A stretch of DNA of 64,000 bases, from the NCBI GenBank assembly GCA_014871385.1, contig CM026427.1, positions 12,896,430 to 12,960,429 on the forward strand, written 5' to 3'. Source of the DNA: Ceratodon purpureus. Taxonomy: Eukaryota; Streptophyta; Bryopsida; Pseudoditrichales; Ditrichaceae. The translations under genes were made by a program, and so were the position numbers. A model generated the notes under the pieces. That model was not told where the DNA came from. It did no database searches and was given only the letters and a program-made list of their open reading frames with translations. Below are positions 1 to 64,000 of the stretch, piece after piece (position 1 is the first letter of the stretch; each line of letters opens with the position of its first letter).

Positions 1-809
1 CTTCGATGTAGGTTATGTTATTAATAGAGTAAAGTGCTTTAATTTTATTGTACTTATTATGTAGTTTTTGATTTTGTTGTGTATCCATTTAAGATTTCTG
101 CCATTGGATTAGAGTGGATATTTTGCGGTAAAATATTGTATAAAAGCTATTATTTAGTCTTGGTAATGGATTACTTACTTTCCTGTCCTATCCTGCTTCA
201 TAACATCTGTAACCATATTTTATGGATGGCATGTGGAAAATCACAGTTTAGAGGTTTGCATGTTCCCATGATATGGTTCAAGTTGCTGCATGTTGAAGAG
301 AATATTCCTCAGCGGGAGCGTGGCCAAGGTCGAGCCCTTCATACGAACAATGCGAAGATTCTCTCTCACGAGACAAAAGTGCTGATAACTTAAGAGTGAA
401 ATCAAACGATCTACGTCTCCATAAGAGCTAGCTGGCAAAGCCAGTTTCATGAGAAACTGCGGCTGGCAGCAACTCACTTTCACATGTTGCTTTACAATTT
501 GTACAGGATTCAATTCAAGCGTGACAGTAAGTAATACCTGATGTCTCGTCATTACTGCTCTCTCAATCCATCACCAAATGAGTACAGTAATCAAAATTAG
601 CAGTTACTCTAGCCACTTCGTTGCATTCATGCCTATTCACGAACATACTGATAGAAATTGGGAACAACACAGGTGTGACCTTCGTGATGAAAGACAACCA
701 GATTCTACGATGATCGTCAACAGATTTCAAACAAATAGTGGAATGGATTTCCTAATATCAGACTTTCAGAAGATTATCAGCACCCTCGCCAGAAGCAACC
801 TGGTCTTTG
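1..809. other. Downstream flank of the pseudouridine synthase gene, no gene recognised
   Basis: AT-rich sequence with short open frames on both strands and no recognisable domain, splice pattern or codon bias. It is partly the 3' flank or 3' UTR of the minus-strand pseudouridine synthase. Confidence 0.4.
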
Positions 810-3800
810 TCATAGAGCCCATTCGGGCAGAGGACACTCATAAGCCCAGTTGGTGCCTGAATAACGGATGCAATGTAACCATAGTCCATCGTCGTCACCA
901 ATGTACCTGCAACAACCATTTGACTGTCAATCCCTCTGAAATCGCCACAAACAATCCTGAAAATCACATAAGTATTAGCTTTTATATGTTAGCACCTCCA
1001 ACCCTTTTGATAGTAGCCCACAAATAACAAGTGCAGATGAAACTCACCCAGAAGGTTCCAAGTTGGGGCAGTGAGTACATAGAGGATCAACCACGAAGTT
1101 TGTATTTGTGATCTTGGAAATGTCTTGTGAACCGTCGTCCTCTCGGACCGGACAAACTGGATCAGTTTCCCTAAACGCTACAGCAGTTGACTCTGATGGG
1201 TCACTCTGTTCCACAACTAAACTTATTTTGCAGTCAACATTTTCATTAGTCTTTTGAAGCTTGTCATGTTGCTCTTGTTCTTTATCAAAGATAGCATCGC
1301 CCTGTGAAATATTTGTTGCATCTGCACCCAGTGCAGTGCTCCTTTTTGAACCTAATTCTGCATCGTTGATAGTCCCCTCGACAGATCCAGTAGAAAGAGA
1401 AGTACAAGAGGTTTCTTTCACTCTTGACAAAGTTTCTGAGGCCTCTGGGAGTTTGGCTGCTCTATCTGCGGTTGTATTACTCTTTGACCGCTTGGCGACA
1501 TTAGAGTGTAGATAAAGGGCATCATTTGCTATTGGGAAGCCCAAGTGTTGTAAATGTACACGAATCTGCAGAAAATGCCCCATGTCGAATATTTTAAAAT
1601 AGAACGAGTCGCACCAAAGGACTGAGACCCATTGTAGAGTATTCAATCACTACATTCGCCCACGCAATTTAGATGCTAGTTTGTCGAGACAGAAAACTGG
1701 GACTTAAAAAACTCCTTGATAATGATCAGCAGAGGTTTGCGCAATTGACATGCAGTAACAAGTTAAAACGGTAAGCGAGGAGCGATGATTTTCCAATGCT
1801 CAAAACGTGGAACCAGCACTTCTAACATATGACTAAAAATACAGCTAATCGTCAAAGAATTTCACCTGATGCGTGCGGCCGGTTTGTGGCATGCAACGGA
1901 CAATACTGTCAACACCATTGGTACTCAATCTCTGGAACCTTGTACACGACTCCTTGCCCTTGGTATCATTTTCTGGAGATTTTCGTGAAGCTTTTTGAAG
2001 CGCTGGTTCCATTTCAGCAACAATGTCTTCCGCCGGAGCTCGAACCTGGAAACAGTTACACGATACTATGTAAAGAACTTCGATTTACGGCAGATATGGG
2101 TAGCAAATCGCCGAAAACAATTATGCATTGTGTTCTGAAAATGCGTGGATAAGAGAAATACTCAGCTATATAAACCAACATCTCAGGATTGCCTGACCTG
2201 TACTAAAGACAATAAAACGGTATTTGTCGACTCCTAACGAAGCAACTTAAGTCCAAATCGATTGGCAGTGTGACGTGTATTACTGGTTGAATCTACAGAT
2301 GATGTAGCAGAATTAATGAGATAGAGGATATTATGTACTTTAAAATCGCAAAGCATCGTGTCACAATTCCGGGCGCTCTATTGAAAGAACACAATTAAAC
2401 CGACACGACTAGGCATGTAAACCACAAAGGAACAATGATTTACCTCCACAGAACTCCTGCCTTCACGGGGATCGTAGAGCACTGCTGCATTCAACTCCAC
2501 CTGTACAATACAATTTGTCAATATTCATATGAATTTCTTACGCAAAAACTATGGTATTCCAACAAATAACGAACGAGAACCAGCATTTAGGGGGACTAAA
2601 CATACCTCCTCTGCTGGGAAAACGCCCTTCACCTTGGCCACATATTGCTTCTGAACGACTCCAGCCTCAATCTATCGATTTCAAACACGCTTAGTGACCC
2701 ATGAAGGGAGGGCGCACAATAGACTAGGATCAAGTGAACAAATATACCCAAGTTAAAAAGAGACACGTGAACGCAATGAAATGGAAACACCCAGCAGGGA
2801 ATACGAAGAATGTTCTGGTACCTCTTGTCGGAAAAAATCTGCTGTGCGAGAATTCCGTGCCAAGATGAGCAGCCCTGAAACTAACCGATCCAAACGGTGG
2901 ACAGCTGTTGATCAGCTTCAGTAGTAAAGGAGCTTCATTTCGGCATTTTTAAAGATAAATCACTTTAATAAAAAAATTGAAAACATGGCGGTTCTTGTAC
3001 AGATACAAAAGAATACATAGCGTCTACAAAGAGTACTGATCACTATATCGGGGAGTTCAGCGACATTGAAGTAACTTAAATTCTGGATACGAAAAAGTTG
3101 ACCAGTCTTGCGCTCAGCCTCCAAAATGCTCATCACTGTATTCTTGCGATATTGTCCACATGGGTGTACCTGCATAGATTACACAACATCATGATGGCAT
3201 TTGTCACGTGCAGGATTCTGCAGCACAATCTAAGGTTCTGACTTTGAAGCCCACAAGATCATTAATTCTTTTCCAGATACTTGCTCCTAAACATGCACAA
3301 AATCCATCATTCCAAATCCTAGCCTCAATAATGTGGATTACTTCAGTACACACGATTCGATGCTCTGTAATGCATATCAAACATTAACGATCATGCTGAA
3401 CTAGAGAGAACATACAAGCAATCTTACAGGAACTGAAGCTGGTTTACAGACAGTAATGACATCCGGTCCTTCTTCCAAAACAGTCACTGCTCCAGCAAAT
3501 ACAGGTGGTTCATGCCTGCTCAATCAAAAGACGTCAATTTCAGATAGACATATGTGCCAATTAAAGTCCTTGATAGTAGCAGAAGCTGCCAAATGTCGCT
3601 GCCAGATACGACCCAGGGAACATCAACCTAAAAATTGTGAAAGAACAACGACAATAACAACGAAGAAGTGGAGCGAGTACCAACCTGTGAACAAAGTGGC
3701 TCATTGTTTCCGAGTCTCGGACTACGTATGAAGGGGCCACTATCTTTCCTTCTACTCGGATGCGACCGAGCTTTACTGCTTCCTCCTGCATGGTACCAAT

Positions 3801-4735
3801 ACCAATGACCCTCAAAACAGTGACAGGCATAGTAGTGAAAGTTTAATTACTAGAGAATGTTCTGCAAGTTCTAAGATTGCCAAAAAATAAATTAAAAAAA
3901 ATCAGAGAAGAAAGTAGCCGCACATAGTACTCGCGAGGACGCTGGCGGAACTCTTGTGCGAACAGATCCACCACAGTTTTGCCAGCCCATCGTCTCTTGA
4001 CCTGAAACCAGCCAAGTGCGTCTCAGAGGTTTGCAAGAATACTAAATGTCTTCCTACCGTGCGGGGCTTGCTGATTTTGCCTTCGTGTGCAGGGTTTAGG
4101 GTTTATGCTTTGGCGTGAAACGATGGAAAAAGGTTCAATCAAATGGCATGCCCGAGAAATGACAAGTTTCCAGAAGAAACCAAAGGTCTAGGAACGTACG
4201 TGAGCCAGAAATTCAAAGAAGTAGGGGCGCACCATCCGAGTTCCTGTGCCCACATGAATGCGCCCATTTCTCTATCATATCTTCACATTGTCTTGTCAAT
4301 CACAAACCCATGATGGCATTGCATTTCAATCCTTCAGTAAAGACAACAACTCTCCCTATCATCATTTTGCAACCCTTAATGTAATGCAAACGGCTAAATT
4401 TAGACGTATCCAATCAATCCCAAAAATTCACTTGCGTTGTGTTCCATACATTCCAGAGAACATTTTCAAGTCAGACTCTGACCACAATGAACAAATCAAA
4501 AACGGAAAATACATGCATCCAAAGAAGCAAACACAATAGGCCAACTCCGGATTCAGGTAACCCATAACACCATAACCAGGCAAAAGGTAGAGGAAATACC
4601 ATTGACAATAACGTAGTCGTCTGGATGCGCGGGAGTCGAAGGAGTCTCCCAAGTAATGTTCAAGTCTGCAGCAACCTGAGCCTCCACCACGGCCTCAACT
4701 TGCCCATCACTAGGGCGCAACCGCGTAGTCGCCAT
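810..4735 (-). CDS. RNA pseudouridine synthase 7-like (RluA family), 12 exons
   Basis: Converts uridine to pseudouridine in RNA. Twelve exons join in consistent phase with GT/AG borders: 4600-4735, 4200-4243, 3924-4001, 3685-3785, 3428-3515, 3091-3169, 2822-2904, 2606-2671, 2444-2500, 1866-2045, 1048-1565 and 810-906. They total 1527 nt (508 aa). The order of parts matches plant PUS7: an N-terminal ITWETPSTPAHPDDY segment, VKRRWAGKTVVDLF, an S4-like RNA-binding stretch (GRIRVEGK), HPCGQYRKNT, the RluA catalytic motif HRLDRLVSG with Asp near residue 181, TGRTHQIRVHLQ, and a C-terminal CTHCP...LWLHC...WAYECP tail. An in-frame ATG lies 24 nt upstream of the chosen start. A leader exon probably lies farther upstream, near 5530-5640. 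About 130 residues between HLHSN and the CTHCP motif are a low-complexity Ser/Thr/Glu-rich insert. Family assignment is secure; exon borders were assigned by hand. Confidence 0.9.
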
Positions 4736-5282
4736 GGGCGGCAGAATAGAGCCGGGCACGAAGTGACGGCACTGAAACGTACGTTGATGTCGCTGATAAC
4801 AATGCAGGAGAATACTAAATGGCTGTGCTCATGTCCATCATAGTACCTATCTTGAACAGAATTCACTTCTTCTTCGATGTGTCTTACATATTTCAGCTCG
4901 ATCACCTTGCTCCTAGTATAGCGAAATAGTATCCTTCACTTCCTCTTGTACTTCCTTCCACCTTCATCCACAACCTGCACCTCAGCAAAATGAATCAAAA
5001 TCATCCTACGCAGCTAAAAAAAAATACCATTTCATGAACTGAAAAAAAAGACAGCAATCAAGACAACACAGGAAGACTACATCCATACCCGCTTCTCTGG
5101 CCAGCTCCCACTACCTACCAAACATCCCCTCATTGCTTATGGAAAAAAACACCAAACAGCCAAATTCACCAACTGCCAAATTCCAAAAGAATCATGCACA
5201 TACAAACCAAGCATAAGCCTCCATCATCTAGTCTCTACCCAGAACACAGATTTTCAACATCACAATAAGGCCTATAAACGAG

Positions 5283-5310
5283 CTAAAACCCTAAACCCTA
5301 AACCCCAACC
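5283..5310 (+). repeat. Short interstitial plant-type telomere-like repeat (CCCTAAA)
   Basis: Two to three tandem CCCTAAA-like units lie in the 5' region of the pseudouridine synthase gene. Such telo-box motifs are common in plant promoters and first introns of translation-related genes, so this is more likely regulatory than a relic telomere. Confidence 0.45.
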
Positions 5311-5699
5311 TCTCACTAAATTTGACCAATTCAACGACACTAGAACATGAACTTGACCGCCTTTCTAAAGATCTAGTCAACACGAATCAGGCCTCAAATC
5401 CTGATCAGACGACGGACTGGCATGTCAATTGCATGCGAACTAGATTCCAAAACCAAACAACAATTTCTTAGTCAAAAAAATGATCACTCTTTCCAGGAAA
5501 AGAATGACAGAGATGGATTTTTTGTGGAGTGATGTTGTAGGGATGTGTACCTGTGTGTTTGGAGCTCGAGAAGTGCAGGAATTGCGTCGAGTGTGAGGTC
5601 CTGGACTGCATCGCCATGGTGCTCTCTGTCTCCGGAACCCTAATTCTGGAACCTCATCGCCTCTGGCAAAGAGGATAACCCAATACCGTTATGGCACTC

Positions 5700-8600
5700 A
5701 AAAAGGACTTTCTCCTTGTGTGGCGTACATTTTGGTTTTCTGCATTGAAGGTCAAAGAAGACTTAGTCCGTTTGAGGAAAATTTTGATAGAGAATGTTTC
5801 TAAATCATGATGTTGATAATGAGTTTCAAAGTCAATATAATTTTTGATTGATAATCAGAAATTTTAATTGAGTAATTTAAGTTTTTAGCCATCTTAACCA
5901 TCACAAACCTTAGTTTGGTTTATATCATAATTTATAAAACCTCAAATAAATATATTTATTCATCTCAATCATATAAGTCATCTCAGACTAGTGTTGCAGT
6001 GGTATGCTATAAATTGTACAAGGGGGGGCCCGGTTTTTAATAAAATCTTGGAAATATAGAACATGGAGATATTGTTATGCACAAGTCTTGTATTTCCAGA
6101 GTATGGTACGTGTATGTGGTCCAATAGGATTCTTAAATTGTGGAATACGTGTATGTAATATCAATTTTAAATCATATACCAGGCCTACCTAGTGCATGGG
6201 TCTGATATGTCACCAAATCATTTTTGAAACAGTAATTTGCATTATCACAATAACCCACCCTCACAGACTCCCCACACTCAAAACTCTAACTCTATCATAC
6301 TCCTAGCTACCAACAGACAACTTCCATAGTGAACAATGGATTTTTAAAATAGTTTAAAACAATTCATTCATGAAACTGATTGGCAGAGACTACTGCCTCC
6401 AACATCAGTTTAATTCAACAAAGTTCAATTTGTCAAAAGCTAAACCTCACGTTCTTGAAGCACCAATAATCCTTAAAGCCCATCAACTAAACATCAAGCA
6501 AGCCAAGAAACTCCACTATATGTGCATAACTCAGACCAGTACCTTGACAAGGGCAGGCTTAATGACCACATACGTGCATGTTTAAGGGTTTGAAATGCAA
6601 TGATTTACCAAGGTACGGGTCTGCTACCAGGTATCACATTACTGTTCCAATCCAGTGCCCGGGCATGAAGCTGGTATGTGTGTTTTGCAAACCAAGCCAA
6701 CCTGGTATCAAAAACCAGTGCACGTACCCTTTTGAAGACCAGGGTGTAGGACACATACCAGTGCAACATTGTCTCAAACATTCGAGCCATATATTTAAAT
6801 CTTAATCACCTCAAGCATCTCAATCACCTGAAGCATCTTAGTCACCTCAAGCATCTCAGTCACCTCAAGCATCTCAGTCACTTCAAGCATCTCAGTCACC
6901 TCAAGCATCTCAGTCACCTCAAGCATCTTAGTCACCTCAAATCTTAGACACCTCAAACATTCCTCACCTCAAACATTCATCAGCTTAAGCATTTCAATCA
7001 CCTCAAGCATCTCAATCATTTCAACTATATTCTTAATTATCAACCCCTCATCAATATGTAATAAGCAATATCTTCACCTCAAAAAGAAAATCATTCTAAA
7101 ATGATTTTTTTGAAATCTTGCGCATATTCCTTTAATGTCAATTTTTAATATGATTTTTAAAAAAAAATTAAAAATGTAAAGAACTATAAGAAGTTTGTGG
7201 GAATTTAATTTTTTTCTTGTACTTGACATTAAAAAAATTTAAATATGATGCCCAAAGCAATTTTTTCTACTCGTAGACAACTTCAAAATTTATAATAAAA
7301 TTGTTATTCTAAGGGGCGCTTTACACTATGGCCAAGTTCAGAAGTGAATCGTCAAAAATTTAGATTGCTCTAAGTTGAGAGCCTTAATTTTTGCAATGAA
7401 TGAAAATATTATAATAGTCTACTTCAAGCCTTTGACCGGTTACAATGTGAATCTCCAAAGTTCAAGTCCAAACTCAAAGACCAATCAATAAAATACTTGA
7501 AAATTTATTGAAAGTTGAAAAAAATTGAAAATTTTCAAAAAAATAAAAGAAGTTATAGAAATCAATGAACAATATGTGACAAAGTTATGACCACTTGAAT
7601 CTCATCTTATTTTAGACTGGGATGGATGTAATGCTAATAATTAAAAGTTATCGTCAAGGCTTTTTTGAAGGCGACAACTTCTTGACATCCGGTCATAATA
7701 TGAAGGCATTTTGGTCGGACTTTGACCATTATAATGTTGTCTTTGGTGAAAACTCATAGCCTCTCGACCTTTGGTCATAGTGTAAAACATCCTCACTGCA
7801 GCTTATGTGGTGGAAGAAGACATTGATTATTTTCTAGTCTTTTCTTATGGATCATGAGGATAGACATTGCATGTTGGACGTCTTTAGTATTTGTATTTTT
7901 GAATGTGTTCTTATTGTCGTTTTAGATATTTTGAATTTATCTACATTTAATTTCATTGATGGAATATATGTAGCAGATTTAGCAGTGGCCATAATGAAAC
8001 TAAGAGGTCTATTTTCGAACCTTTAGCATCAAGACATTTGGTGAGTGATCAATATTTGTTGATTCTTGCTTCAAGGGTTTCTTGTGAAAATGTATTGATT
8101 CAATATGTGAATTCAATGAAGTCTATGGTGAGATTTTGGTCTACATTAGTTGGTGGTTTACTTTGGTTTGGTAGTCCTTTAATACATAGTATATAAGGTC
8201 CAAATTCAGTAAAACAATGGCATCTATAGGTACTACATGTGCAAGAAAGTAATCAAAGAGAAATTGTATTTTCTTGAAGAATATTGTTGTTGATTTATAA
8301 GGATGTAGCATCTAGATTTGTTTGAAAATACTAGGATTTTTCTAATTTTTTGTAATGCTTTATTATATCTTTTACATATAGAATAAATGATCAAAGAAAT
8401 CTTTTTCTTCCAAAGAAGACTGTTTTCAAGTTTGGCCTATATATTGGCTGTAATATATGATGAGGTGTGTTTTTTGTGGGTTGATAATGACGACGTTTTA
8501 CCAAAATTCATTTGATAATTCTTTGTCAACGTTTGCATTTCCAGTCCATTTCTTAATATTTGAAAACTCTTCAACAAAGATTTTAGTTTTTTATTTTTAT

Positions 8601-9060
8601 TTATTTCATTTTAATATCATATTTGATGATTTATTTTTTAGAAATTTGAGAGACAAGTTATCTTATGTGTTGGATATAAAAGGTCAATTGTCTTATTGGT
8701 AGTAATATGATGTGGCATGTGTATATTTGTATGGGTGTTTAGTATTTCTATAAGAAAGATCTTTAATGGATTTTGTTAATGCATCTGCTAGTTTAATGCT
8801 ATCAATGTTAACATTAGCTTTAACTTTGTAAAGAATAATTGGTCATATGTAGTTTTATAACTATTGTAGTATAGAAGCAAGTATAATCTAATGTGGATGG
8901 CTAGTGTGTAATATGAGGCAATCTGATTGTGTGTTTAGTAAATATATTATATTTAGTCAGTTATTGATTTTTTTAATACAATATATTATACCTATTATAC
9001 GGTTATAGATACTTGTGGTTAGTTGCTTGTTTCACTTGAAATTATCCTTACACATCAAAT
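5700..9060. other. AT-rich intergenic region without a supported gene
   Basis: Mostly AT-rich noncoding DNA. On the minus strand near 8,700-8,850 a short frame reads LADALTKSIKDL, which resembles the C-terminal RNase H tail of Ty1/copia polyproteins. The surrounding frames are full of stops, so at best this is a decayed retrotransposon. The tandem repeat at 6801-7025 is listed separately. Confidence 0.3.
6801..7025 (+). repeat. 18-bp minisatellite (TCAAGCATCTCAGTCACC)
   Basis: About a dozen tandem copies of an 18-bp unit, tightly conserved in the middle (6830-6940) and degenerate at the right edge. No open frame or gene is associated with it. Confidence 0.85.
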
Positions 9061-9109
9061 GTCAAATTGCTTAAACTGGGAGCCCCTTAAATAGTGTGGC
9101 AATAGCCTC

Positions 9110-9339
9110 GGCTCATTTTGAATGCTGATTCTGTGCCTCCTTTCCACCTCTCTTGAAACTCTTTTCCAATCACATGCCCGTTCACATCACTTATTAGCCT
9201 ACAAATGGAGTAACTCAACTTTCTCACCCCAAACTGCTTCTTTAAATGAACACTTCCGTCTGTATCCTCCACCTTACACTCACCTTCAGAAACTCCAGCA
9301 CAATGCAGATAAATCGAAGCTTTCAGCCCTTTCACGAAC
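9110..9339 (-). other. Exon-like segment of unknown family
   Basis: On the minus strand a strong polypyrimidine tract and AG (CCCCTTCTCTTCCAG) precede about 75 open codons beginning FVKGLKASIYLHCAGVSEG. I do not recognise the family and found no convincing partner exons. It could be a gene fragment or a captured exon. Confidence 0.2.
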
Positions 9340-9795
9340 TGGAAGAGAAGGGGTGACTGGGCAGACGCAGGAATGCATCAAACCAGGACTGGGCTCCACG
9401 TGGCGCTTTACTGGATTAGTTTTAAATGACTTGGCATTACCGGGTGCTGCCACATAGTCCCCAAATGTAGTGGGTTAATGAAGTGGTCAAGGGGTTCACT
9501 TTGAGGGGGCGGCTTCAGGGGGGCTTTTCTCATCGTTTCCAATGCTCAACAGCCAACAGGATCTTGAGAGCATGATCTGATCTTCGGAATCAGATGCTGA
9601 AGCCATTTCCAACTTACATTCTCACAAATTACCATAGTTCCCAATGATCAAGAGTAAGAGCATTTTCTCTTGTTCACACCGGTATAATCCCCCCATCAAA
9701 CATGCAGTTTTTTCGCAACCAGTGAAGCATATGCTGTATGTGAGTCCTTTAGATTAATTCATATGGCACTACACTAGGATCAGGGAAAGTATATG

Positions 9796-10175
9796 TAAGG
9801 TAATGCGCTCAAAAACCGTCCCGGCCCAAAAACCGTCCCATAGGCTTTGACATAGGCTGTTCCTGAAACTGTGCAAAATCATTCTAATTCCGTCTATGGC
9901 TGCAGAAATTGAGTGCTTGTGATTGGTGCAGAAACGTCCTATTCTCAGAATCCAAGTGGTCATATTAATCATGACTCTAGGGACGGTTAGTGGAGCACCT
10001 AGGGCTGAACATTAAAAAATTCATAGGAAATTGTAGACTTACTCAAAAAATGATTTTTTTTTTTGGGATGGCTTTGCACTAGCTTTGCACTTCATCCAAA
10101 AATTATAAAAAAATTCCACCACTATTCCAAATGAGCAAACCTGAAATTCGGACGGTTTCTGAGCGCATTACCTTA
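9796..10175. mobile_element. 380-bp MITE with 26-bp terminal inverted repeats
   Basis: Begins TAAGGTAATGCGCTCAAAAA and ends with the reverse complement (one mismatch over 26 bp). The outermost TA on both sides is compatible with a TA target duplication (Tc1/mariner-like), or with TAA/TTA (Harbinger-like). No coding capacity. Both ends contain the same ACCGTCC block. Confidence 0.8.
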
Positions 10176-10179
10176 TGAC

Positions 10180-13040
10180 CAACTTCTGATTAAAACTTTC
10201 CTCACTCGGATGTAATGGTGTATTAGAATTGTTGCTTGCAAATTTAATAGTAGCATAGCAAGAAAATGCTACAGGTTCCGATGACCTTCTCATAAGTGAA
10301 GCACCTCTGCAACAAGAGCTCAATGTTCCTTTGATTCATTGTGTCCATCTGTAACTTACATGTTACAACACACTTTGTAAAAGAGAACAACCCTACTTTT
10401 GCAATGTGGTCTTCCTTCATTTGGGTCCATGTGAAAATCAGAGGTGTATTGGCTCCAAATGAGTGGTAATACCTACTATTGAAGAGGCTATATTCCATGC
10501 CAGGTAATGGTTTTTCTTATCCTAAAAGAACTCAAAATACTGAAAATCTGGAAGTTTTGTTTCTAAACAGTTGTGCATAACTGACAAGAAGCTGCCACAT
10601 ATGGTAGAGTTAAGTTTGCCAACTAGGCTTCTGAACTCAACTGAGGATGGGGTTTTGCCAGGTGGCAGTTGCGATCATCCTAAGGTTTTGACAATGTTAT
10701 TTTTCATGTAATTACCAAGTTAATATGACGAAGTTCCTGGAAGTAGCTAGTCTAAGCAACCAATTTTCAAAGGTTGGGTATTGCATGCTGCAGCAGGCAT
10801 CAATGTTATGATATAAAAATGTTACAGTGGAAAACTGGTAATTGATATGCCTGGGATTGTCGGTGAGTCAAGCTGTTTTCTCTTGAACAGTTCATTTCTC
10901 TCTTCTGAGAATCTGCGATGTAGGAGGCATGTCACTGACCAAAAGGATGTTGGTTTACAACTTGCGGCCACCTCATACTTGCTCTTAGGCTGAAATCAAG
11001 GTTAGATTGCCACACAAGCGAACACAATGACCTAAGTAGATTGAGGGTTATGCAGAGATTTAGGTGTATATGAGATATATACTTCTCCAGATGAGCAGCC
11101 CGGGTGAGGTTGCTGGTGGATGTTGTTGTATATGCGAGGTGTCCACCTGATGGGAATGTTCATAGTAATTGAACCTAAGTTAGATTGTTGGTTGCCATTG
11201 ACAAGTTACTTGCATTGGATTTCTCTCAGCTCACCCCATAATTTTTTCGTAAAGGGGTTGTATGAATAGTGTGAAAAGTGTACAGTTACAAAAGCCTATA
11301 CACTGTTTGCTCTAATGCTGTGGCTAGCAAGCTAGTTCTGAGAGAGACAAAACAGAATGGAAGAGTCAATGCATATAACTTACCTTTCATACACTTGGGT
11401 GGATCTTTGCATGAGAAATCCATGTTGCTGGCATCAAGCGCAAATCTCAGAGGATGAAGTTCTCGGTCACAAGTTACAACTAGAAGAGCATGAAGCTAAC
11501 TGACAGTTTCATTTAACATTTTATCTACTTCTATCCAAAAGCCTACTTGAAGAGCAAAGCATCACATTGATGATTGAGGACCTTGGTTGACTTTTAGTTT
11601 AAGTTAGTGCAGGTTGTCAAATAATGTAATGCTCAATTAGAGAAGCTCACATTAAATATGTATAAATCCTAACAAAATGTAGTTTTTTTTTTTCTTCCCA
11701 AAATTGTGCGATCATTCATTCCTTTGTAACAAAACATGTGAATTATCAGTAATATATATTAGTGTCGTTCATTAATATATATATATTAATATAAATAAAT
11801 AAATAAATAAATAAAAATATATTAATATTAATATTAGTGTCGTTCATGTTACTTGCTTCCAGTATCCATTGATAATTTATGGTTCTTGGAGGGCACTGAG
11901 ATATGTATAGGACACATGACTATCTGTAGAACTACAGATTCTAGATCACACGGATGACACACTTATCCGTGGAGATTGAGTCACAGCAACCGACTATTGT
12001 CATCGAACTTAGCTCCAAAGCAGGCTGATCTTTGACATCTCTGTGCTGCAAAGAGTAGGTATGGGATAATTTGATTCATTTGCATTGCTAGGCTGCAAAG
12101 AAGTACAAATTTCTTCAACTTCAAAGACGAAACCAATTACTCTGTACTGTCCTCTTCTGCATTAATACTCATCGACCAAGCCTTTTCTCGTACATATCCA
12201 AAACTTCCCTAGACTGTCCGAATCCACAGCTCCGTTCCTCACTCGGAATCGATATGCCGGTGCAGAATCTACACATTACTTCTTTCAACATCGAGAGCCC
12301 AGAACAGGCCCCACGACAACAGTTCCACCACGATGCACACATTGTTTTCTTGTGATCCTTTTCCGAGAGATTGCCAGGAATCGTTCTGAAGCTGGAGAAT
12401 GAAACTTTTGAGACATGCATGCAGGGCACAGTCAGAATAGGAAATCTCAGAAAGTAATTAATAACCCGTAGTAACTAGGCCCCTGCTTCGTCGGCAGCTT
12501 CACTGCAGTGATCTCGATGGATGTCGCAAGGCAATGGAACATCACCAAACCTGATATCCGGTAGGTGGAACTGGAAACCATCTGATGCATTCCCCTTTTG
12601 ACATGGTCTGGATGGGGTGTGGATGGGTCTGAGGCAGTGAGCATCATCCAATGTGCACAAACGCCCACAAAGAGGGCGATGTACCTGTTGACTTCCTCGT
12701 CGAAGCCGGAAAGCGGATGCAGAGAAGCCGGGTAATGTTGTTTCAGTGCGCACAGGTGGATAGGGGAGGATCCGTCAGCATCTTCTCTAGAGTGGAAAAT
12801 TTAGAAACCCTGGCGTTGCAGGTGGAGGTCGCCCAATCCGCGTGGGCCCAGGTGCGAATTTCGATGCGTCGCGGCCAAGTGGCGCAGCGTCGACCCGCTC
12901 CGCCGTGTGATCAAAGAGGCCGCAGCCGGACGAGAGGAACATCACTTGAACCACCTGCAGCGAGTCCTTCCGAGCCTCCAGTCCCTCTCGCGGGCACCGT
13001 CTTACGAGCCGGCGGCACTAGTGGTGTGGGCACTGTACCA
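10180..13040. other. Intergenic region upstream of the GDSL-FAS1 gene
   Basis: No coding region that I can support. It contains an (AATA)n/(AT)n microsatellite at 11770-11830. Short open frames around 12,170-12,750 occur on both strands and look like chance frames in a moderately GC-rich promoter-proximal stretch. Confidence 0.4.
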
Positions 13041-13042
13041 CG

Positions 13043-15881
13043 ATGGCGAACATGCGAATCTTCACAGTAGTGCTGCTGAGTCTCTTGAGTACTGCGACCG
13101 TCTTCAATTCGGGTATGTACCATAATTTTTGGTCACTAGTTGTGTGATAAGTTGTGACACTGACGGCCCATTGAAGTGATGAAACTTTTAGACTTCGATT
13201 CGCTTGCTGCACACAATTCAGCTTGATGCGGTGAGCAGTATTCCATGAGATATTGATGAATTCGTGCGGAGAATCATAACTACTGTCTCCGCTTTGCACA
13301 TGTTGAACATGCATGTGAATTCTATGTCTCTGAATCATGTTTCTGTCCTGTTTTTGACTGGTCGAGTCATCTCATTATTATGAGGAATTCGAAAAGCGTA
13401 CATGATGGTATCATACTTTCAGTTTCTTTTTGAAAACTACGTCATGAATTCTCTAGCGATGTGTTCTTGAATCAAACTAGCCGAGCACATTATGTTGCAC
13501 AGAGCCTCGCCGCAGAGGCCAGTCCAGCTCTGTTCTGCAGGTAATTTAAGTGATGGTCGGTTTGTCTGTATATCGATCGAACCCGTATTTAGTTATTGCT
13601 TGTGAAATTGATGCACTTCCTTGAGAGAAATTCTGTTACTGAGGCATCTAAACATCATCGCTTCCTTTCGGTTACATGCCCAAGCGGGAAGTCGGAAAGG
13701 GGGGTTTAGTAAAATTAAACAGGGTTTTAAGAGCACAACTTAAACTGATTTAAACAAGAATTGTCTACGAAATCTTGCTGTCCCATGGTCCACTGTTGCT
13801 ATTCTGAGAGAGTACAGTCTGAGACAGAGTTCTTGTTAACTGGTAATTTAGAATACGAACATCTCAGGGCGGGAATTACGAGGATTTACCATTCAGATTT
13901 GGAATATTCTCGTCGCAGAACCCACGAGACTGACACCGGTGCTTCCTTGTTGAAACGTTGTGCAGTGAGCGCGCAGAAGACATCGCTGTTATTCACGTTC
14001 GGTGATTCATATGCCGATGTCGGAAACCTCCCGAAGAGTGGGCCCAATGTAGGCTTTGGATGGGTGTACCCATACGGCATCACATGGCCTCAGAAGCCTG
14101 CAGGGCGATTCTCTGACGGCAAGATTCAGACTGATTGGATCGGTAAGCCCTGAACCCTCGTGCTCGCCCTTCTCAATCTCTTGATGAACAACTTTTGCAC
14201 TCGTAGTGCAAAGCTCATCATCATCAAGATATCACAACTTCTGAAGCCCTATGTCTTTCACTCTCCGGGTAATCCTCTGACTGTTCATGAATGCTAACCA
14301 TTAATTATTCTGTTTTTCCTCTTGTGGTTTTACAGCGGACTTGCTGAACCTACCCAACTATCCGCCTCCGTACTTCCTCTCCTCCGGTCAAGACACCTCC
14401 TCAGGAGTGAACTTTGCAGTTGCCGGTTCCGGAGTGACACTAGCATTGAACCCAATCTCGCTCGGCGGGCAGGTCGACAATTTCGAACTTTTTCTTCGTA
14501 CCGACCCTTACTCTAAGGAAGCACTTGCGAACTCCTTGACACTTGTGTCGGTTGTTGGCAATGACTACTTGGCCTTCAAGGGCACAACCTCCGCCGTAAG
14601 CTTCACACTTATCCCTAAATCCAATTCTCAACATTAAATTATGGTAATCTACCCCTAATTGCGCTCTGGCTAATGATCGGCACCAACTGATTTGGCAGGA
14701 ATTGTTCGTGTTCGTCGAGACTGTGGTGTCTGGAATCCAAGCCAACTTGCAACGTCTATATGACCTCGGGCTCCGCAATGTCATGGTCGCGAACCTCTTC
14801 CAGACTGATTGTGCCCCCTTGTTCACTCGCAAGAACGGCTACACCAAGTGCACCGGGGAGGATGGCCCCTTCCCGCAAATTCATAACGCCTTCCTCCTGG
14901 GCGCCGTCCAGAGCATCAACGCGCAGAACCCGGGCGCGCGCTTCATTATCTTGGACCAGTATGCCGCATTCGACCGCCTGTTTAAGGACGCGAACGCCAA
15001 CGGCTTTACTGACGGTTTGAAGCCATGCTGCCGCGGCACCAGCAACTCGACCAAGTGCGGCGACGTAGAATCCCAGACGCAGAAGTGGTTGTACACTGTG
15101 TGTAAGAAGAGGGGGCGTGCCATCTTCTGGGACGATGTCCATCCGTCCATGTGGGCATGGAACTACATCGTCAACCTCTACGCAAATCAGCCCGGCTACA
15201 CATTGCTCGCCGACGCGCCCACTCTGAAGCAATGGTTGAACATCAACGACGCCGTGCAAGAGCCCATCGCCGCTCCCATGCCCGCACCAAGTAACTATTC
15301 AATTCCATAAACTGTTTGACATCCTTTTCTCTCTCTCTCTCTCTGTTTCTCATGACAAATCTATCAGCTTCTTCGTGAACAACCTGTATACATTCCCTAA
15401 CATACTTAATGTTTTTGCAGACATGACTGCGGCTGCCGGAGCAGTGCAAGCGGCTCTGAACTATCTGTTGGACAAGACGCAGTACTCCGAAGCTATCGGC
15501 CTCCTCCAGTCGTTTAACTACGAGGCTGTCCTTGGCGATTATCCCAACCAGGTGGTGACTGTCTTCCTGCCGAACAACGATGCACTTGCGTCCCCAAGCT
15601 CAAGGCCTTTCATTGACAGGATATTCGCCACCAACAAAGTGGGTAACGTTGCGCTTTACCATCTGGAGAGCGGGTACTATGACCTGAACGCCATCGTGAC
15701 AAACAAGCCTGCTTCCATCACCTCAGTATCAGGGGCGCAAGTGCCTCTATCGTACCCAGCTGATGGTGTCTACGTTGGACCGAATGCGCAAGCGAAGGTA
15801 GTCGATCCCAATTTATACTCAGTGCCGGGGCAGGTAGTGATCCACGGTATCGATCATGTGCTCATGCCTCCTGGCGTGTAA
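13043..15881 (+). CDS. Secreted GDSL (SGNH) hydrolase fused to a FAS1 fasciclin domain
   Basis: Five exons (13043-13112, 13966-14142, 14336-14595, 14699-15290, 15421-15881) join in perfect phase with GT/AG borders to give 519 aa. Exon 1 encodes a signal peptide (MANMRIFTVVLLSLLSTATVF) with a likely VSA|Q cleavage site just across the first intron. The SGNH core has block I FGDSYADVGN (Ser38), block II GVNFAVAGSG, block III GNDY (Asn about 158) and block V DDVHP (Asp314, His317), so the catalytic set is complete. A short Pro/Ala linker (APMPAPN) leads into one full FAS1 domain (about 368-519) with H1 TVFLPNNDAL, the YH motif and H2 VIHGIDHVLMPP. It is likely an apoplastic esterase/lipase tethered to wall or matrix partners by FAS1. 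No GPI signal is visible. The fusion is the odd point; the family calls are secure. Confidence 0.9.
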
Positions 15882-15889
15882 GATGATTC

Positions 15890-16580
15890 ACAAATTTTCC
15901 TTTTCATGAAGTTGGTAGAGATCGATCAGGGATTTTGGTGTAACTCTGATTTGTGTTCACTGCTAGTCATCGGGGAAGATGATCTCGAAGAAGATTGAGC
16001 ATTAGCTTTCCAGAATGTGTATAGGTGAGTATAAGTTAGGTACTCCGCTGGTCCGGAGAGGAAACCCTTTCGGCGGTCAGTGGGCGATCGATGGTTCAAT
16101 GCTTTGCCGAGGTTAGGTCCCCATACACTGATGTGCACAGAATAAGACGCCTTCGGCAGTTGTAATTTGTGATCGTGTACACTTGTTTCGCAATGTAAAT
16201 GAAAAGAGCTTTGACGCTCTCTGTAGTCTTATCTCTATGAGTCCTCCACAATTGTAAACACGAGTCTCTGTTGATATTTGAGGGAGATCTGACGCTGATA
16301 CTCCCGTAGACGATGGTATCCTTTACTCAGTGAGCAATATGAATAACTTTGGTCTGTTCCTACACTTTTGAACTAAGTTACTGCATTGGCATGATTCATT
16401 TCAAATTCAAGAGTCTCTCCATAGTAAGTATAACAAATGTTATAATAGTCAAATTCAAGCACAGACCTGAGACAGATAAGCTTTCCACTTGGGATAATTT
16501 ATGTGTTAACCTATAAGGAAGGAAATGTTTAACAATATGTGCACATTTGCCTCGCAATGGTTCACAACCGACTTGAATTA
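15890..16580. other. 3' flank of the GDSL-FAS1 gene
   Basis: Probable 3' UTR and downstream intergenic DNA. No coding region or RNA gene is recognised. Confidence 0.4.
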
Positions 16581-16581
16581 C

Positions 16582-16929
16582 TAGTGGGAGTCACACTAGA
16601 GAAACCTCGGGGAATGTCCATTCTCCCGGAATGTTACTTCATCCAAGTAGAAGTTACCTTGAGTTACCATTCTCCCACTTCATGGAAGTATGATGAGGTG
16701 TCACTCTCTCCTCCAACCTCAATGTCCATTCTCAAGGAAGCGCTTCCGTCTCCCCAAGAGCATGGAAGCGCTTCCTTGAGAATGGACATTGAGGTTGGAG
16801 GAGAGAGTGACACCTCATCATACTTCCATGAAGTGGGAGAATGGTAACTCAAGGTAACTTCTACTTGGATGAAGTAACATTCCGGGAGAATGGACATTCC
16901 CCGAGGTTTCTCTAGTGTGACTCCCACTA
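16582..16929. repeat. Near-perfect 166-bp inverted repeat with a 16-nt spacer
   Basis: The left arm 16582-16747 and right arm 16764-16929 are reverse complements along their length by eye, separated by GTCTCCCCAAGAGCAT. Transcription of either strand would give a very stable ~166-bp hairpin. Each arm holds an internal partial duplication of AATGTCCATTCTC. No terminal signature or clear target duplication was found. Candidates are a recent foldback MITE, a young inverted duplication, or a hairpin locus producing small RNAs. Confidence 0.95.
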
Positions 16930-19180
16930 CTGGTACTTAGTGAGACTTGTCTTTCTAGGGTTTCACAAGTCTCGTCTTTGTACACTGGTAGCAAATGTGT
17001 CCCTTTTTATCTATTTTGAGCCATTGGAGGTGCTAATGAGTTAACCCCTAAACTCCCAGGCAACCAAAATGTGGTCGCCTGCTATTTTGGGCAGGGTCCC
17101 ACAGTGTCAAAAATAACTTTCAAGTTTTGAGATTCTGTATGTGGATTCTCTAGATCAATACGTACATGCCAAGCTTTGTTTCATAAGATTTGGTTATGTA
17201 ATGCAAAAGTTATGATGGTTGAAGGTAAATAATCTCAACGCGGGCAGCCACAAAAATTTCAAATATATTTTTCAAAAATAATTAAAAATATCATCATTTT
17301 GTAGAGATTCATATTTAAATAGAATGCTTTGATTCAGTCCATTCCAACAAGTGAGGTAAAAGATATGACAAGTCATGTTATGCGGGCAGTTTAGTCAAGT
17401 CTTCATGAAAAAAAACTTTAAGAGCTCATTTTGAATACAATTTTGACAATTTTTCAAAAATAAAAATTGGAAAAGTTTTTGTTATGTATCACATCATTTT
17501 TACCGTTGAAAGTAACGTTATCCACTTTTATGTGGATGTAATTAGCAATTTAGTTTTTCCTTGTATTCATTATTGTATTTAGATTTACATATCTTTTGAA
17601 GATGAAAATCTAGGTTTTTTCGTTTGATATTTTTTGTGTAGATTCTCAAGTCATTTTTATATTAGAATATGGAGTTGACCATTTCAAGTTTGTAAAGCAT
17701 ATTTTTTGAAAATTCATTGAAAGTGAGATTTCAACTTTTTGAAGGATTGAAAAGGACTTGTTTTTTAACTTTGAACATTATGATCTTGAAATTGGTGTTG
17801 TATTTTTCTCTAAAACTTTGGAAAAGAATGTCTCAATAAGTTAGCTATAAGATCCTACGGTTGAAATTGCAAAAAAATGTCATAAAATTGGAAAAACTAA
17901 CTTACTTCACAAAGGAGTGTTGAAGGGCAGTTTTTGATGTGAATTCATGGTGGGCATTTAGGGGTTAAGTTTGTCATAACAAAGAAGAAAAAGTGGCACT
18001 TTTCTGGATCATGTTTATTTAGTCAAAAGTGATACTTTTGTTAGGTACTATGTGATTTGCAGTGAATATGTAATGACTCATAGAATTGAACTATTTGGAT
18101 TAAATCTTTCATTGACGAGCTATAGCATGATAGCATAAGGTAATAGAATAAAATTTCATATATGTTTTTAAGGAAATAATGTATTGCATTGTCCTAGAAA
18201 GTCTTGAGTAAAAATAATTTTGGGAGTGAATGTATTTCAAAGTGGCCAATAATTTCTTTTTCAATTTTTCCAAAATTCATTAGAGTTTTTTAAAGATGCC
18301 GCAAACAATAAAGGATTGAAAGAAAACCTTATACTATTAATGATCCTTTAGTTAAGTATGACATGTGCTATTATACAAGTTTTAAAAAAGAGCACTTAAA
18401 TAAGTGCCTTTAAAATACTAATAAAATTAAGCAATCCAAAAATATAGAAGTATCTCCATTCTTTTTGATGTCACATCCCAATCCATCACAACAAATTTCG
18501 TTCATAACTTATCAACATTTAAAAAGAAATCAAACTTATTCAAAAATTTTAATTTTAGTTTTCAAACATCATTAAAAAAAACATTGGTCATAACAATCAC
18601 AAATCTAAACACACAAATGTTATCTAATTTAGTTCAAAATCTATAACTTCATTTTCAAGATCAACTTATAATCTTTCTCTCTACTTATATTTTAAAAACA
18701 AATCTTTGCAATTACACAAAATCTAGAGACAAGTGAGGACCTTTACGACTTAAAACATCTTATTTTTCCAGCAAACATCCGTTACTGCATTTAATCTTTT
18801 TAATTACCAAATGTTTGGAAGGAATGCAAAATTCTCCCCTCTGAGTCTAAATGAAGGCTCAAGGCCCTTTCAAACAAACACGGGCAATAGCAATCTCTTA
18901 TATTAAATGCAAAGAGTGTCAGAAACCAATGTCACTATCCCTATGTCACAATATCCATTATTTTTTCATCCAAGTCTTCCATCCGCCAATTATCATCCAA
19001 TATCTCATTATATATCATTTTCATTCATTTTCATTGATTTACATGTTTTGTTGACTATTTTCATCTACACACAAATTTCCCAATTTCTTTCCATCAACAT
19101 TCTTCGCAAGAGGGTCCATGTTTCTCGATCATGTATTTTTTTTGGGTTTTGTGTTGCATTACAACACGGGTTTTTGCTAG
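16930..19180. other. AT-rich intergenic region, nothing recognised
   Basis: About 2.2 kb of AT-rich DNA with no supported coding region, repeats or RNA genes. Confidence 0.5.
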
Positions 19181-19182
19181 CA

Positions 19183-19420
19183 AAACTTTATGACGAATTC
19201 GCCATTAGGCCCTTTGGGACCGGAACGGGCAGAAGTAGCAAAACTTTGTGACGAATCCGCCCTTCGACCCTTTGAAATAAAAGACGGGCAGAGAGCAGCA
19301 AATCTTTCGCTTTTTGGCGCAGTGGGGCAGGGCCGGGCCGGGCAGAAGTAGAAAAACTTTGTGATGAATTCGCCCTTCGGCCCCTTGGGATCGGAAAATG
19401 CACGAATTGCCTGCAGAAGC
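19183..19420 (+). repeat. Three imperfect direct repeats upstream of the uL18m gene
   Basis: A unit containing GCAAAACTTTGTGACGAAT followed by CGCCCTTCGGCCCTTTGG and GGGCAGAAGTAG occurs three times, near 19186, 19235 and 19348. It lies immediately upstream of the ribosomal protein start and may overlap its promoter or 5' leader. Confidence 0.75.
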
Positions 19421-19520
19421 ACACGAGGAGAAATTAGGGTTTGGTTGCGGGATGCGGAAGGCTTGAATTCACAGATTGGCGAGGGAGGGAGGGTGGTGGG
19501 GAGGTGCGATTGCGGGCTCC

Positions 19521-19862
19521 ATGGCGGCCAAGATGGGGTCCGTGTCGAGGATGACCAAGTACCTGAAGCCTTACGAGCTCAAGCTCCACTTCTCCAACAA
19601 GTACGTGCGCTCCATGGTGGTTCACAAGCCCACCAGTCACACGGTGGTGGCGGCGACGTCGCAGGAGAAGGATCTGCGGGAGGAGCTGCCTGTCACGGGG
19701 GACGTTGCGGCGGCCACGCGTATTGCAGAGATTCTGGCGTCGAGGTTGAAGGTGAAGGATATTCCGGCAGTCACGTATGAGCTCAAGAAGGGTGAGCGGT
19801 ACCACGGGAAGATTAAGGCGTTCGTAGATAGTCTCCGGGAAAATGGCATTCAATTAATTTAG
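19521..19862 (+). CDS. Mitochondrial-type ribosomal protein uL18 (L18p/L5e family)
   Basis: Single-exon 113-aa protein matching the plant L18p/L5e family of small, probably mitochondrial, large-subunit proteins that contact 5S rRNA. Diagnostic stretches are LKPYELKLHFSNKYVRSMVVH, SQEKDLRE, DVAAATRIAEILASRL, KDIPAV, and GERYHGKIKAFVDSLRENGI. The ATG at 19521 was chosen because homologous proteins begin close to this point; an in-frame ATG 45 nt upstream gives an improbable Gly/Trp-rich extension. The stop is followed by AT-rich 3' sequence. The short basic start could serve as organelle targeting. Confidence 0.9.
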   Translation: MAAKMGSVSRMTKYLKPYELKLHFSNKYVRSMVVHKPTSHTVVAATSQEKDLREELPVTGDVAAATRIAEILASRLKVKDIPAVTYELKKGERYHGKIKAFVDSLRENGIQLI

Positions 19863-19869
19863 GGTTTCG

Positions 19870-21240
19870 CCAAGGTTTAGTAGACAATTTTAGCGGAGTT
19901 TGAGTGGGGTTAATTTGCACGAAGGGCTTGGCATGGAGGTTCTGAGTAGCTGAGGATGGTGCTGATGGTCGATGGCCATGTAATCTCTTGATTTCCCCTG
20001 CATAGAGTTTAAACATTTTCTCTTCTTTCTCTATTTTGTGCTTTAGCTCCTGAGTAGTGGTGGTGGTTTAGGGTTTGGATTTGATCGCCTTCTCGCACAC
20101 TGTGAGTGTTGAGTGGTTCATTCTGGAATGGAACGATTGGTGTCTGAGGTTGGAGTTTCCTGTAGCGCTGAAATTTTCTGCTCCGGCAGTTGAATTGGGA
20201 GAGGACGAGATGATCCGATTTTCATGATTTCATTCCTGAGTTTCGGACTGTGTCACTTTTATAATCTCACGGGCTGTTTAAGTTACGGCATGAGTGGGAT
20301 TTGAGGAACGGGATATGGTGGGAAAGGTACTGAGGATATGCAAGTCAAGGTGGTTGATTTGAATTTGCGCTCACCGCTGGGGAGGTTGCGATCATGAATT
20401 CGTGTAAGTGAGTGCCTGGTAGTTGATCTGCTGGTCCGGAGAGGAAATACTATCGACGGTCTGTGGGTGACGGCTCTATGCTTGCTGGGAGGAGGTTCCG
20501 ACATACGGATGTGATCTTGTACACTGGTTTCACGTGTGCTGCTAGACTATCTACAAGAGCTCACTACGCCGACCTCAGCCAAGTTGCTTTGACGCTCACT
20601 TGTTGATGTTGCAGATTAGCCACCCCAAGGTTGCCTTCAGATTGTTTGTAGTGCATCAGAAAGTTTGGAATTCTGATGCTTGTGTTGGTCTTGCGAGGAA
20701 GAGTAATATCACAGCGACACGGTATTGCTGCGGGTTGACAGCATTCAATAGTCGGCATTAGCCGGGAGTTGTGTCGGGCGATGGAACAGGGCTATGTTGT
20801 ACTGTACTGTGGGAAGGGGGATCGATTCCACTGGGAATTGGGGTACAGTCATATTGGTTGGCAGGTTCTGTTGAAAAAACATTTATAAATTTGTGAAGTA
20901 GCTTGAGGTGCAAGTAATGGTGCATGTTCTCAAACGTAGGTGGACTTACATTAGAGTTGTGAAACCAATCTCTTGTCGGTGACAGCAACTGCTTGATGTC
21001 TTGCACTAGATCTCCATCAGGTGAAGTTTGTTCAGATGCATATCTTCCAAGATGTGCATCAATGAGCTTATATCATCGTGACTCAGTTTCGACTCATCGC
21101 TTGGCCTATGAGCTCGCGCGGCGCTGAGTGATTGTGTGCCCAAACCTTGCAACTAATGCTGCCCATAACTGGTTGTAGCTAATTGTGTTTTTTGCAACCA
21201 ATCAACAGGGCAAGGTTTGACGAGCAACTCGTGCTAGAAA
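19870..21240. other. Intergenic region downstream of uL18m
   Basis: No supported gene. The first part is the likely 3' UTR of the ribosomal protein gene. Confidence 0.4.
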
Positions 21241-21282
21241 CCGATCGACCCAGCTGATCGATCCACTTCCTAGGGCCTCGTT

Positions 21283-21543
21283 TTGCATAATTGTTTTGAC
21301 TCCACGGCGAATCCGGTTGGTTCTATTGTGCCCGTAGCGTACAACAACACGGGGGGAGTGGCGCCGGACTGGCTCAACAAAGCGACAACGCATGGCAATA
21401 GACGGCTGGTCGGGCTTCTATCCATGCCCGGCCTGGTGATCCTCTACGGCAGTATCGTGAAGAAGAAACGGGTCATGAACTCTGCTTTCATGGCATTGCA
21501 TGCGTTTGCCGCAACGCATTTAGGCTGGGTCACTTGGGGCTAA
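21283..21543 (+). pseudogene. Decayed first-exon fragment of an AMT2-type ammonium transporter
   Basis: The frame contains PDWLNK, then MPGLVILYGSIVKKK and NSAFMALHAFAAT, typical of the N-terminal region and first membrane helix of plant AMT2/MEP-type ammonium transporters. The conserved DNAWQ segment is visible only in a shifted frame with a TAG (near 21383-21400), so a pair of indels and a nonsense change have occurred. The frame ends in TAA right before a GGTAAGT donor-like site. No further AMT exons follow, so I call it a nonfunctional fragment. Confidence 0.8.
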
Positions 21544-21549
21544 GGTAAG

Positions 21550-22490
21550 TCTTAATAGCATCGAGCAACTGACGCTCTTTAATTTGGTGTTGTCAAGGAA
21601 AAAAAATCTTAATATGCCTTATTCTGGTTCTCTGGTACGTGAGTTTTAGGCTGGAGTGATCCATAAGGCTGGTGTTTTTCAAAAAGGCTCCAAAATTTTC
21701 CGGCAGATTGACTGGTAGAGAAAGTGAACTAGTTTATTGAGTTTGCACTTGTTTTTCCTGCATTCAATCTGTATAGAATTCTAGCTGAACCTGCATGTTA
21801 ACCGATATAGTCATTTCAAGATCTACCATTGCGCCAAGTTAGAGCACCTGCGTCCGCGTCGTGAAGAAACATTTCCTGCTTTGTTTTCAGCGAAGAATTT
21901 CAAGCCAGAGTGGACATCTGAGTAAGCAATTAACCGTGACTACTTTTCAGACACAGCCACTCCTCGAAAAGGTGGGCGGGCGGAACCAATGAGATGGCTT
22001 CTGATTAGGGATAAACAATACCTTTACCCACAATCTCAAAGATGTGGTGGCACCTCCACGCTCAATTTCAAAGTCTCAATTTAGCTTATTGTTTCATACT
22101 TGCTTACTATTTACATAAATCATGTTTCCTTGTGTTCTTCAAAGTTGACATATGTCTAGAGGAGAGATGTGTTATAGTACTTATTTCATTTTAGAATGTT
22201 TGGCAACTCTCTACATCAATGCAATACATGCATACATGTGGTATAGGAAGGAGGGGTAGAAGTTGTGCACTCAAAAGTCGAGGAAGTTGTGTAGGGGAGA
22301 GGAATTGTGCAAGGGTTGTGCGAAGTTTTGCATGCATAGGTCGTTGTACAGTCAGGTACAGCTCATTTACGAATTCTTGTTTGCAGCCCAAATGCACAGG
22401 GAAGTTCATGAACTTGGCAAAGGTGTATCATGCTCAAAAACAATCTGATTTTCAAACCGAAAGTTGCTGTGGGTTCCTACTGAGGAGTAC
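21550..22490. other. Intergenic region, nothing recognised
   Basis: No supported coding region or RNA gene between the AMT fragment and the Tc1-like transposase. Confidence 0.4.
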
Positions 22491-22565
22491 TTTATTTACC
22501 AAAAAAAAAAAATTACATGAAAACTTTGAAATAATGAAACATTGTAGAATTAATGTGCAAACTAC

Positions 22566-23579
22566 CTACCATTGAGTGCTACCCCACCTTGCTAAAATCA
22601 CAGCTTGCATTCGTCTAGGCATGGTTTGAATCAGCCGTTGGAGTTGTTCAAGAGAAATGTCATTCCAAATGACTTGAATGACTGCCCTCATTTCTTCCTT
22701 GTTGCGTAGTCTCTTGTAATAACGAAGCTTGTTTTTCATGGTTTTTCAAAGGTTCTCAATGGGGTTCAAGTCAGGTGAATTTGCACGCCATTGCAATTTC
22801 TGAATGCCATGTGCTTATTTCCAAAGTCCAGAAAGCTTAATACGATGCATAGGAGTACCATCTTCCATTAGGAGAAGTTCATGTGATGCATCGTGCATGA
22901 AATAAAAGCCATAGAGAACACTATCATAGACATATTCCACAAAAGGAAATGCTGTTTGCTCCCCTTCTGGTAAAAAAACAAGAGGACTCTTGTCAAAACC
23001 TGTGAATGCTCCCCACACCATAACGGATGTTCTCCCTGATTTGAATGTTGGCGCAAGACATTGGTCGGCATATTTTTCATGACCTTTTCTCCTAACTCGA
23101 ATCCGTCGAGAATCTTTACCCAATTCAAAAGAATATTCATCGGTCCAGGTAATCTTTGACCAATCCTCGGCTGTCCAATGCCTGTATCTACGAGCAAATT
23201 CTAATTTTTTTTTTCTATGAATAACACTAAGAAAGGGTTTCCTTATAGCTACTCGACTTCCAAATCCAACTTGTCGGATGTAAGTGCAGATGGTGTTTCT
23301 ATGAACACCAAAACTCTCTGCAATTTATATTGAATTTAATCGATGATCTCCATGAACAAGGCATGCTAGATCTCTAACTGTACGATCATATAGCTTTGGT
23401 GGTCGCGGTTTAGGTTTCTGAGTGATATTCGATCCAAATTTCTTCCACTTTGTCAAAACTGTGGAAACAGTAGAACGAGGCATTCCTAGTAATTCTGCAA
23501 TCCATCCAGATTTAATCCCTGCATTCCTCAATTCTATGATTAGATCCCTCTGATGATTGCTCAATGTTCGTGTGCGCAT
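22566..23579 (-). pseudogene. Tc1-like (DD34E) transposase with three nonsense codons
   Basis: One continuous minus-strand frame of 338 codons, normal length for Tc1. It starts MRTRTLSNHQRDLIIELRNA (paired helix-turn-helix), continues with PRPPKLYDRTVRDLA, and has the catalytic positions in ITWTDEYSF (first Asp), LLMEDGTPMH (second Asp) and SPDLNPIENL (Glu). The spacing between the second Asp and Glu is 34 residues, so it is DD34E. Three internal stops interrupt it: TAA near 23325, TAA near 22815, and a TGA where the NLW motif should be. No frameshift is needed, so inactivation is recent. Matching terminal inverted repeats were not found. Plants usually carry mariner-like DD39D elements, so a Tc1 type is noteworthy. 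Confidence 0.9.
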
Positions 23580-23960
23580 GATGATCTGTAGATTGCAATT
23601 AGGTCTATGAGAATTGAAGAAACATTTGAGAATTCATTGTACTTCAAGTTGAACCAATATCGAATCAATATCCACTTCAAGCTGCCTGAACTAGCATCTC
23701 AACAAACTAGCATCTCAACAGATCTATGCAGAAGAAGTGCTTGCAAATTATCCCATAAGCTGCGGCGCTCGGCAATCTCACAAATATAAATACCCGTCCT
23801 CGAGCTGCTGAGCATAACCGAGCTGAATCTGAGCATTCATGAACTGAGTGCATTCAATGCATTTCGGGGAATGCAGAGGAGATGTCCTATGGCTCGGGAA
23901 CCTTGCTGCCAAGTATGCGTGGAGCTTGAATGCATTGAGAAGTTAGGCATGTTATACCTA

Positions 23961-24695
23961 GGGGGAAGCACAATAAAGTGGACCAAAAAAGTGCTTAACT
24001 ATTTGACAATTTTAGCCCGTTGTGTAAACATGCGAGAAAGTGGCATCTAAAACTTCTTGATGGGAAATTAAGTTTGGGATACGGAAAATAGACTTAATGT
24101 ACTACAACTTCCAAAATTTGCGTTTGTAGTTGTTGAGTTGAGACACCTCTATGAACACCACAAAGTTGAACAAAGTGAATGTAGTCATTTGGAAAAGTGA
24201 CCGTATTTTATTGTGGTTTTGACAGAAATTACTTTTGACTTCGCGGGGCCCTTCGTTTGTACATTACGCTTGTAGAAATGATCTGGGTGGCTTTGTTTAC
24301 AATCCTAGATTGGCGAGAAGTACCGTAGGGACGTTTTTAAAACATTGTTTTCTGCAAGACTTTCTGTGAGGTTTTTTTCACCAAACCTTGTTTTTAAAAT
24401 TGGAAAAAACATCCTCTAAAGACAATAGAGGGCCCCAAGTGAAGAAATTAAGACTTTGGAAAATTTCATTTTCATGATTTAGAACTAGCGGTTAAATTAA
24501 GTTTCAATTGAAGATGTTTTTTCATAGAGATGCTTTTAAGATACCTTATGACACCTTTAAAAGTGACTAAAATGCTCAAAAACTACACCAAAATGCTCAA
24601 AATCAGCTTTGAGCAATAAAAAACAGCACACTTCATATTCACTTTCTAGTGATCACATGTTGCACTTTGTGGTACACTTTATTGTGCTCTCCCCC
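23961..24695. mobile_element. 735-bp nonautonomous TIR element
   Basis: Left end GGGGGAAGCACAATAAAGTG and right end (reverse complement) GGGGGAGAGCACAATAAAGTG; similarity extends about 40 bp inward (ACCA-AAAAGTGC). No transposase is inside. It lies 380 bp from the Tc1-like transposase, which could be its relative, but the TIR was not found at the transposase's own flanks. Confidence 0.8.
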
Positions 24696-24699
24696 ACCT

Positions 24700-27310
24700 C
24701 TCAATCGGGAGAGCGGTGGCGATAAGCATGAGGGGGCGGCATGGCCATGTGAAGCCCATGTTGGATTTAAATTTATCATCCGAAAATGGTATTGCATTTG
24801 ACGGTGGAGAAATAATTCTTTGGCCTAGTTCTAGTAGTGGGACCAGGTTAAAAATTTTGGACGTCAACAACCAATCCCACCAATGTTGGCAAATTGTGAA
24901 AGTTTTGAAATTTGTGAAGCGCAGGGAAGGCTGAGGGCAAGAATTCATAATTGAGTTGTACTCGACTGTACAGTTGTACAAGGATTGTGCCAAGTTTTTG
25001 TTTTGATGAATGATTTCATCTTTTAAATGCCTATTTTTATTTGTAATATGTTGAATCTCATCCAATCTTGATTATCTCATGTCAAATTTCTTTAGAAATG
25101 AAATTTGGATGTTGTCTCAAACGATTGGACGAACAGCTGCCATCTTGCATCTTTCAATTTGAACGGGACAAGGTTGCATGTTTTAATAGTGATCACAAGT
25201 TCTCCAAATTGGTTAAGATGGCCACCTCTTCTAGTGTTTTCAAAGGTATCATATCTTGTCAAACTTTTGCTTTGTATAGTTTGCTCTATGCAGCAATTGA
25301 ACTGAAGCAAGCAGATTTTCTTGCCCAACCGTGGATGCCAAGCTTTGTCATAGTGTCTATTTAAAAATTTAAAATTTTAGTATAATCTAAGATCTTGTCA
25401 AGATTTGTCAAGCGTTTTAGTACAACCGTTAGGGGAAATCTGGGGTCTCCAAAAGGCCTTTGGGTTTCCCACGTGCCTAAAAATTTGGCCCTACCCGTGC
25501 ACTTTATCCGCTGGCACCAATGGTACCACGTGTTGCCAACAATGAATTTCGTGGGTTTAACCAATCGCTGCCAGCAACGGCGTGTGCCACGGCTGTCACC
25601 TGATTGGACAGTACGAGCAGTACAAACGCTGTCAATGGGCATGTGCCACTGCTATCACTCCATTGGACGGTAGCTCCTAATATGGGATATTATATGGGAT
25701 TGACATCAATAATATGGGATTGACATCAATAATATGGGATTAATGATCATGTTTTTGCTCATCTAGATGTGCCAGGACTCACCTGCAGAGGGCCTTCTTG
25801 AGTTGATCCGTTCAAAATTAATTTTGTGGCCAACTAACGTGTGCTTAGAGCATCGCCACTCTTGCTCTATAAATGTGACACAACAAGTGGAGGGTACTGG
25901 GACTGGAATTCACAAGGAGGATAGTGGGCAGATAAGGGTTCCAGCCTTGCACGCTAAGAAGTTCCTCCCCGTTCATGTTCTTGCTCACAGACACCTCTGT
26001 AGCTTGCTGCCCCTGGCACCTTCGGCCTGCTCCTGCTCCCACCATCCTCACAATCAGAGTCAACATATAAGAGATTCGGTCAAACATGGACGAATTCGCA
26101 ATTGCAGTGAGGAGCGCTCGCACTGTAAGGTATACACACGTATGACCGATCACTTAAGCATTTCAGCATAGTAAATCTTGGATTTTCAATAAAGAGTTAC
26201 TTTTTACACGTGGTATCATAAGGTTCATGAAGAATGAGCATTTTTACAAAATTAATTTGGTAAAATTCAAATTACTACAATTTTTTTTGTCCAAAAGTTA
26301 GGGTTACCCATGATTGACATATCTCACCCTCCATGGAAAAACCAACCTGGTTAAAAATAGAAATTTGGTACCCTATCATCAAAATTGTAGTCTACTCGTA
26401 AAACTAAATTTCTGAATGATTTAGCAAAAAAAATTTAAAATTCTATTTTTAACCAATTTGGTTTTTCCATGGAGGGTGAGATAGAGGTGTACCAATGACC
26501 GACCATGTACTCAGATCAGTGAACAAACAGATTCCGTCACACTCACAGAGGCACTCTATTGGAGGAAATACCCTAAATCTACTGTTCATCAATTATCCTT
26601 TACTGGTTTCCCATTGCTCTGGAATGGGGAAACCTACTCATCCCTCATGGGTAAGTGATCCCTCATGGGTGTGTATACCTTAGCTCGCCGTGCCGGCTCT
26701 GGAATTTGAGGAGCCCGGGCTGAAGAATGCCGTTGAAGTGGATCCGGTGGGTGGCATTTTGAGGCCGGGCCCCTTAAGGGCCGTTGAAATTCCCCGTTGC
26801 AGTGCAAGCGTGCCTATACTCTTATGGATGATGGCTGGCCACTGTTGGCCATGCAGGCGGGCAGAGGCTGCGCAAAGTCCACACTGCAATATGCGGCCTC
26901 CAACATGATGCGGGAATCCTTACATCAAGATGTGAAAGTTAAAACGAGTGACGGCCAAGCAGCAAGCCCGGCAGCCTCGTGGCCGCGGCAAGATGTAAGC
27001 GGCGGCCCCACTGAGACGAAGAAGATTGGAACAAAGTCAAACTGCACGAGAGTGCGCGAGAACGGAGCACGAAACGGGCTTGCAAGTAGAATAGGACCCA
27101 CCTTCGGAGGCGCTTGTGGAGTGCACGCGACACCAGTGTTTATAACCGAAAAGCCTTCGGGATGTACCTCCCCCTCATTCCGCTATGCAAATGGAATGTA
27201 CCACCAACTCTTACAGACTTGCATCCCTGCCTCTTTGAGTCGGTATTCAGGTCCACACGGTATGCCCTAGACCGGGCTCTTCTCGATTGCCTTCTCGCTT
27301 CTCGCGTTGC
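24700..27310. other. Intergenic region upstream of the dirigent gene
   Basis: No gene supported. It contains a 20-bp tandem repeat (about 25693-25742, three copies of AATATGGGATTGACATCAAT) and the foldback listed separately. Open frames at 25,760-27,270 show no recognisable domain. Confidence 0.35.
26320..26483. repeat. Foldback element with ~47-bp arms
   Basis: The left arm begins TATCTCACCCTCCATGGAAA and the right arm ends with its reverse complement, with few mismatches, around a ~70-bp AT-rich loop. No coding capacity; probably a small MITE. Confidence 0.8.
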
Positions 27311-27316
27311 TCGATG

Positions 27317-27324
27317 TATATAAG
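27317..27324 (+). promoter_or_regulatory. TATA box candidate for the dirigent gene
   Basis: TATATAAG lies about 270 bp upstream of the dirigent start codon. The spacing implies a fairly long 5' leader. Confidence 0.45.
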
Positions 27325-27595
27325 CGCTAGCAGCAGACTCTCTAATGTATGTACACACTTTCTAGTGATCCAGCAATTTCAATCAGCTCCATCGCCAGCC
27401 GCTCAGCCTTGTCTACGTGATCAGTTGTAGTTGCAAGGCCGCCTATCCATCGAGCAACGCAACATATATCAGCGCATATACCATCGGTGATTAATCCGAC
27501 GACACCGTCTTGAGCAGTAGTACATCGACGTACCAACCTTCAGTGGTGTAATTCAATCGGAGTAGGTCCATCAAGTTGGCATCGCCTTTGACGTG

Positions 27596-28293
27596 ATGGC
27601 GAAGCTGGCAGGAGCAACATGGCACTGCGTTGTGATGCTGGGGTTAATCCTATGCCTAGGCGCCTGCAATGGTGTGAGTGCACGCCTTAATCCACGGCAC
27701 AAGACCCACAATGTAACGTTCTACGTGCAGGAGGCCATCAATACTGGCGACGACGCCACAGCCTTCATCGTGGGTGGCCCAGACGGCAACACAAGCGCGC
27801 TGCAGCTCGGGGCGGTGATCGTGGTGGACAACGCCATCTTTGCCACGGCCGACCCCAAATCCAAGCAGCTGGGCAAGTTCCAGGGCTTATACGTCGTCGA
27901 CGGCGGCCACAAGTACCGCGCTGAAATCACTGTCACCATCGACCAGCCGGGCGACCTCATTGAGTGCACATACGAGGTACAACTTCACATAAATCATAGT
28001 CCAGATGCACAATTCCTTCATTGCCGTTACATGACTTGTATTAATTCATCATGTTGTTGAATGCACTATGATCTGATGGATTTTGTTCGGACTGTGTACA
28101 GATTCTCGGGCAGCGACCGTCCTTCAACACGACGAGTGACAGGCAGTTGGCTGTGGTCGGGGGTACCGGGTTGTTCCTGGGGCAGAAGGGATACGCCATC
28201 GCCCACACCGTCTCCCAGACACTGCTTCATGAAGGCACTCTGCCTGATGCCCAGTACAATGTCCAGAAGTGGACTCTTGTGGTTGGCAAGTAA
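27596..28293 (+). CDS. Dirigent protein, two exons
   Basis: Exons 27596-27976 and 28102-28293 join in phase 0 and encode 190 aa. A signal peptide (MLGLILCLGACNGVSA region) is followed by a full dirigent beta-barrel: VTFYVQEAINTGDDATAFIVGG, a LGAVIVVDNAIF segment, GKFQGLYVVDGG, and in exon 2 LAVVGGTGLFLGQKGYAIAHTV. Dirigent proteins act in the apoplast and steer stereoselective coupling of phenolic radicals (lignans and related compounds); the specific product cannot be read from sequence. Start: the ATG at 27596 directly precedes the signal peptide. A TATA box lies upstream. Nothing appears broken. Confidence 0.92.
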
Positions 28294-28299
28294 ATTAGC

Positions 28300-30190
28300 T
28301 GCTGCAAAGTTAGTATGTCGAGGCACTGTACCATGTTTACCTGCCTCGTCTAGATGACGCCACTGTCCGACACAAGATTTGAGTGTTGAATTCCTTTCGT
28401 TTCCTTTCTTATTGAATTTTTTGAAGTAATGCGATCAATAATAAAGCCATGTTGGCGCAAGTCTGCAGTTTGGCAGAAATATCTCTTGTGAAATTGACAT
28501 CCTTCACGCTGGCATTTTCCTTGTAAAGACTCCGGGGTCTAAACAGCCAGTGTCCTTTACGTGCCTTTCTGACTTGAGCTCGATCTGGCGGTGTCAATCA
28601 TCTGAATATTTTGCATTGAGATCAAACATTTTTCAGCACTGAGATCAAACCAAATTAAATCTCATAGACTGTACGCCCAGCAGTTGTAAATGAACTTGGT
28701 GAAAATAAGGTAGCAGCGCCAGGTTCATAGTTGCAAGTGAACACAGTGGAATCAAGGAAGCACAACGAGAAATGACCAGTTTCGGAGCAGAGCCCACCAC
28801 TTTCGGAGGAGTCTTTCTGCTGCTTAAATGGCACAATTAATGTGAAAATGTACACAAAGGCTGGGCAATCACAAAGAACATGGGTGAAAAAAATTGATTG
28901 CTTTTGAAGTTGAATTTAATTTTCTATGAATTTTCAAAAGTCCAATTTTTTTAGTAACTAGGAGTAAGGCTACCAAAACCATATGCAGTGAACCAGAAAC
29001 CAAGGAGTCATTTTATGTTAATTGTACGCTGCCACTTGTTGGTTTCTGCTGCTGAGCAGTTGGCCCTTAACAGTTACTGGTGCTGCTATCCTGTGAGTAT
29101 GAGCTTGGTTTCTGCAAGAAAGTCAGCACAGAACTTGCCAATTTCTGATGCACATGAGTCACTTGCCGACAATGACGTCAGCAATTGATGCTCCGAGGTA
29201 GTCAGCACTTTGCCGTGCATTTAAATGAACAGGGGAGAAGAAGAGATCGATTGCTGCCAGGAGCAATAGCTATGCATAATTAATACGTATGCATTTAAGC
29301 ACCATTAAATTCTTTAAATATTGAACACTTCCAACTGATAAGTGGCTGAACAGAATTGCAGCATTATCGAATTTCGCAAAACTGAGGCACGTTCGTTTGG
29401 ATCGGAAGAGAGTCCAGTCACAAAGAAAACTGAATCTTCATCTGGTGCAGGGATCTGGTGATAATCTCCGGGATTCAAAGATCCATGCCAGACGGCACTG
29501 CTGCAGCTGTCGATGCATACTGAAAAAGTAGTGTGTACAATGAAAACGCGAAACTGCAAGCCTTCCTAGGATTCAAGAAATTTCTCCACTAATGAGATTA
29601 CTTAGAGAGGCATGCGTGGGGAGCAAGTTCACCTACCTTTGGGCTGTCTTACAAGGCCTTTTGGAGACCCCACATTTCTCGTAACGAGGGGGTCAAATTT
29701 TAGATCATTTTTGCTTTGAGAAACTTAGGTAAGTTTTTGACATTGCAATGCCAAATTTGACTCACATCAACTACAATAAGTTAAGTACAAATAATATTTA
29801 AAGGTTGATATTTCCACGTCTCACTTTCATTCAATGAAACTTAAAAGCATTGACATATTTTGGTTGAAAATCCTAGGTCTTTAGGAATCAATCCACATTG
29901 TAAAATATTTGTAAAATACAAACTAACATTCTTATAATAATTAAGTCTATGATTATATACTTGAATTCCAAATATTGTTAGTTTTATTAATTTAATCTCA
30001 GGGTACAAGCACGACCCGGGGTACCCATATAAGCGCTGCGAGGTCAGGTCGTCCCAACCCTTTTCTGAAGCCGCCACATCATGTACTTCCATACCCGGAT
30101 CCACATAATCGGCGGCAAGATGGGAGTTTTTTTCTTTCGACCGCTTGTTTGTCTTTCCCACCTTTCCCGCGTTCTTCTTTCCGTCGCACA
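28300..30190. other. Intergenic region with a dispersed repeat copy
   Basis: No gene supported. Positions ~28,650-29,140 are related to ~44,220-44,700 (same orientation, shared blocks such as CACAAAGG and GAACCAGAAACCAAG), a dispersed noncoding repeat. A minus-strand frame at 29,960-30,191 (starting MCDGKKNAGKVGKTNKRSKE) could be a short unknown exon. Confidence 0.35.
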
Positions 30191-30341
30191 TGGTTCTTGA
30201 TACTCAAAGTCCTTAATGACTCACTTTACGTGCTAGCCAGCTAGCGTTTCCTTGTTTTCTGCTGAATTAAATTATTCCATGTTTTTTTGCCACACGCGTG
30301 TAAGGATCAAGGTTTAGAGTAGTAAACCTTCCTTCCAACCA

Positions 30342-31766
30342 ATGGAGCCAACGGGTTTAGGGTTTTCTTGTGAGGGTCTCCCTACAGGAGGGATTCTCGT
30401 TGGTGACATTCGAGAGGACATGGTTCCAGAGTCTGTGGTTTGTGAGTACTTTAGTGCCCGCACTACAAAGTCAGGCTGGAAATACAATCTAGTTACCACA
30501 CGAGAAGAACAACCTAGCATTTTTTTGCTCTATCGTCAAGTTTACCATACAACAGACATTCCAAACAAAGAGATTTCTTTATAGTTCGCGAGGGGTCTAA
30601 TCTGGATGAATCGAGGCGAGAGTGTGGACTGGCTCCAATTTAGCCAAAAACGGAGCGAGGTGAGGGAAGGGTTGAAGAGAAAGGCGTTGGAAAGAAAAGA
30701 GAAGAAAGAGAAGGAAAGTGACGGTCTTTGTGCGCCTTCTATCCTTGGAAAGAAGCGGTGCACAGCTGCAAGAGATTTCAAGAGCGAACCTCTGTCATTT
30801 CCATTGTCGGTGAATCTTGCTGTCAAGAGCGAGGCTCAGTTAGTATTTGGGAAGGGTTTTAGAAAGGGTACGGGGAAGTCTGCTGAGAAGAGTGCCTCGC
30901 TGATCTCCCCCTCTTAGGTCGAGAAGGATGTCCAAAGTGTGGTTGAGGTTATCCAAGATAGTGGGGTCTTCTTGGAGAAGTGTCGGGTGGGCTTATCTGC
31001 GTGCTCTAACGAGGTGGCCGGGATAGAGGCAAGACTGCGTCGCTCCAAATTGCAGCTTACTGATCGTGAACTAATGTTAAAGGAGAGTAAAGAGCAGATT
31101 GAAGCCTTTAACTTTGCAAAAGCGGTGCTTCGGACTACACTGGAGTCAAAGACTTCTACGGATAGTGCCAAGGATCAGTCCACACTAGACGATATCTTAG
31201 TGAAGAAAGGAATCGAAGGGTGTACTCTGAAACATTGTGCTGATGTCGTACGGGTCCTAATGTCTACCATAGAATCCTCAGAGGATGAGCTCTCTGTCTG
31301 CAAAAGAAAGCAGAGCGAGTTGTCTTTTAGGGTCTCCAGTCTCGATTTGTCGATGAAATCTGCATTGCAGCAGGTTTCAAGAATGCGTGAAGGAGGTAGG
31401 GCTGTTCTTTACCCCAGACCCGTTGCTCAAAACCCCTCATCCCCTGTGGTATTGACACACACGTTGAACGCCTGTCCAACTTGCTCACTCTGGTATGGAT
31501 TCTTTGATTACGCATCTCTTCCATGTGGCCATACTTACCACCCCTTCTGTCTGTGGGAGCACTTGAGGTCGACATCAGAGTGTGCGTTGCCGCATTGCCG
31601 CAAGACCTTCAAGAAGGAGAGTCTTGCAGGAATTGGAATTCGGGAGGTAGTATCAAAGCCCATTAGCAATGTTGTCAACAATCCAAGCATGAGCACACCC
31701 CCAGTGGCCACCCTCCCGGACGTGACCTCTCTATCAAGTACCAGCCTTCACACTTGGTTATCTTAA
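30342..31766 (+). pseudogene. Coiled-coil/RING-like protein with two in-frame amber codons
   Basis: One frame runs from ATG 30342 to TAA 31766 but is broken by TAG at 30582-30584 and 30915-30917. The first part is unrecognised. The middle has a Lys/Glu-rich helix. The last part has a heptad-like coiled coil (about 30918-31380) followed by a RING-type zinc-binding cluster: CPTC, then CGHTYHPFCLWEHL, then C-x3-HC. This resembles the layout of the ORF pair at 50734-53286. The second TAG follows a pyrimidine tract (CTCCCCCTCTTAG) and could instead be a 3' splice site. It could be an E3 ligase-like element gene, a pseudogene, or a readthrough gene. Not assigned to a named family. Confidence 0.5.
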
Positions 31767-31774
31767 TGTTCTTT

Positions 31775-34700
31775 TATTTTTTCTCTTCTTTTTTGCAGGA
31801 TGGCTTATGAAAGGGCAAGATTCGATTTCTTTTTATTGAATTTTGTCATGATTCTGGATTTGGTGTTTCCTGTTGGTGAGTGTTTCTTAAGTTCCTTGCT
31901 ATCTGGGTTTTGTTGTCGGTGGAGGGGATCATACCAGTGATTTTTTTACTGGCGAAAAATCGCCTAAAGGTGAAAAATATTTGAGTCATTATTGATTTTG
32001 GCGAAAATAGTATGTTTTCGTGTCAGACTTGGTGCCAAATTTTTCTTGCACAGTGACTCACTGTCGCCAACTTTTCCTTGGTTTTCTTTATAATTACAGT
32101 GGTTTCTATAGAAATACTTGAATTTTTTTGCCTGGATAGAATTTGCGTCGCCAAATCTCCAGTCTCAAAAAAAATCATGTCGCCACCCTGGCACCTTTTC
32201 AAAAACAGTAAAAAAAACACTGGATCATACCACATGTTCTTTCTTGTCGGTGTAAGCTTTGTTGAGGGACTTGCTCATTGCTAACTCGTGTGTAGCAATC
32301 TAAAGGGCTACTTGTTTAAAGGCTAGTGACGTAAATTTCTGTTTGAGTTTGGGGTTGTGCTGGGGTCCCGAGCACAAGGTGCTGGGGTCTGTTCAAGGTT
32401 TAGTTATTTTTTTATTTTTTAAAATTTTTTATTTTTTAAAATTTCAGATAGCACCTAGTCGACAGATTCAAGGCTGATCAGAGTTTCGATGTTTCCAAGA
32501 TGATTTTCACTAGTACAAGAAGTCTTTGAGAGTTTGTGTCCAGTACATGAAAGGGCAAGTTTACTCGTTCCCTTGGATTGCTTTGCCTGCATTGAACTAC
32601 CGAAACTGGGTTTCTCATCATAAGGCTGGCCTAGAGACCCTAGAATTGTCTTGAAAATATCCATACAAATGCGTAAAAGAAAACAATTGTTCCAGGTTAT
32701 TTTCTTTAATTTTTTGGCTTTTTCACTTGATATTTGAAAGTTTTCTGTTCTTTGTCATAGTTTCAAAATAATGCGAAAATAGGACGAGTATATCAGTACC
32801 ATATATTTTTTGGACCTTACGGTTTGAGTTGGCAGATGCTACCTGCTAGCCCTTGACTATGAGCTTGGATGCTATGTCCATTGTCCACTGTGTCTCAATT
32901 TTAAATAATATGGGATTACTTGAGTGCAACTCTATTCATGATACGATGGCATCAATGATGCCAGCACGATGTATTGCTTGACCATGGTCAATCTCTTACG
33001 CGCAATGCAGGACACAATGTCCTCACATGCAGCAGTATCATGTATCTATTGGACATAGCTTGTAATTAACCGTGAATCGATATGATCCAACACCGAGTTG
33101 AAAATGCTTGCTTCGATGAATCACATTCTCAACAGGTCGTTACTCTGTAGTTAGATCTTGGGCCTGTCGCATTAGTGTTTCAGGAGATGGTTAGTACTTA
33201 ATCACTCCAAGTTAGGTAGCATAATCTTTTAGTGCACGTTGACATGATTTTGGATCCATTTATCGTGCAGTGAGTTTGGTTCTTCCTGATTGACAGAGGG
33301 CTATGGACAAATGCCTGGGGAAATTGGTACGCTGGACTCCAGGCTAGGGAAGCTTTGTCCAGAGTCTGGAGTCGTAACGAAGGTGCCCCTGTGGGTTGAG
33401 TTTGGCAGGAATGAGAATGCCGGAATTACTTTATGCCGGATTCAGAAGTTCCATCCACTGTTGTTCTTTCCATTGTCCGGAATGGGGATTGTGACCATGC
33501 TCCTTTTAACCATACCTAGAATTGATTGCCAAAAAGTTCAATCCGGAATTGAAGATGGGGTTTTTGGTTTAGTCCGTGTTCTTTAGGGCCGGCATCCTGA
33601 CAGGAAGCAAAGTCCGGAGCTGGACTTAGGATATCTACCAAAGTGTGGTCCTAGATATAGGACTTATTCCTTTTCGGCTTCCAAAACAAAGGGTCCTTGC
33701 TGTCCATAAGAGTTTCCATTCCTTTTATTTTTCTTTTATCCTACGCCCTTCATTCTAGTTTTGACATCAGTTCTTGTGTTTATTGATGTTTGTTACAGTA
33801 GCTATTGAAGGGAGTGCAACGGCATCGGAAGTTCAGCGCATAGTTCTCGTCTCATCTTGCAACAACGAGCCCATCGAGCAGGCAAATCACTACCTTTCTC
33901 AATCAAGTCACACTGGTGCGATTCCTAGCAACCACGGTGTTACAATAAGTGGCGTGAAATGCATCGTCGCTGAAACGTGTTTTGTTTGTAGAACACGGGA
34001 TGCTACCGTCATTTTGAAGGTACATATATTCGTGGCACTCCATGTTCTTCTTCTTAACTGGTAGCTAGGAATAGTTTTGCGGCTATGGCGGGTGTGGAGG
34101 TGGAGGATCAGGGGGTAGAGATTTGGTTTTGTATTGGTGGAGTGTTAGATTCAATTTCGGGAATCTTTGGAGATTTGGATGCAGAGGGGATGTGAGTGTA
34201 GGGGTGGAATGGAGGAGGTGGAGTTTGTGGATTGTTGTGGCGTATGGTTCTGGTTTTATTGTTGTGGAGATTTGGTGTTGCGGCTGTAAATTTGAGGAAT
34301 TTTGAACAATGACTCATGGTTTTTGGTCAATTGTTGGTTTGTAGAAAGGGCAAGTTAGTGTGATATTGGAATTGATAGGTTTAGTTGACGTGTGTTTGTT
34401 TTGATGATTTGTGCGGCTTCTGGTAGTGGATTTTAGAAGTATGTGCGTCGATGGCAATCAGTGCTGAGATCTCGCTATCTATGAGCAGAATTGGCTCAAG
34501 TCTGTCTTTTACCTGCTACCGTGTCTGTGTCCTTCTTCATGTTCTACGGGCTCAAGCGTAGGTGGACGTTGTAACAATTTCGTGGCGCCTTTTAGCTTTT
34601 CTGTAGCAGATTGAACGAGAGATCGTAGCAATTTTTTCACTGAGTTCCTACTCGTTACTTCAAGTAGTTCTAAGCTAGACAGATAGCGCAGGTTTCTCAT

Positions 34701-34790
34701 TGGATTTTGTAACCTTTAGCTGGATTTTTATTGTTCGTACCTCGTCATGTGTATCGTGCAGAGGGATGTTTTAGAGGTTCACATTGCGTG
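31775..34790. other. Intergenic region, no supported gene
   Basis: Open frames near 33,290-33,586 and 33,774-34,064 are short and without recognisable domains. A T/A-rich low-complexity run lies at 32,405-32,445. Confidence 0.35.
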
Positions 34791-34808
34791 CCGGACGTCG
34801 CTAAAGTG

Positions 34809-34844
34809 CGAGCGGTGAGCGGTGAGCGGAGAGCGGAGAGCGGT
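34809..34844 (+). repeat. GAGCGGA heptamer array, copy 1
   Basis: Tandem 7-bp units (GAGCGGT/GAGCGGA). About 130 bp downstream is CCTATGGCCGTGGAC, a variant of the CCCTATAACCGTGGA motif that follows the other copies. Confidence 0.8.
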
Positions 34845-35436
34845 AACTTTTCGGATATTTTGATGAAAATGTGAATTAGAGCGGCAAGATTACGGTATTT
34901 TATGGAGTAACATTATTTTGCTTTTTGAAAATTCTAAATATAGTTCGGAATGTGACCTATGGCCGTGGACAATTTCAGTGAAATGACTAGAGGACGTAGA
35001 TCTATGACCGTGGAAATCTTGGTGTTAGGGTCAGTGGACAGTACGGGCCAATACTCGTGGAATGCTGTCATAAGAACTGTTCGGTGAGTACTTATTTTGC
35101 AAACATTGGTCCGAAGTGCAGAATGTATCACTCTTTTATGACAGTTGGGAATTTGTGCCTTTCTAAACATGCTAAAGTGACCTTTCATATGTCAAGAACC
35201 TTTCAACGGGTCACCTCCTCAAATGCATTTGACGATTCAAAACATCGAACTTCATTTATTGATCACTTCTTGCCTAGATTCAACCGAGTGAATGACTGCT
35301 TGAATTTGAGTTGAATACATCGTAATCCTTTTTGAACACAATATCTGTGTGCCAGTAATTCCACTGTTACAATTTCCAGGCAGAATCAAAAAATAACATT
35401 GTTGCACATAGTAATAGTTCTCGCCCATTTGTAGAT

Positions 35437-36576
35437 ATGCGAAACCAGGTCTCTAAGAATCAACTTTGTTCTCTGATTTTTTTAATGTTCTTAGATTTTT
35501 ATTGCGTACATGCTTCGCGACCGAATACACATAGTCCCCTTCAGATTCAAAACGCATCTCCTCATCCGGTTATAGTGAATTGTGCCGAAAAGAAAGACGC
35601 CGATGGACTAGTTAGAATGGAATACAGTTTCTCTAAAAATCTTAGTCCGAATTCGGTAGCTCTTCTTGGATCTCCGCTTCAACAACGTATGAATTTGGAA
35701 ATGTTCACAAACAATCTGTTCTGCAGATTTACATACAAAACCAGGAGTTGGAATTGCGTGGAATCCTATATTGTTGAACCTGTCTGCGTTTATGAAAATC
35801 CAAAAGTGCTGAGCAAGCGAAACAAAATGGCAGGATACTCGGACGATGATTGTCCAATATGTGATGAATGGCCGCATACCGAGGAACCTCAATGTCGTTG
35901 GAGAATTCAGGCCGATGGAGTATATGTCTCTCAATTCAGTCCTCCTCGAGGTAGTAAGCACTTCCTGAAGAAGGGCCAGTTCGGGAGAAATCCATACACC
36001 TGGGGATTGATTGATAGACTTGGCGACTACTTTGTTTCAATACTGAATGACCTCGACCACGAATTGATGCTGGTTTACGGGCCAGTAAATGGTGCAACGA
36101 CAGTCAGAACACTGCCATCCCGTCTTCAGAGAGAATCTGAGAATGAACGTACCACAGGAGTTATCTTAAGAAGAGCTACACATCCACATTTTATTACAAA
36201 ATGGATATGCAACTTCATTCTAATAGCAACGAGGAAATCCCGCAATGACGTGTTCCTGTGGATACCACCTGATGACCCCGATCAGCCCATGTTGTGTATT
36301 GATTGCGCTTGGAAAGCAAATGACAGTGGTATTTTCCTGGATACCAGAACCTGTCACCAGAACGGCCCGAAGTGGGTGAAACAATTTGATTGGATTGGAC
36401 GTCGAGAGGCAGTAGCTGATGTCGAGGACCGTCACTCAACAGCCGATGTGGACGATGAAAATCCAAGCAAGCGCCCAAAACTGGAACACAACGAATGGGG
36501 AAAGTTAGCATGTGAGCGGAGAGCGGAGAGCGGAGAGCAGAGAGCAGAGAATGGAGAGCAGAGATTTGACATTTAG
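35437..36576 (+). CDS. S1-like (plant self-incompatibility protein homologue) secreted protein with long C-terminal extension
   Basis: Intronless 379-aa frame. The N-terminus is a hydrophobic signal peptide ending around CVHAS. Residues about 35-170 fit the SPH/S1 pattern: LQIQN...VNC, a Leu-Phe-Cys-Arg-Phe strand, and C-x-W-R-I-x-x-D-G-V-Y (CRWRIQADGVY). SPH proteins are small secreted plant proteins, normally about 130-150 aa. Here a further ~200 residues of unknown type follow, including a basic PSKRPKL stretch. The last ~24 residues (ERRAESGEQRAENGEQR) are translated from the GAGCGGA array, so the 3' end has been captured from element sequence. S1 identity is probable rather than certain. 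Confidence 0.55.
   Translation: MRNQVSKNQLCSLIFLMFLDFYCVHASRPNTHSPLQIQNASPHPVIVNCAEKKDADGLVRMEYSFSKNLSPNSVALLGSPLQQRMNLEMFTNNLFCRFTYKTRSWNCVESYIVEPVCVYENPKVLSKRNKMAGYSDDDCPICDEWPHTEEPQCRWRIQADGVYVSQFSPPRGSKHFLKKGQFGRNPYTWGLIDRLGDYFVSILNDLDHELMLVYGPVNGATTVRTLPSRLQRESENERTTGVILRRATHPHFITKWICNFILIATRKSRNDVFLWIPPDDPDQPMLCIDCAWKANDSGIFLDTRTCHQNGPKWVKQFDWIGRREAVADVEDRHSTADVDDENPSKRPKLEHNEWGKLACERRAESGEQRAENGEQRFDI
36512..36567 (+). repeat. GAGCGGA heptamer array, copy 2
   Basis: Eight tandem 7-bp units with variants (GAGCAGA, GAATGGA), followed within 40 bp by CCCTATAACCGTGGAA. It forms the end of the S1-like reading frame. Same orientation as the copy at 63297. Confidence 0.9.
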
Positions 36577-37085
36577 CCAAATTTTTAAAAGCAAAGTAAA
36601 CCCTATAACCGTGGAAAAAAACTAAAAAAAGGTATGATTTTTTTACTTTTTTTAGTAAAGGAGTATATTTCCGTGGAATTCAGGGTTATGTCTGGTAAAA
36701 AATTTTTTACGTTTTATTTTTTAGGTACAAATTAGGGCTGATGTCATGATGACGTCATCCATACAATCCTTTAGATTTGGTCCCTTATTGGATCTAGATA
36801 CGAGTATTCCAGCATCATGTTCTTAGATCACAACATTAAATATTGCATAGAAAAGTATAGGAAAAAAAAAAATCACAAAAGCTAAAGTTTATGGTTTGAA
36901 ACCTTCGTGGAATATATCAAAGTTCGTGTACAATAATCGAGCTGCGAAAACCAAGATGTATACCATGTTAGAGTGCTTGTTTTGGTTGAAGAATTCTCGG
37001 TCTTTAGATAGGACTATTCGTACCTTTAATGTCAAGGAACGATCTACATAAACCATTGGGACGTCCTTGAAGTTGTATTAGCTCG

Positions 37086-37532
37086 ATGGTTTTTGTAGAA
37101 CTTAAGCTTGTACTTACTAGGGAGTTGTTTGAAGGTATGGGCGATTCATTTGAGGTCGTTGCCTGTGAAACAATTTTACAGGATTTGCTTAAGCGGATGG
37201 CGGATGGGCCTAACCCCTGGGATCATGTAGGTAGTAGTGCAACGCAGGGTTGGACTCCTCCGACAGTAATCACGTTTGAAGACGTCGAGAATGCTCGTGC
37301 TTTGTCAAAGAGGTGGAAGCGTGAGATTGACAGCAGTCCTGAATACGCATGCCTTCGGCTAGCGAGGTGGGATTACTTTTCGTACTTTTCAGAGAACGGA
37401 GAGATTTTAGTCGCCTTCCTCTTCCTCTCTTCGGTGGAGGAGCAGAAGATTGATCCTCCTGTCCTTCGTCTTCGTCTGCACCATCCACGGAGGCTTCGAC
37501 CACCACCTCACCTCGATCGTGTAGCATCTTGA
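37086..37532 (+). CDS. Hypothetical ORF antisense to the last exon of the CTD-like gene
   Basis: 148 open codons. The first ~90 (from MGDSFEVVACETILQDLLKR) look protein-like; the rest is the complement of the acidic C-terminus of the minus-strand gene. Only one of the two overlapping frames is likely real here, and the spliced minus-strand gene has better support. Confidence 0.2.
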   Translation: MVFVELKLVLTRELFEGMGDSFEVVACETILQDLLKRMADGPNPWDHVGSSATQGWTPPTVITFEDVENARALSKRWKREIDSSPEYACLRLARWDYFSYFSENGEILVAFLFLSSVEEQKIDPPVLRLRLHHPRRLRPPPHLDRVAS

Positions 37533-40410
37533 TGTCCGCCTCCGAGTCAATAGTGAAACCACCAATACAATCAAGATACCAGCATCCAGCATCCAGGTGA
37601 GCAGTTTTGTACTTTTTTATCTGCTGGAGAGAGTACATACATTGGTCCGAGGTTGTCTGCGTCCAAGCCTTGAAGTACTTGGGGAGCTGCTGAACGCTGA
37701 TGGCCCCCTTCAATAGAAGCTCTCGCTTGAAGTAACTATGGGAAGACATATAGAAGGTAAGTATAAGAAACAATTAGAATGAAAATTATGAAATGGAAAT
37801 GCGATTAAATTAGGTAACGTACCGGTAAGTAACCCGCTTGACAACTTGAGCGGTTCCAGGGAATTTAGCGAAGTTGGACTTCTTGTCAAAGTGCTTCTCA
37901 GCCTTTTTTCCAATGAACGTAGGGAAGGCCTTGTCCTACAACAGAATACGTGAACTGTCGACAAAATCGCCCGGCTGTTGGACATCAGGAAATGCCTTCC
38001 AATTTAAATTGAGGTTCTCCGCCTTGAATATGTCCTCGACTTCGTGGATGACGGCTTCCTCCAAGTGTAATACAAAATTCATACAACTAGCAACGAAGAA
38101 GGAATACGGTAAAATAATAAAGGAACAAGGAATTGGAAAGGATTTTTTATGAAAATTACCCCAGCCGAGAATGAAGCTTTGTTCAACCATGGGTCGAATT
38201 CGGTGTCTTTAAATTCAGATGGCAGAAATCTATAAGACATTCGAGCACTCGGGGATGAGTTCCACCACTTCAACCAACAAGCCTTGTATTTGGCCTCAAC
38301 GGCCGCTGGAACAATCTTCTGAAGCTTATCGATTGACATCTCAGGCTTATTGTTGAGACTGAAATGGCGATTGATCTGCAAGAAGCACCAAAGTTTTAAA
38401 AAGGATTAATACAGAAATTATTGAAGTCATACGAAACAGTGAATTGAACAATGATCAGTGAGTCACCTCATTGAGGAAGTCGTCACCATTCTTGGGATTT
38501 GCGACAGCCAAGTACTTGGTAAAGTCCTTCTTCTTGATGGCTTCGACCATTCTATCTGATGCCTCATTCATGACATCCCAAACTGCACTTGCAGACTGCT
38601 CATCCTCGGGTGTCTTGTTGCTGTAGGCCCTGGCTGCTTCATCGGAGGCCACAGCAATTTCCCGCTGTAGAAAGATAATTAAGCCTTAGAGAATTCCATG
38701 AGTATTGAATAATAAGAAGCAAATAGAGAGAGGAGGTAGGACTTACTCGGTACAAAAATGCGATGAAAACTTTAGTTGTCAAGGGAAACCAGGAGGGATT
38801 AGGTGGCTTGTTCTTCAAACATGCGTCAAATTCTTCACGACTGAGGAGGTCTTTAAATTCCTCCAGCTTCATCATTCCGAATGAGCGGATTCGAAATAGT
38901 TTTGCGGGGGGATTACTCTTCACGTGGTCATTCTCAGTCGACCCAAAAATAAACCAAAATACGTATTATGAATAATAGAGATGAGATAGGCTAACAAATA
39001 AAAAAACAGGAAAAATGAAAGAAGTACATACCAGTTGATGTCATCCATTGCGTGAAGAAGATTGCCAACATGGCCACGGGGGTCGAGTACTATGCAGTGC
39101 ACAGATATGTGCCATGACGGGTCGTCTGCATGGTGCTTGTTGATATGACGAAGCCATGCTGAGAGGCGATGGTTACCTTCCCAGACAAAAAAACATCTTC
39201 TTCGAGAACTGCGACCACTCCTCGTCACTTTGAATCTCAAATTCAAAAGCATCAATTGCGTCCCTCCATAATGGGCTCCATCTGGCCATGACCTCATCCG
39301 TAACATCTCTTGTCTGCTCTTCGTTGTTGTACATAGAGATGTACATGACGCAGTCGCCATCTCTATATCCCTTAACGAACTCTCGCTCCAAATGCTGTAC
39401 CCCCACTTCGCCAACTGGTCTAACCTTGGCCATTGGGATCATCCTGCACAGAGGCACCAACATTCGGGACTTCTGCGATGGCTTGATCCTGAGCTTGTTG
39501 ATGACGGCTATAGAGACCACCTTGTATTGGGTTCGATGTTACAATTCCCCTTCCCTAGCAGTCTTCAAGTTTATTGGACAAGATGGTTTCACCAACACAT
39601 CTTGTGTTTGCGTAACCTGCGAGAAGGTGCGCAAATTAGGAGAACAAGCACAAACGAAGAAAGTCATGCAAAGAAGACAAGTATGTATAAGAAAGTAACA
39701 ATATATCTTCATACTGTCATCTCTCTTGTAACAACTCAATCATCAATTGTGATTGATAAAACTATGTACGTGAGGATCGACTATAGTACTCCTTAGACTG
39801 TCTACAGTTCCAGTGACGGCGCCTCCTCTAAAATCGCCTGGTCTGTTGGACAGGGCACGGCAGAATTGCCGGAAGAGCAACGACCACATGGGCTGGCCTC
39901 CTGACTCTAATCGGCGAGGAAGGAGAGGGTGGAGACATCGGCGGGGAGCCCTGTGTAGGAGACGTGGGCATATAGCCCGGGGAGGTTGGCTCATACACCG
40001 GGGATGTAGGCATGTACACTGGAGAGGTAGGCATGTACACTGGAGAGGTAGGCATGTACTGTGGAGCGTGGACCTCGAGAGGTCCACTTTCCACACCTAC
40101 AGGGTTGGCTACATCACAGGTACAGTAGTACTGATCAAATGAATCCGAAAGATCGGAATCATTGATCACAGAAATGGGGGAAGTAGCGGACATCTCAGGA
40201 GCATCGGATGATACCTAGAGTAGAAGAAATGAAGTGAGGATTAACTTCCATTTTTAAAAGAGTAGGAAACAAAGAAGGGTACAGGGCAAATAGAACTCAA
40301 ATTCATAAACACAAGAAAACAATATAAATTGTAAATTGAATGAAATACCTTAGTTTCTGCTGGCGTCGGGTCTTGACGTTTGCTCCCCAGATGGTCTCCA
40401 TCAGAGTCCT
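37270..40410 (-). pseudogene. Multi-exon protein with Pol II CTD-like heptads and a ParB-like GNHR motif, disrupted
   Basis: Minus-strand exons with good splice sites: ~40350-40410, ~39830-40218, ~39030-39660, 38747-38932, 38467-38664, 38160-38375, 37823-38058, 37270-37735. The internal ones join in phase. Near the N-terminus are five consecutive heptads, three of YMPTSPV, then YEPTSPG and YMPTSPT, matching the YSPTSPS repeat of RPB1. Position 2 is Met or Glu, so the Ser2 site is lost while T4-S5-P6 is kept. The 39,030-39,520 exon holds WEGNHRLSAWL, which resembles the ParB/sulfiredoxin GxHRxxA motif. The remainder is unknown, ending in an acidic run and KRGRGRRLKS. Breaks: TAG at 39828-39830, TAA at 39539-39541, TAG at 37936-37938, and a one-base frameshift in the A7 run at 39187-39193. 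Some may be resolved by alternative splicing. Family unknown. Confidence 0.5.
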
Positions 40411-40539
40411 TAATCATAAACAATGTTATAATTATTAGAAAAAACAGCAGCTATGAAGAAACAAACCACAACCTCAACAAGGCTCCCAAAAAAACCTTAA
40501 AAACTCATTAAAACTTAGAAGATTTTCATCAAGATTTTG

Positions 40540-42215
40540 TGAGCAAAACTCCATTCAATTAACACAAAAATTCAAAGAAAACAAAAAAAAAAAAACATTT
40601 TTCAAAAATCTCCAAATGGACCCCCACCCTCCCGGCCTACTGTCGTTGACGACAGTAGGCTTGCGGGTTTTTTTTTTTTTAAAATACAAAAAAAAACATT
40701 AAAATCTGTAAACCAATCCAAACAAATTCAAATTTTCATCATATCTTTGTGAGCAAAATTCCTTTTAATTAACACAAAAATTCAAAGAAAACAAAAAAAA
40801 AAAAACATTTTTCAAAAATCTCCAAATGGACCCCCACCCTCCCGGCCTACTGTCGTTGACGACAGTAGGCTTGCGGGTTTTTTTTTTTTTAAAATACAAA
40901 AAAAAACATTAAAATCTGTAAACCAATCCAAACGAATTCAAATTTTCATCATATCTTTGTGAGCAAAATCCCTTTTAATTAACACAAAAATTCAAAGAAA
41001 ACAAAAAAAAAAAAACATTTTTCAAAAATCTCCAAATGGACCCCCACCCTTCCGGCCTACTGTCGTTGACGACAGTAGGCTTGCGGGTTTTTTTTTTTTT
41101 TAAAATACAAAAAAAAACATTAAAATCTGTAAACCAATCCAAACGAATTCAAATTTTCATCATATCTTTGTGAGCAAAATTCCTTTTAATTAACACAAAA
41201 ATTCAAAGAAAACAAAAAAAAAAAAACATTTTTCAAAAATCCCCAAATGGACCCCCACCCTCCCGGCCTACTGTCGTTGACGACAGTAGGCTTGCGGGTT
41301 TTTTATTTTTTAAAATATTAAAAAAAAAAACATTAAAATCCGTAAACCAATCCAAACGAATTCAAATTTTCATCATATCTTTGTGAGCAAAATCCCTTTT
41401 AATTAACACAAAAATTCAAAGAAAACAAAAGAAAAATACATTTTTCAAAAATCCCCAAATGGACCCCCACCCTCCCGGCCTACTGTCGTTGACGACAGTA
41501 GGTTTGCGGGTTTTTTAATTTTAAAAAAAAAATACAAATAGCAATAAAATACGTGAAAATCTTCAAAATGTCCAAATTTTAATTATTAATTTGTGAGCAT
41601 CCATGTAATTTTATGAAAATCTACAAAACATTCAGATTTTAACTAATAATTTCTAAGCATCCATGCATTTATATGACAAAATATGTCATCAAAAGAAATA
41701 AAAATAAAACCAATTCAAAAATCCCCAAAATCATCACCCTCCACCCGGCCTACTGTCGTTGACGACAGTAGGTTTGCGGATTTTTGAATTTTCAAAAAAA
41801 AAAAAAAAAACCAATAAAATACGTGAAAATCTACAAACCAAACAGATTTTAATTGATAATTTCTAAGCATCCATACATTCATATCACAATATATGTCACC
41901 AAAAAAAATAAAAAATAAACCAATTCAAAAATCCCCAAAATCATCACCCTCCACCCGGCCTACTGTCGTTGACGACAATAGGTTTGCGGATTTTTGAATT
42001 TTCAAAAAAAAAAAAAAAAACCAATAAAATACGTGAAAATCTACAAACCAAACAGATTTTAATTGATAATTTCTAAGCATCCATACATTCAAATCACAAT
42101 ATATGTCACCAAAAAAAATAAAAAATAAACCAATTCAAAAATCCCCAAAATCATCACCCTCCACCCGGCCTACTGTCGTTGACGACAGTAGGTTTGCGGA
42201 TTTTTGAATTCTCAA
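40540..42215 (+). repeat. Eight-copy ~210-bp satellite with conserved hairpin
   Basis: The 24-nt hairpin CCTACTGTCGT-TG-ACGACAGTAGG starts at 40636, 40846, 41056, 41267, 41479, 41749, 41959 and 42169. The period is 210-212 bp except one 270-bp step, which marks two subfamilies (copies 1-5 and 6-8). The hairpin is flanked by CCCGG and GCGGG, extending the stem, and then by long A/T tracts. Only copy 7 has a base change in the stem (GACGACAATAGG). The array lies just upstream (5') of the CTD-like gene or in its first intron. Confidence 0.95.
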
Positions 42216-42339
42216 ATTAAAAAAAAAAAGAACCTTTTAGCCCGAAGATAGAGGTGACTCCGAAAATTGGGTTGGACAACCTGGGCGGGCGGTCTTCCCA
42301 ATCCCGTAGAGTGAGTGGGTGTCGACTCTAGAGAGTGCT

Positions 42340-42490
42340 AATTGGCCGTTTAGGGACAGTCAGCGTAGAGCGTCGTGTCGTGGATTAAGAGGTCGGAAGT
42401 TCGAATCCTCCTGGTGTCTTCTAAAGACTCAGGGAATTCATAGGTGTGGATCTGGAGGTCGGGAGTTCGAATCCCTGTGGTGACTTTTGA
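42340..42490 (+). repeat. tRNA-derived sequences (two T-arm-like segments)
   Basis: Two segments near 42390-42420 and 42450-42480 contain GGTCGGAAGTTCGAATCCTC and GTCGGGAGTTCGAATCCC, matching a tRNA B box and T arm. The first also has a GTAGAGCGTC D/anticodon-like lead. Stems are imperfect, so these look like degenerate tRNA or SINE-type relics. Confidence 0.45.
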
Positions 42491-42539
42491 AGACTGATGG
42501 AATTTTTGGGTGGTTTAGTTGAGAGCATGGACCATTTGT

Positions 42540-45235
42540 TATTTTGCAAAGTAGAACGTTTGCAAAAGAATATGGCTAATAGCGAGTTTTAACGTCGGTT
42601 CAGTTGCGCGAGTTCAATGACATTCTCTTGTTCCAAATCCTGGGGGACCGTTCAGCGCTATAAAACATGGAAGAGAAACACAGACACAGTGGTTCAAAGA
42701 CTCATTCTGAAACAATCATAAGATCATTTCAATATTTTCTACACATGCGATGTCTTCCTTAGTTTGTATTCAATAAGCAATCCTGATTTTTAACGTTTTA
42801 CCTTCAATCTATAATGATGAGAGCGCCACCTCCATGAGCTCAAAGATATAGCATTGAATTTGACTTAAAATTCTCCAATCTCCCCCATACTCTACAAACC
42901 ATCAAATAAGATCGACAAGCCGTATATGGTATCCAATAGCAAGCATGCACTTCCATGCAGATTTTGCAAGTATATCACCTGTTGTTGCATCTCAAGGAAC
43001 CGACGTTCCAAAGTCCGTCCTTTGGAATACATGACAAGCATAAAATGTGATGAAAATCTTTAGGCTAGTATCCAATTAATTCAGACACAACGATACTTGG
43101 ATCTCCATAGCCGTGACCAACACAAATACCGAGCATCTCATATGGATGCTTGCTTCCCGATAGATACTTTGAGTCTGTACATCAGATCAGTTCAAAGCTT
43201 AAAACGTAGATAACTTCCTTCTAAGATGTATCCTCTTCGTAGCTTCCGTCTGTTTGCTGTAGATTCTGCAATTGTCTTTGAGGCCAACTGAGAAGAAGAA
43301 ACTGTACCTGAATTAAATCTTTGTGATCTGCATGTCAAGCGTATATGCATATACAATCTCACCATATCATTTACTAACACCTTACATGTCAAGTCCAAAA
43401 TACTACTGCTGGTAGATATTCCTGTGAATGCCTCCGCATTTGTACATAATATGAACTCTTGTGAATGGTAATCTTGAACAACAGTACACGAATCACATGT
43501 GCAATTGCTAAAGGTGCTTTTTGTAGAACTCTACTCCTTCAATATGCTTTGACAGACTTGGCTCTGTAGCATATGAATGATTTCTGAAAAATCACTTCCT
43601 ACATTTTTGTTGCAATACTTTGAATTTGTAGCTCCCAGTTATTACGAAGTTCCATCATATGAGCATTCAATCGTCTTCATACGCCCACCTACAGAGCCCC
43701 AACAAACTAAGGTATGCTCGCTTTTTCCAAAAGGATTGACTATTAAATGAATTTGTGCTGTCTTTACTTACTAAAATTTTGATCTAAGTTGTGTCACCCG
43801 CTGATAATCAGACCATTCAACAGCTGACAACATATAACATTTGAAAAGTACAAAAAAATAATTGAAGAGAATACTGCCTTCCATCTACGGATCTCTGCTT
43901 GAAAATCACTATGGAGTATCATATTTGAGGGACTCAACATCCAGAATTAAACAATGGGGTACATAGTAATATTATTTTTTAATAGTAGCATTCACTCTTA
44001 ATGACAGAAGGTTGGCTGTGGCCCCAACATACGAGATGATTGGCGGCAAATTCTGACATAAGAAGGAATAAGGCCTTGTTAAAGAAATCTTGTGCTGCAC
44101 AGTCGAAGATTTTACACATGACAAAGGTTTTTTTTTTGGGGGGAGCAAATTAAGAAAATTCATTACAAAAATAGATTATGACAAAGGTTTAACAATGTTA
44201 CTTTAAATAAGAAAATTCCTCCTTCAAGCTCCTTAGGAGCTGCCCATTCAAAGAAAGGCTCTATCATTGATGTGAACTAAAATATGGTAGTTCAAGCCTT
44301 TAAGCCTCAAGAATATCAGAGCATGACGAGCTTCAAGGTGGTTGGAGTATCACCAGCTTTTAAGGTAGCAGCACCAGAAACCATCGCAGCTTTCTGAGCC
44401 TTTTTGCTGGTTGAATGGCACAGTTGGTGTGGAAAAATACACAAAGGTTGGGTAATCATAGAGAATATGGTTTTAAGAAATTTAATTTTTTGTGAATTTT
44501 ACCAATCTAAAATCAAAAGTTCTAATAAATGGTGATAGGAGGGTGCTAGAGTTATTTCTAAGTGAACCAGAAACCAAGAAAGAGTCTTGTTGATTAAAGC
44601 TACTTACATACATCCACTTGTTGCTTTAGGTTGCTTCCATTTATTAGTGCACCTACATTGACCAGTTAGTCCTTTTGGGTTATAACTTATTGGTACTCTT
44701 ATCTAATGCACCATGCCCACATCATTAGATAAGTCGTTATACTAGCTACCCTCCAAGAAAAATTTGTCTTTTCTTTTTGGGAAATAAAAGGTTCACTCTT
44801 CAAAAACAAACTTGATTTTGAAACGATTGAATATTTTCAAAATAAGTAGATCACTAAATTGAATGTCATTAATATGGGTTTCACTCACCTAAGCAATGGC
44901 CCTCATTGACACACCAAACTGAAAATGATATGAAAGAAATGAAGAAAATAAAGTGAAAGTAATATGAAAGTTAAAATTAAATGAAAGAACTGTTTCAACT
45001 CCATTAACAATTTAGATAGAATAAAGGAAGTTAATAAAAAATACAAGATAATTATATAATATTCCATGTACTAAGTCAGCAATACAGAAGCTGTATTGAC
45101 TTTTTCATTATAAAGGCTTTGTCGTTCACATTAATTGCATTCTATTTCAATACAATCTATCTTGAACAAGTGCACTATAAACCTCGTATCCCCTAACATG
45201 TAACTTTTATTACAGCCAAGATATACTTGTTATTA
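42540..45235. other. Intergenic region with dispersed repeats, no supported gene
   Basis: Contains the second copy of the dispersed repeat (~44,220-44,700) and, at ~44,940-45,060, a segment similar to the left terminal repeat near 46,060-46,190 in the same orientation. No coding region supported. Confidence 0.4.
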
Positions 45236-45241
45236 GACGTC

Positions 45242-45694
45242 CTAATCTTTGAACTTAACACGTTTAGGGTTGCCCACTACATTATCAGCAGGACTGCCAG
45301 CCTCTGACTGTACTACATGACAAACTACATTCGCGTTCACTTTCGGTCCCACACTTGGCAAGTGTCCTCGGTATGAACGTTTCACCAATGGCCTTCCTCC
45401 CCGCCTCTGATTCACTGATTCCCTCGAATAGGTTCCCCTCGGGATCTTTCCTACCTTGGAGTATGCATGAGGTTGCAAAGGCACATCTGCGTCCTCCTCG
45501 AGCACTATGTTCTCATCCGAATTTTTTGAACGTGGAGGGTCAGCTCTCACATCCGATTGCACATCCACAGCCGTGGTCAAAGGACGCCCTTGGCTGTTGG
45601 CCATCACCTCCTCTTTGTCCTCCACCTCAATATACGGTTGAAATGGGCAAACATCGTCAGCGAGTGAAACAACAATATCTCTGACGTCTTCCAT
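45242..45694 (-). CDS. Hypothetical 150-aa protein
   Basis: ATG-started frame beginning MEDVRDIVVSLADDVCPFQP: acidic first half, basic second half (Arg/Gly-rich), ending with PKRVKFKD, which looks like a nuclear localisation signal. No family recognised. It sits between a solo copy of the terminal-repeat sequence and the left terminal repeat of the putative giant element. Could be an exon of the minus-strand gene downstream, but no junction was confirmed. Confidence 0.35.
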   Translation of the reverse strand: MEDVRDIVVSLADDVCPFQPYIEVEDKEEVMANSQGRPLTTAVDVQSDVRADPPRSKNSDENIVLEEDADVPLQPHAYSKVGKIPRGTYSRESVNQRRGGRPLVKRSYRGHLPSVGPKVNANVVCHVVQSEAGSPADNVVGNPKRVKFKD

Positions 45695-45984
45695 AACCGC
45701 TGTCCGCCACTACGAAAAAGAGCTTTACAAAACACCAACACAAAAGAGCTTTACAAAACACCAACACAAAAGAGGAAGAGACATTCCATAATCTTAACTT
45801 AAATATCCCTGAAGAAGATGCTTGGCGCCCTTGAAAATCGGCATTTCATTCATTTAAAAGTTATCATCCTCCTAAACTTAATGAAAAAGGACGATGGTTG
45901 TGCAGAAGTCATTTACCATTTAAAAATTAAAAAATTAAAAAACATCTTAAAAAATGAAATTATAAAAGAAAAAAGAAAAAAAGA

Positions 45985-46680
45985 AACATTTATAAAAAAT
46001 GAAATTAAAAAAGAAAAAAAAAAGAATAGAAAAAAAAATATTAAGGTTGAAAATAATATGAAGGAGATTATAAAATTGAAAGAGAAAATTAAATGAAAGA
46101 TAAAAATAAATAAAAGGACTCTTTCGACTCCATTAATGAGATAGATAGAATAGAGGAAGTTAATACAAAATACAAGATAATTACAAATAAAATTAATAAA
46201 AAGATTAAAGGCACGTAGACTAGAATGGATGAGTTCTAGTAATGTTAAGAAAATGTTACAATATTTAAGGTTACTTGATCCCTCTTAAGAGGTTCAATAC
46301 CAATACATTTAAAGCAGTAATTTGGATATAAATGTGAGGGGATAAGGGGAATTAACGTATGCCAAAACTAGTTAGAGGGAGCTGGAGCATAGTAATCGGT
46401 GCGCGTCAAAAAATTAATCACCAAGAAAAGAGAAAACGAACTACAAATTCAATGAAAATACTGTAATTAGTCCACGGTTATAGGGTCAATTAAATTACTA
46501 AAAAAAGTATATTTCTAAAAATATACGGAGAATATTCGAATCTTCTAATTTTATATTTTATTTTTAGTAAAAAAAGTTCTATTTTTAGGTTCAGACTCAC
46601 ATTTTGTGCTCTCCGCTCTCCAAATCTCCGCTCTCTGCTCTCCGCTCTACGCTCTCTGCTCACATACAAGTCTCCCTCCA
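45985..46680 (-). mobile_element. Left terminal inverted repeat of the putative giant element
   Basis: Read on the minus strand, this matches 63280-64000 on the plus strand, including a 60-bp block without differences by eye around ATTGACCCTATAACCGTGGA. The inner edge carries a GAGCGGA array (46606-46662 on the minus strand). The outer limit is not resolved; part of the same sequence recurs at 44,940-45,060. Confidence 0.85.
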
Positions 46681-46994
46681 CAACGAATTATGACTACAGT
46701 GTGCATGTGAGAGGTGATTGAAACATACATATGCAACATAACATACACACATACGCACGTACAACAATCAACGACAGAAAGAGCAGTTCTCAGGAGGATA
46801 TAAATTACTGTAGAGGACCTTGATTTCAAAACGGTGTACAGTCTCAATGGTCATGCATAAATCTAGTGGTGGGGTTAATACGGTCAGAAGCTTCTACCTT
46901 ACTCAATATATTCTGACAAAGCTGGGCCGCTGGTATATCGCTCTTTGAAACAAAGTTCGCCGTGTTCTAGGAGTCTGAGAAGGGATTGGGAATG

Positions 46995-47490
46995 CCCAAG
47001 CACTTATGTGACCCACTCCTAAACCCTGGAAAACGTTTGCTAAGTCCCGAACACACTTACGTGACCCACTCCTAAACCCTGGAAAACGTTTGCTCGGTCC
47101 CGAACACACTTACGTGACCCCCTCCTAAACCATGAAAAAGGTTTGCACGGTCCCGAGCACACTTACGTGACCCCCTCCTAAACCTTGAAAAATGTTTGCT
47201 CGGTCCCGAGCACACTTACGTGACCCCCTCCTAAACCCTGAAAAATGTTTGCTCGGTCCCGAGCACACTTACGTGACCCCTTCCTAAACCCTGAAAAATG
47301 TTTGCTCGGTCCCGAACACACTTACGTGACCCCCTCCTAAACCTTGAAAAATGTTTGCTCGGTCCCGAGCACACTTACGTGACCCCTTCCTTAACCCTGA
47401 AAAATGTTTGCTCGGTCCCGAACACACTTACATGACCCCCTCCTAAACACTGAAAAAGGTTTGCTCGGTCCCGAGCACACTTACGTGACT
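46995..47490 (+). repeat. 53-bp tandem repeat (about nine copies)
   Basis: Unit: TCCCGAGCACACTTACGTGA, then CCCCCTCCTAAACCCTGAAAAA and a TGTTTGCTCGG end. Adjacent units create GCTCGG-TC-CCGAGC, a 6-bp inverted repeat at each junction. Each unit has one ACGTGAC core, identical to the ABRE/G-box core. There are no spacers, so it is not a CRISPR-like structure. It lies just inside the left terminal repeat, downstream of the SWIM gene's stop. Confidence 0.9.
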
Positions 47491-47702
47491 CCATTCTATT
47501 GGGGATTACACAGTTCCTTACATTGCTTAGTAGTAAATACTTCTTTACAGAGCCTATGTATATTCAGAGCGAGACTCACACGAATTTGAGGAAATGGAAT
47601 CCAGTGCTACTGTAAATTTTTGGTAGTGGCCCTTTTAGTCTCACTACTTCACCATTAAAATAAATACAGGCTACACATGTGCGAACACCAACTCAGATAT
47701 CA

Positions 47703-49025
47703 CTAGGTCTCCAAGAATTTCAGAAGGCCACTCTCCAGGACTCGCTTCACTTCGTTGAAGCTAAAACTAACTGCATGAATGAAAGTATCCGACTCTGATT
47801 CAAGACCGCAGACTACACTGAATAGGTAATACAAATGCTTACAATTAGCCCATTGACCCCGCTTCCCAAGTGCCGTAATTGCCATCTCCTTGAAATTCGG
47901 GCAAGTGCAGGCAGGGTGTTGCGATATGGTCAGGTAATATTGCTGTACCTTTGGAGGCTTCCCTGAATCCAATGTGACGATGCATCCGAGGGCTGGGGCA
48001 GGCAGCATGCACAACTTGCTCACTTTCGCTTGCAACGATAAGGCGGAGGCACAATTATTGCTGTGCTTGGTCGACGGAGCCTTCTTGTTCCGTCGGATGA
48101 GCTTTCCTGATTGCCGGGTAGGGAACTCGTCCGGGTATGCCGGCATAGGGTAGGCCGAGAAGTCCACTGCCGCTGCCCGGTCTTGAAAGAGTCTTCTCGG
48201 TGACATCTCCTTCTGCTGCGAGAGTCTGAACCCGGCATTTTCTAGAGAAAGTATCTCTTTCTTCGTCAACTTTGTCCCAAGTTTCACGGGCCACACCTCA
48301 GGTACCTTTGGCACCGATAGGACCCACTTCCGTTTGCTACCCTTGACGCACCTGTCAATGTCGTCATTGCAGAAAAAGAACTGATGAGTCTCTATTCTGT
48401 CTTTCCTGTAGTTCTTCATGGGGCCCGTGTATGTCGGCGCCGCAGTGCTCTTCCCGTGCTGCACGATCCGTGCCACGCATTTCTTCTTAGTCACAGCATG
48501 TTGGGCGAAGCACGCCTTGGCGGATGTCTTAGGAAGTCGTGCAATGTGCCACTCAGAAGGGTTGCAGGCGGTCTCCTCAACTGAAGTGACGTGATGGTAG
48601 TCCACTCGAGGTGGAGACTGGTCAGGTTGAAGGTCGGCTTGGTCCTCTTCGCTGCTTATAGGAGAGTCCGTTATTACCACCGTCGGAGGATAGTCGCTCT
48701 CCCGGCGTGCAGCTCTAGTTTGGACACGAGGTCTTGACACGCTGATCTTGTCTGGCCTATGAGACTCCCGTTCATCTCCAAAGGCAACATCAGGTTTTCG
48801 TTTTAGAGAGACACAGACCTCTTCCCCTTCAAGATGCGGGTCCCTGGTGCACCATTCGTCCGCTCCTGGCATGTTCATAATCGCTTCGTGAAGGACTTTT
48901 GGGTTCCCTGTCCTTGCTGCAGATCTTTGTGCACGTCGGAGCTTCAGCTCCTCTTTGGACGGACCTTTCCCGGGACCATGGTTGTCATAATGGACGGACG
49001 GGCCAAAAAATTGTCGTGTAGTCAC
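47703..49025 (-). CDS. SWIM zinc-finger protein, intronless
   Basis: 440 open codons. The first ATG is at 48878 (391 aa); upstream codons back to a GTG at 49025 read as plausible protein (GPSKEELKLRRAQRSAARTG), so an upstream exon or a non-AUG start is possible. The C-terminal third has a SWIM finger: ACTCPNF, then WANCKHLYYLF (CxC-x19-CxH). SWIM fingers occur in MULE transposases and in chromatin or ubiquitin proteins; no MULE DDE domain is present here. The middle is rich in Pro, Ser and charged residues. It is divergent from the coiled-coil ORF across a GC-rich array and is likely a DNA- or protein-binding factor of the element. Function unknown. Confidence 0.75.
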   Translation of the reverse strand: MTTRQFFGPSVHYDNHGPGKGPSKEELKLRRAQRSAARTGNPKVLHEAIMNMPGADEWCTRDPHLEGEEVCVSLKRKPDVAFGDERESHRPDKISVSRPRVQTRAARRESDYPPTVVITDSPISSEEDQADLQPDQSPPRVDYHHVTSVEETACNPSEWHIARLPKTSAKACFAQHAVTKKKCVARIVQHGKSTAAPTYTGPMKNYRKDRIETHQFFFCNDDIDRCVKGSKRKWVLSVPKVPEVWPVKLGTKLTKKEILSLENAGFRLSQQKEMSPRRLFQDRAAAVDFSAYPMPAYPDEFPTRQSGKLIRRNKKAPSTKHSNNCASALSLQAKVSKLCMLPAPALGCIVTLDSGKPPKVQQYYLTISQHPACTCPNFKEMAITALGKRGQWANCKHLYYLFSVVCGLESESDTFIHAVSFSFNEVKRVLESGLLKFLET

Positions 49026-49440
49026 GTGACGAACGTGACGGACGGTTATCGGACGGACGCTTATCGGACGGGCTCCCGACCGCGAGCAAAATTACTGTCC
49101 TCACAGTTTACTACTGTTTACCATGGGTGGCGCCCGTCGTCGTGTCCGCGCGCGTCTTTGCGCCTGTTCGCGCCGGTCATTTGTGGCTGTTCGCGCCCGT
49201 CGTCAGTCTCGCGCGCGCGCGGTGATCGCGCCCGATTACCCTCGCCCGACCAGGGTCGCCCGCGCCCGTCGCGCGCTTGCTGTGATCGCGCCCGTCGTCA
49301 GTCTCGCGCGCGCGCGGTGATTGCGCCCGATTACCCTCGCCCAATCAGGGTCGCCCGCGCCCGTAACATGCTCGCGCCCGTAGCAGCCTGCGCGCGCCCA
49401 ACCTGCTCGCGCCCACACTGTCGGCCCCGTGAGTATAAAT
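49026..49440. promoter_or_regulatory. GC-rich CGCGCCCG array 1, probably bidirectional, with TATA box at 49434
   Basis: About 300 bp of CGCGCCCGT-like units, including an internal direct duplication of roughly 105 bp. It ends in TATAAAT at 49434-49440, upstream of the plus-strand ORF at 49562. On the other side are a GTCACGTGAC palindrome (49021-49030) and repeated TTATCGGACGG next to the divergent SWIM gene. The contrast with AT-rich surroundings is abrupt. Confidence 0.75.
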
Positions 49441-49561
49441 TGCCACCCTCCTCCACTGATTTCGCACCCCCCCACTTTGTGCATTTTGCCTTCAACAGCC
49501 CAAGGGTAGCTGATTGCTTAGTGCTACGGTGGGTTTCTCAACATTCGGTGTACCGTCCAAC

Positions 49562-49966
49562 ATGAATTCCAACGCCTGCAATTGCCAACAAATCAAGTCC
49601 ATTATGAGTTTAACGAATGGTGCTACTCCACCGGGCACTGCACAGCGAACGGACACAGTTATTTGGTCAAAGCTGGAGCGACTCCGTCAACTGATTGAGT
49701 TCTTCGAGGATTGGATCTCTCGCCGTGACAAATTGGTGGCCTACGCAGAGAATGGACGCCCTCTGCCTCCAACCACTGAAGAGCAGTTGGCAACCCAAGC
49801 GACTGTCGAAGAACTTGACTGTGAGATTGGCGATCTCATCAAAGAACTGAAGAAGGAGATGGCAATACTTTGTATCCCCAATATTGTCTCTAGTGCTCAA
49901 ACGAACCATTTCGAGACGCACTTGAAAGACCTAGAGGACCGGTACCTAGAGTGCATGGCACTGTAA
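49562..49966 (+). CDS. Small coiled-coil protein, intronless
   Basis: 134-aa ATG-started frame. Residues about 30-75 and 80-130 are strongly helical with heptad-like spacing (SKLERLRQLIEFFEDW and EELDCEIGDLIKELKKEM). The Cys-containing start is NACNCQQ. No family recognised. It has its own GC array, TATA box and leader upstream, and AATAAATAAA about 30 bp after the stop as a probable poly(A) signal. An oligomerisation or adaptor role is possible but inferred only from the coiled coil. Confidence 0.65.
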   Translation: MNSNACNCQQIKSIMSLTNGATPPGTAQRTDTVIWSKLERLRQLIEFFEDWISRRDKLVAYAENGRPLPPTTEEQLATQATVEELDCEIGDLIKELKKEMAILCIPNIVSSAQTNHFETHLKDLEDRYLECMAL

Positions 49967-50079
49967 TCGACATTACAATGAAGTGATACATTTCCAAAAT
50001 AAATAAAGTATTCTTTTTTAACTCTGAATTTGCAAGTCCTCTTTGGTTACTCTGATTTTTAACAGTGTTCTAGGTTGTG

Positions 50080-50458
50080 GTGGCGCCCGTCCTGGCCCAC
50101 TGCTCGCGCCCGTCCATTCAGCGTTGGCGCCCGACGGTCGCGCCCGTACAGTTCGGATCGCGCCCGAAAATATCCGCGCGCCCGCGTCGACGTCCGCGCG
50201 CGCGCCCCTTCGGTACCCGGACGACGCCCGCTCGCGCCCGACGAAGACCGGGTCGGTACCCGCTCGCGCGCGGTAAAACCCGCGCGCGCCCGTCATATAC
50301 CCGCCACTGAACCGCTCGCGCCCGTTGATATCCGCGCGGGCGCGGACGGATACACGGCCGAAACCCCGCCGTCGGTGCCCGCGCGCGCCCGTCGGGTTTC
50401 CGCTCGCGCCCGTAGCAGGCTGTTCGCGCCCGTTCCCTGGCGCCCGTGACTATAAAAG
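50080..50458 (+). promoter_or_regulatory. GC-rich CGCGCCCG array 2 with TATA box at 50451
   Basis: About 370 bp of CGCGCCCG/TCGCGCCCGT units ending in TATAAAAGG at 50451. The following leader (50460-50530) shares blocks with the leader after array 1: CACCCCCCC-like C run, then TTGCCTTCAACAGCCC and GGGTAGCTGATTGC. Confidence 0.8.
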
Positions 50459-50733
50459 GGCGATTTCCCACCTCATTTTGCACTCCCCCCCCCTTTGAGC
50501 ACCTTGCCTTCAACAGCCCCCGGGTAGCTGATTGCGTGGTACTCAGGTGGGTCCCAGCACTCTGACACGTGTCCTTGTTTTTGTTCTCCAGAACTCTATG
50601 GTGTCTGTGTATTACATTTGAGAATTTTGTAAATGTTTATAATTTGTAAATGTGATTGAGGTTCTGGGGTAGTCGTAGGCTTTTAATTTTGCACCTTCGG
50701 AAGACTTCGAAGAACGATCTACCTCGAGCAGAC

Positions 50734-51669
50734 ATGGAACGGCAACAACCAGCACTCACGGCGGCAGAGCAGAGGAAAAAGCAAAAGGATGCGGGACGGC
50801 CCAGGCATGGAAACCTCCAACATAAGAGGGTCCACGTCTTATTGAATCCAGCAAAGCTGGCATTCAGAGGGTGGGAAGCTGCATCGCAACCGTGGACTCT
50901 AGCAACGTGTGAACAATTCATTGAATGGTGCCACATTGGGAAGTTATTCCCGTTGCACCGTCATAAATGCAATCGTCAATCAAACAAGGCAAACATGAAA
51001 TATTGCAAGAACCGTCAGTTCGGGAGGCGGTGTTTGGAGGTGTGGCAGGTCCTATACAACCAGGCGATGAACGAGAGGAATGAGGTTCCGCTCTTTATTT
51101 GTAGAATGGTATATGCCGAGGTAGTGCTTCATAGGCAGGTGGATTGGAGGACCATACGGTTGACTCCTAGCGTCCACCGGCGTCCACATGAGATGGCGAT
51201 ACCTACAGGGGTCCTAAGATTCCCAGGTGTGGACTGGGCATACTTGGATGATCCTGAGGATCAAGCGCCTGTTCAATGGAGTGACTCAGGGGAGGATAGT
51301 GATTCTGATGGTACGGTAGACCGTCCCCCTCAGTCACAGACAAGAGCAGCGACTAGTGCTAGAATCACACGGTTAAAAAAGAAGGATCCTGAGCTAGCTG
51401 CCTGTTTGTCGACGAGGAATCGTGCACCGCCTGCAAATCCTACTGGACCGGGTATTCCTCATCAGGCTCCTCTAGCAATCGTCGGGGGCCCGAGCAATGT
51501 TGATGTTGCTCCTCCAATATTAGTTCCACAGATTGCGGGCCCGAGCAATGTTGATGTAGCTCCTCATGTACTGAATCCACAGATTGCGGGCCCGAGCAAT
51601 GTAATGGAAGATGATGACACTGGGTTTGCAGATGAGTTGGAGGCTACAATAGCCGCCGCTGATGCCTAG
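50734..51669 (+). CDS. Hypothetical protein, N-terminal half of an amber-split gene
   Basis: ATG at 50734 (MERQQPALTAAEQRKKQKDAG), 311 codons to a TAG at 51667-51669. Basic N-terminus with RKKQK and RPRHGN, then a conserved-looking globular segment rich in Trp/His/Cys (EFIEWCHIGKLFPLHRHKC), an acidic/Pro linker, and a repeat GPSNVDVAP/QIAGPSNV three times near the end. The next frame (51670-53286) continues in the same phase after the single TAG. No family recognised. With the downstream part it would be a protein of about 850 aa. Confidence 0.65.
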   Translation: MERQQPALTAAEQRKKQKDAGRPRHGNLQHKRVHVLLNPAKLAFRGWEAASQPWTLATCEQFIEWCHIGKLFPLHRHKCNRQSNKANMKYCKNRQFGRRCLEVWQVLYNQAMNERNEVPLFICRMVYAEVVLHRQVDWRTIRLTPSVHRRPHEMAIPTGVLRFPGVDWAYLDDPEDQAPVQWSDSGEDSDSDGTVDRPPQSQTRAATSARITRLKKKDPELAACLSTRNRAPPANPTGPGIPHQAPLAIVGGPSNVDVAPPILVPQIAGPSNVDVAPHVLNPQIAGPSNVMEDDDTGFADELEATIAAADA

Positions 51670-53286
51670 GGCCTGCAAGTCGATGCATTGCAGAAGGAGC
51701 TGGAAGGAAAAAATGCAATAATTTCTGAGATGGAGAAGACTATCCAGAACTTGTACGAGGAAGCTGATAGGATGAATGAGATTATACGGAAGCAGAATGA
51801 AGAGATTTCGCAACTTAGATCTGCGAAGACTCCGACTTACGTACCCGAAGCAAGCCAAGCTCCAATCCCTGGTAGCCCTGGAATGAACGAGGAAGACGTT
51901 AATGCCATCATTGAATCGGCCACGCACGGTCTCCTGGAAGATACCCCGGTCCGAGTTCCCCGTAAGCCAATCATTCCATTCGCGTCATCAAGTCAAGTGA
52001 TGCACCCCCCCCAGCGGCAAATCATGTTCGTAGATTCTCAAGAGACGGAGGACTCTTTGGGATTTCAACAGCCATCAGTACCCACTGTCTCCGAATTGCA
52101 AGCTACCAACGCGATGCTCAGAAAGTATCTGATCGAGATGAGCAGACAGTACTACCAATGGAAGATTGCATGCATCATGAACGTCGACCGTTTCAGACAG
52201 ATGCGCGCTGAGTTCGAGAGGATTGACCGCGACTACCTCCAGCTTAACTCCAAGAGAGATTTCGGACTTACCTCGTGGGCAGATCCAAATGAAATGTTCC
52301 CTGACAGCCTACCGATGATTGGTAAAGCAATAGATTGGACGCAGTTGGGGTGGGAGTACAAGACCGCCATATCCAATGAGAAGATCGCTAAAAATGCAAA
52401 GCCAAGCTTGCTCTGGCCCAATCCAGCGAAGTATGTGTTGGATGGAACCCACTGTGCAATTTGTACCAATCTATTTGGGCCAGAGGGGGGCTGGCAATTG
52501 GGATCCTGTCAATGCATGTATCATCCACAATGCTTGATTTCCCATGCCTTGATACGTCGGAAGTGTGCAGTATGTAAGGCCCCCTTACACAAGCGTTTTT
52601 ATGAGCAATTCGGCCTAGTGAATTGGATGCTACCGCATTGGGAGCTAAATAAGGAAAATACTCCTGACTTTCCGGACAAGTGGGGTGAAGACTTGATTTG
52701 GAATTGGCTTATGGGAATGCACCTGTCCTATATTAAACAAATGAGCGATCAGTGGAGGTGGGACCAGAAACCTGCGGAGATTGTACGGATCTGCCACGAA
52801 CTCATCAAGGGCGGGACGGAGGAGGAACTCGAGGGAAGGAGGAATTTCTTCTACCAAGTGCTACATGGGTATTGGGATATTCAAACTTGTACATTCCAGT
52901 ACGGCCCCCATCCTCTTGGATTTAAGTGGAATTCCAAAGGGGAGTTGGTTGCGGATCAGATCAAGGAGTTGCACGACATGACTGCAGAGGATTTCCGGAT
53001 CGCTGAGGAAGTACAAACCGCGGAATCTGAATGGGATATATTGTTCAAGAATCAAGCCGTGGATTTCCTATGTGCTGAAGTGGCTCCGGAGGTCGTAACA
53101 GTGCTCCGTCGGATGCGCAACAACAACTTCATGGAAGCAATGCTTGGAGGAGATGGCATCGCGAAGAGAACCCGTTCTGCCAAGCGGAAACTCATCGCCA
53201 ACGATGGGGCAGAAAGTAGTGCAGCAGGTACCTCTTGTGCTCGACACGATGAGGGTGGATCGAGTTCCTCTGCACCGGGCACGTGA
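51670..53286 (+). CDS. Coiled-coil/RING-type protein, C-terminal half of an amber-split gene
   Basis: Open from the codon after TAG 51669 to the stop at 53284-53286 (538 codons). The first ATG is in KTIQNLYEEADRM or nearby, so independent translation would need an internal start. A coiled coil (about the first 50 residues: LQKELEGKNAIISEMEKTIQ) precedes a linker and second helical region. A RING-type cluster follows: HCAICTNLFG, then GSCQCMYHPQCLISHAL, then RKCAVCKAPL, giving C-x2-C / C-x-C-x2-H-x2-C / C-x2-C. The C-terminus is low complexity Ser/Gly with a basic KRTRSAKRKL. The layout matches the gene at 30342-31766. A ubiquitin-ligase role is suggested by the RING but not proven; one zinc ligand is Cys where His is usual. 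Confidence 0.65.
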   Translation, partial: GLQVDALQKELEGKNAIISEMEKTIQNLYEEADRMNEIIRKQNEEISQLRSAKTPTYVPEASQAPIPGSPGMNEEDVNAIIESATHGLLEDTPVRVPRKPIIPFASSSQVMHPPQRQIMFVDSQETEDSLGFQQPSVPTVSELQATNAMLRKYLIEMSRQYYQWKIACIMNVDRFRQMRAEFERIDRDYLQLNSKRDFGLTSWADPNEMFPDSLPMIGKAIDWTQLGWEYKTAISNEKIAKNAKPSLLWPNPAKYVLDGTHCAICTNLFGPEGGWQLGSCQCMYHPQCLISHALIRRKCAVCKAPLHKRFYEQFGLVNWMLPHWELNKENTPDFPDKWGEDLIWNWLMGMHLSYIKQMSDQWRWDQKPAEIVRICHELIKGGTEEELEGRRNFFYQVLHGYWDIQTCTFQYGPHPLGFKWNSKGELVADQIKELHDMTAEDFRIAEEVQTAESEWDILFKNQAVDFLCAEVAPEVVTVLRRMRNNNFMEAMLGGDGIAKRTRSAKRKLIANDGAESSAAGTSCARHDEGGSSSSAPGT

Positions 53287-53879
53287 CGTCGTGGAGATCC
53301 ATGAGTGAAGACCACGTTTTGTAAAAAGATATCGGAATATAAATACATGTAGATGGCATAGGGGTATGGATAGGTTTGGGATTACATTCACATGTTTAAT
53401 GTTTGTTAAACTCAAACAATGGATGATAATTTGCTTTTGTAAATCATTGTCGTGATTCTCAAGACGCTTTTATGCTCCCTTCATAATACATTGGCCTCTC
53501 TTTTTTGGATTGCCAATCATGTTATTCATTCCGCCCGTTGTCTCATCTCCTTCCATCGTATGATAAGTGTATAAATATCTCTGTTGCACACCAAAATGTT
53601 TAATATGGACAGTGGATTTAAGTCACGCTAAGGGTCCCTTCACACCTGGAGGTGTGTACCACCGGCTACCGACTGTCTAACTCCGGGCCCTCCAAAAAAC
53701 CCGTTTCCGATTCACAGGGTTCGAGTTAATTTACAGGGGGTTGGGTCTCGTGATAGGCCAGAGTCGGGGATCGGGGGCTGGGGTTCTTGCTGGATTTAAG
53801 TCACGCTAAGAGAACTTAAGTTATTGTAAGTGTATTTAACTTATGGACTGAATTTTATGTTACGTGGATTTGAACTCTG

Positions 53880-54510
53880 ATCCCGCCCGCATGGTCGCGC
53901 GCGTTTGCGCGCGCCCGTAGTGTGCGTACTCGCGCGCGCGCGAACCTGCCCCAGCGAGAATAAAACCAGGATTACGCCCGCCCGTGCGCGCGCGCACGAA
54001 CTGCTCGCGCGCGTGCGAAGTGCTCGCGCCCGTCGCGCCCACAGCGCGCGAACGGATACTGAAATGTGGAACACCCGACGGTGTCTCCGTCGTTTGGCTC
54101 GCGCCCGATTCCGCATGCGCCCGCCCGATTTCGCGCGCGCCCGACAGTGCACGCGCGCGCGCACTGCAACCTGGGTGGGGGACTAATTTTTCTCCCCAAA
54201 CTCTCTTTTCCATTTGCCCGCGCCCGTACGCGCGCGCGCGTCCTGATCGCGCCCGTCGAACCAACCGCGCGCGCGCGGTCGCGTGATTCTGAATCTCTTC
54301 CTCCCCCACAATGTCCCCCGCATTTCGTTCGCGCCCAATTTCGCGCGCGCCCGATTGCGCGCGCCCGTCAATACTCGCGCGCGCGCACTGCAACCATGTC
54401 ATGGAAGTAATTTCTCCCCATTCAGTCCCTCGTTCCATTTGCACGCGCCCGGACGCGCTCGCGCCCATCAATGCGGGCGCCCGTTTTGCACGCGCCCAAG
54501 CACTCCAACA
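53880..54510. repeat. GC-rich CGCGCCCG array 3, no ORF directly downstream
   Basis: Roughly 600 bp of CGCGCCCG units arranged in two larger imperfect repeats, each with a GCGCGCGCACTGCAACC block. A 19-bp direct repeat GGATTTAAGTCACGCTAAG occurs twice at 53,610-53,815 just before it. No TATA/ORF pair follows; the AT-rich satellite comes next. Confidence 0.85.
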
Positions 54511-54539
54511 ACATCACTCAAATAAATTTTATGATTCCA

Positions 54540-55640
54540 CCACTCTCCCATCGTATCCCCTTGTTTTTATTAAATAATCCCACACTCTCTAAATTTTTAA
54601 TTGTTTTTTTTCCCCCTCTTTGAACACTACGTTTTTATTTAACTCGTAATCTCATTTTCTCTGTTCATTTTTATAATATACTAAAGGTAGTAAATCTTCA
54701 TGTCGACCCAGAGTCACATGAAGATCCTCTAAGCGCCTGAGTTCAGCTGATTTATATCCACTATTTTTTTTTTTTCCCACTGTTTTTTTTTTCCCCTTCG
54801 TTGAACACTACGCTTTTATTTAATTCCTTCTTTCATTTCGTTTGTTCAATTTTATAATTCCACCTCTCCCCCATCTTCCCGCCTTATTTTTATTCAATAC
54901 TTCTACGCTCTGTAATTTGTTTTATATTTTTTTTTCCCCTTCGTTGAACACTACGCTTTCATTTAATACCTTCTCTCATTTTGTTTGTTCATTTTTATAA
55001 TTCCACCTCTAGTCTATCCTCCCGCCTTATATTTATTCAATACTCCTACGCTCTTTAATTCCTTTTTTTTTTTCCCCTTCGTTGAACACTACGCTTTTAT
55101 TTAATTCCTTCTTTCATTTCGTTTGTTCAATTTTATAATTCCACCTCTCCCCCATCTTCCCGCCTTATTTTATTCAATACTTCTACGCTCTGTAATTTGT
55201 TTTATATTTTTATTTCCCCTTCGTTGAACACTATGCTTTTATTTAATTCCTTCTTTCATTTCGTTTGTTCAATTTTATAATTCCACCTCTCCCCCATCTT
55301 CCCGCCTTATTTTTATTCAATACTTCTACGCTCTGTAATTTGTTTTATATTTTTATTTCCCCTTCGTTGAACACTACGCTTTCATTTAATACCTTCTCTC
55401 ATTTTGTTTGTTCATTTTTATAATTCCACCTCTAGTCTATCCTCCCGCCTTATATTTATTCAATACTCCGACGCTCTTTAATTCCTTTTTTTTTTTTTTT
55501 CCCTCTTCGTTGAACACTATGCTTCTATTTAATTCCTTCTCTCATTTCGTTTGTTCATTTTTATAATTCCACATCTCCCCCATCCTCCCGCCTTATTTTT
55601 ATTCAATACTCCTATGCTATTTAATTTGTTTTTTTATTTT
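54540..55640 (+). repeat. ~140-bp AT-rich tandem repeat (seven to eight copies)
   Basis: A unit with CCCCTTCGTTGAACACTACG, TTATAATTCCACCTCT, CCCGCCTTAT and ACGCTCT..AATT repeats about every 140 bp (GAACAC at about 54620, 54803, 54943, 55083, 55226, 55367 and 55510). Poly-T tracts vary in length between copies. No coding capacity. Confidence 0.9.
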
Positions 55641-55811
55641 TTTCTTCATTTTATAAATTTGAATGCCTATTCGTTTACTTTTTTTTTTTTTTTTTTTCTT
55701 TTGGGTACTCCAATCTCCCATACTAATGTATGGTATTTCAGTGTAGTCCAGTCTCTCCCTTAAGCTTTATTTTTTTTCTTTTTTTGAACTTACGACTTTT
55801 AAACTTCATTG

Positions 55812-56060
55812 AGCGCGCCCTGTTGGATCGCGCGCGTCCGAACGCGCCCGCAGGCGCCCGCGCGGTGGTGTCCGCAGTCGACCCACTGAACCTGCCCACG
55901 CGCGCGCGCGCACACTCGCGACCGCGCCCGCAAGTACGCGCGCGCGCCTGCTTGTTCGACGCGCGCACGCGTCGTCCCCGACCTGCGCTCGCCCTGCTCG
56001 CGCCCACCTGTTCGCGCGCGCCTGCTCGCGCCCCACGCCGCCTGCGCGCGCGCTCGGGGT
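55812..56060. repeat. GC-rich CGCGCCCG array 4
   Basis: About 250 bp of CGCGCCCG-like units between AT-rich satellite and an ordinary spacer. No TATA box or open frame with a recognisable product follows immediately. Confidence 0.8.
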
Positions 56061-56394
56061 TTCAACTGGATTAGTGCAGTAACTAGTAAAATTTATCCCA
56101 TATTTTAAGTTAACACTCCCTGAGGTTAGCTTAAAACGACTTACCTTCCAGTGGGTGGGCAGAAACATGAAAGGGCGAGATGACAGCCTGCTCCAGTTCT
56201 TAGACATGTGTGAATGGGGTGGGTAGTCCTCCCGCACTCTCATGTTTCTCAATCTTTTCACTTAAATAGGATTCCTTTTTATGTAGATGTGCACGTGTAT
56301 GTAGTTTACACACTTTGATTTATTTAAATTTTATTCATTTTTCCCTCTCGTTGTTTCTCCTTCTCGTTGAATTGAGGTGGCCAAATCGATCCCG

Positions 56395-56735
56395 GCCGTT
56401 TGATCGCGCCCGCACCCGACCGCCCGTGCGCGCCCGCGCCTGCATTCGCCCGCCGCTCTCCGCCCGTGCGCGCCCGCGCCCGCATTCGCCCGCCGCTCTC
56501 CGCCCGCGCCCGCCCGCGCCCGCCCGCTTCGCGATCCAGCGCTCGCGCGTGCATGCGCCCGCCCCCGCCCGTCTTCCACCGCGCGCGCTATCCGCCACGC
56601 GGCCTTCAATCGCGCGCACCCACCTGCGCCCGCCCGTTCGCCTCGGAGCGCGCCCGATCTTCTGGTGCGCGCGCGCCCGTTCGGTCGCGCCCGTCTGGAC
56701 AGTACTCGCCCGGTCGAGGGCGGCAGTATATAAAC
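56395..56735 (+). promoter_or_regulatory. GC-rich CGCGCCCG array 5 with TATA box at 56727, upstream of the hAT gene
   Basis: About 330 bp of GCGCCCG units with several near-identical CCGCCGCTCTCCGCCCG stretches, ending in TATATAAA at 56727-56734. The hAT ATG lies 244 bp further on. Confidence 0.8.
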
Positions 56736-56977
56736 TGCCCCCTTGATTTGACATCCACCTTACCTCCTTGCGTGCTTCATGTCCTGGGTCTCCTTGAGGG
56801 CTCCTTGCTTGAAACTGTTAGCTTGGGGAGACACTTGGTTTGGGTGGGGGGAATGTAAAAATTCTTCTCTCCATAAATCAATGTGTCAAGCACTTTTCAG
56901 ACACACTAAGTTATTCAGATAATAATCTTTTGGTACTACTGGTCCTATTAGTCCCGATACTTCCCTAATCATTCACT

Positions 56978-59900
56978 ATGGATCCGGATGAAGCGGTTGA
57001 ACCGGTTGAAGTGGTTGCTCCGGCTAGAGCCATTCCAAGACTCGGTACGAGAGAGTGGGCACCATGGTTTTCGATCAAGTTCCAGGAAGGGTCACTGTCA
57101 CATAAGGTAGCCCAATGTGTGTATTGCAGGACCAAGTTTTCGTACGTGAGGCATAGGTGCTTTCAGCATTATGGTTGGGACCAGTCCAATCTCTCGAGGG
57201 TTTGCCAAAAGGCACCTACCGTAGTGAAGAGGAAGTTTCAGTTTTGCGCTAGAAAGATTCCCGGCCCTTTGACACAGGAGGAGGTGGATGGTATCAGGCC
57301 AACGTTCCCCGCGTCAGTTCAACGTGGAACATCCAGTGCTTCCACACACGGCACTCTGTACGGTGGATCCGAACCCTCGTATAATGATTCCGAAGAGGAC
57401 CGAAATGTCTCCAGTGTTGCACCTAGTAGGGCCGGTTCGAATACCACTAGGAGCTTGCGGCAACAGGACATGAGTGAAGTACTCCAGATCGCCAAGCGGA
57501 AGGAGCTGGACATGTTGTGGTCATCCTTCTTTTACGAAGCCAACGTCGCATTCAACGTGGCCAAGCACCCAGCATTTATTAAGGCGGTGAGCACAACCGC
57601 GGCTGCCGGATTTAACTACAGTCCTCCTTCCTATGACGCGATGCGAACAACGCACATCATGGAAAAAAAGAAGTTAATCAAGGCAAAGATTGATGAACGT
57701 ACGAAAACCTCGACCGAGTTATACGGGGGTACCATATGCTCCGATGGCTGGGATAATGTGAATCGCCGACCGTTGATGAATGTCATGCTAGTATGTCCGG
57801 CAGGCGATGTATTTCTTGGGTCTGTTGATACGACTGGCGAGAAGAAGTCAATGGGATATATTGCCGGGGAGATGAAGAAATATATTCGAGAAATTGGCCC
57901 TCAGAATGTTGTCCAGATTTGCACGGACAATGCAGCCAACATGCTTGGCGCCATGGATAATATCCTGGAGGAGTTTCCTCACATGTACAAGCAGGGCTGT
58001 TGTGCCCATATTCTAGATCTTCTTATCGAGGACTGGGGCAAGGAAGTCTTTGTGAAGGATTTGGTCGCCAAGGCTAAACACGTGTGTCATTACATTCGGA
58101 GACATCATGTTCCCATGGCCCTTTTCCGCAAATTTGAACCGAAGTTGTCCTTGGTGGTTCCCGCTGAAACCAGATTCGCTTGTAACTATCTGATGATAGA
58201 GCGCCTTATGGAGGTTAAATTTGCTTTGGAGCAAGTGGTCATGGCACAGGAGTGGTACGAGTATGTCGACGGTTTATTCAACCAAACCGAGGGGGTGCGT
58301 AATCATGCACGCGCAAGCGTAGTGCGTCAAACAATTCGTGACGATGGGTTCTGGCATCAGTGTGACAACTTCACGCACCTAGTGAAACCAGCCCTAGTAG
58401 CTCTCAGGACCTTCGATGGAAGCCAGCCGGCAATGGGCAAGGCATGGATTACAATGAGCAACCTAAAGGATCACGTGTACAATCTCCGAGGATCCCCTTG
58501 CTTTTTCCCACCTGTCATGGCAACAAGGATGGAGCTGCGGTTCGACCGTAGATGGGACATGATGCATACCGATCTTCATTATGCCGCGGCGCTCTTGAAC
58601 CCTTGGGTTAGAACGCATAAGGGCTTACAAGTCATAGGAGAAGCGAAGGCGGCTCTCAATCGGGTGTTTCGTCAGGTGGGTGGCCAAATGGGAATTCCAT
58701 TTGGCGATCTTATGAAAGAGATGATCGAGTTCGACGAGGGACGTGGCCCTTACAGCCCCGAAGTGACCATCGATATCAGAGGTTTGAATCTGGAACCCCA
58801 TCAATGGTGGCAGAGGATTGGAGGGGGACCATTGGCAGTCATTGCGAAGCGCATTTTATCTCAGGTCTGCTCCGCCTCATCGTGTGAACGGAATTGGAGC
58901 ATGTATTCGTTTGTCCACAACAAGGTACGCAACCGCCTGGGGTTAGAGAAGTCTGAGGCCTTGGTGTACATTTATACGAATAGCAGACTCCTCCGCGAAC
59001 GCCCAAAGCCCAACCCCCTCAGATGGTACGAGAACAATGCATGGTCAGAGGAGTCAGATCCGGAGAGAGATCCAAGCGAAGAGGAAGGAGATGACGACGA
59101 TCATTACATACCAGTTGACCATGCAGGCAGTGGGGATGATGATGTCTGGGGACATGATAACGTCGACGTTAACACGAATGGGCAAAACGACGGTAATGGC
59201 AACGGACGCGGTGACGCTAACCGCAACAATCCGCGTGACCGCAACAACCACGATGATAACGGTGATGAGTACGACTTCAACAATGAACCAGAATATAACC
59301 AGGGAAACCCGGACATGAACATCTATGGAGACGAATTACCCACGCTCCCGGTATTTGATGAAGCGGCTAATGCAGAAGGAAGAGGCGCTCGTGACGAAAG
59401 AGATGCTATTCCAGTCCAAATCAATCCTGAGAACAATGACGGGGTTGCAGATGATTCATCCAGCGAGGACCATCTAGGCAACGATATCCATGCTGGCGAT
59501 GATGATGAGGACAGTGACGAAGGGGGTGATGGAAGTCATGGACGGGCTGTAGATGGACCTCATTGGACCGGCCTCGTTAGTGGGGAGGGCAACTGGGGAA
59601 CCGTTCCGGCACAAGGCGACTCAAGCTTGTTTCAAGAGATTCCTCCTGCTCACGAGAGAAGGACTGTGCACGCAATCCCCGCACAGACTGTGGCTCCATC
59701 GCAACCCACTGGTACGGGGGGTATCGAACCAGATACAATCGTGGATGGAAGCCTGGCTCGGAGGCCCACAAGTTCAATGGGCGCAAAAATAGCTCGACTC
59801 CTTAGATCATCAGCAGCGGCGAGGCCTCCACTCAATCGAGCTAGTGGTAGTCGGCGTGGTGCCTCCACCGCCAAGCTAGTCCCCGTGGCGCCAGCTATAG

Positions 59901-60424
59901 ACGAAGCCGTACAGAATGTGGCCCAACGTGGTGCGAAGAAGTCCACAGCCAAGGTTGTTAGGAAACCACCATCACAAGAACCCCGCGGAGGAACACAAAA
60001 GTCAAGCAAAAAAACTGGACCTGATCCCCTTCCATTCTATACAGGGTACACTGAAGGGGGGCCTTCTTCTGGAACTGGGGTTGTTCGCACACGCATAAAC
60101 TTTGAGGATGGCATCACAGCCATCGGTAATTCCGGAAAGGAGAGGCCTATGAAGCGCCTAGTAAGTGCCAGAGATGGCAATACGGGTGAAGTTTCCGTGC
60201 AAGTGCGCAATCTTACATCGGAGGTGGAAGGAGAGGTACAAGCTCCAGTGGTCGGAGCTCCTGAGGATGAAGGTGACAACGAGCACTCAGAGGAGGAAGA
60301 CCCCGATTGCGATGAGGCGCCAGATGACGAAGATGTGATAATCCGGCACGAATTGGGGCCCACTGTAGCTCGGAAAAGACAATCTTCACGCAAGAAGAAG
60401 CCCCGCAAAGCAAGGAGAGTCTAG
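56978..60424 (+). CDS. hAT-superfamily transposase with long acidic C-terminal tail, intronless
   Basis: 1148-aa frame from ATG 56978. A BED-type zinc-finger-like region (WAPWFSIKF...CVYC...HRCFQHYGW) near residues 25-85 leads to a DUF659-like RNase H fold: first Asp in CSDGWDN (about D256), second in CTDNAANM (about D317), CCAHILDLL helix, and the hAT C-terminal dimerisation motif SSCERNWS (E637) followed by FVHNKVRNRLG. The catalytic set is present and the frame is unbroken, so the enzyme may be active or recently active. After about residue 690 comes ~450 aa of Asp/Glu/Asn/Gly-rich and then Lys/Arg-rich low complexity, unusual for hAT transposases, ending KKKPRKARRV. It lies inside the ~16.6-kb TIR-flanked region behind a GC array. 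Confidence 0.9.
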   Translation: MDPDEAVEPVEVVAPARAIPRLGTREWAPWFSIKFQEGSLSHKVAQCVYCRTKFSYVRHRCFQHYGWDQSNLSRVCQKAPTVVKRKFQFCARKIPGPLTQEEVDGIRPTFPASVQRGTSSASTHGTLYGGSEPSYNDSEEDRNVSSVAPSRAGSNTTRSLRQQDMSEVLQIAKRKELDMLWSSFFYEANVAFNVAKHPAFIKAVSTTAAAGFNYSPPSYDAMRTTHIMEKKKLIKAKIDERTKTSTELYGGTICSDGWDNVNRRPLMNVMLVCPAGDVFLGSVDTTGEKKSMGYIAGEMKKYIREIGPQNVVQICTDNAANMLGAMDNILEEFPHMYKQGCCAHILDLLIEDWGKEVFVKDLVAKAKHVCHYIRRHHVPMALFRKFEPKLSLVVPAETRFACNYLMIERLMEVKFALEQVVMAQEWYEYVDGLFNQTEGVRNHARASVVRQTIRDDGFWHQCDNFTHLVKPALVALRTFDGSQPAMGKAWITMSNLKDHVYNLRGSPCFFPPVMATRMELRFDRRWDMMHTDLHYAAALLNPWVRTHKGLQVIGEAKAALNRVFRQVGGQMGIPFGDLMKEMIEFDEGRGPYSPEVTIDIRGLNLEPHQWWQRIGGGPLAVIAKRILSQVCSASSCERNWSMYSFVHNKVRNRLGLEKSEALVYIYTNSRLLRERPKPNPLRWYENNAWSEESDPERDPSEEEGDDDDHYIPVDHAGSGDDDVWGHDNVDVNTNGQNDGNGNGRGDANRNNPRDRNNHDDNGDEYDFNNEPEYNQGNPDMNIYGDELPTLPVFDEAANAEGRGARDERDAIPVQINPENNDGVADDSSSEDHLGNDIHAGDDDEDSDEGGDGSHGRAVDGPHWTGLVSGEGNWGTVPAQGDSSLFQEIPPAHERRTVHAIPAQTVAPSQPTGTGGIEPDTIVDGSLARRPTSSMGAKIARLLRSSAAARPPLNRASGSRRGASTAKLVPVAPAIDEAVQNVAQRGAKKSTAKVVRKPPSQEPRGGTQKSSKKTGPDPLPFYTGYTEGGPSSGTGVVRTRINFEDGITAIGNSGKERPMKRLVSARDGNTGEVSVQVRNLTSEVEGEVQAPVVGAPEDEGDNEHSEEEDPDCDEAPDDEDVIIRHELGPTVARKRQSSRKKKPRKARRV

Positions 60425-60429
60425 ACTGT

Positions 60430-60750
60430 GGTCACCTTTTTAGCGCATGAAGTAGCAGTAAATCTAAACATACAATCTACCGGCTAAAAACCAAAAAAAA
60501 TACTACGTTATTCTTAATGTTTTTTTTTTTTTTTTGGTAGCACCTTATTACGTAGGCTTATACTGTTACTTAGAGTCAACCTAGTTCATTATCTCACACT
60601 CGAAGGAATTGTATGGTTGTGCTCTGTATTAATTTTTGTGCGCTAAATGCGGTTAATATATCTCCATTGAGTAATTTCGCAGTGAATTTTTTTGGTATTC
60701 TGTTCAATATACGAGTATACCGTAACCGAACCTGTACAGTGTATGTAACG
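60430..60750. other. Spacer between the hAT and kinase genes
   Basis: AT-rich 3' flank of the hAT gene with a T run at 60,518-60,536; nothing coding recognised. Confidence 0.5.
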
Positions 60751-60754
60751 CTGC

Positions 60755-61136
60755 CTATCCGGGCGCGTGCACTGGGACGGGCGCGTACAGGAAGGCGGGC
60801 GAGTGCACGGTGTCGGGCGCGTGCGCGGGGACAGGCGCGTGCACGGTCACGGGCGCGTACAGCGTGCTCGCGCGTACAGATAACCGGCGCGCGCAGAGGT
60901 ACGGGCGCGAGCACGCGGGCACGGGCGCCTGCGGCGTCGGGCGCGCCCGATGTGGGCTGACGGGCGCGCACGTGGGCACGGGCGCGCACACGCGGGCACG
61001 GGCGCGGGCAGTCCCCCGCGCGAACGCGGTGGACGGGCGCGTGCAGACGGGCGCATGCGGACGGGCGCGTGTGGAGGCCCTGTGCGCGCGCGTGTACGCG
61101 CTTACGGGCGCGAACAGCCGAGGGGAGCATAAAAGG
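60755..61136 (+). promoter_or_regulatory. GC-rich array 6 (reverse-oriented CGGGCGCG) with CATAAAAGG at 61128
   Basis: Same motif as the other arrays but on the opposite strand: ACGGGCGCGTGCAC-type units about every 14-20 bp for 370 bp, ending in CATAAAAGG. The kinase ATG at 61312 lies 184 bp downstream, with a C/T-rich leader. Confidence 0.8.
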
Positions 61137-61311
61137 CGCCCCTTAACCCTTATTTTCTACTTTTCAAAGTCTCCTCTTCCAGGTGGCTCCTTGTCCTAGC
61201 CCGTGACTCCACGTGCTCTGCTTGGAACTGCAGGAAGTGGGAGCAACCAGATTGGGAGGGGGGGATCTTTTGGTTTTTTTTTTATTGTGTGTCCAGTTCA
61301 TTATTCCAACT

Positions 61312-62880
61312 ATGTCGGTCTCTCGCGGATCCGGGAAACGCCCTGCCTACGTAGATCTTGATGCTCCTGTAGAGGATGTGACGGCAACCTCCACAGCACC
61401 GACCGTTACAGGCTCAAACCCGTCATCAAGCTCATCGGGAAAGAAGAACCGGAAGTCGGCGAGTGAGAGGGACCCGGACTACCCACCTCCTCGGTACCAG
61501 GATTTCGTTAGAGAGCTAGCATTGGAGTGGTACGGATGTCGGAAACGGGAGATGATTACCCGTACATACGTTGAGAAGGGGGAGACCGGAATTAAGGACT
61601 TGAAGACCCATTTGGAAGAGTATTTGTGGAAGAAGCTGGACCTTTCCGAGAGATATAATGATTGTATTCATTACTTTCATTTCCCTAAGTGGATGGAGCA
61701 ACAAATAACAACAAACACTACGAACATTGTGCATGTCTTTGAGTGTGTCAACAAGAAGCCAAAGGAGGGCTACTCGCGGGCGCAGAAGGAGGAGATAGAG
61801 AAGCTCAAATATGTCCAGGATTCGTGCGCGAGATTCTCGAATAATAAGACGAGGGCGAGGCCATGGCTTGAAGCTGGACTGAAAAGCGCAATGGAGAAGT
61901 ACTTGTGGGGAGCAGTGGTTGGAGTTCCGAGAGGGGTCAAGTTGGTTCCGCTGTCAGGCACAAAGGAAGGCGGTTATGGTAAAGTCCGAAAATTACGTAT
62001 TGTTGGCATGCAAACCATACCTGAGACTTGTGTCTTTGCGGGGAAGACGTCCAAGGCTCCTGACGAGACCCAGAAGCGGCACGAGACATCAATAGAAGCC
62101 ATGGTTTGCAGAATTGACCATCCCGGCGTTATTAAGTTTTTTGCGGTCAATGACTGGACGATGGAAGCCTACACGCTTTGGTGGAATGGGGATTGCCTGC
62201 AGAATTTTCTGCACAAGTTCAATTCAAATATCGGTGAGGGTACTCAGAACCGTAACATCCACAAGCAGATCGATATGCCCATGGAAACACGTGACCGTGT
62301 TAAGGCCTTCCGCACCCATAGGGCCAAGCTAGCTTGGGCACTCATCTGTATTATGGACCGGGTCCATAAGGGGTATTTGCAGCATAATGACATCTCCCCG
62401 GGAAATGTCTTGCTTCACTTCCCAGAGGATAAAGTGAGCGAGGTTTACATTGGAGTATGCGACTGGGGCCTTGCAAGTCGGGTGTGTGAGACAACTCCTT
62501 CAAGGTACGGTTACCCAAGTGATGAGGCGCGTACGGAAGCCTTCAAGGAACGTGGTAGTTTTGTGGCTCCGAAGTTGTGGTACACTTATGGTAAGCGAAA
62601 TTCGGAGACCTCTTATGAAACTGTAAGGAGGAGACATCTATATACGCAGGCTGCCGATGCGTACTCGGTTGGAGTGGTAGCAAATAAGATTTGGGATAAC
62701 GACGACGACTTCGACCTTTTCAAGGATACAGCGGGGAAGGCTAGATTTGCGGTGGCGTTGAAGGAGCTCACAAATCCCGATCCCAAGAGCCGCTCCACCT
62801 TGCGTTTGGTCCACGCTACTCTAACAGCCCCTCCCTACAATTTCCAAATCCCAGAGTGTTGTTATCGCAAACATATTTAG
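61312..62880 (+). CDS. Divergent protein kinase-like protein, intronless
   Basis: 522-aa frame. The start (MSVSRGSGKRPAYVDLDAPV) is the first ATG after the leader. Residues about 1-60 are Ser/Thr-rich, 60-200 an unrecognised helical domain, and 210-522 a kinase fold: a Gly-rich loop-like GTKEGGYGKVRKL, a possible ATP-lysine in FAGKTSK, a catalytic loop HNDISPGNVLLHF (HND in place of HRD, Ser in place of the usual Lys of HRDLK, Asn kept), and CDWGLASRV (DWG in place of DFG). The HxDISxGN style resembles fungal FunK1-type and aminoglycoside-kinase-like families. The metal-binding Asp and Asn are kept, so activity is possible. Substrate unknown. The frame is unbroken. Confidence 0.8.
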   Translation: MSVSRGSGKRPAYVDLDAPVEDVTATSTAPTVTGSNPSSSSSGKKNRKSASERDPDYPPPRYQDFVRELALEWYGCRKREMITRTYVEKGETGIKDLKTHLEEYLWKKLDLSERYNDCIHYFHFPKWMEQQITTNTTNIVHVFECVNKKPKEGYSRAQKEEIEKLKYVQDSCARFSNNKTRARPWLEAGLKSAMEKYLWGAVVGVPRGVKLVPLSGTKEGGYGKVRKLRIVGMQTIPETCVFAGKTSKAPDETQKRHETSIEAMVCRIDHPGVIKFFAVNDWTMEAYTLWWNGDCLQNFLHKFNSNIGEGTQNRNIHKQIDMPMETRDRVKAFRTHRAKLAWALICIMDRVHKGYLQHNDISPGNVLLHFPEDKVSEVYIGVCDWGLASRVCETTPSRYGYPSDEARTEAFKERGSFVAPKLWYTYGKRNSETSYETVRRRHLYTQAADAYSVGVVANKIWDNDDDFDLFKDTAGKARFAVALKELTNPDPKSRSTLRLVHATLTAPPYNFQIPECCYRKHI

Positions 62881-63074
62881 AAGTAGGCAAGTAGTGACAA
62901 CAATGTGATATTCTCAGTTCTCCATAAGAGGGGACATTTTTTGTAAGTGGTTTACTGCCACAATTTTGCAAAACTTTTCAATAAACATTGCACTTCCCAA
63001 TTGCCCTCTTCTGAAATACATGCCCTCTCTTGTCATTTATGATTTTGCCCGATGTCGCTCTTTCCCTACTAACC

Positions 63075-63285
63075 TGCAGCGCTCGCGCCCGACCGCCGGC
63101 GCCCGATGCAGCGCACTCGCCCAAATGCACGCGCCCGATCCAGGCTCGCGCCCACATGACCGCGCCCGATAAGTGTGCTCGCGACCGTCAACTGGATCGC
63201 GCCCGCAGCGACGCTCGCGCCCGTTCGCAGGCGCACGCGCGCGGCCGGAACGACGCACGCGCCCTCGCTCTCGCGCACTCGAGGG
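63075..63285. repeat. GC-rich CGCGCCCG array 7 abutting the right terminal repeat
   Basis: About 210 bp of CGCGCCCG units (GCGCCCGATCCAGG, GCTCGCGCCCACATG and similar), ending directly at the start of the right terminal repeat. If used as a promoter it would point out of the element or serve as an internal boundary. Confidence 0.8.
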
Positions 63286-64000
63286 AAGCTTGTACGTGAG
63301 CGGAGAGCGCAGAGCGGAGAGCGGTGAGCGCAGATTTGGAGAGCGGAGAGCACAGAATGGGAGACAGAACCTTAAAATAGCACTTTTTTTACTAAAAATA
63401 AATTATAAAATTAGAAGATCCGAATATTCTTAGTATATTTTTGGGAAGTTACTAATTTTAGTAATTTAATTGACCCTATAACCGTGGACTAATTACAGTA
63501 TTTTCATTGAATTTGTAGTTCATATTCTCCTTTCTTGGTGATTAATTTTTTAACGTGCACCAATTACTATGCTCCAGCTCCTTCTTACTAGTTCAGGCAT
63601 ACAGTAATTCCCCTTATCTCCTTAAATTTATATGCAAATTACTACTTAAAATGTTTTGGTATTGAACCTGTGAACAGGGATCAAGTAACATTGAATTTCA
63701 TAACATTTTCTTAACATTCCTAGAATTCATCCACTGTAGTCTACATGCCTTTCTCCTTTTTTCTTTTTTTTTTTTTAATTTTTTTGAAATTTGTTTTGTA
63801 TTTTTTATAAAATTTTCTTTATTCTATCTATCTTGTTAGAGGGGTCAAAAGCCTCCTTGCATTTGATTCTCTCCTTCATTTTATTTTCACAATCATTTTA
63901 TTTTCACATTCAATTTGTTGATCTCCTTCATATTATTTTCAACCTTCATTTTAAATATTGCTATTCTTTTCTTTAATCTTTTTAATTTCAATTTATATAA
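63280..64000 (+). mobile_element. Right terminal inverted repeat of the putative giant element (runs off the window)
   Basis: Begins GAGGGAAGCTTGTACGTGAG, then a GAGCGGA array (63297-63355), then CCCTATAACCGTGGAC in a block identical by eye to the left repeat, and ends at the window edge while still matching. Full length is at least ~700 bp. Confidence 0.85.

Follow-up and report, generated by a model that had tools for sequence, protein, structure and literature searches.

One of the questions posed by this stretch of moss DNA, the whole of which (64,000 nucleotides) is referred to here as the window, concerns which ends belong to which transposon. In plants, hAT transposons are as a rule small and depend on a single enzyme. 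What bounds a hAT transposase gene that lies among kinase, RING and SWIM genes between two long inverted repeats, and which of these neighbouring genes belong to it? The element that carries the transposase is a multi-gene hAT element, a statement over which there is little doubt, and it is very probably a cut-and-paste transposon of ~14.5 kb with four genes of its own, to whose ends the long repeats are unrelated.

Boundaries of the layered insertions

The preliminary description had treated the two long repeats, with GAGCGGA arrays at their inner edges, as the terminal inverted repeats (TIRs) of a single giant element carrying SWIM, coiled-coil, RING, hAT and kinase genes. The repeats themselves are real: 45990-46678 and 63281-64000 are inverted and similar, aligning over 720 columns with 81.7% identity (59/60 in the best block), and GAGCGGA-type heptamer arrays are indeed present at their inner edges. 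The repeat at 63281 extends beyond window position 64000, with a further open reading frame (ORF) inside. However, the arms are the 5' ends of two distinct Mutator-like insertions whose 10-bp target duplications differ, and because each duplication recurs at the far end of its own insertion the long repeats are not the ends of one element. The left insertion lies reversed at 36497..46678 (minus strand), its 5' end being the former left "TIR", between copies of the duplication CACAACGAAT at 36487-36496 and 46679-46688. The right insertion, on the plus strand, is nested in the hAT element and runs for 38.7 kb from 63281 to C7:12998371 (63281..64000 in the window), with the left copy of its duplication TCGCGCACTC at 63271..63280; its 5' end is what had been called the right "TIR". 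That 63281 is an element end is seen in all 29 other copies fetched, in which the match (counted where longer than 100 bp to the window's copy) starts no more than 3 bases from this position and runs outward, never inward. In copy L050 of the hAT element, on C8, the 63271..63280 site is unoccupied and the right insertion is lacking, and the hAT element has ends and an 8-bp duplication of its own. There is thus no ~16.6 kb element with ~700-bp TIRs, since the arms are separate insertions and the hAT element begins at 48977; a giant element bounded by these dispersed ends, with their different flanks, retains practically no probability.

In the long-repeat family the 10-bp duplications agree at 10/10 bp in all six copies with both ends found, the 3' boundary of copy F being placed one base inside the BLAST end, and a seventh copy (E, C2:19910568) has no 3' end within the stretch fetched. 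By eye, the ORFs of this family contain what we take to be D.TY...D...C..H and SWIM-like motifs. Mutator-like elements (MULEs) have duplications of 8-11 bp and are known with extra ORFs such as mudrB, according to the accessible part of PMC6446971; the long-repeat family and the SWIM gene resemble them, as far as that part goes, in the 10-bp duplications and the SWIM-type motif. Unlike them, the family gave no Mutator match when seven of its ORFs were scanned with Pfam, and its ends lie 10.2 to 38.7 kb apart, nested material counted.

The SWIM gene is to be assigned to a third transposon, separate from the hAT element and from the two Mutator-like insertions. Part of this older transposon lies at 46689..48976 (minus strand), with the SWIM ORF from 47703, and is interrupted by the hAT element. 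The ORF is 48% identical to the SWIM ORF of the long-repeat family and sits mostly outside the hAT element; once the latter is subtracted, the SWIM/transposase frame is continuous across the joined flanks, an in-frame empty site that removes SWIM from the gene list previously proposed. Pfam returned no match for the SWIM, 134-aa (discussed below) and Mutator-like ORFs except a sub-threshold DUF6301 (E 0.036).

The hAT element spans 48977 to C7:12998620 and is split by the right nested insertion, the subtraction of which gives a net length of 14,543 bp, made up of 14,304 bp at 48977..63280 (plus strand) and 239 bp beyond the insertion. Its left TIR CATGGTTGTCATAATGGAC occupies 48977..48995 (plus strand) with CGGAC repeats next to it, and the TIRs of the two ends are identical at 19/19 bp. 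On the left, the 8-bp target-site duplication CCCGGGAC stands at 48969..48976, and an identical right copy follows C7:12998620, beyond the window, so that an 8-bp duplication such as had been expected farther out exists, but at the hAT element's own ends and not at the long repeats. A 143-bp tandem repeat of six copies (54784..55643) is a likely source of length variation among copies of the element.

Genes and putative promoter arrays of the hAT element

Four long frames lie inside the hAT element, all on the plus strand, encoding a 134-aa protein, a coiled-coil/RING protein, the transposase and a protein-kinase-like protein. The transposase (56978..60424) is 1148 aa from its ATG, in a frame of 1151 codons without a stop that bears out the earlier claim of an unbroken hAT enzyme, and matches both DUF659 (E 2.2e-33, 115.5 bits, cut-off 34.7) and Dimer_Tnp_hAT (E 2.4e-5, 24.5 bits, cut-off 21.4) in Pfam. 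Its D, D and E align, in weak alignments only (whole-sequence E 0.27), to Hermes residues that are presumably catalytic; 36 of 40 scored copies are stop-free, at 99-100% identity. The 134-aa protein (49562..49966), coiled-coil-like by eye and without a Pfam match, has a frame that is stop-free in 139 of 150 scored genome copies. The coiled-coil/RING gene (50734..53286, 850 codons) has one in-frame TAG at 51667-51669 in the window copy. The amber split that had been described is therefore real here, but it is not general, as 42 of 51 full-length copies are stop-free, and for the same reason a general role of this codon in read-through, or as an intron, is rejected. The RING motif itself (52453..52575), a pattern match with eight Cys/His ligands that recurs in the second family described below, gives only a weak zf-RING_2 match (E 0.11). 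The kinase-like protein (61312..62880, 522 aa, ATG chosen by eye) was searched with the frame 61315-62877 or 61207-62877; its Pkinase match (E 2.3e-6, 27.7 bits) falls below the curated cut-off of 31.7 and its catalytic residues are placed by weak alignments only, with 72 of 83 scored copies stop-free. The kinase and RING assignments survive as an ORF and a motif, at sub-threshold and weak domain scores respectively. Scans of the window found no tRNA, and no Rfam family at gathering score.

The heptamer GCGCCCG occurs 69 times in the 5,473 noncoding bp of the element against 3.6 expected (largest value 12 in 200 resamplings), and once inside the four coding frames. Upstream of the 134-aa gene, at 49120..49440 (plus strand), a GCGCCCG-rich array precedes a TATA box (49434); a second array with its TATA box (50451) lies at 50080..50460 (plus strand), and the stretch after it has 75 bp, at 81%, in common with the stretch before the 134-aa gene. 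Further arrays and a TATA box (56727) precede the transposase at 55806..56740 (plus strand), and an array in reverse orientation (60760..61130, minus strand; 14 of 15 motifs reversed) lies upstream of the kinase, where no clear TATA match is found. Three other TATA matches fall elsewhere in the element. On this arrangement each gene would be driven by its own array, three of the four genes having a TATA box in front as well, and the arrays may be read by a common activator.

Copies across the genome and a second family

In the single assembly covered, the 19-bp TIR has 252 exact matches genome-wide and its reversed control none. Ten further copies, all in plus orientation and chosen among copies with both ends listed, were inspected; nine have exact 8-bp duplications and one (C9:7942243-7957960) has none, giving 10 of 11 with the window copy included. 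The best 40 of 385 candidate left ends are all 100% identical over 150 bp, and of the best 40 of 415 right ends 37 are at 100% and three at 99%. Among 35 neighbouring end pairs none is below 13 kb and 20 span 14.0-16.4 kb. Gene order is also kept, with a kinase match 874-915 bp downstream of the transposase in 34 of 40 transposase matches; a search for this had been suggested earlier. Of 21 transposase-kinase chains with both ends, 20 measure 13.9-16.7 kb and one 25.8 kb. These counts used 63 of 83 kinase matches and neighbouring markers no more than 20 kb apart, so that copies with larger insertions are shut out. All identity and intactness figures are biased upward, the scored matches being the best-scoring candidates only; at the 40th match the RING gene stands at 97% and the transposase at 99% identity, and 21 of the 27 stops listed in transposase, kinase and RING matches are TAG. 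The large multi-gene hAT element, of which there are many near-identical copies, is apparently young. The large multi-gene element of the preliminary description thus persists, with different boundaries and a different gene list.

A diverged RING gene (52% and 44% amino-acid identity) lies beside a hAT-type terminus in a second TIR family, with the same array and TATA layout as in the hAT element, and for the RING gene pN is 0.36 against a saturated pS of 0.80-0.86. The RING gene starts 2.95-3.13 kb inside the terminus in 65 of the 100 copies listed, out of 135 places. The transposase of this family was not located, since only 1 of its 116 RING matches lies within 25 kb of a DUF659 match, among 145 of 150 such matches (those on C62, C85, C124, C128 and C142 were left out of the pairing), and no left end was found, with three TIR pairs below 60 kb among 100 of the 135 places.

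Known systems and the role of the extra genes

How does such an element compare with known systems? A survey of 276 plant hAT sequences (PMC6027215) gives, in its accessible part, a longest consensus of 7,144 bp, no moss (Physcomitrella) hAT sequence, and a TIR consensus, [T/C]AGNGNNG, that is not strictly defining; the TIR of the second family CAGGGTTG fits it, and that of the hAT element CATGGTTG, which begins CATGG, departs from it at position 3, a T. The element is like DUF659-type plant hATs in its two transposase domains (DUF659 and hAT dimerisation), its 8-bp duplications and its short TIRs, which start with CA, and unlike them in having four genes and about 14-17 kb. The fungal hAT-like ToxhAT (14.3 kb, 74-bp TIRs, no identifiable duplications) is called composite in the accessible part of PMC6737239, most annotated instances being fragments. 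On that account the two are nearly equal in size and alike in holding a hAT-like transposase and other genes between TIRs, whereas in the moss element the TIRs are 19 bp long, 10/11 copies have exact duplications, and no fewer than 20 copies extend end to end over 13.9-16.7 kb. Some plant LTR-retrotransposons also keep ORFs beside the core enzyme (PMC7264820, in part); they are alike in this and unlike as Class I elements, and no sequence relation is claimed. No multi-gene hAT element in a moss was found in the literature searched, a search beyond whose reach most subscription journals lay.

What are the additional genes for? Judged from sequence, they probably serve the hAT element rather than being random cargo. 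The transposase would recognise the 19-bp TIRs and the subterminal CGGAC repeats and move the whole unit, with the kinase and RING proteins as standing parts that control transposase activity or host silencing; a specific control role over the element for the kinase and the RING protein, a putative E3 ligase, is nevertheless doubtful. A similarly unlikely proposition is that the extra proteins would counter silencing by the host instead of acting directly on transposition. The abundance of copies, the homogeneity of the best-scored ones and the lower identity of the RING gene at the 40th match would be consistent with this, as would the preponderance of TAG stops, such as may come from decay of methylated CHG sites, but a RING or kinase domain alone does not indicate anti-silencing.

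Kinase domains and RING domains both abound in plants, and these genes could have been captured from the host as passive cargo. ToxhAT, a published 14-kb hAT-like element with cargo (PMC6737239, in part), offers a precedent. Capture is improbable, however, given that both frames are intronless and mostly stop-free in the scored copies, that the RING gene is found again, under amino-acid constraint, in a second TIR family, and that all four genes have one array layout in common. An endogenous virus with a hAT enzyme, which the several compact genes, the uniform arrays and a sub-threshold Pfam hit between the kinase ORF and a fragment of coronavirus NSP13 (14.2 bits against a cut-off of 28.4, E 0.054; taken as chance) might recall, is rejected as highly improbable in view of the hAT TIRs and 8-bp duplications, the lack of a capsid or polymerase domain above cut-off in six ORFs scanned, and an IMG/VR tblastn scan, reaching close relatives only, that found none when the kinase, the RING portion or a section of the transposase served as query.

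The multi-gene hAT element may, tentatively, represent a moss hAT lineage with obligate RING genes (here with a kinase) and a self-contained, promoter-coded control system, moving only in complete units of 14-17 kb, with no short derivatives, and remaining active. The layered insertions illustrate how readily long inverted repeats can be taken for the two termini of a single element. With kinase and RING genes that stay open across many similar copies, a hAT family would offer a direct test of what use signalling and ubiquitin-type proteins are to a transposon, and of the way in which a cut-and-paste element of 14 kb can spread in a haploid moss.

Limits of the hAT element and the origin of the long repeats

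The window covers C7:12896430-12960429. The hAT element extends from 48977 to C7:12998620, a contig position beyond the right edge of the window, and measures 14,543 bp net of a nested insertion. Its right end was located by aligning the stretch beyond this insertion with L050, a copy of the element on contig C8; the two are 98.8% identical over 250 bp and diverge thereafter, and the nested insertion's target is unoccupied in L050. The right end, when reversed, is an exact match to 48977-48995, CCCGGGAC flanks the element on either side, and removal of the element plus one duplication leaves the frame of a SWIM gene continuous, a restoration also achieved by cuts of 2 and 5 bases (same frame). 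The limits rest on the L050 comparison together with the matching TIR, the flanking CCCGGGAC and the restored frame. The SWIM gene, which the preliminary description counted among the genes carried by the element, is therefore part of an older transposon that was hit by it. The CGGAC subterminal repeats number five in the left 200 bp and four, in the opposite reading, in the right 200 bp. Domains, TIRs and duplications identify the element as hAT.

The long inverted repeats of about 700 bp (45990-46678 and 63281-64000) had been proposed to bound one element; they are instead ends of two separate insertions. The arms share 81.7% identity over 720 alignment columns. Of 1,529 candidate copies of the right arm 40 were scored, at 95-100% identity, which puts the number of near-identical copies at 40 or more. 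In all 29 other copies compared, similarity sets in no more than 3 bases from the counterpart of 63281 and extends outward throughout the 2 kb covered, with no match longer than 100 bp inward; because the copies match outward and not inward, 63281 marks the end of an element that extends rightward. This right copy occupies C7:12959710-12998371, with other repeats nested within. The left copy lies reversed at 36497-46678, with the left arm as one of its ends and its own duplication, CACAACGAAT, which occurs twice in the window where 0.15 occurrences are expected, a count matched in 2 of 100 shuffles.

We call this dispersed family Mutator-like because its duplications are 10 bp long and because of motifs recognised by visual inspection. 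Its ends are GAGGGAAGC... and ...CTTTCCCC, with GAGCGGA arrays, and the duplications are exact in all six copies with both ends found; for a seventh, in region E, the 3' end was not found within the fetched stretch. Members span 10.2 to 38.7 kb end to end, nested material counted, and encode a 150-aa ORF (seen at 45242-45694), a SWIM-type protein and further ORFs; Pfam gave no match above cut-off in the seven ORFs scanned. Tandem repeats of about 213 bp fill some 7 kb of the right insertion (C7:12970993-12978354) and others of 210 bp lie in the left one (40522-42229), which is entered at 36497 by a frame of 379 codons at 35437-36576 that weakly matches plant self-incompatibility S1 (E 0.005, below cut-off). 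The window also contains GDSL lipase, fasciclin and dirigent domains, which are indicative of a land plant, and a near-perfect (97%) palindrome of 348 bp at 16582-16929.

Genes and their upstream arrays

All four genes of the element are long open frames. The transposase has DUF659 and hAT dimerisation domains, and its D, D and E line up with those of Hermes in weak alignments. The kinase scores below cut-off in Pfam (Pkinase, E 2.3e-6), and its HND...N and DWG line up, again in weak alignments, with their counterparts HRD...N and DFG in kinases of solved structure. The coiled-coil/RING protein has a motif with eight ligands; its frame, previously described as amber-split, is indeed interrupted by TAG in the window copy but is stop-free in 42 of 51 full-length translated-search matches. 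Elsewhere in the window, a coiled-coil-like frame at 30939-31766, whose RING-like motif scores below cut-off in Pfam (E 0.02), is weakly similar to this protein (24%, E 0.005).

The 134-aa protein has 150 scored copies (of 323 candidates) at 93-100%, of which 139 are stop-free. Contig C6, at 110.5 Mb, makes up 30.5% of the 362.5-Mb, 151-contig genome and is presumed to be a sex chromosome; according to a review, each sex chromosome of this species exceeds 100 Mb and accounts for about 30% of a genome of 360 Mb (PMC8000587). Older copies seem to be retained on C6, since among the 150 scored matches it holds 41 of the 50 least similar and 14 of the 50 most similar.

Upstream of every gene lies a GCGCCCG array, the motif occurring 69 times in noncoding DNA (3.6 expected) and once within coding frames; its orientation is nearly uniform per array, with one exception each in three of six noncoding stretches. 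TATA boxes follow the arrays of the 134-aa, RING and transposase genes, the first two sharing the stretch after the box, and three more TATA matches lie elsewhere in the element; upstream of the kinase only TAAAAG, at about 61130, was seen by eye.

Copies, relatives and possible roles

The exact TIR occurs 252 times genome-wide, 133 times on one strand and 119 on the other, against 0 for the reversed control. The first 100 places listed contain 35 neighbouring +/- pairs, spaced 14.0-16.4 kb (20), 26.5-48.6 kb (10), 61.7 kb (one) and over 300 kb (four, unlikely to be single copies). None is under 13 kb, so no short derivative is seen in the exact-TIR set, which derivatives with altered TIRs would escape. 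Among the best-scored ends, left as well as right, nearly all are identical, and the 8-bp duplication is exact in nine of ten additional copies and missing from one. Gene order is conserved among copies: with up to 20 kb allowed between markers, nine chains hold all five, and 34 of 40 transposase matches chain to a kinase match 874-915 bp away; gaps in other chains may reflect matches outside the best-scored set. The proposal of a large multi-gene hAT element thus survives in its many whole-unit copies and four long open frames, shorn of the long TIRs and the SWIM gene.

Among 276 plant hAT sequences surveyed the longest consensus is 7,144 bp, and none from a moss was detected in that survey (PMC6027215). 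A fungal hAT-like element of 14.3 kb is close in size but is reported to have no identifiable duplications (PMC6737239). The literature searched yielded no multi-gene hAT element in moss, an absence that holds for that search alone.

In region F, on C6, a Mutator-like copy is inserted within the coiled-coil/RING gene of a second family. This gene, too, comes with an array of this kind and a TATA box, and the terminus CAGGGTTGTCTATTCGGAC lies downstream of it. It has 116 scored matches at 95-100% (of 1,195 candidates); the terminus itself is present 135 times, against 0 for the reversed control, and the gene begins 2.95-3.13 kb inside it in 65 of 100 listed places. Its product shares 52% identity in the N part and 44% in the C part with the RING protein of the hAT element, and because pN is 0.36 while synonymous sites are saturated (pS 0.80, 0.86), the RING protein is, judged by these substitutions, under constraint. 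DUF659 matches with open frames of 1,095 and 1,032 codons, in many copies, suggest possible further large hAT families.

The layout of the arrays suggests one activator for all element genes, which would be activated together. The transposase would bind the CGGAC repeats, and the kinase and RING protein may serve a control or anti-silencing role.
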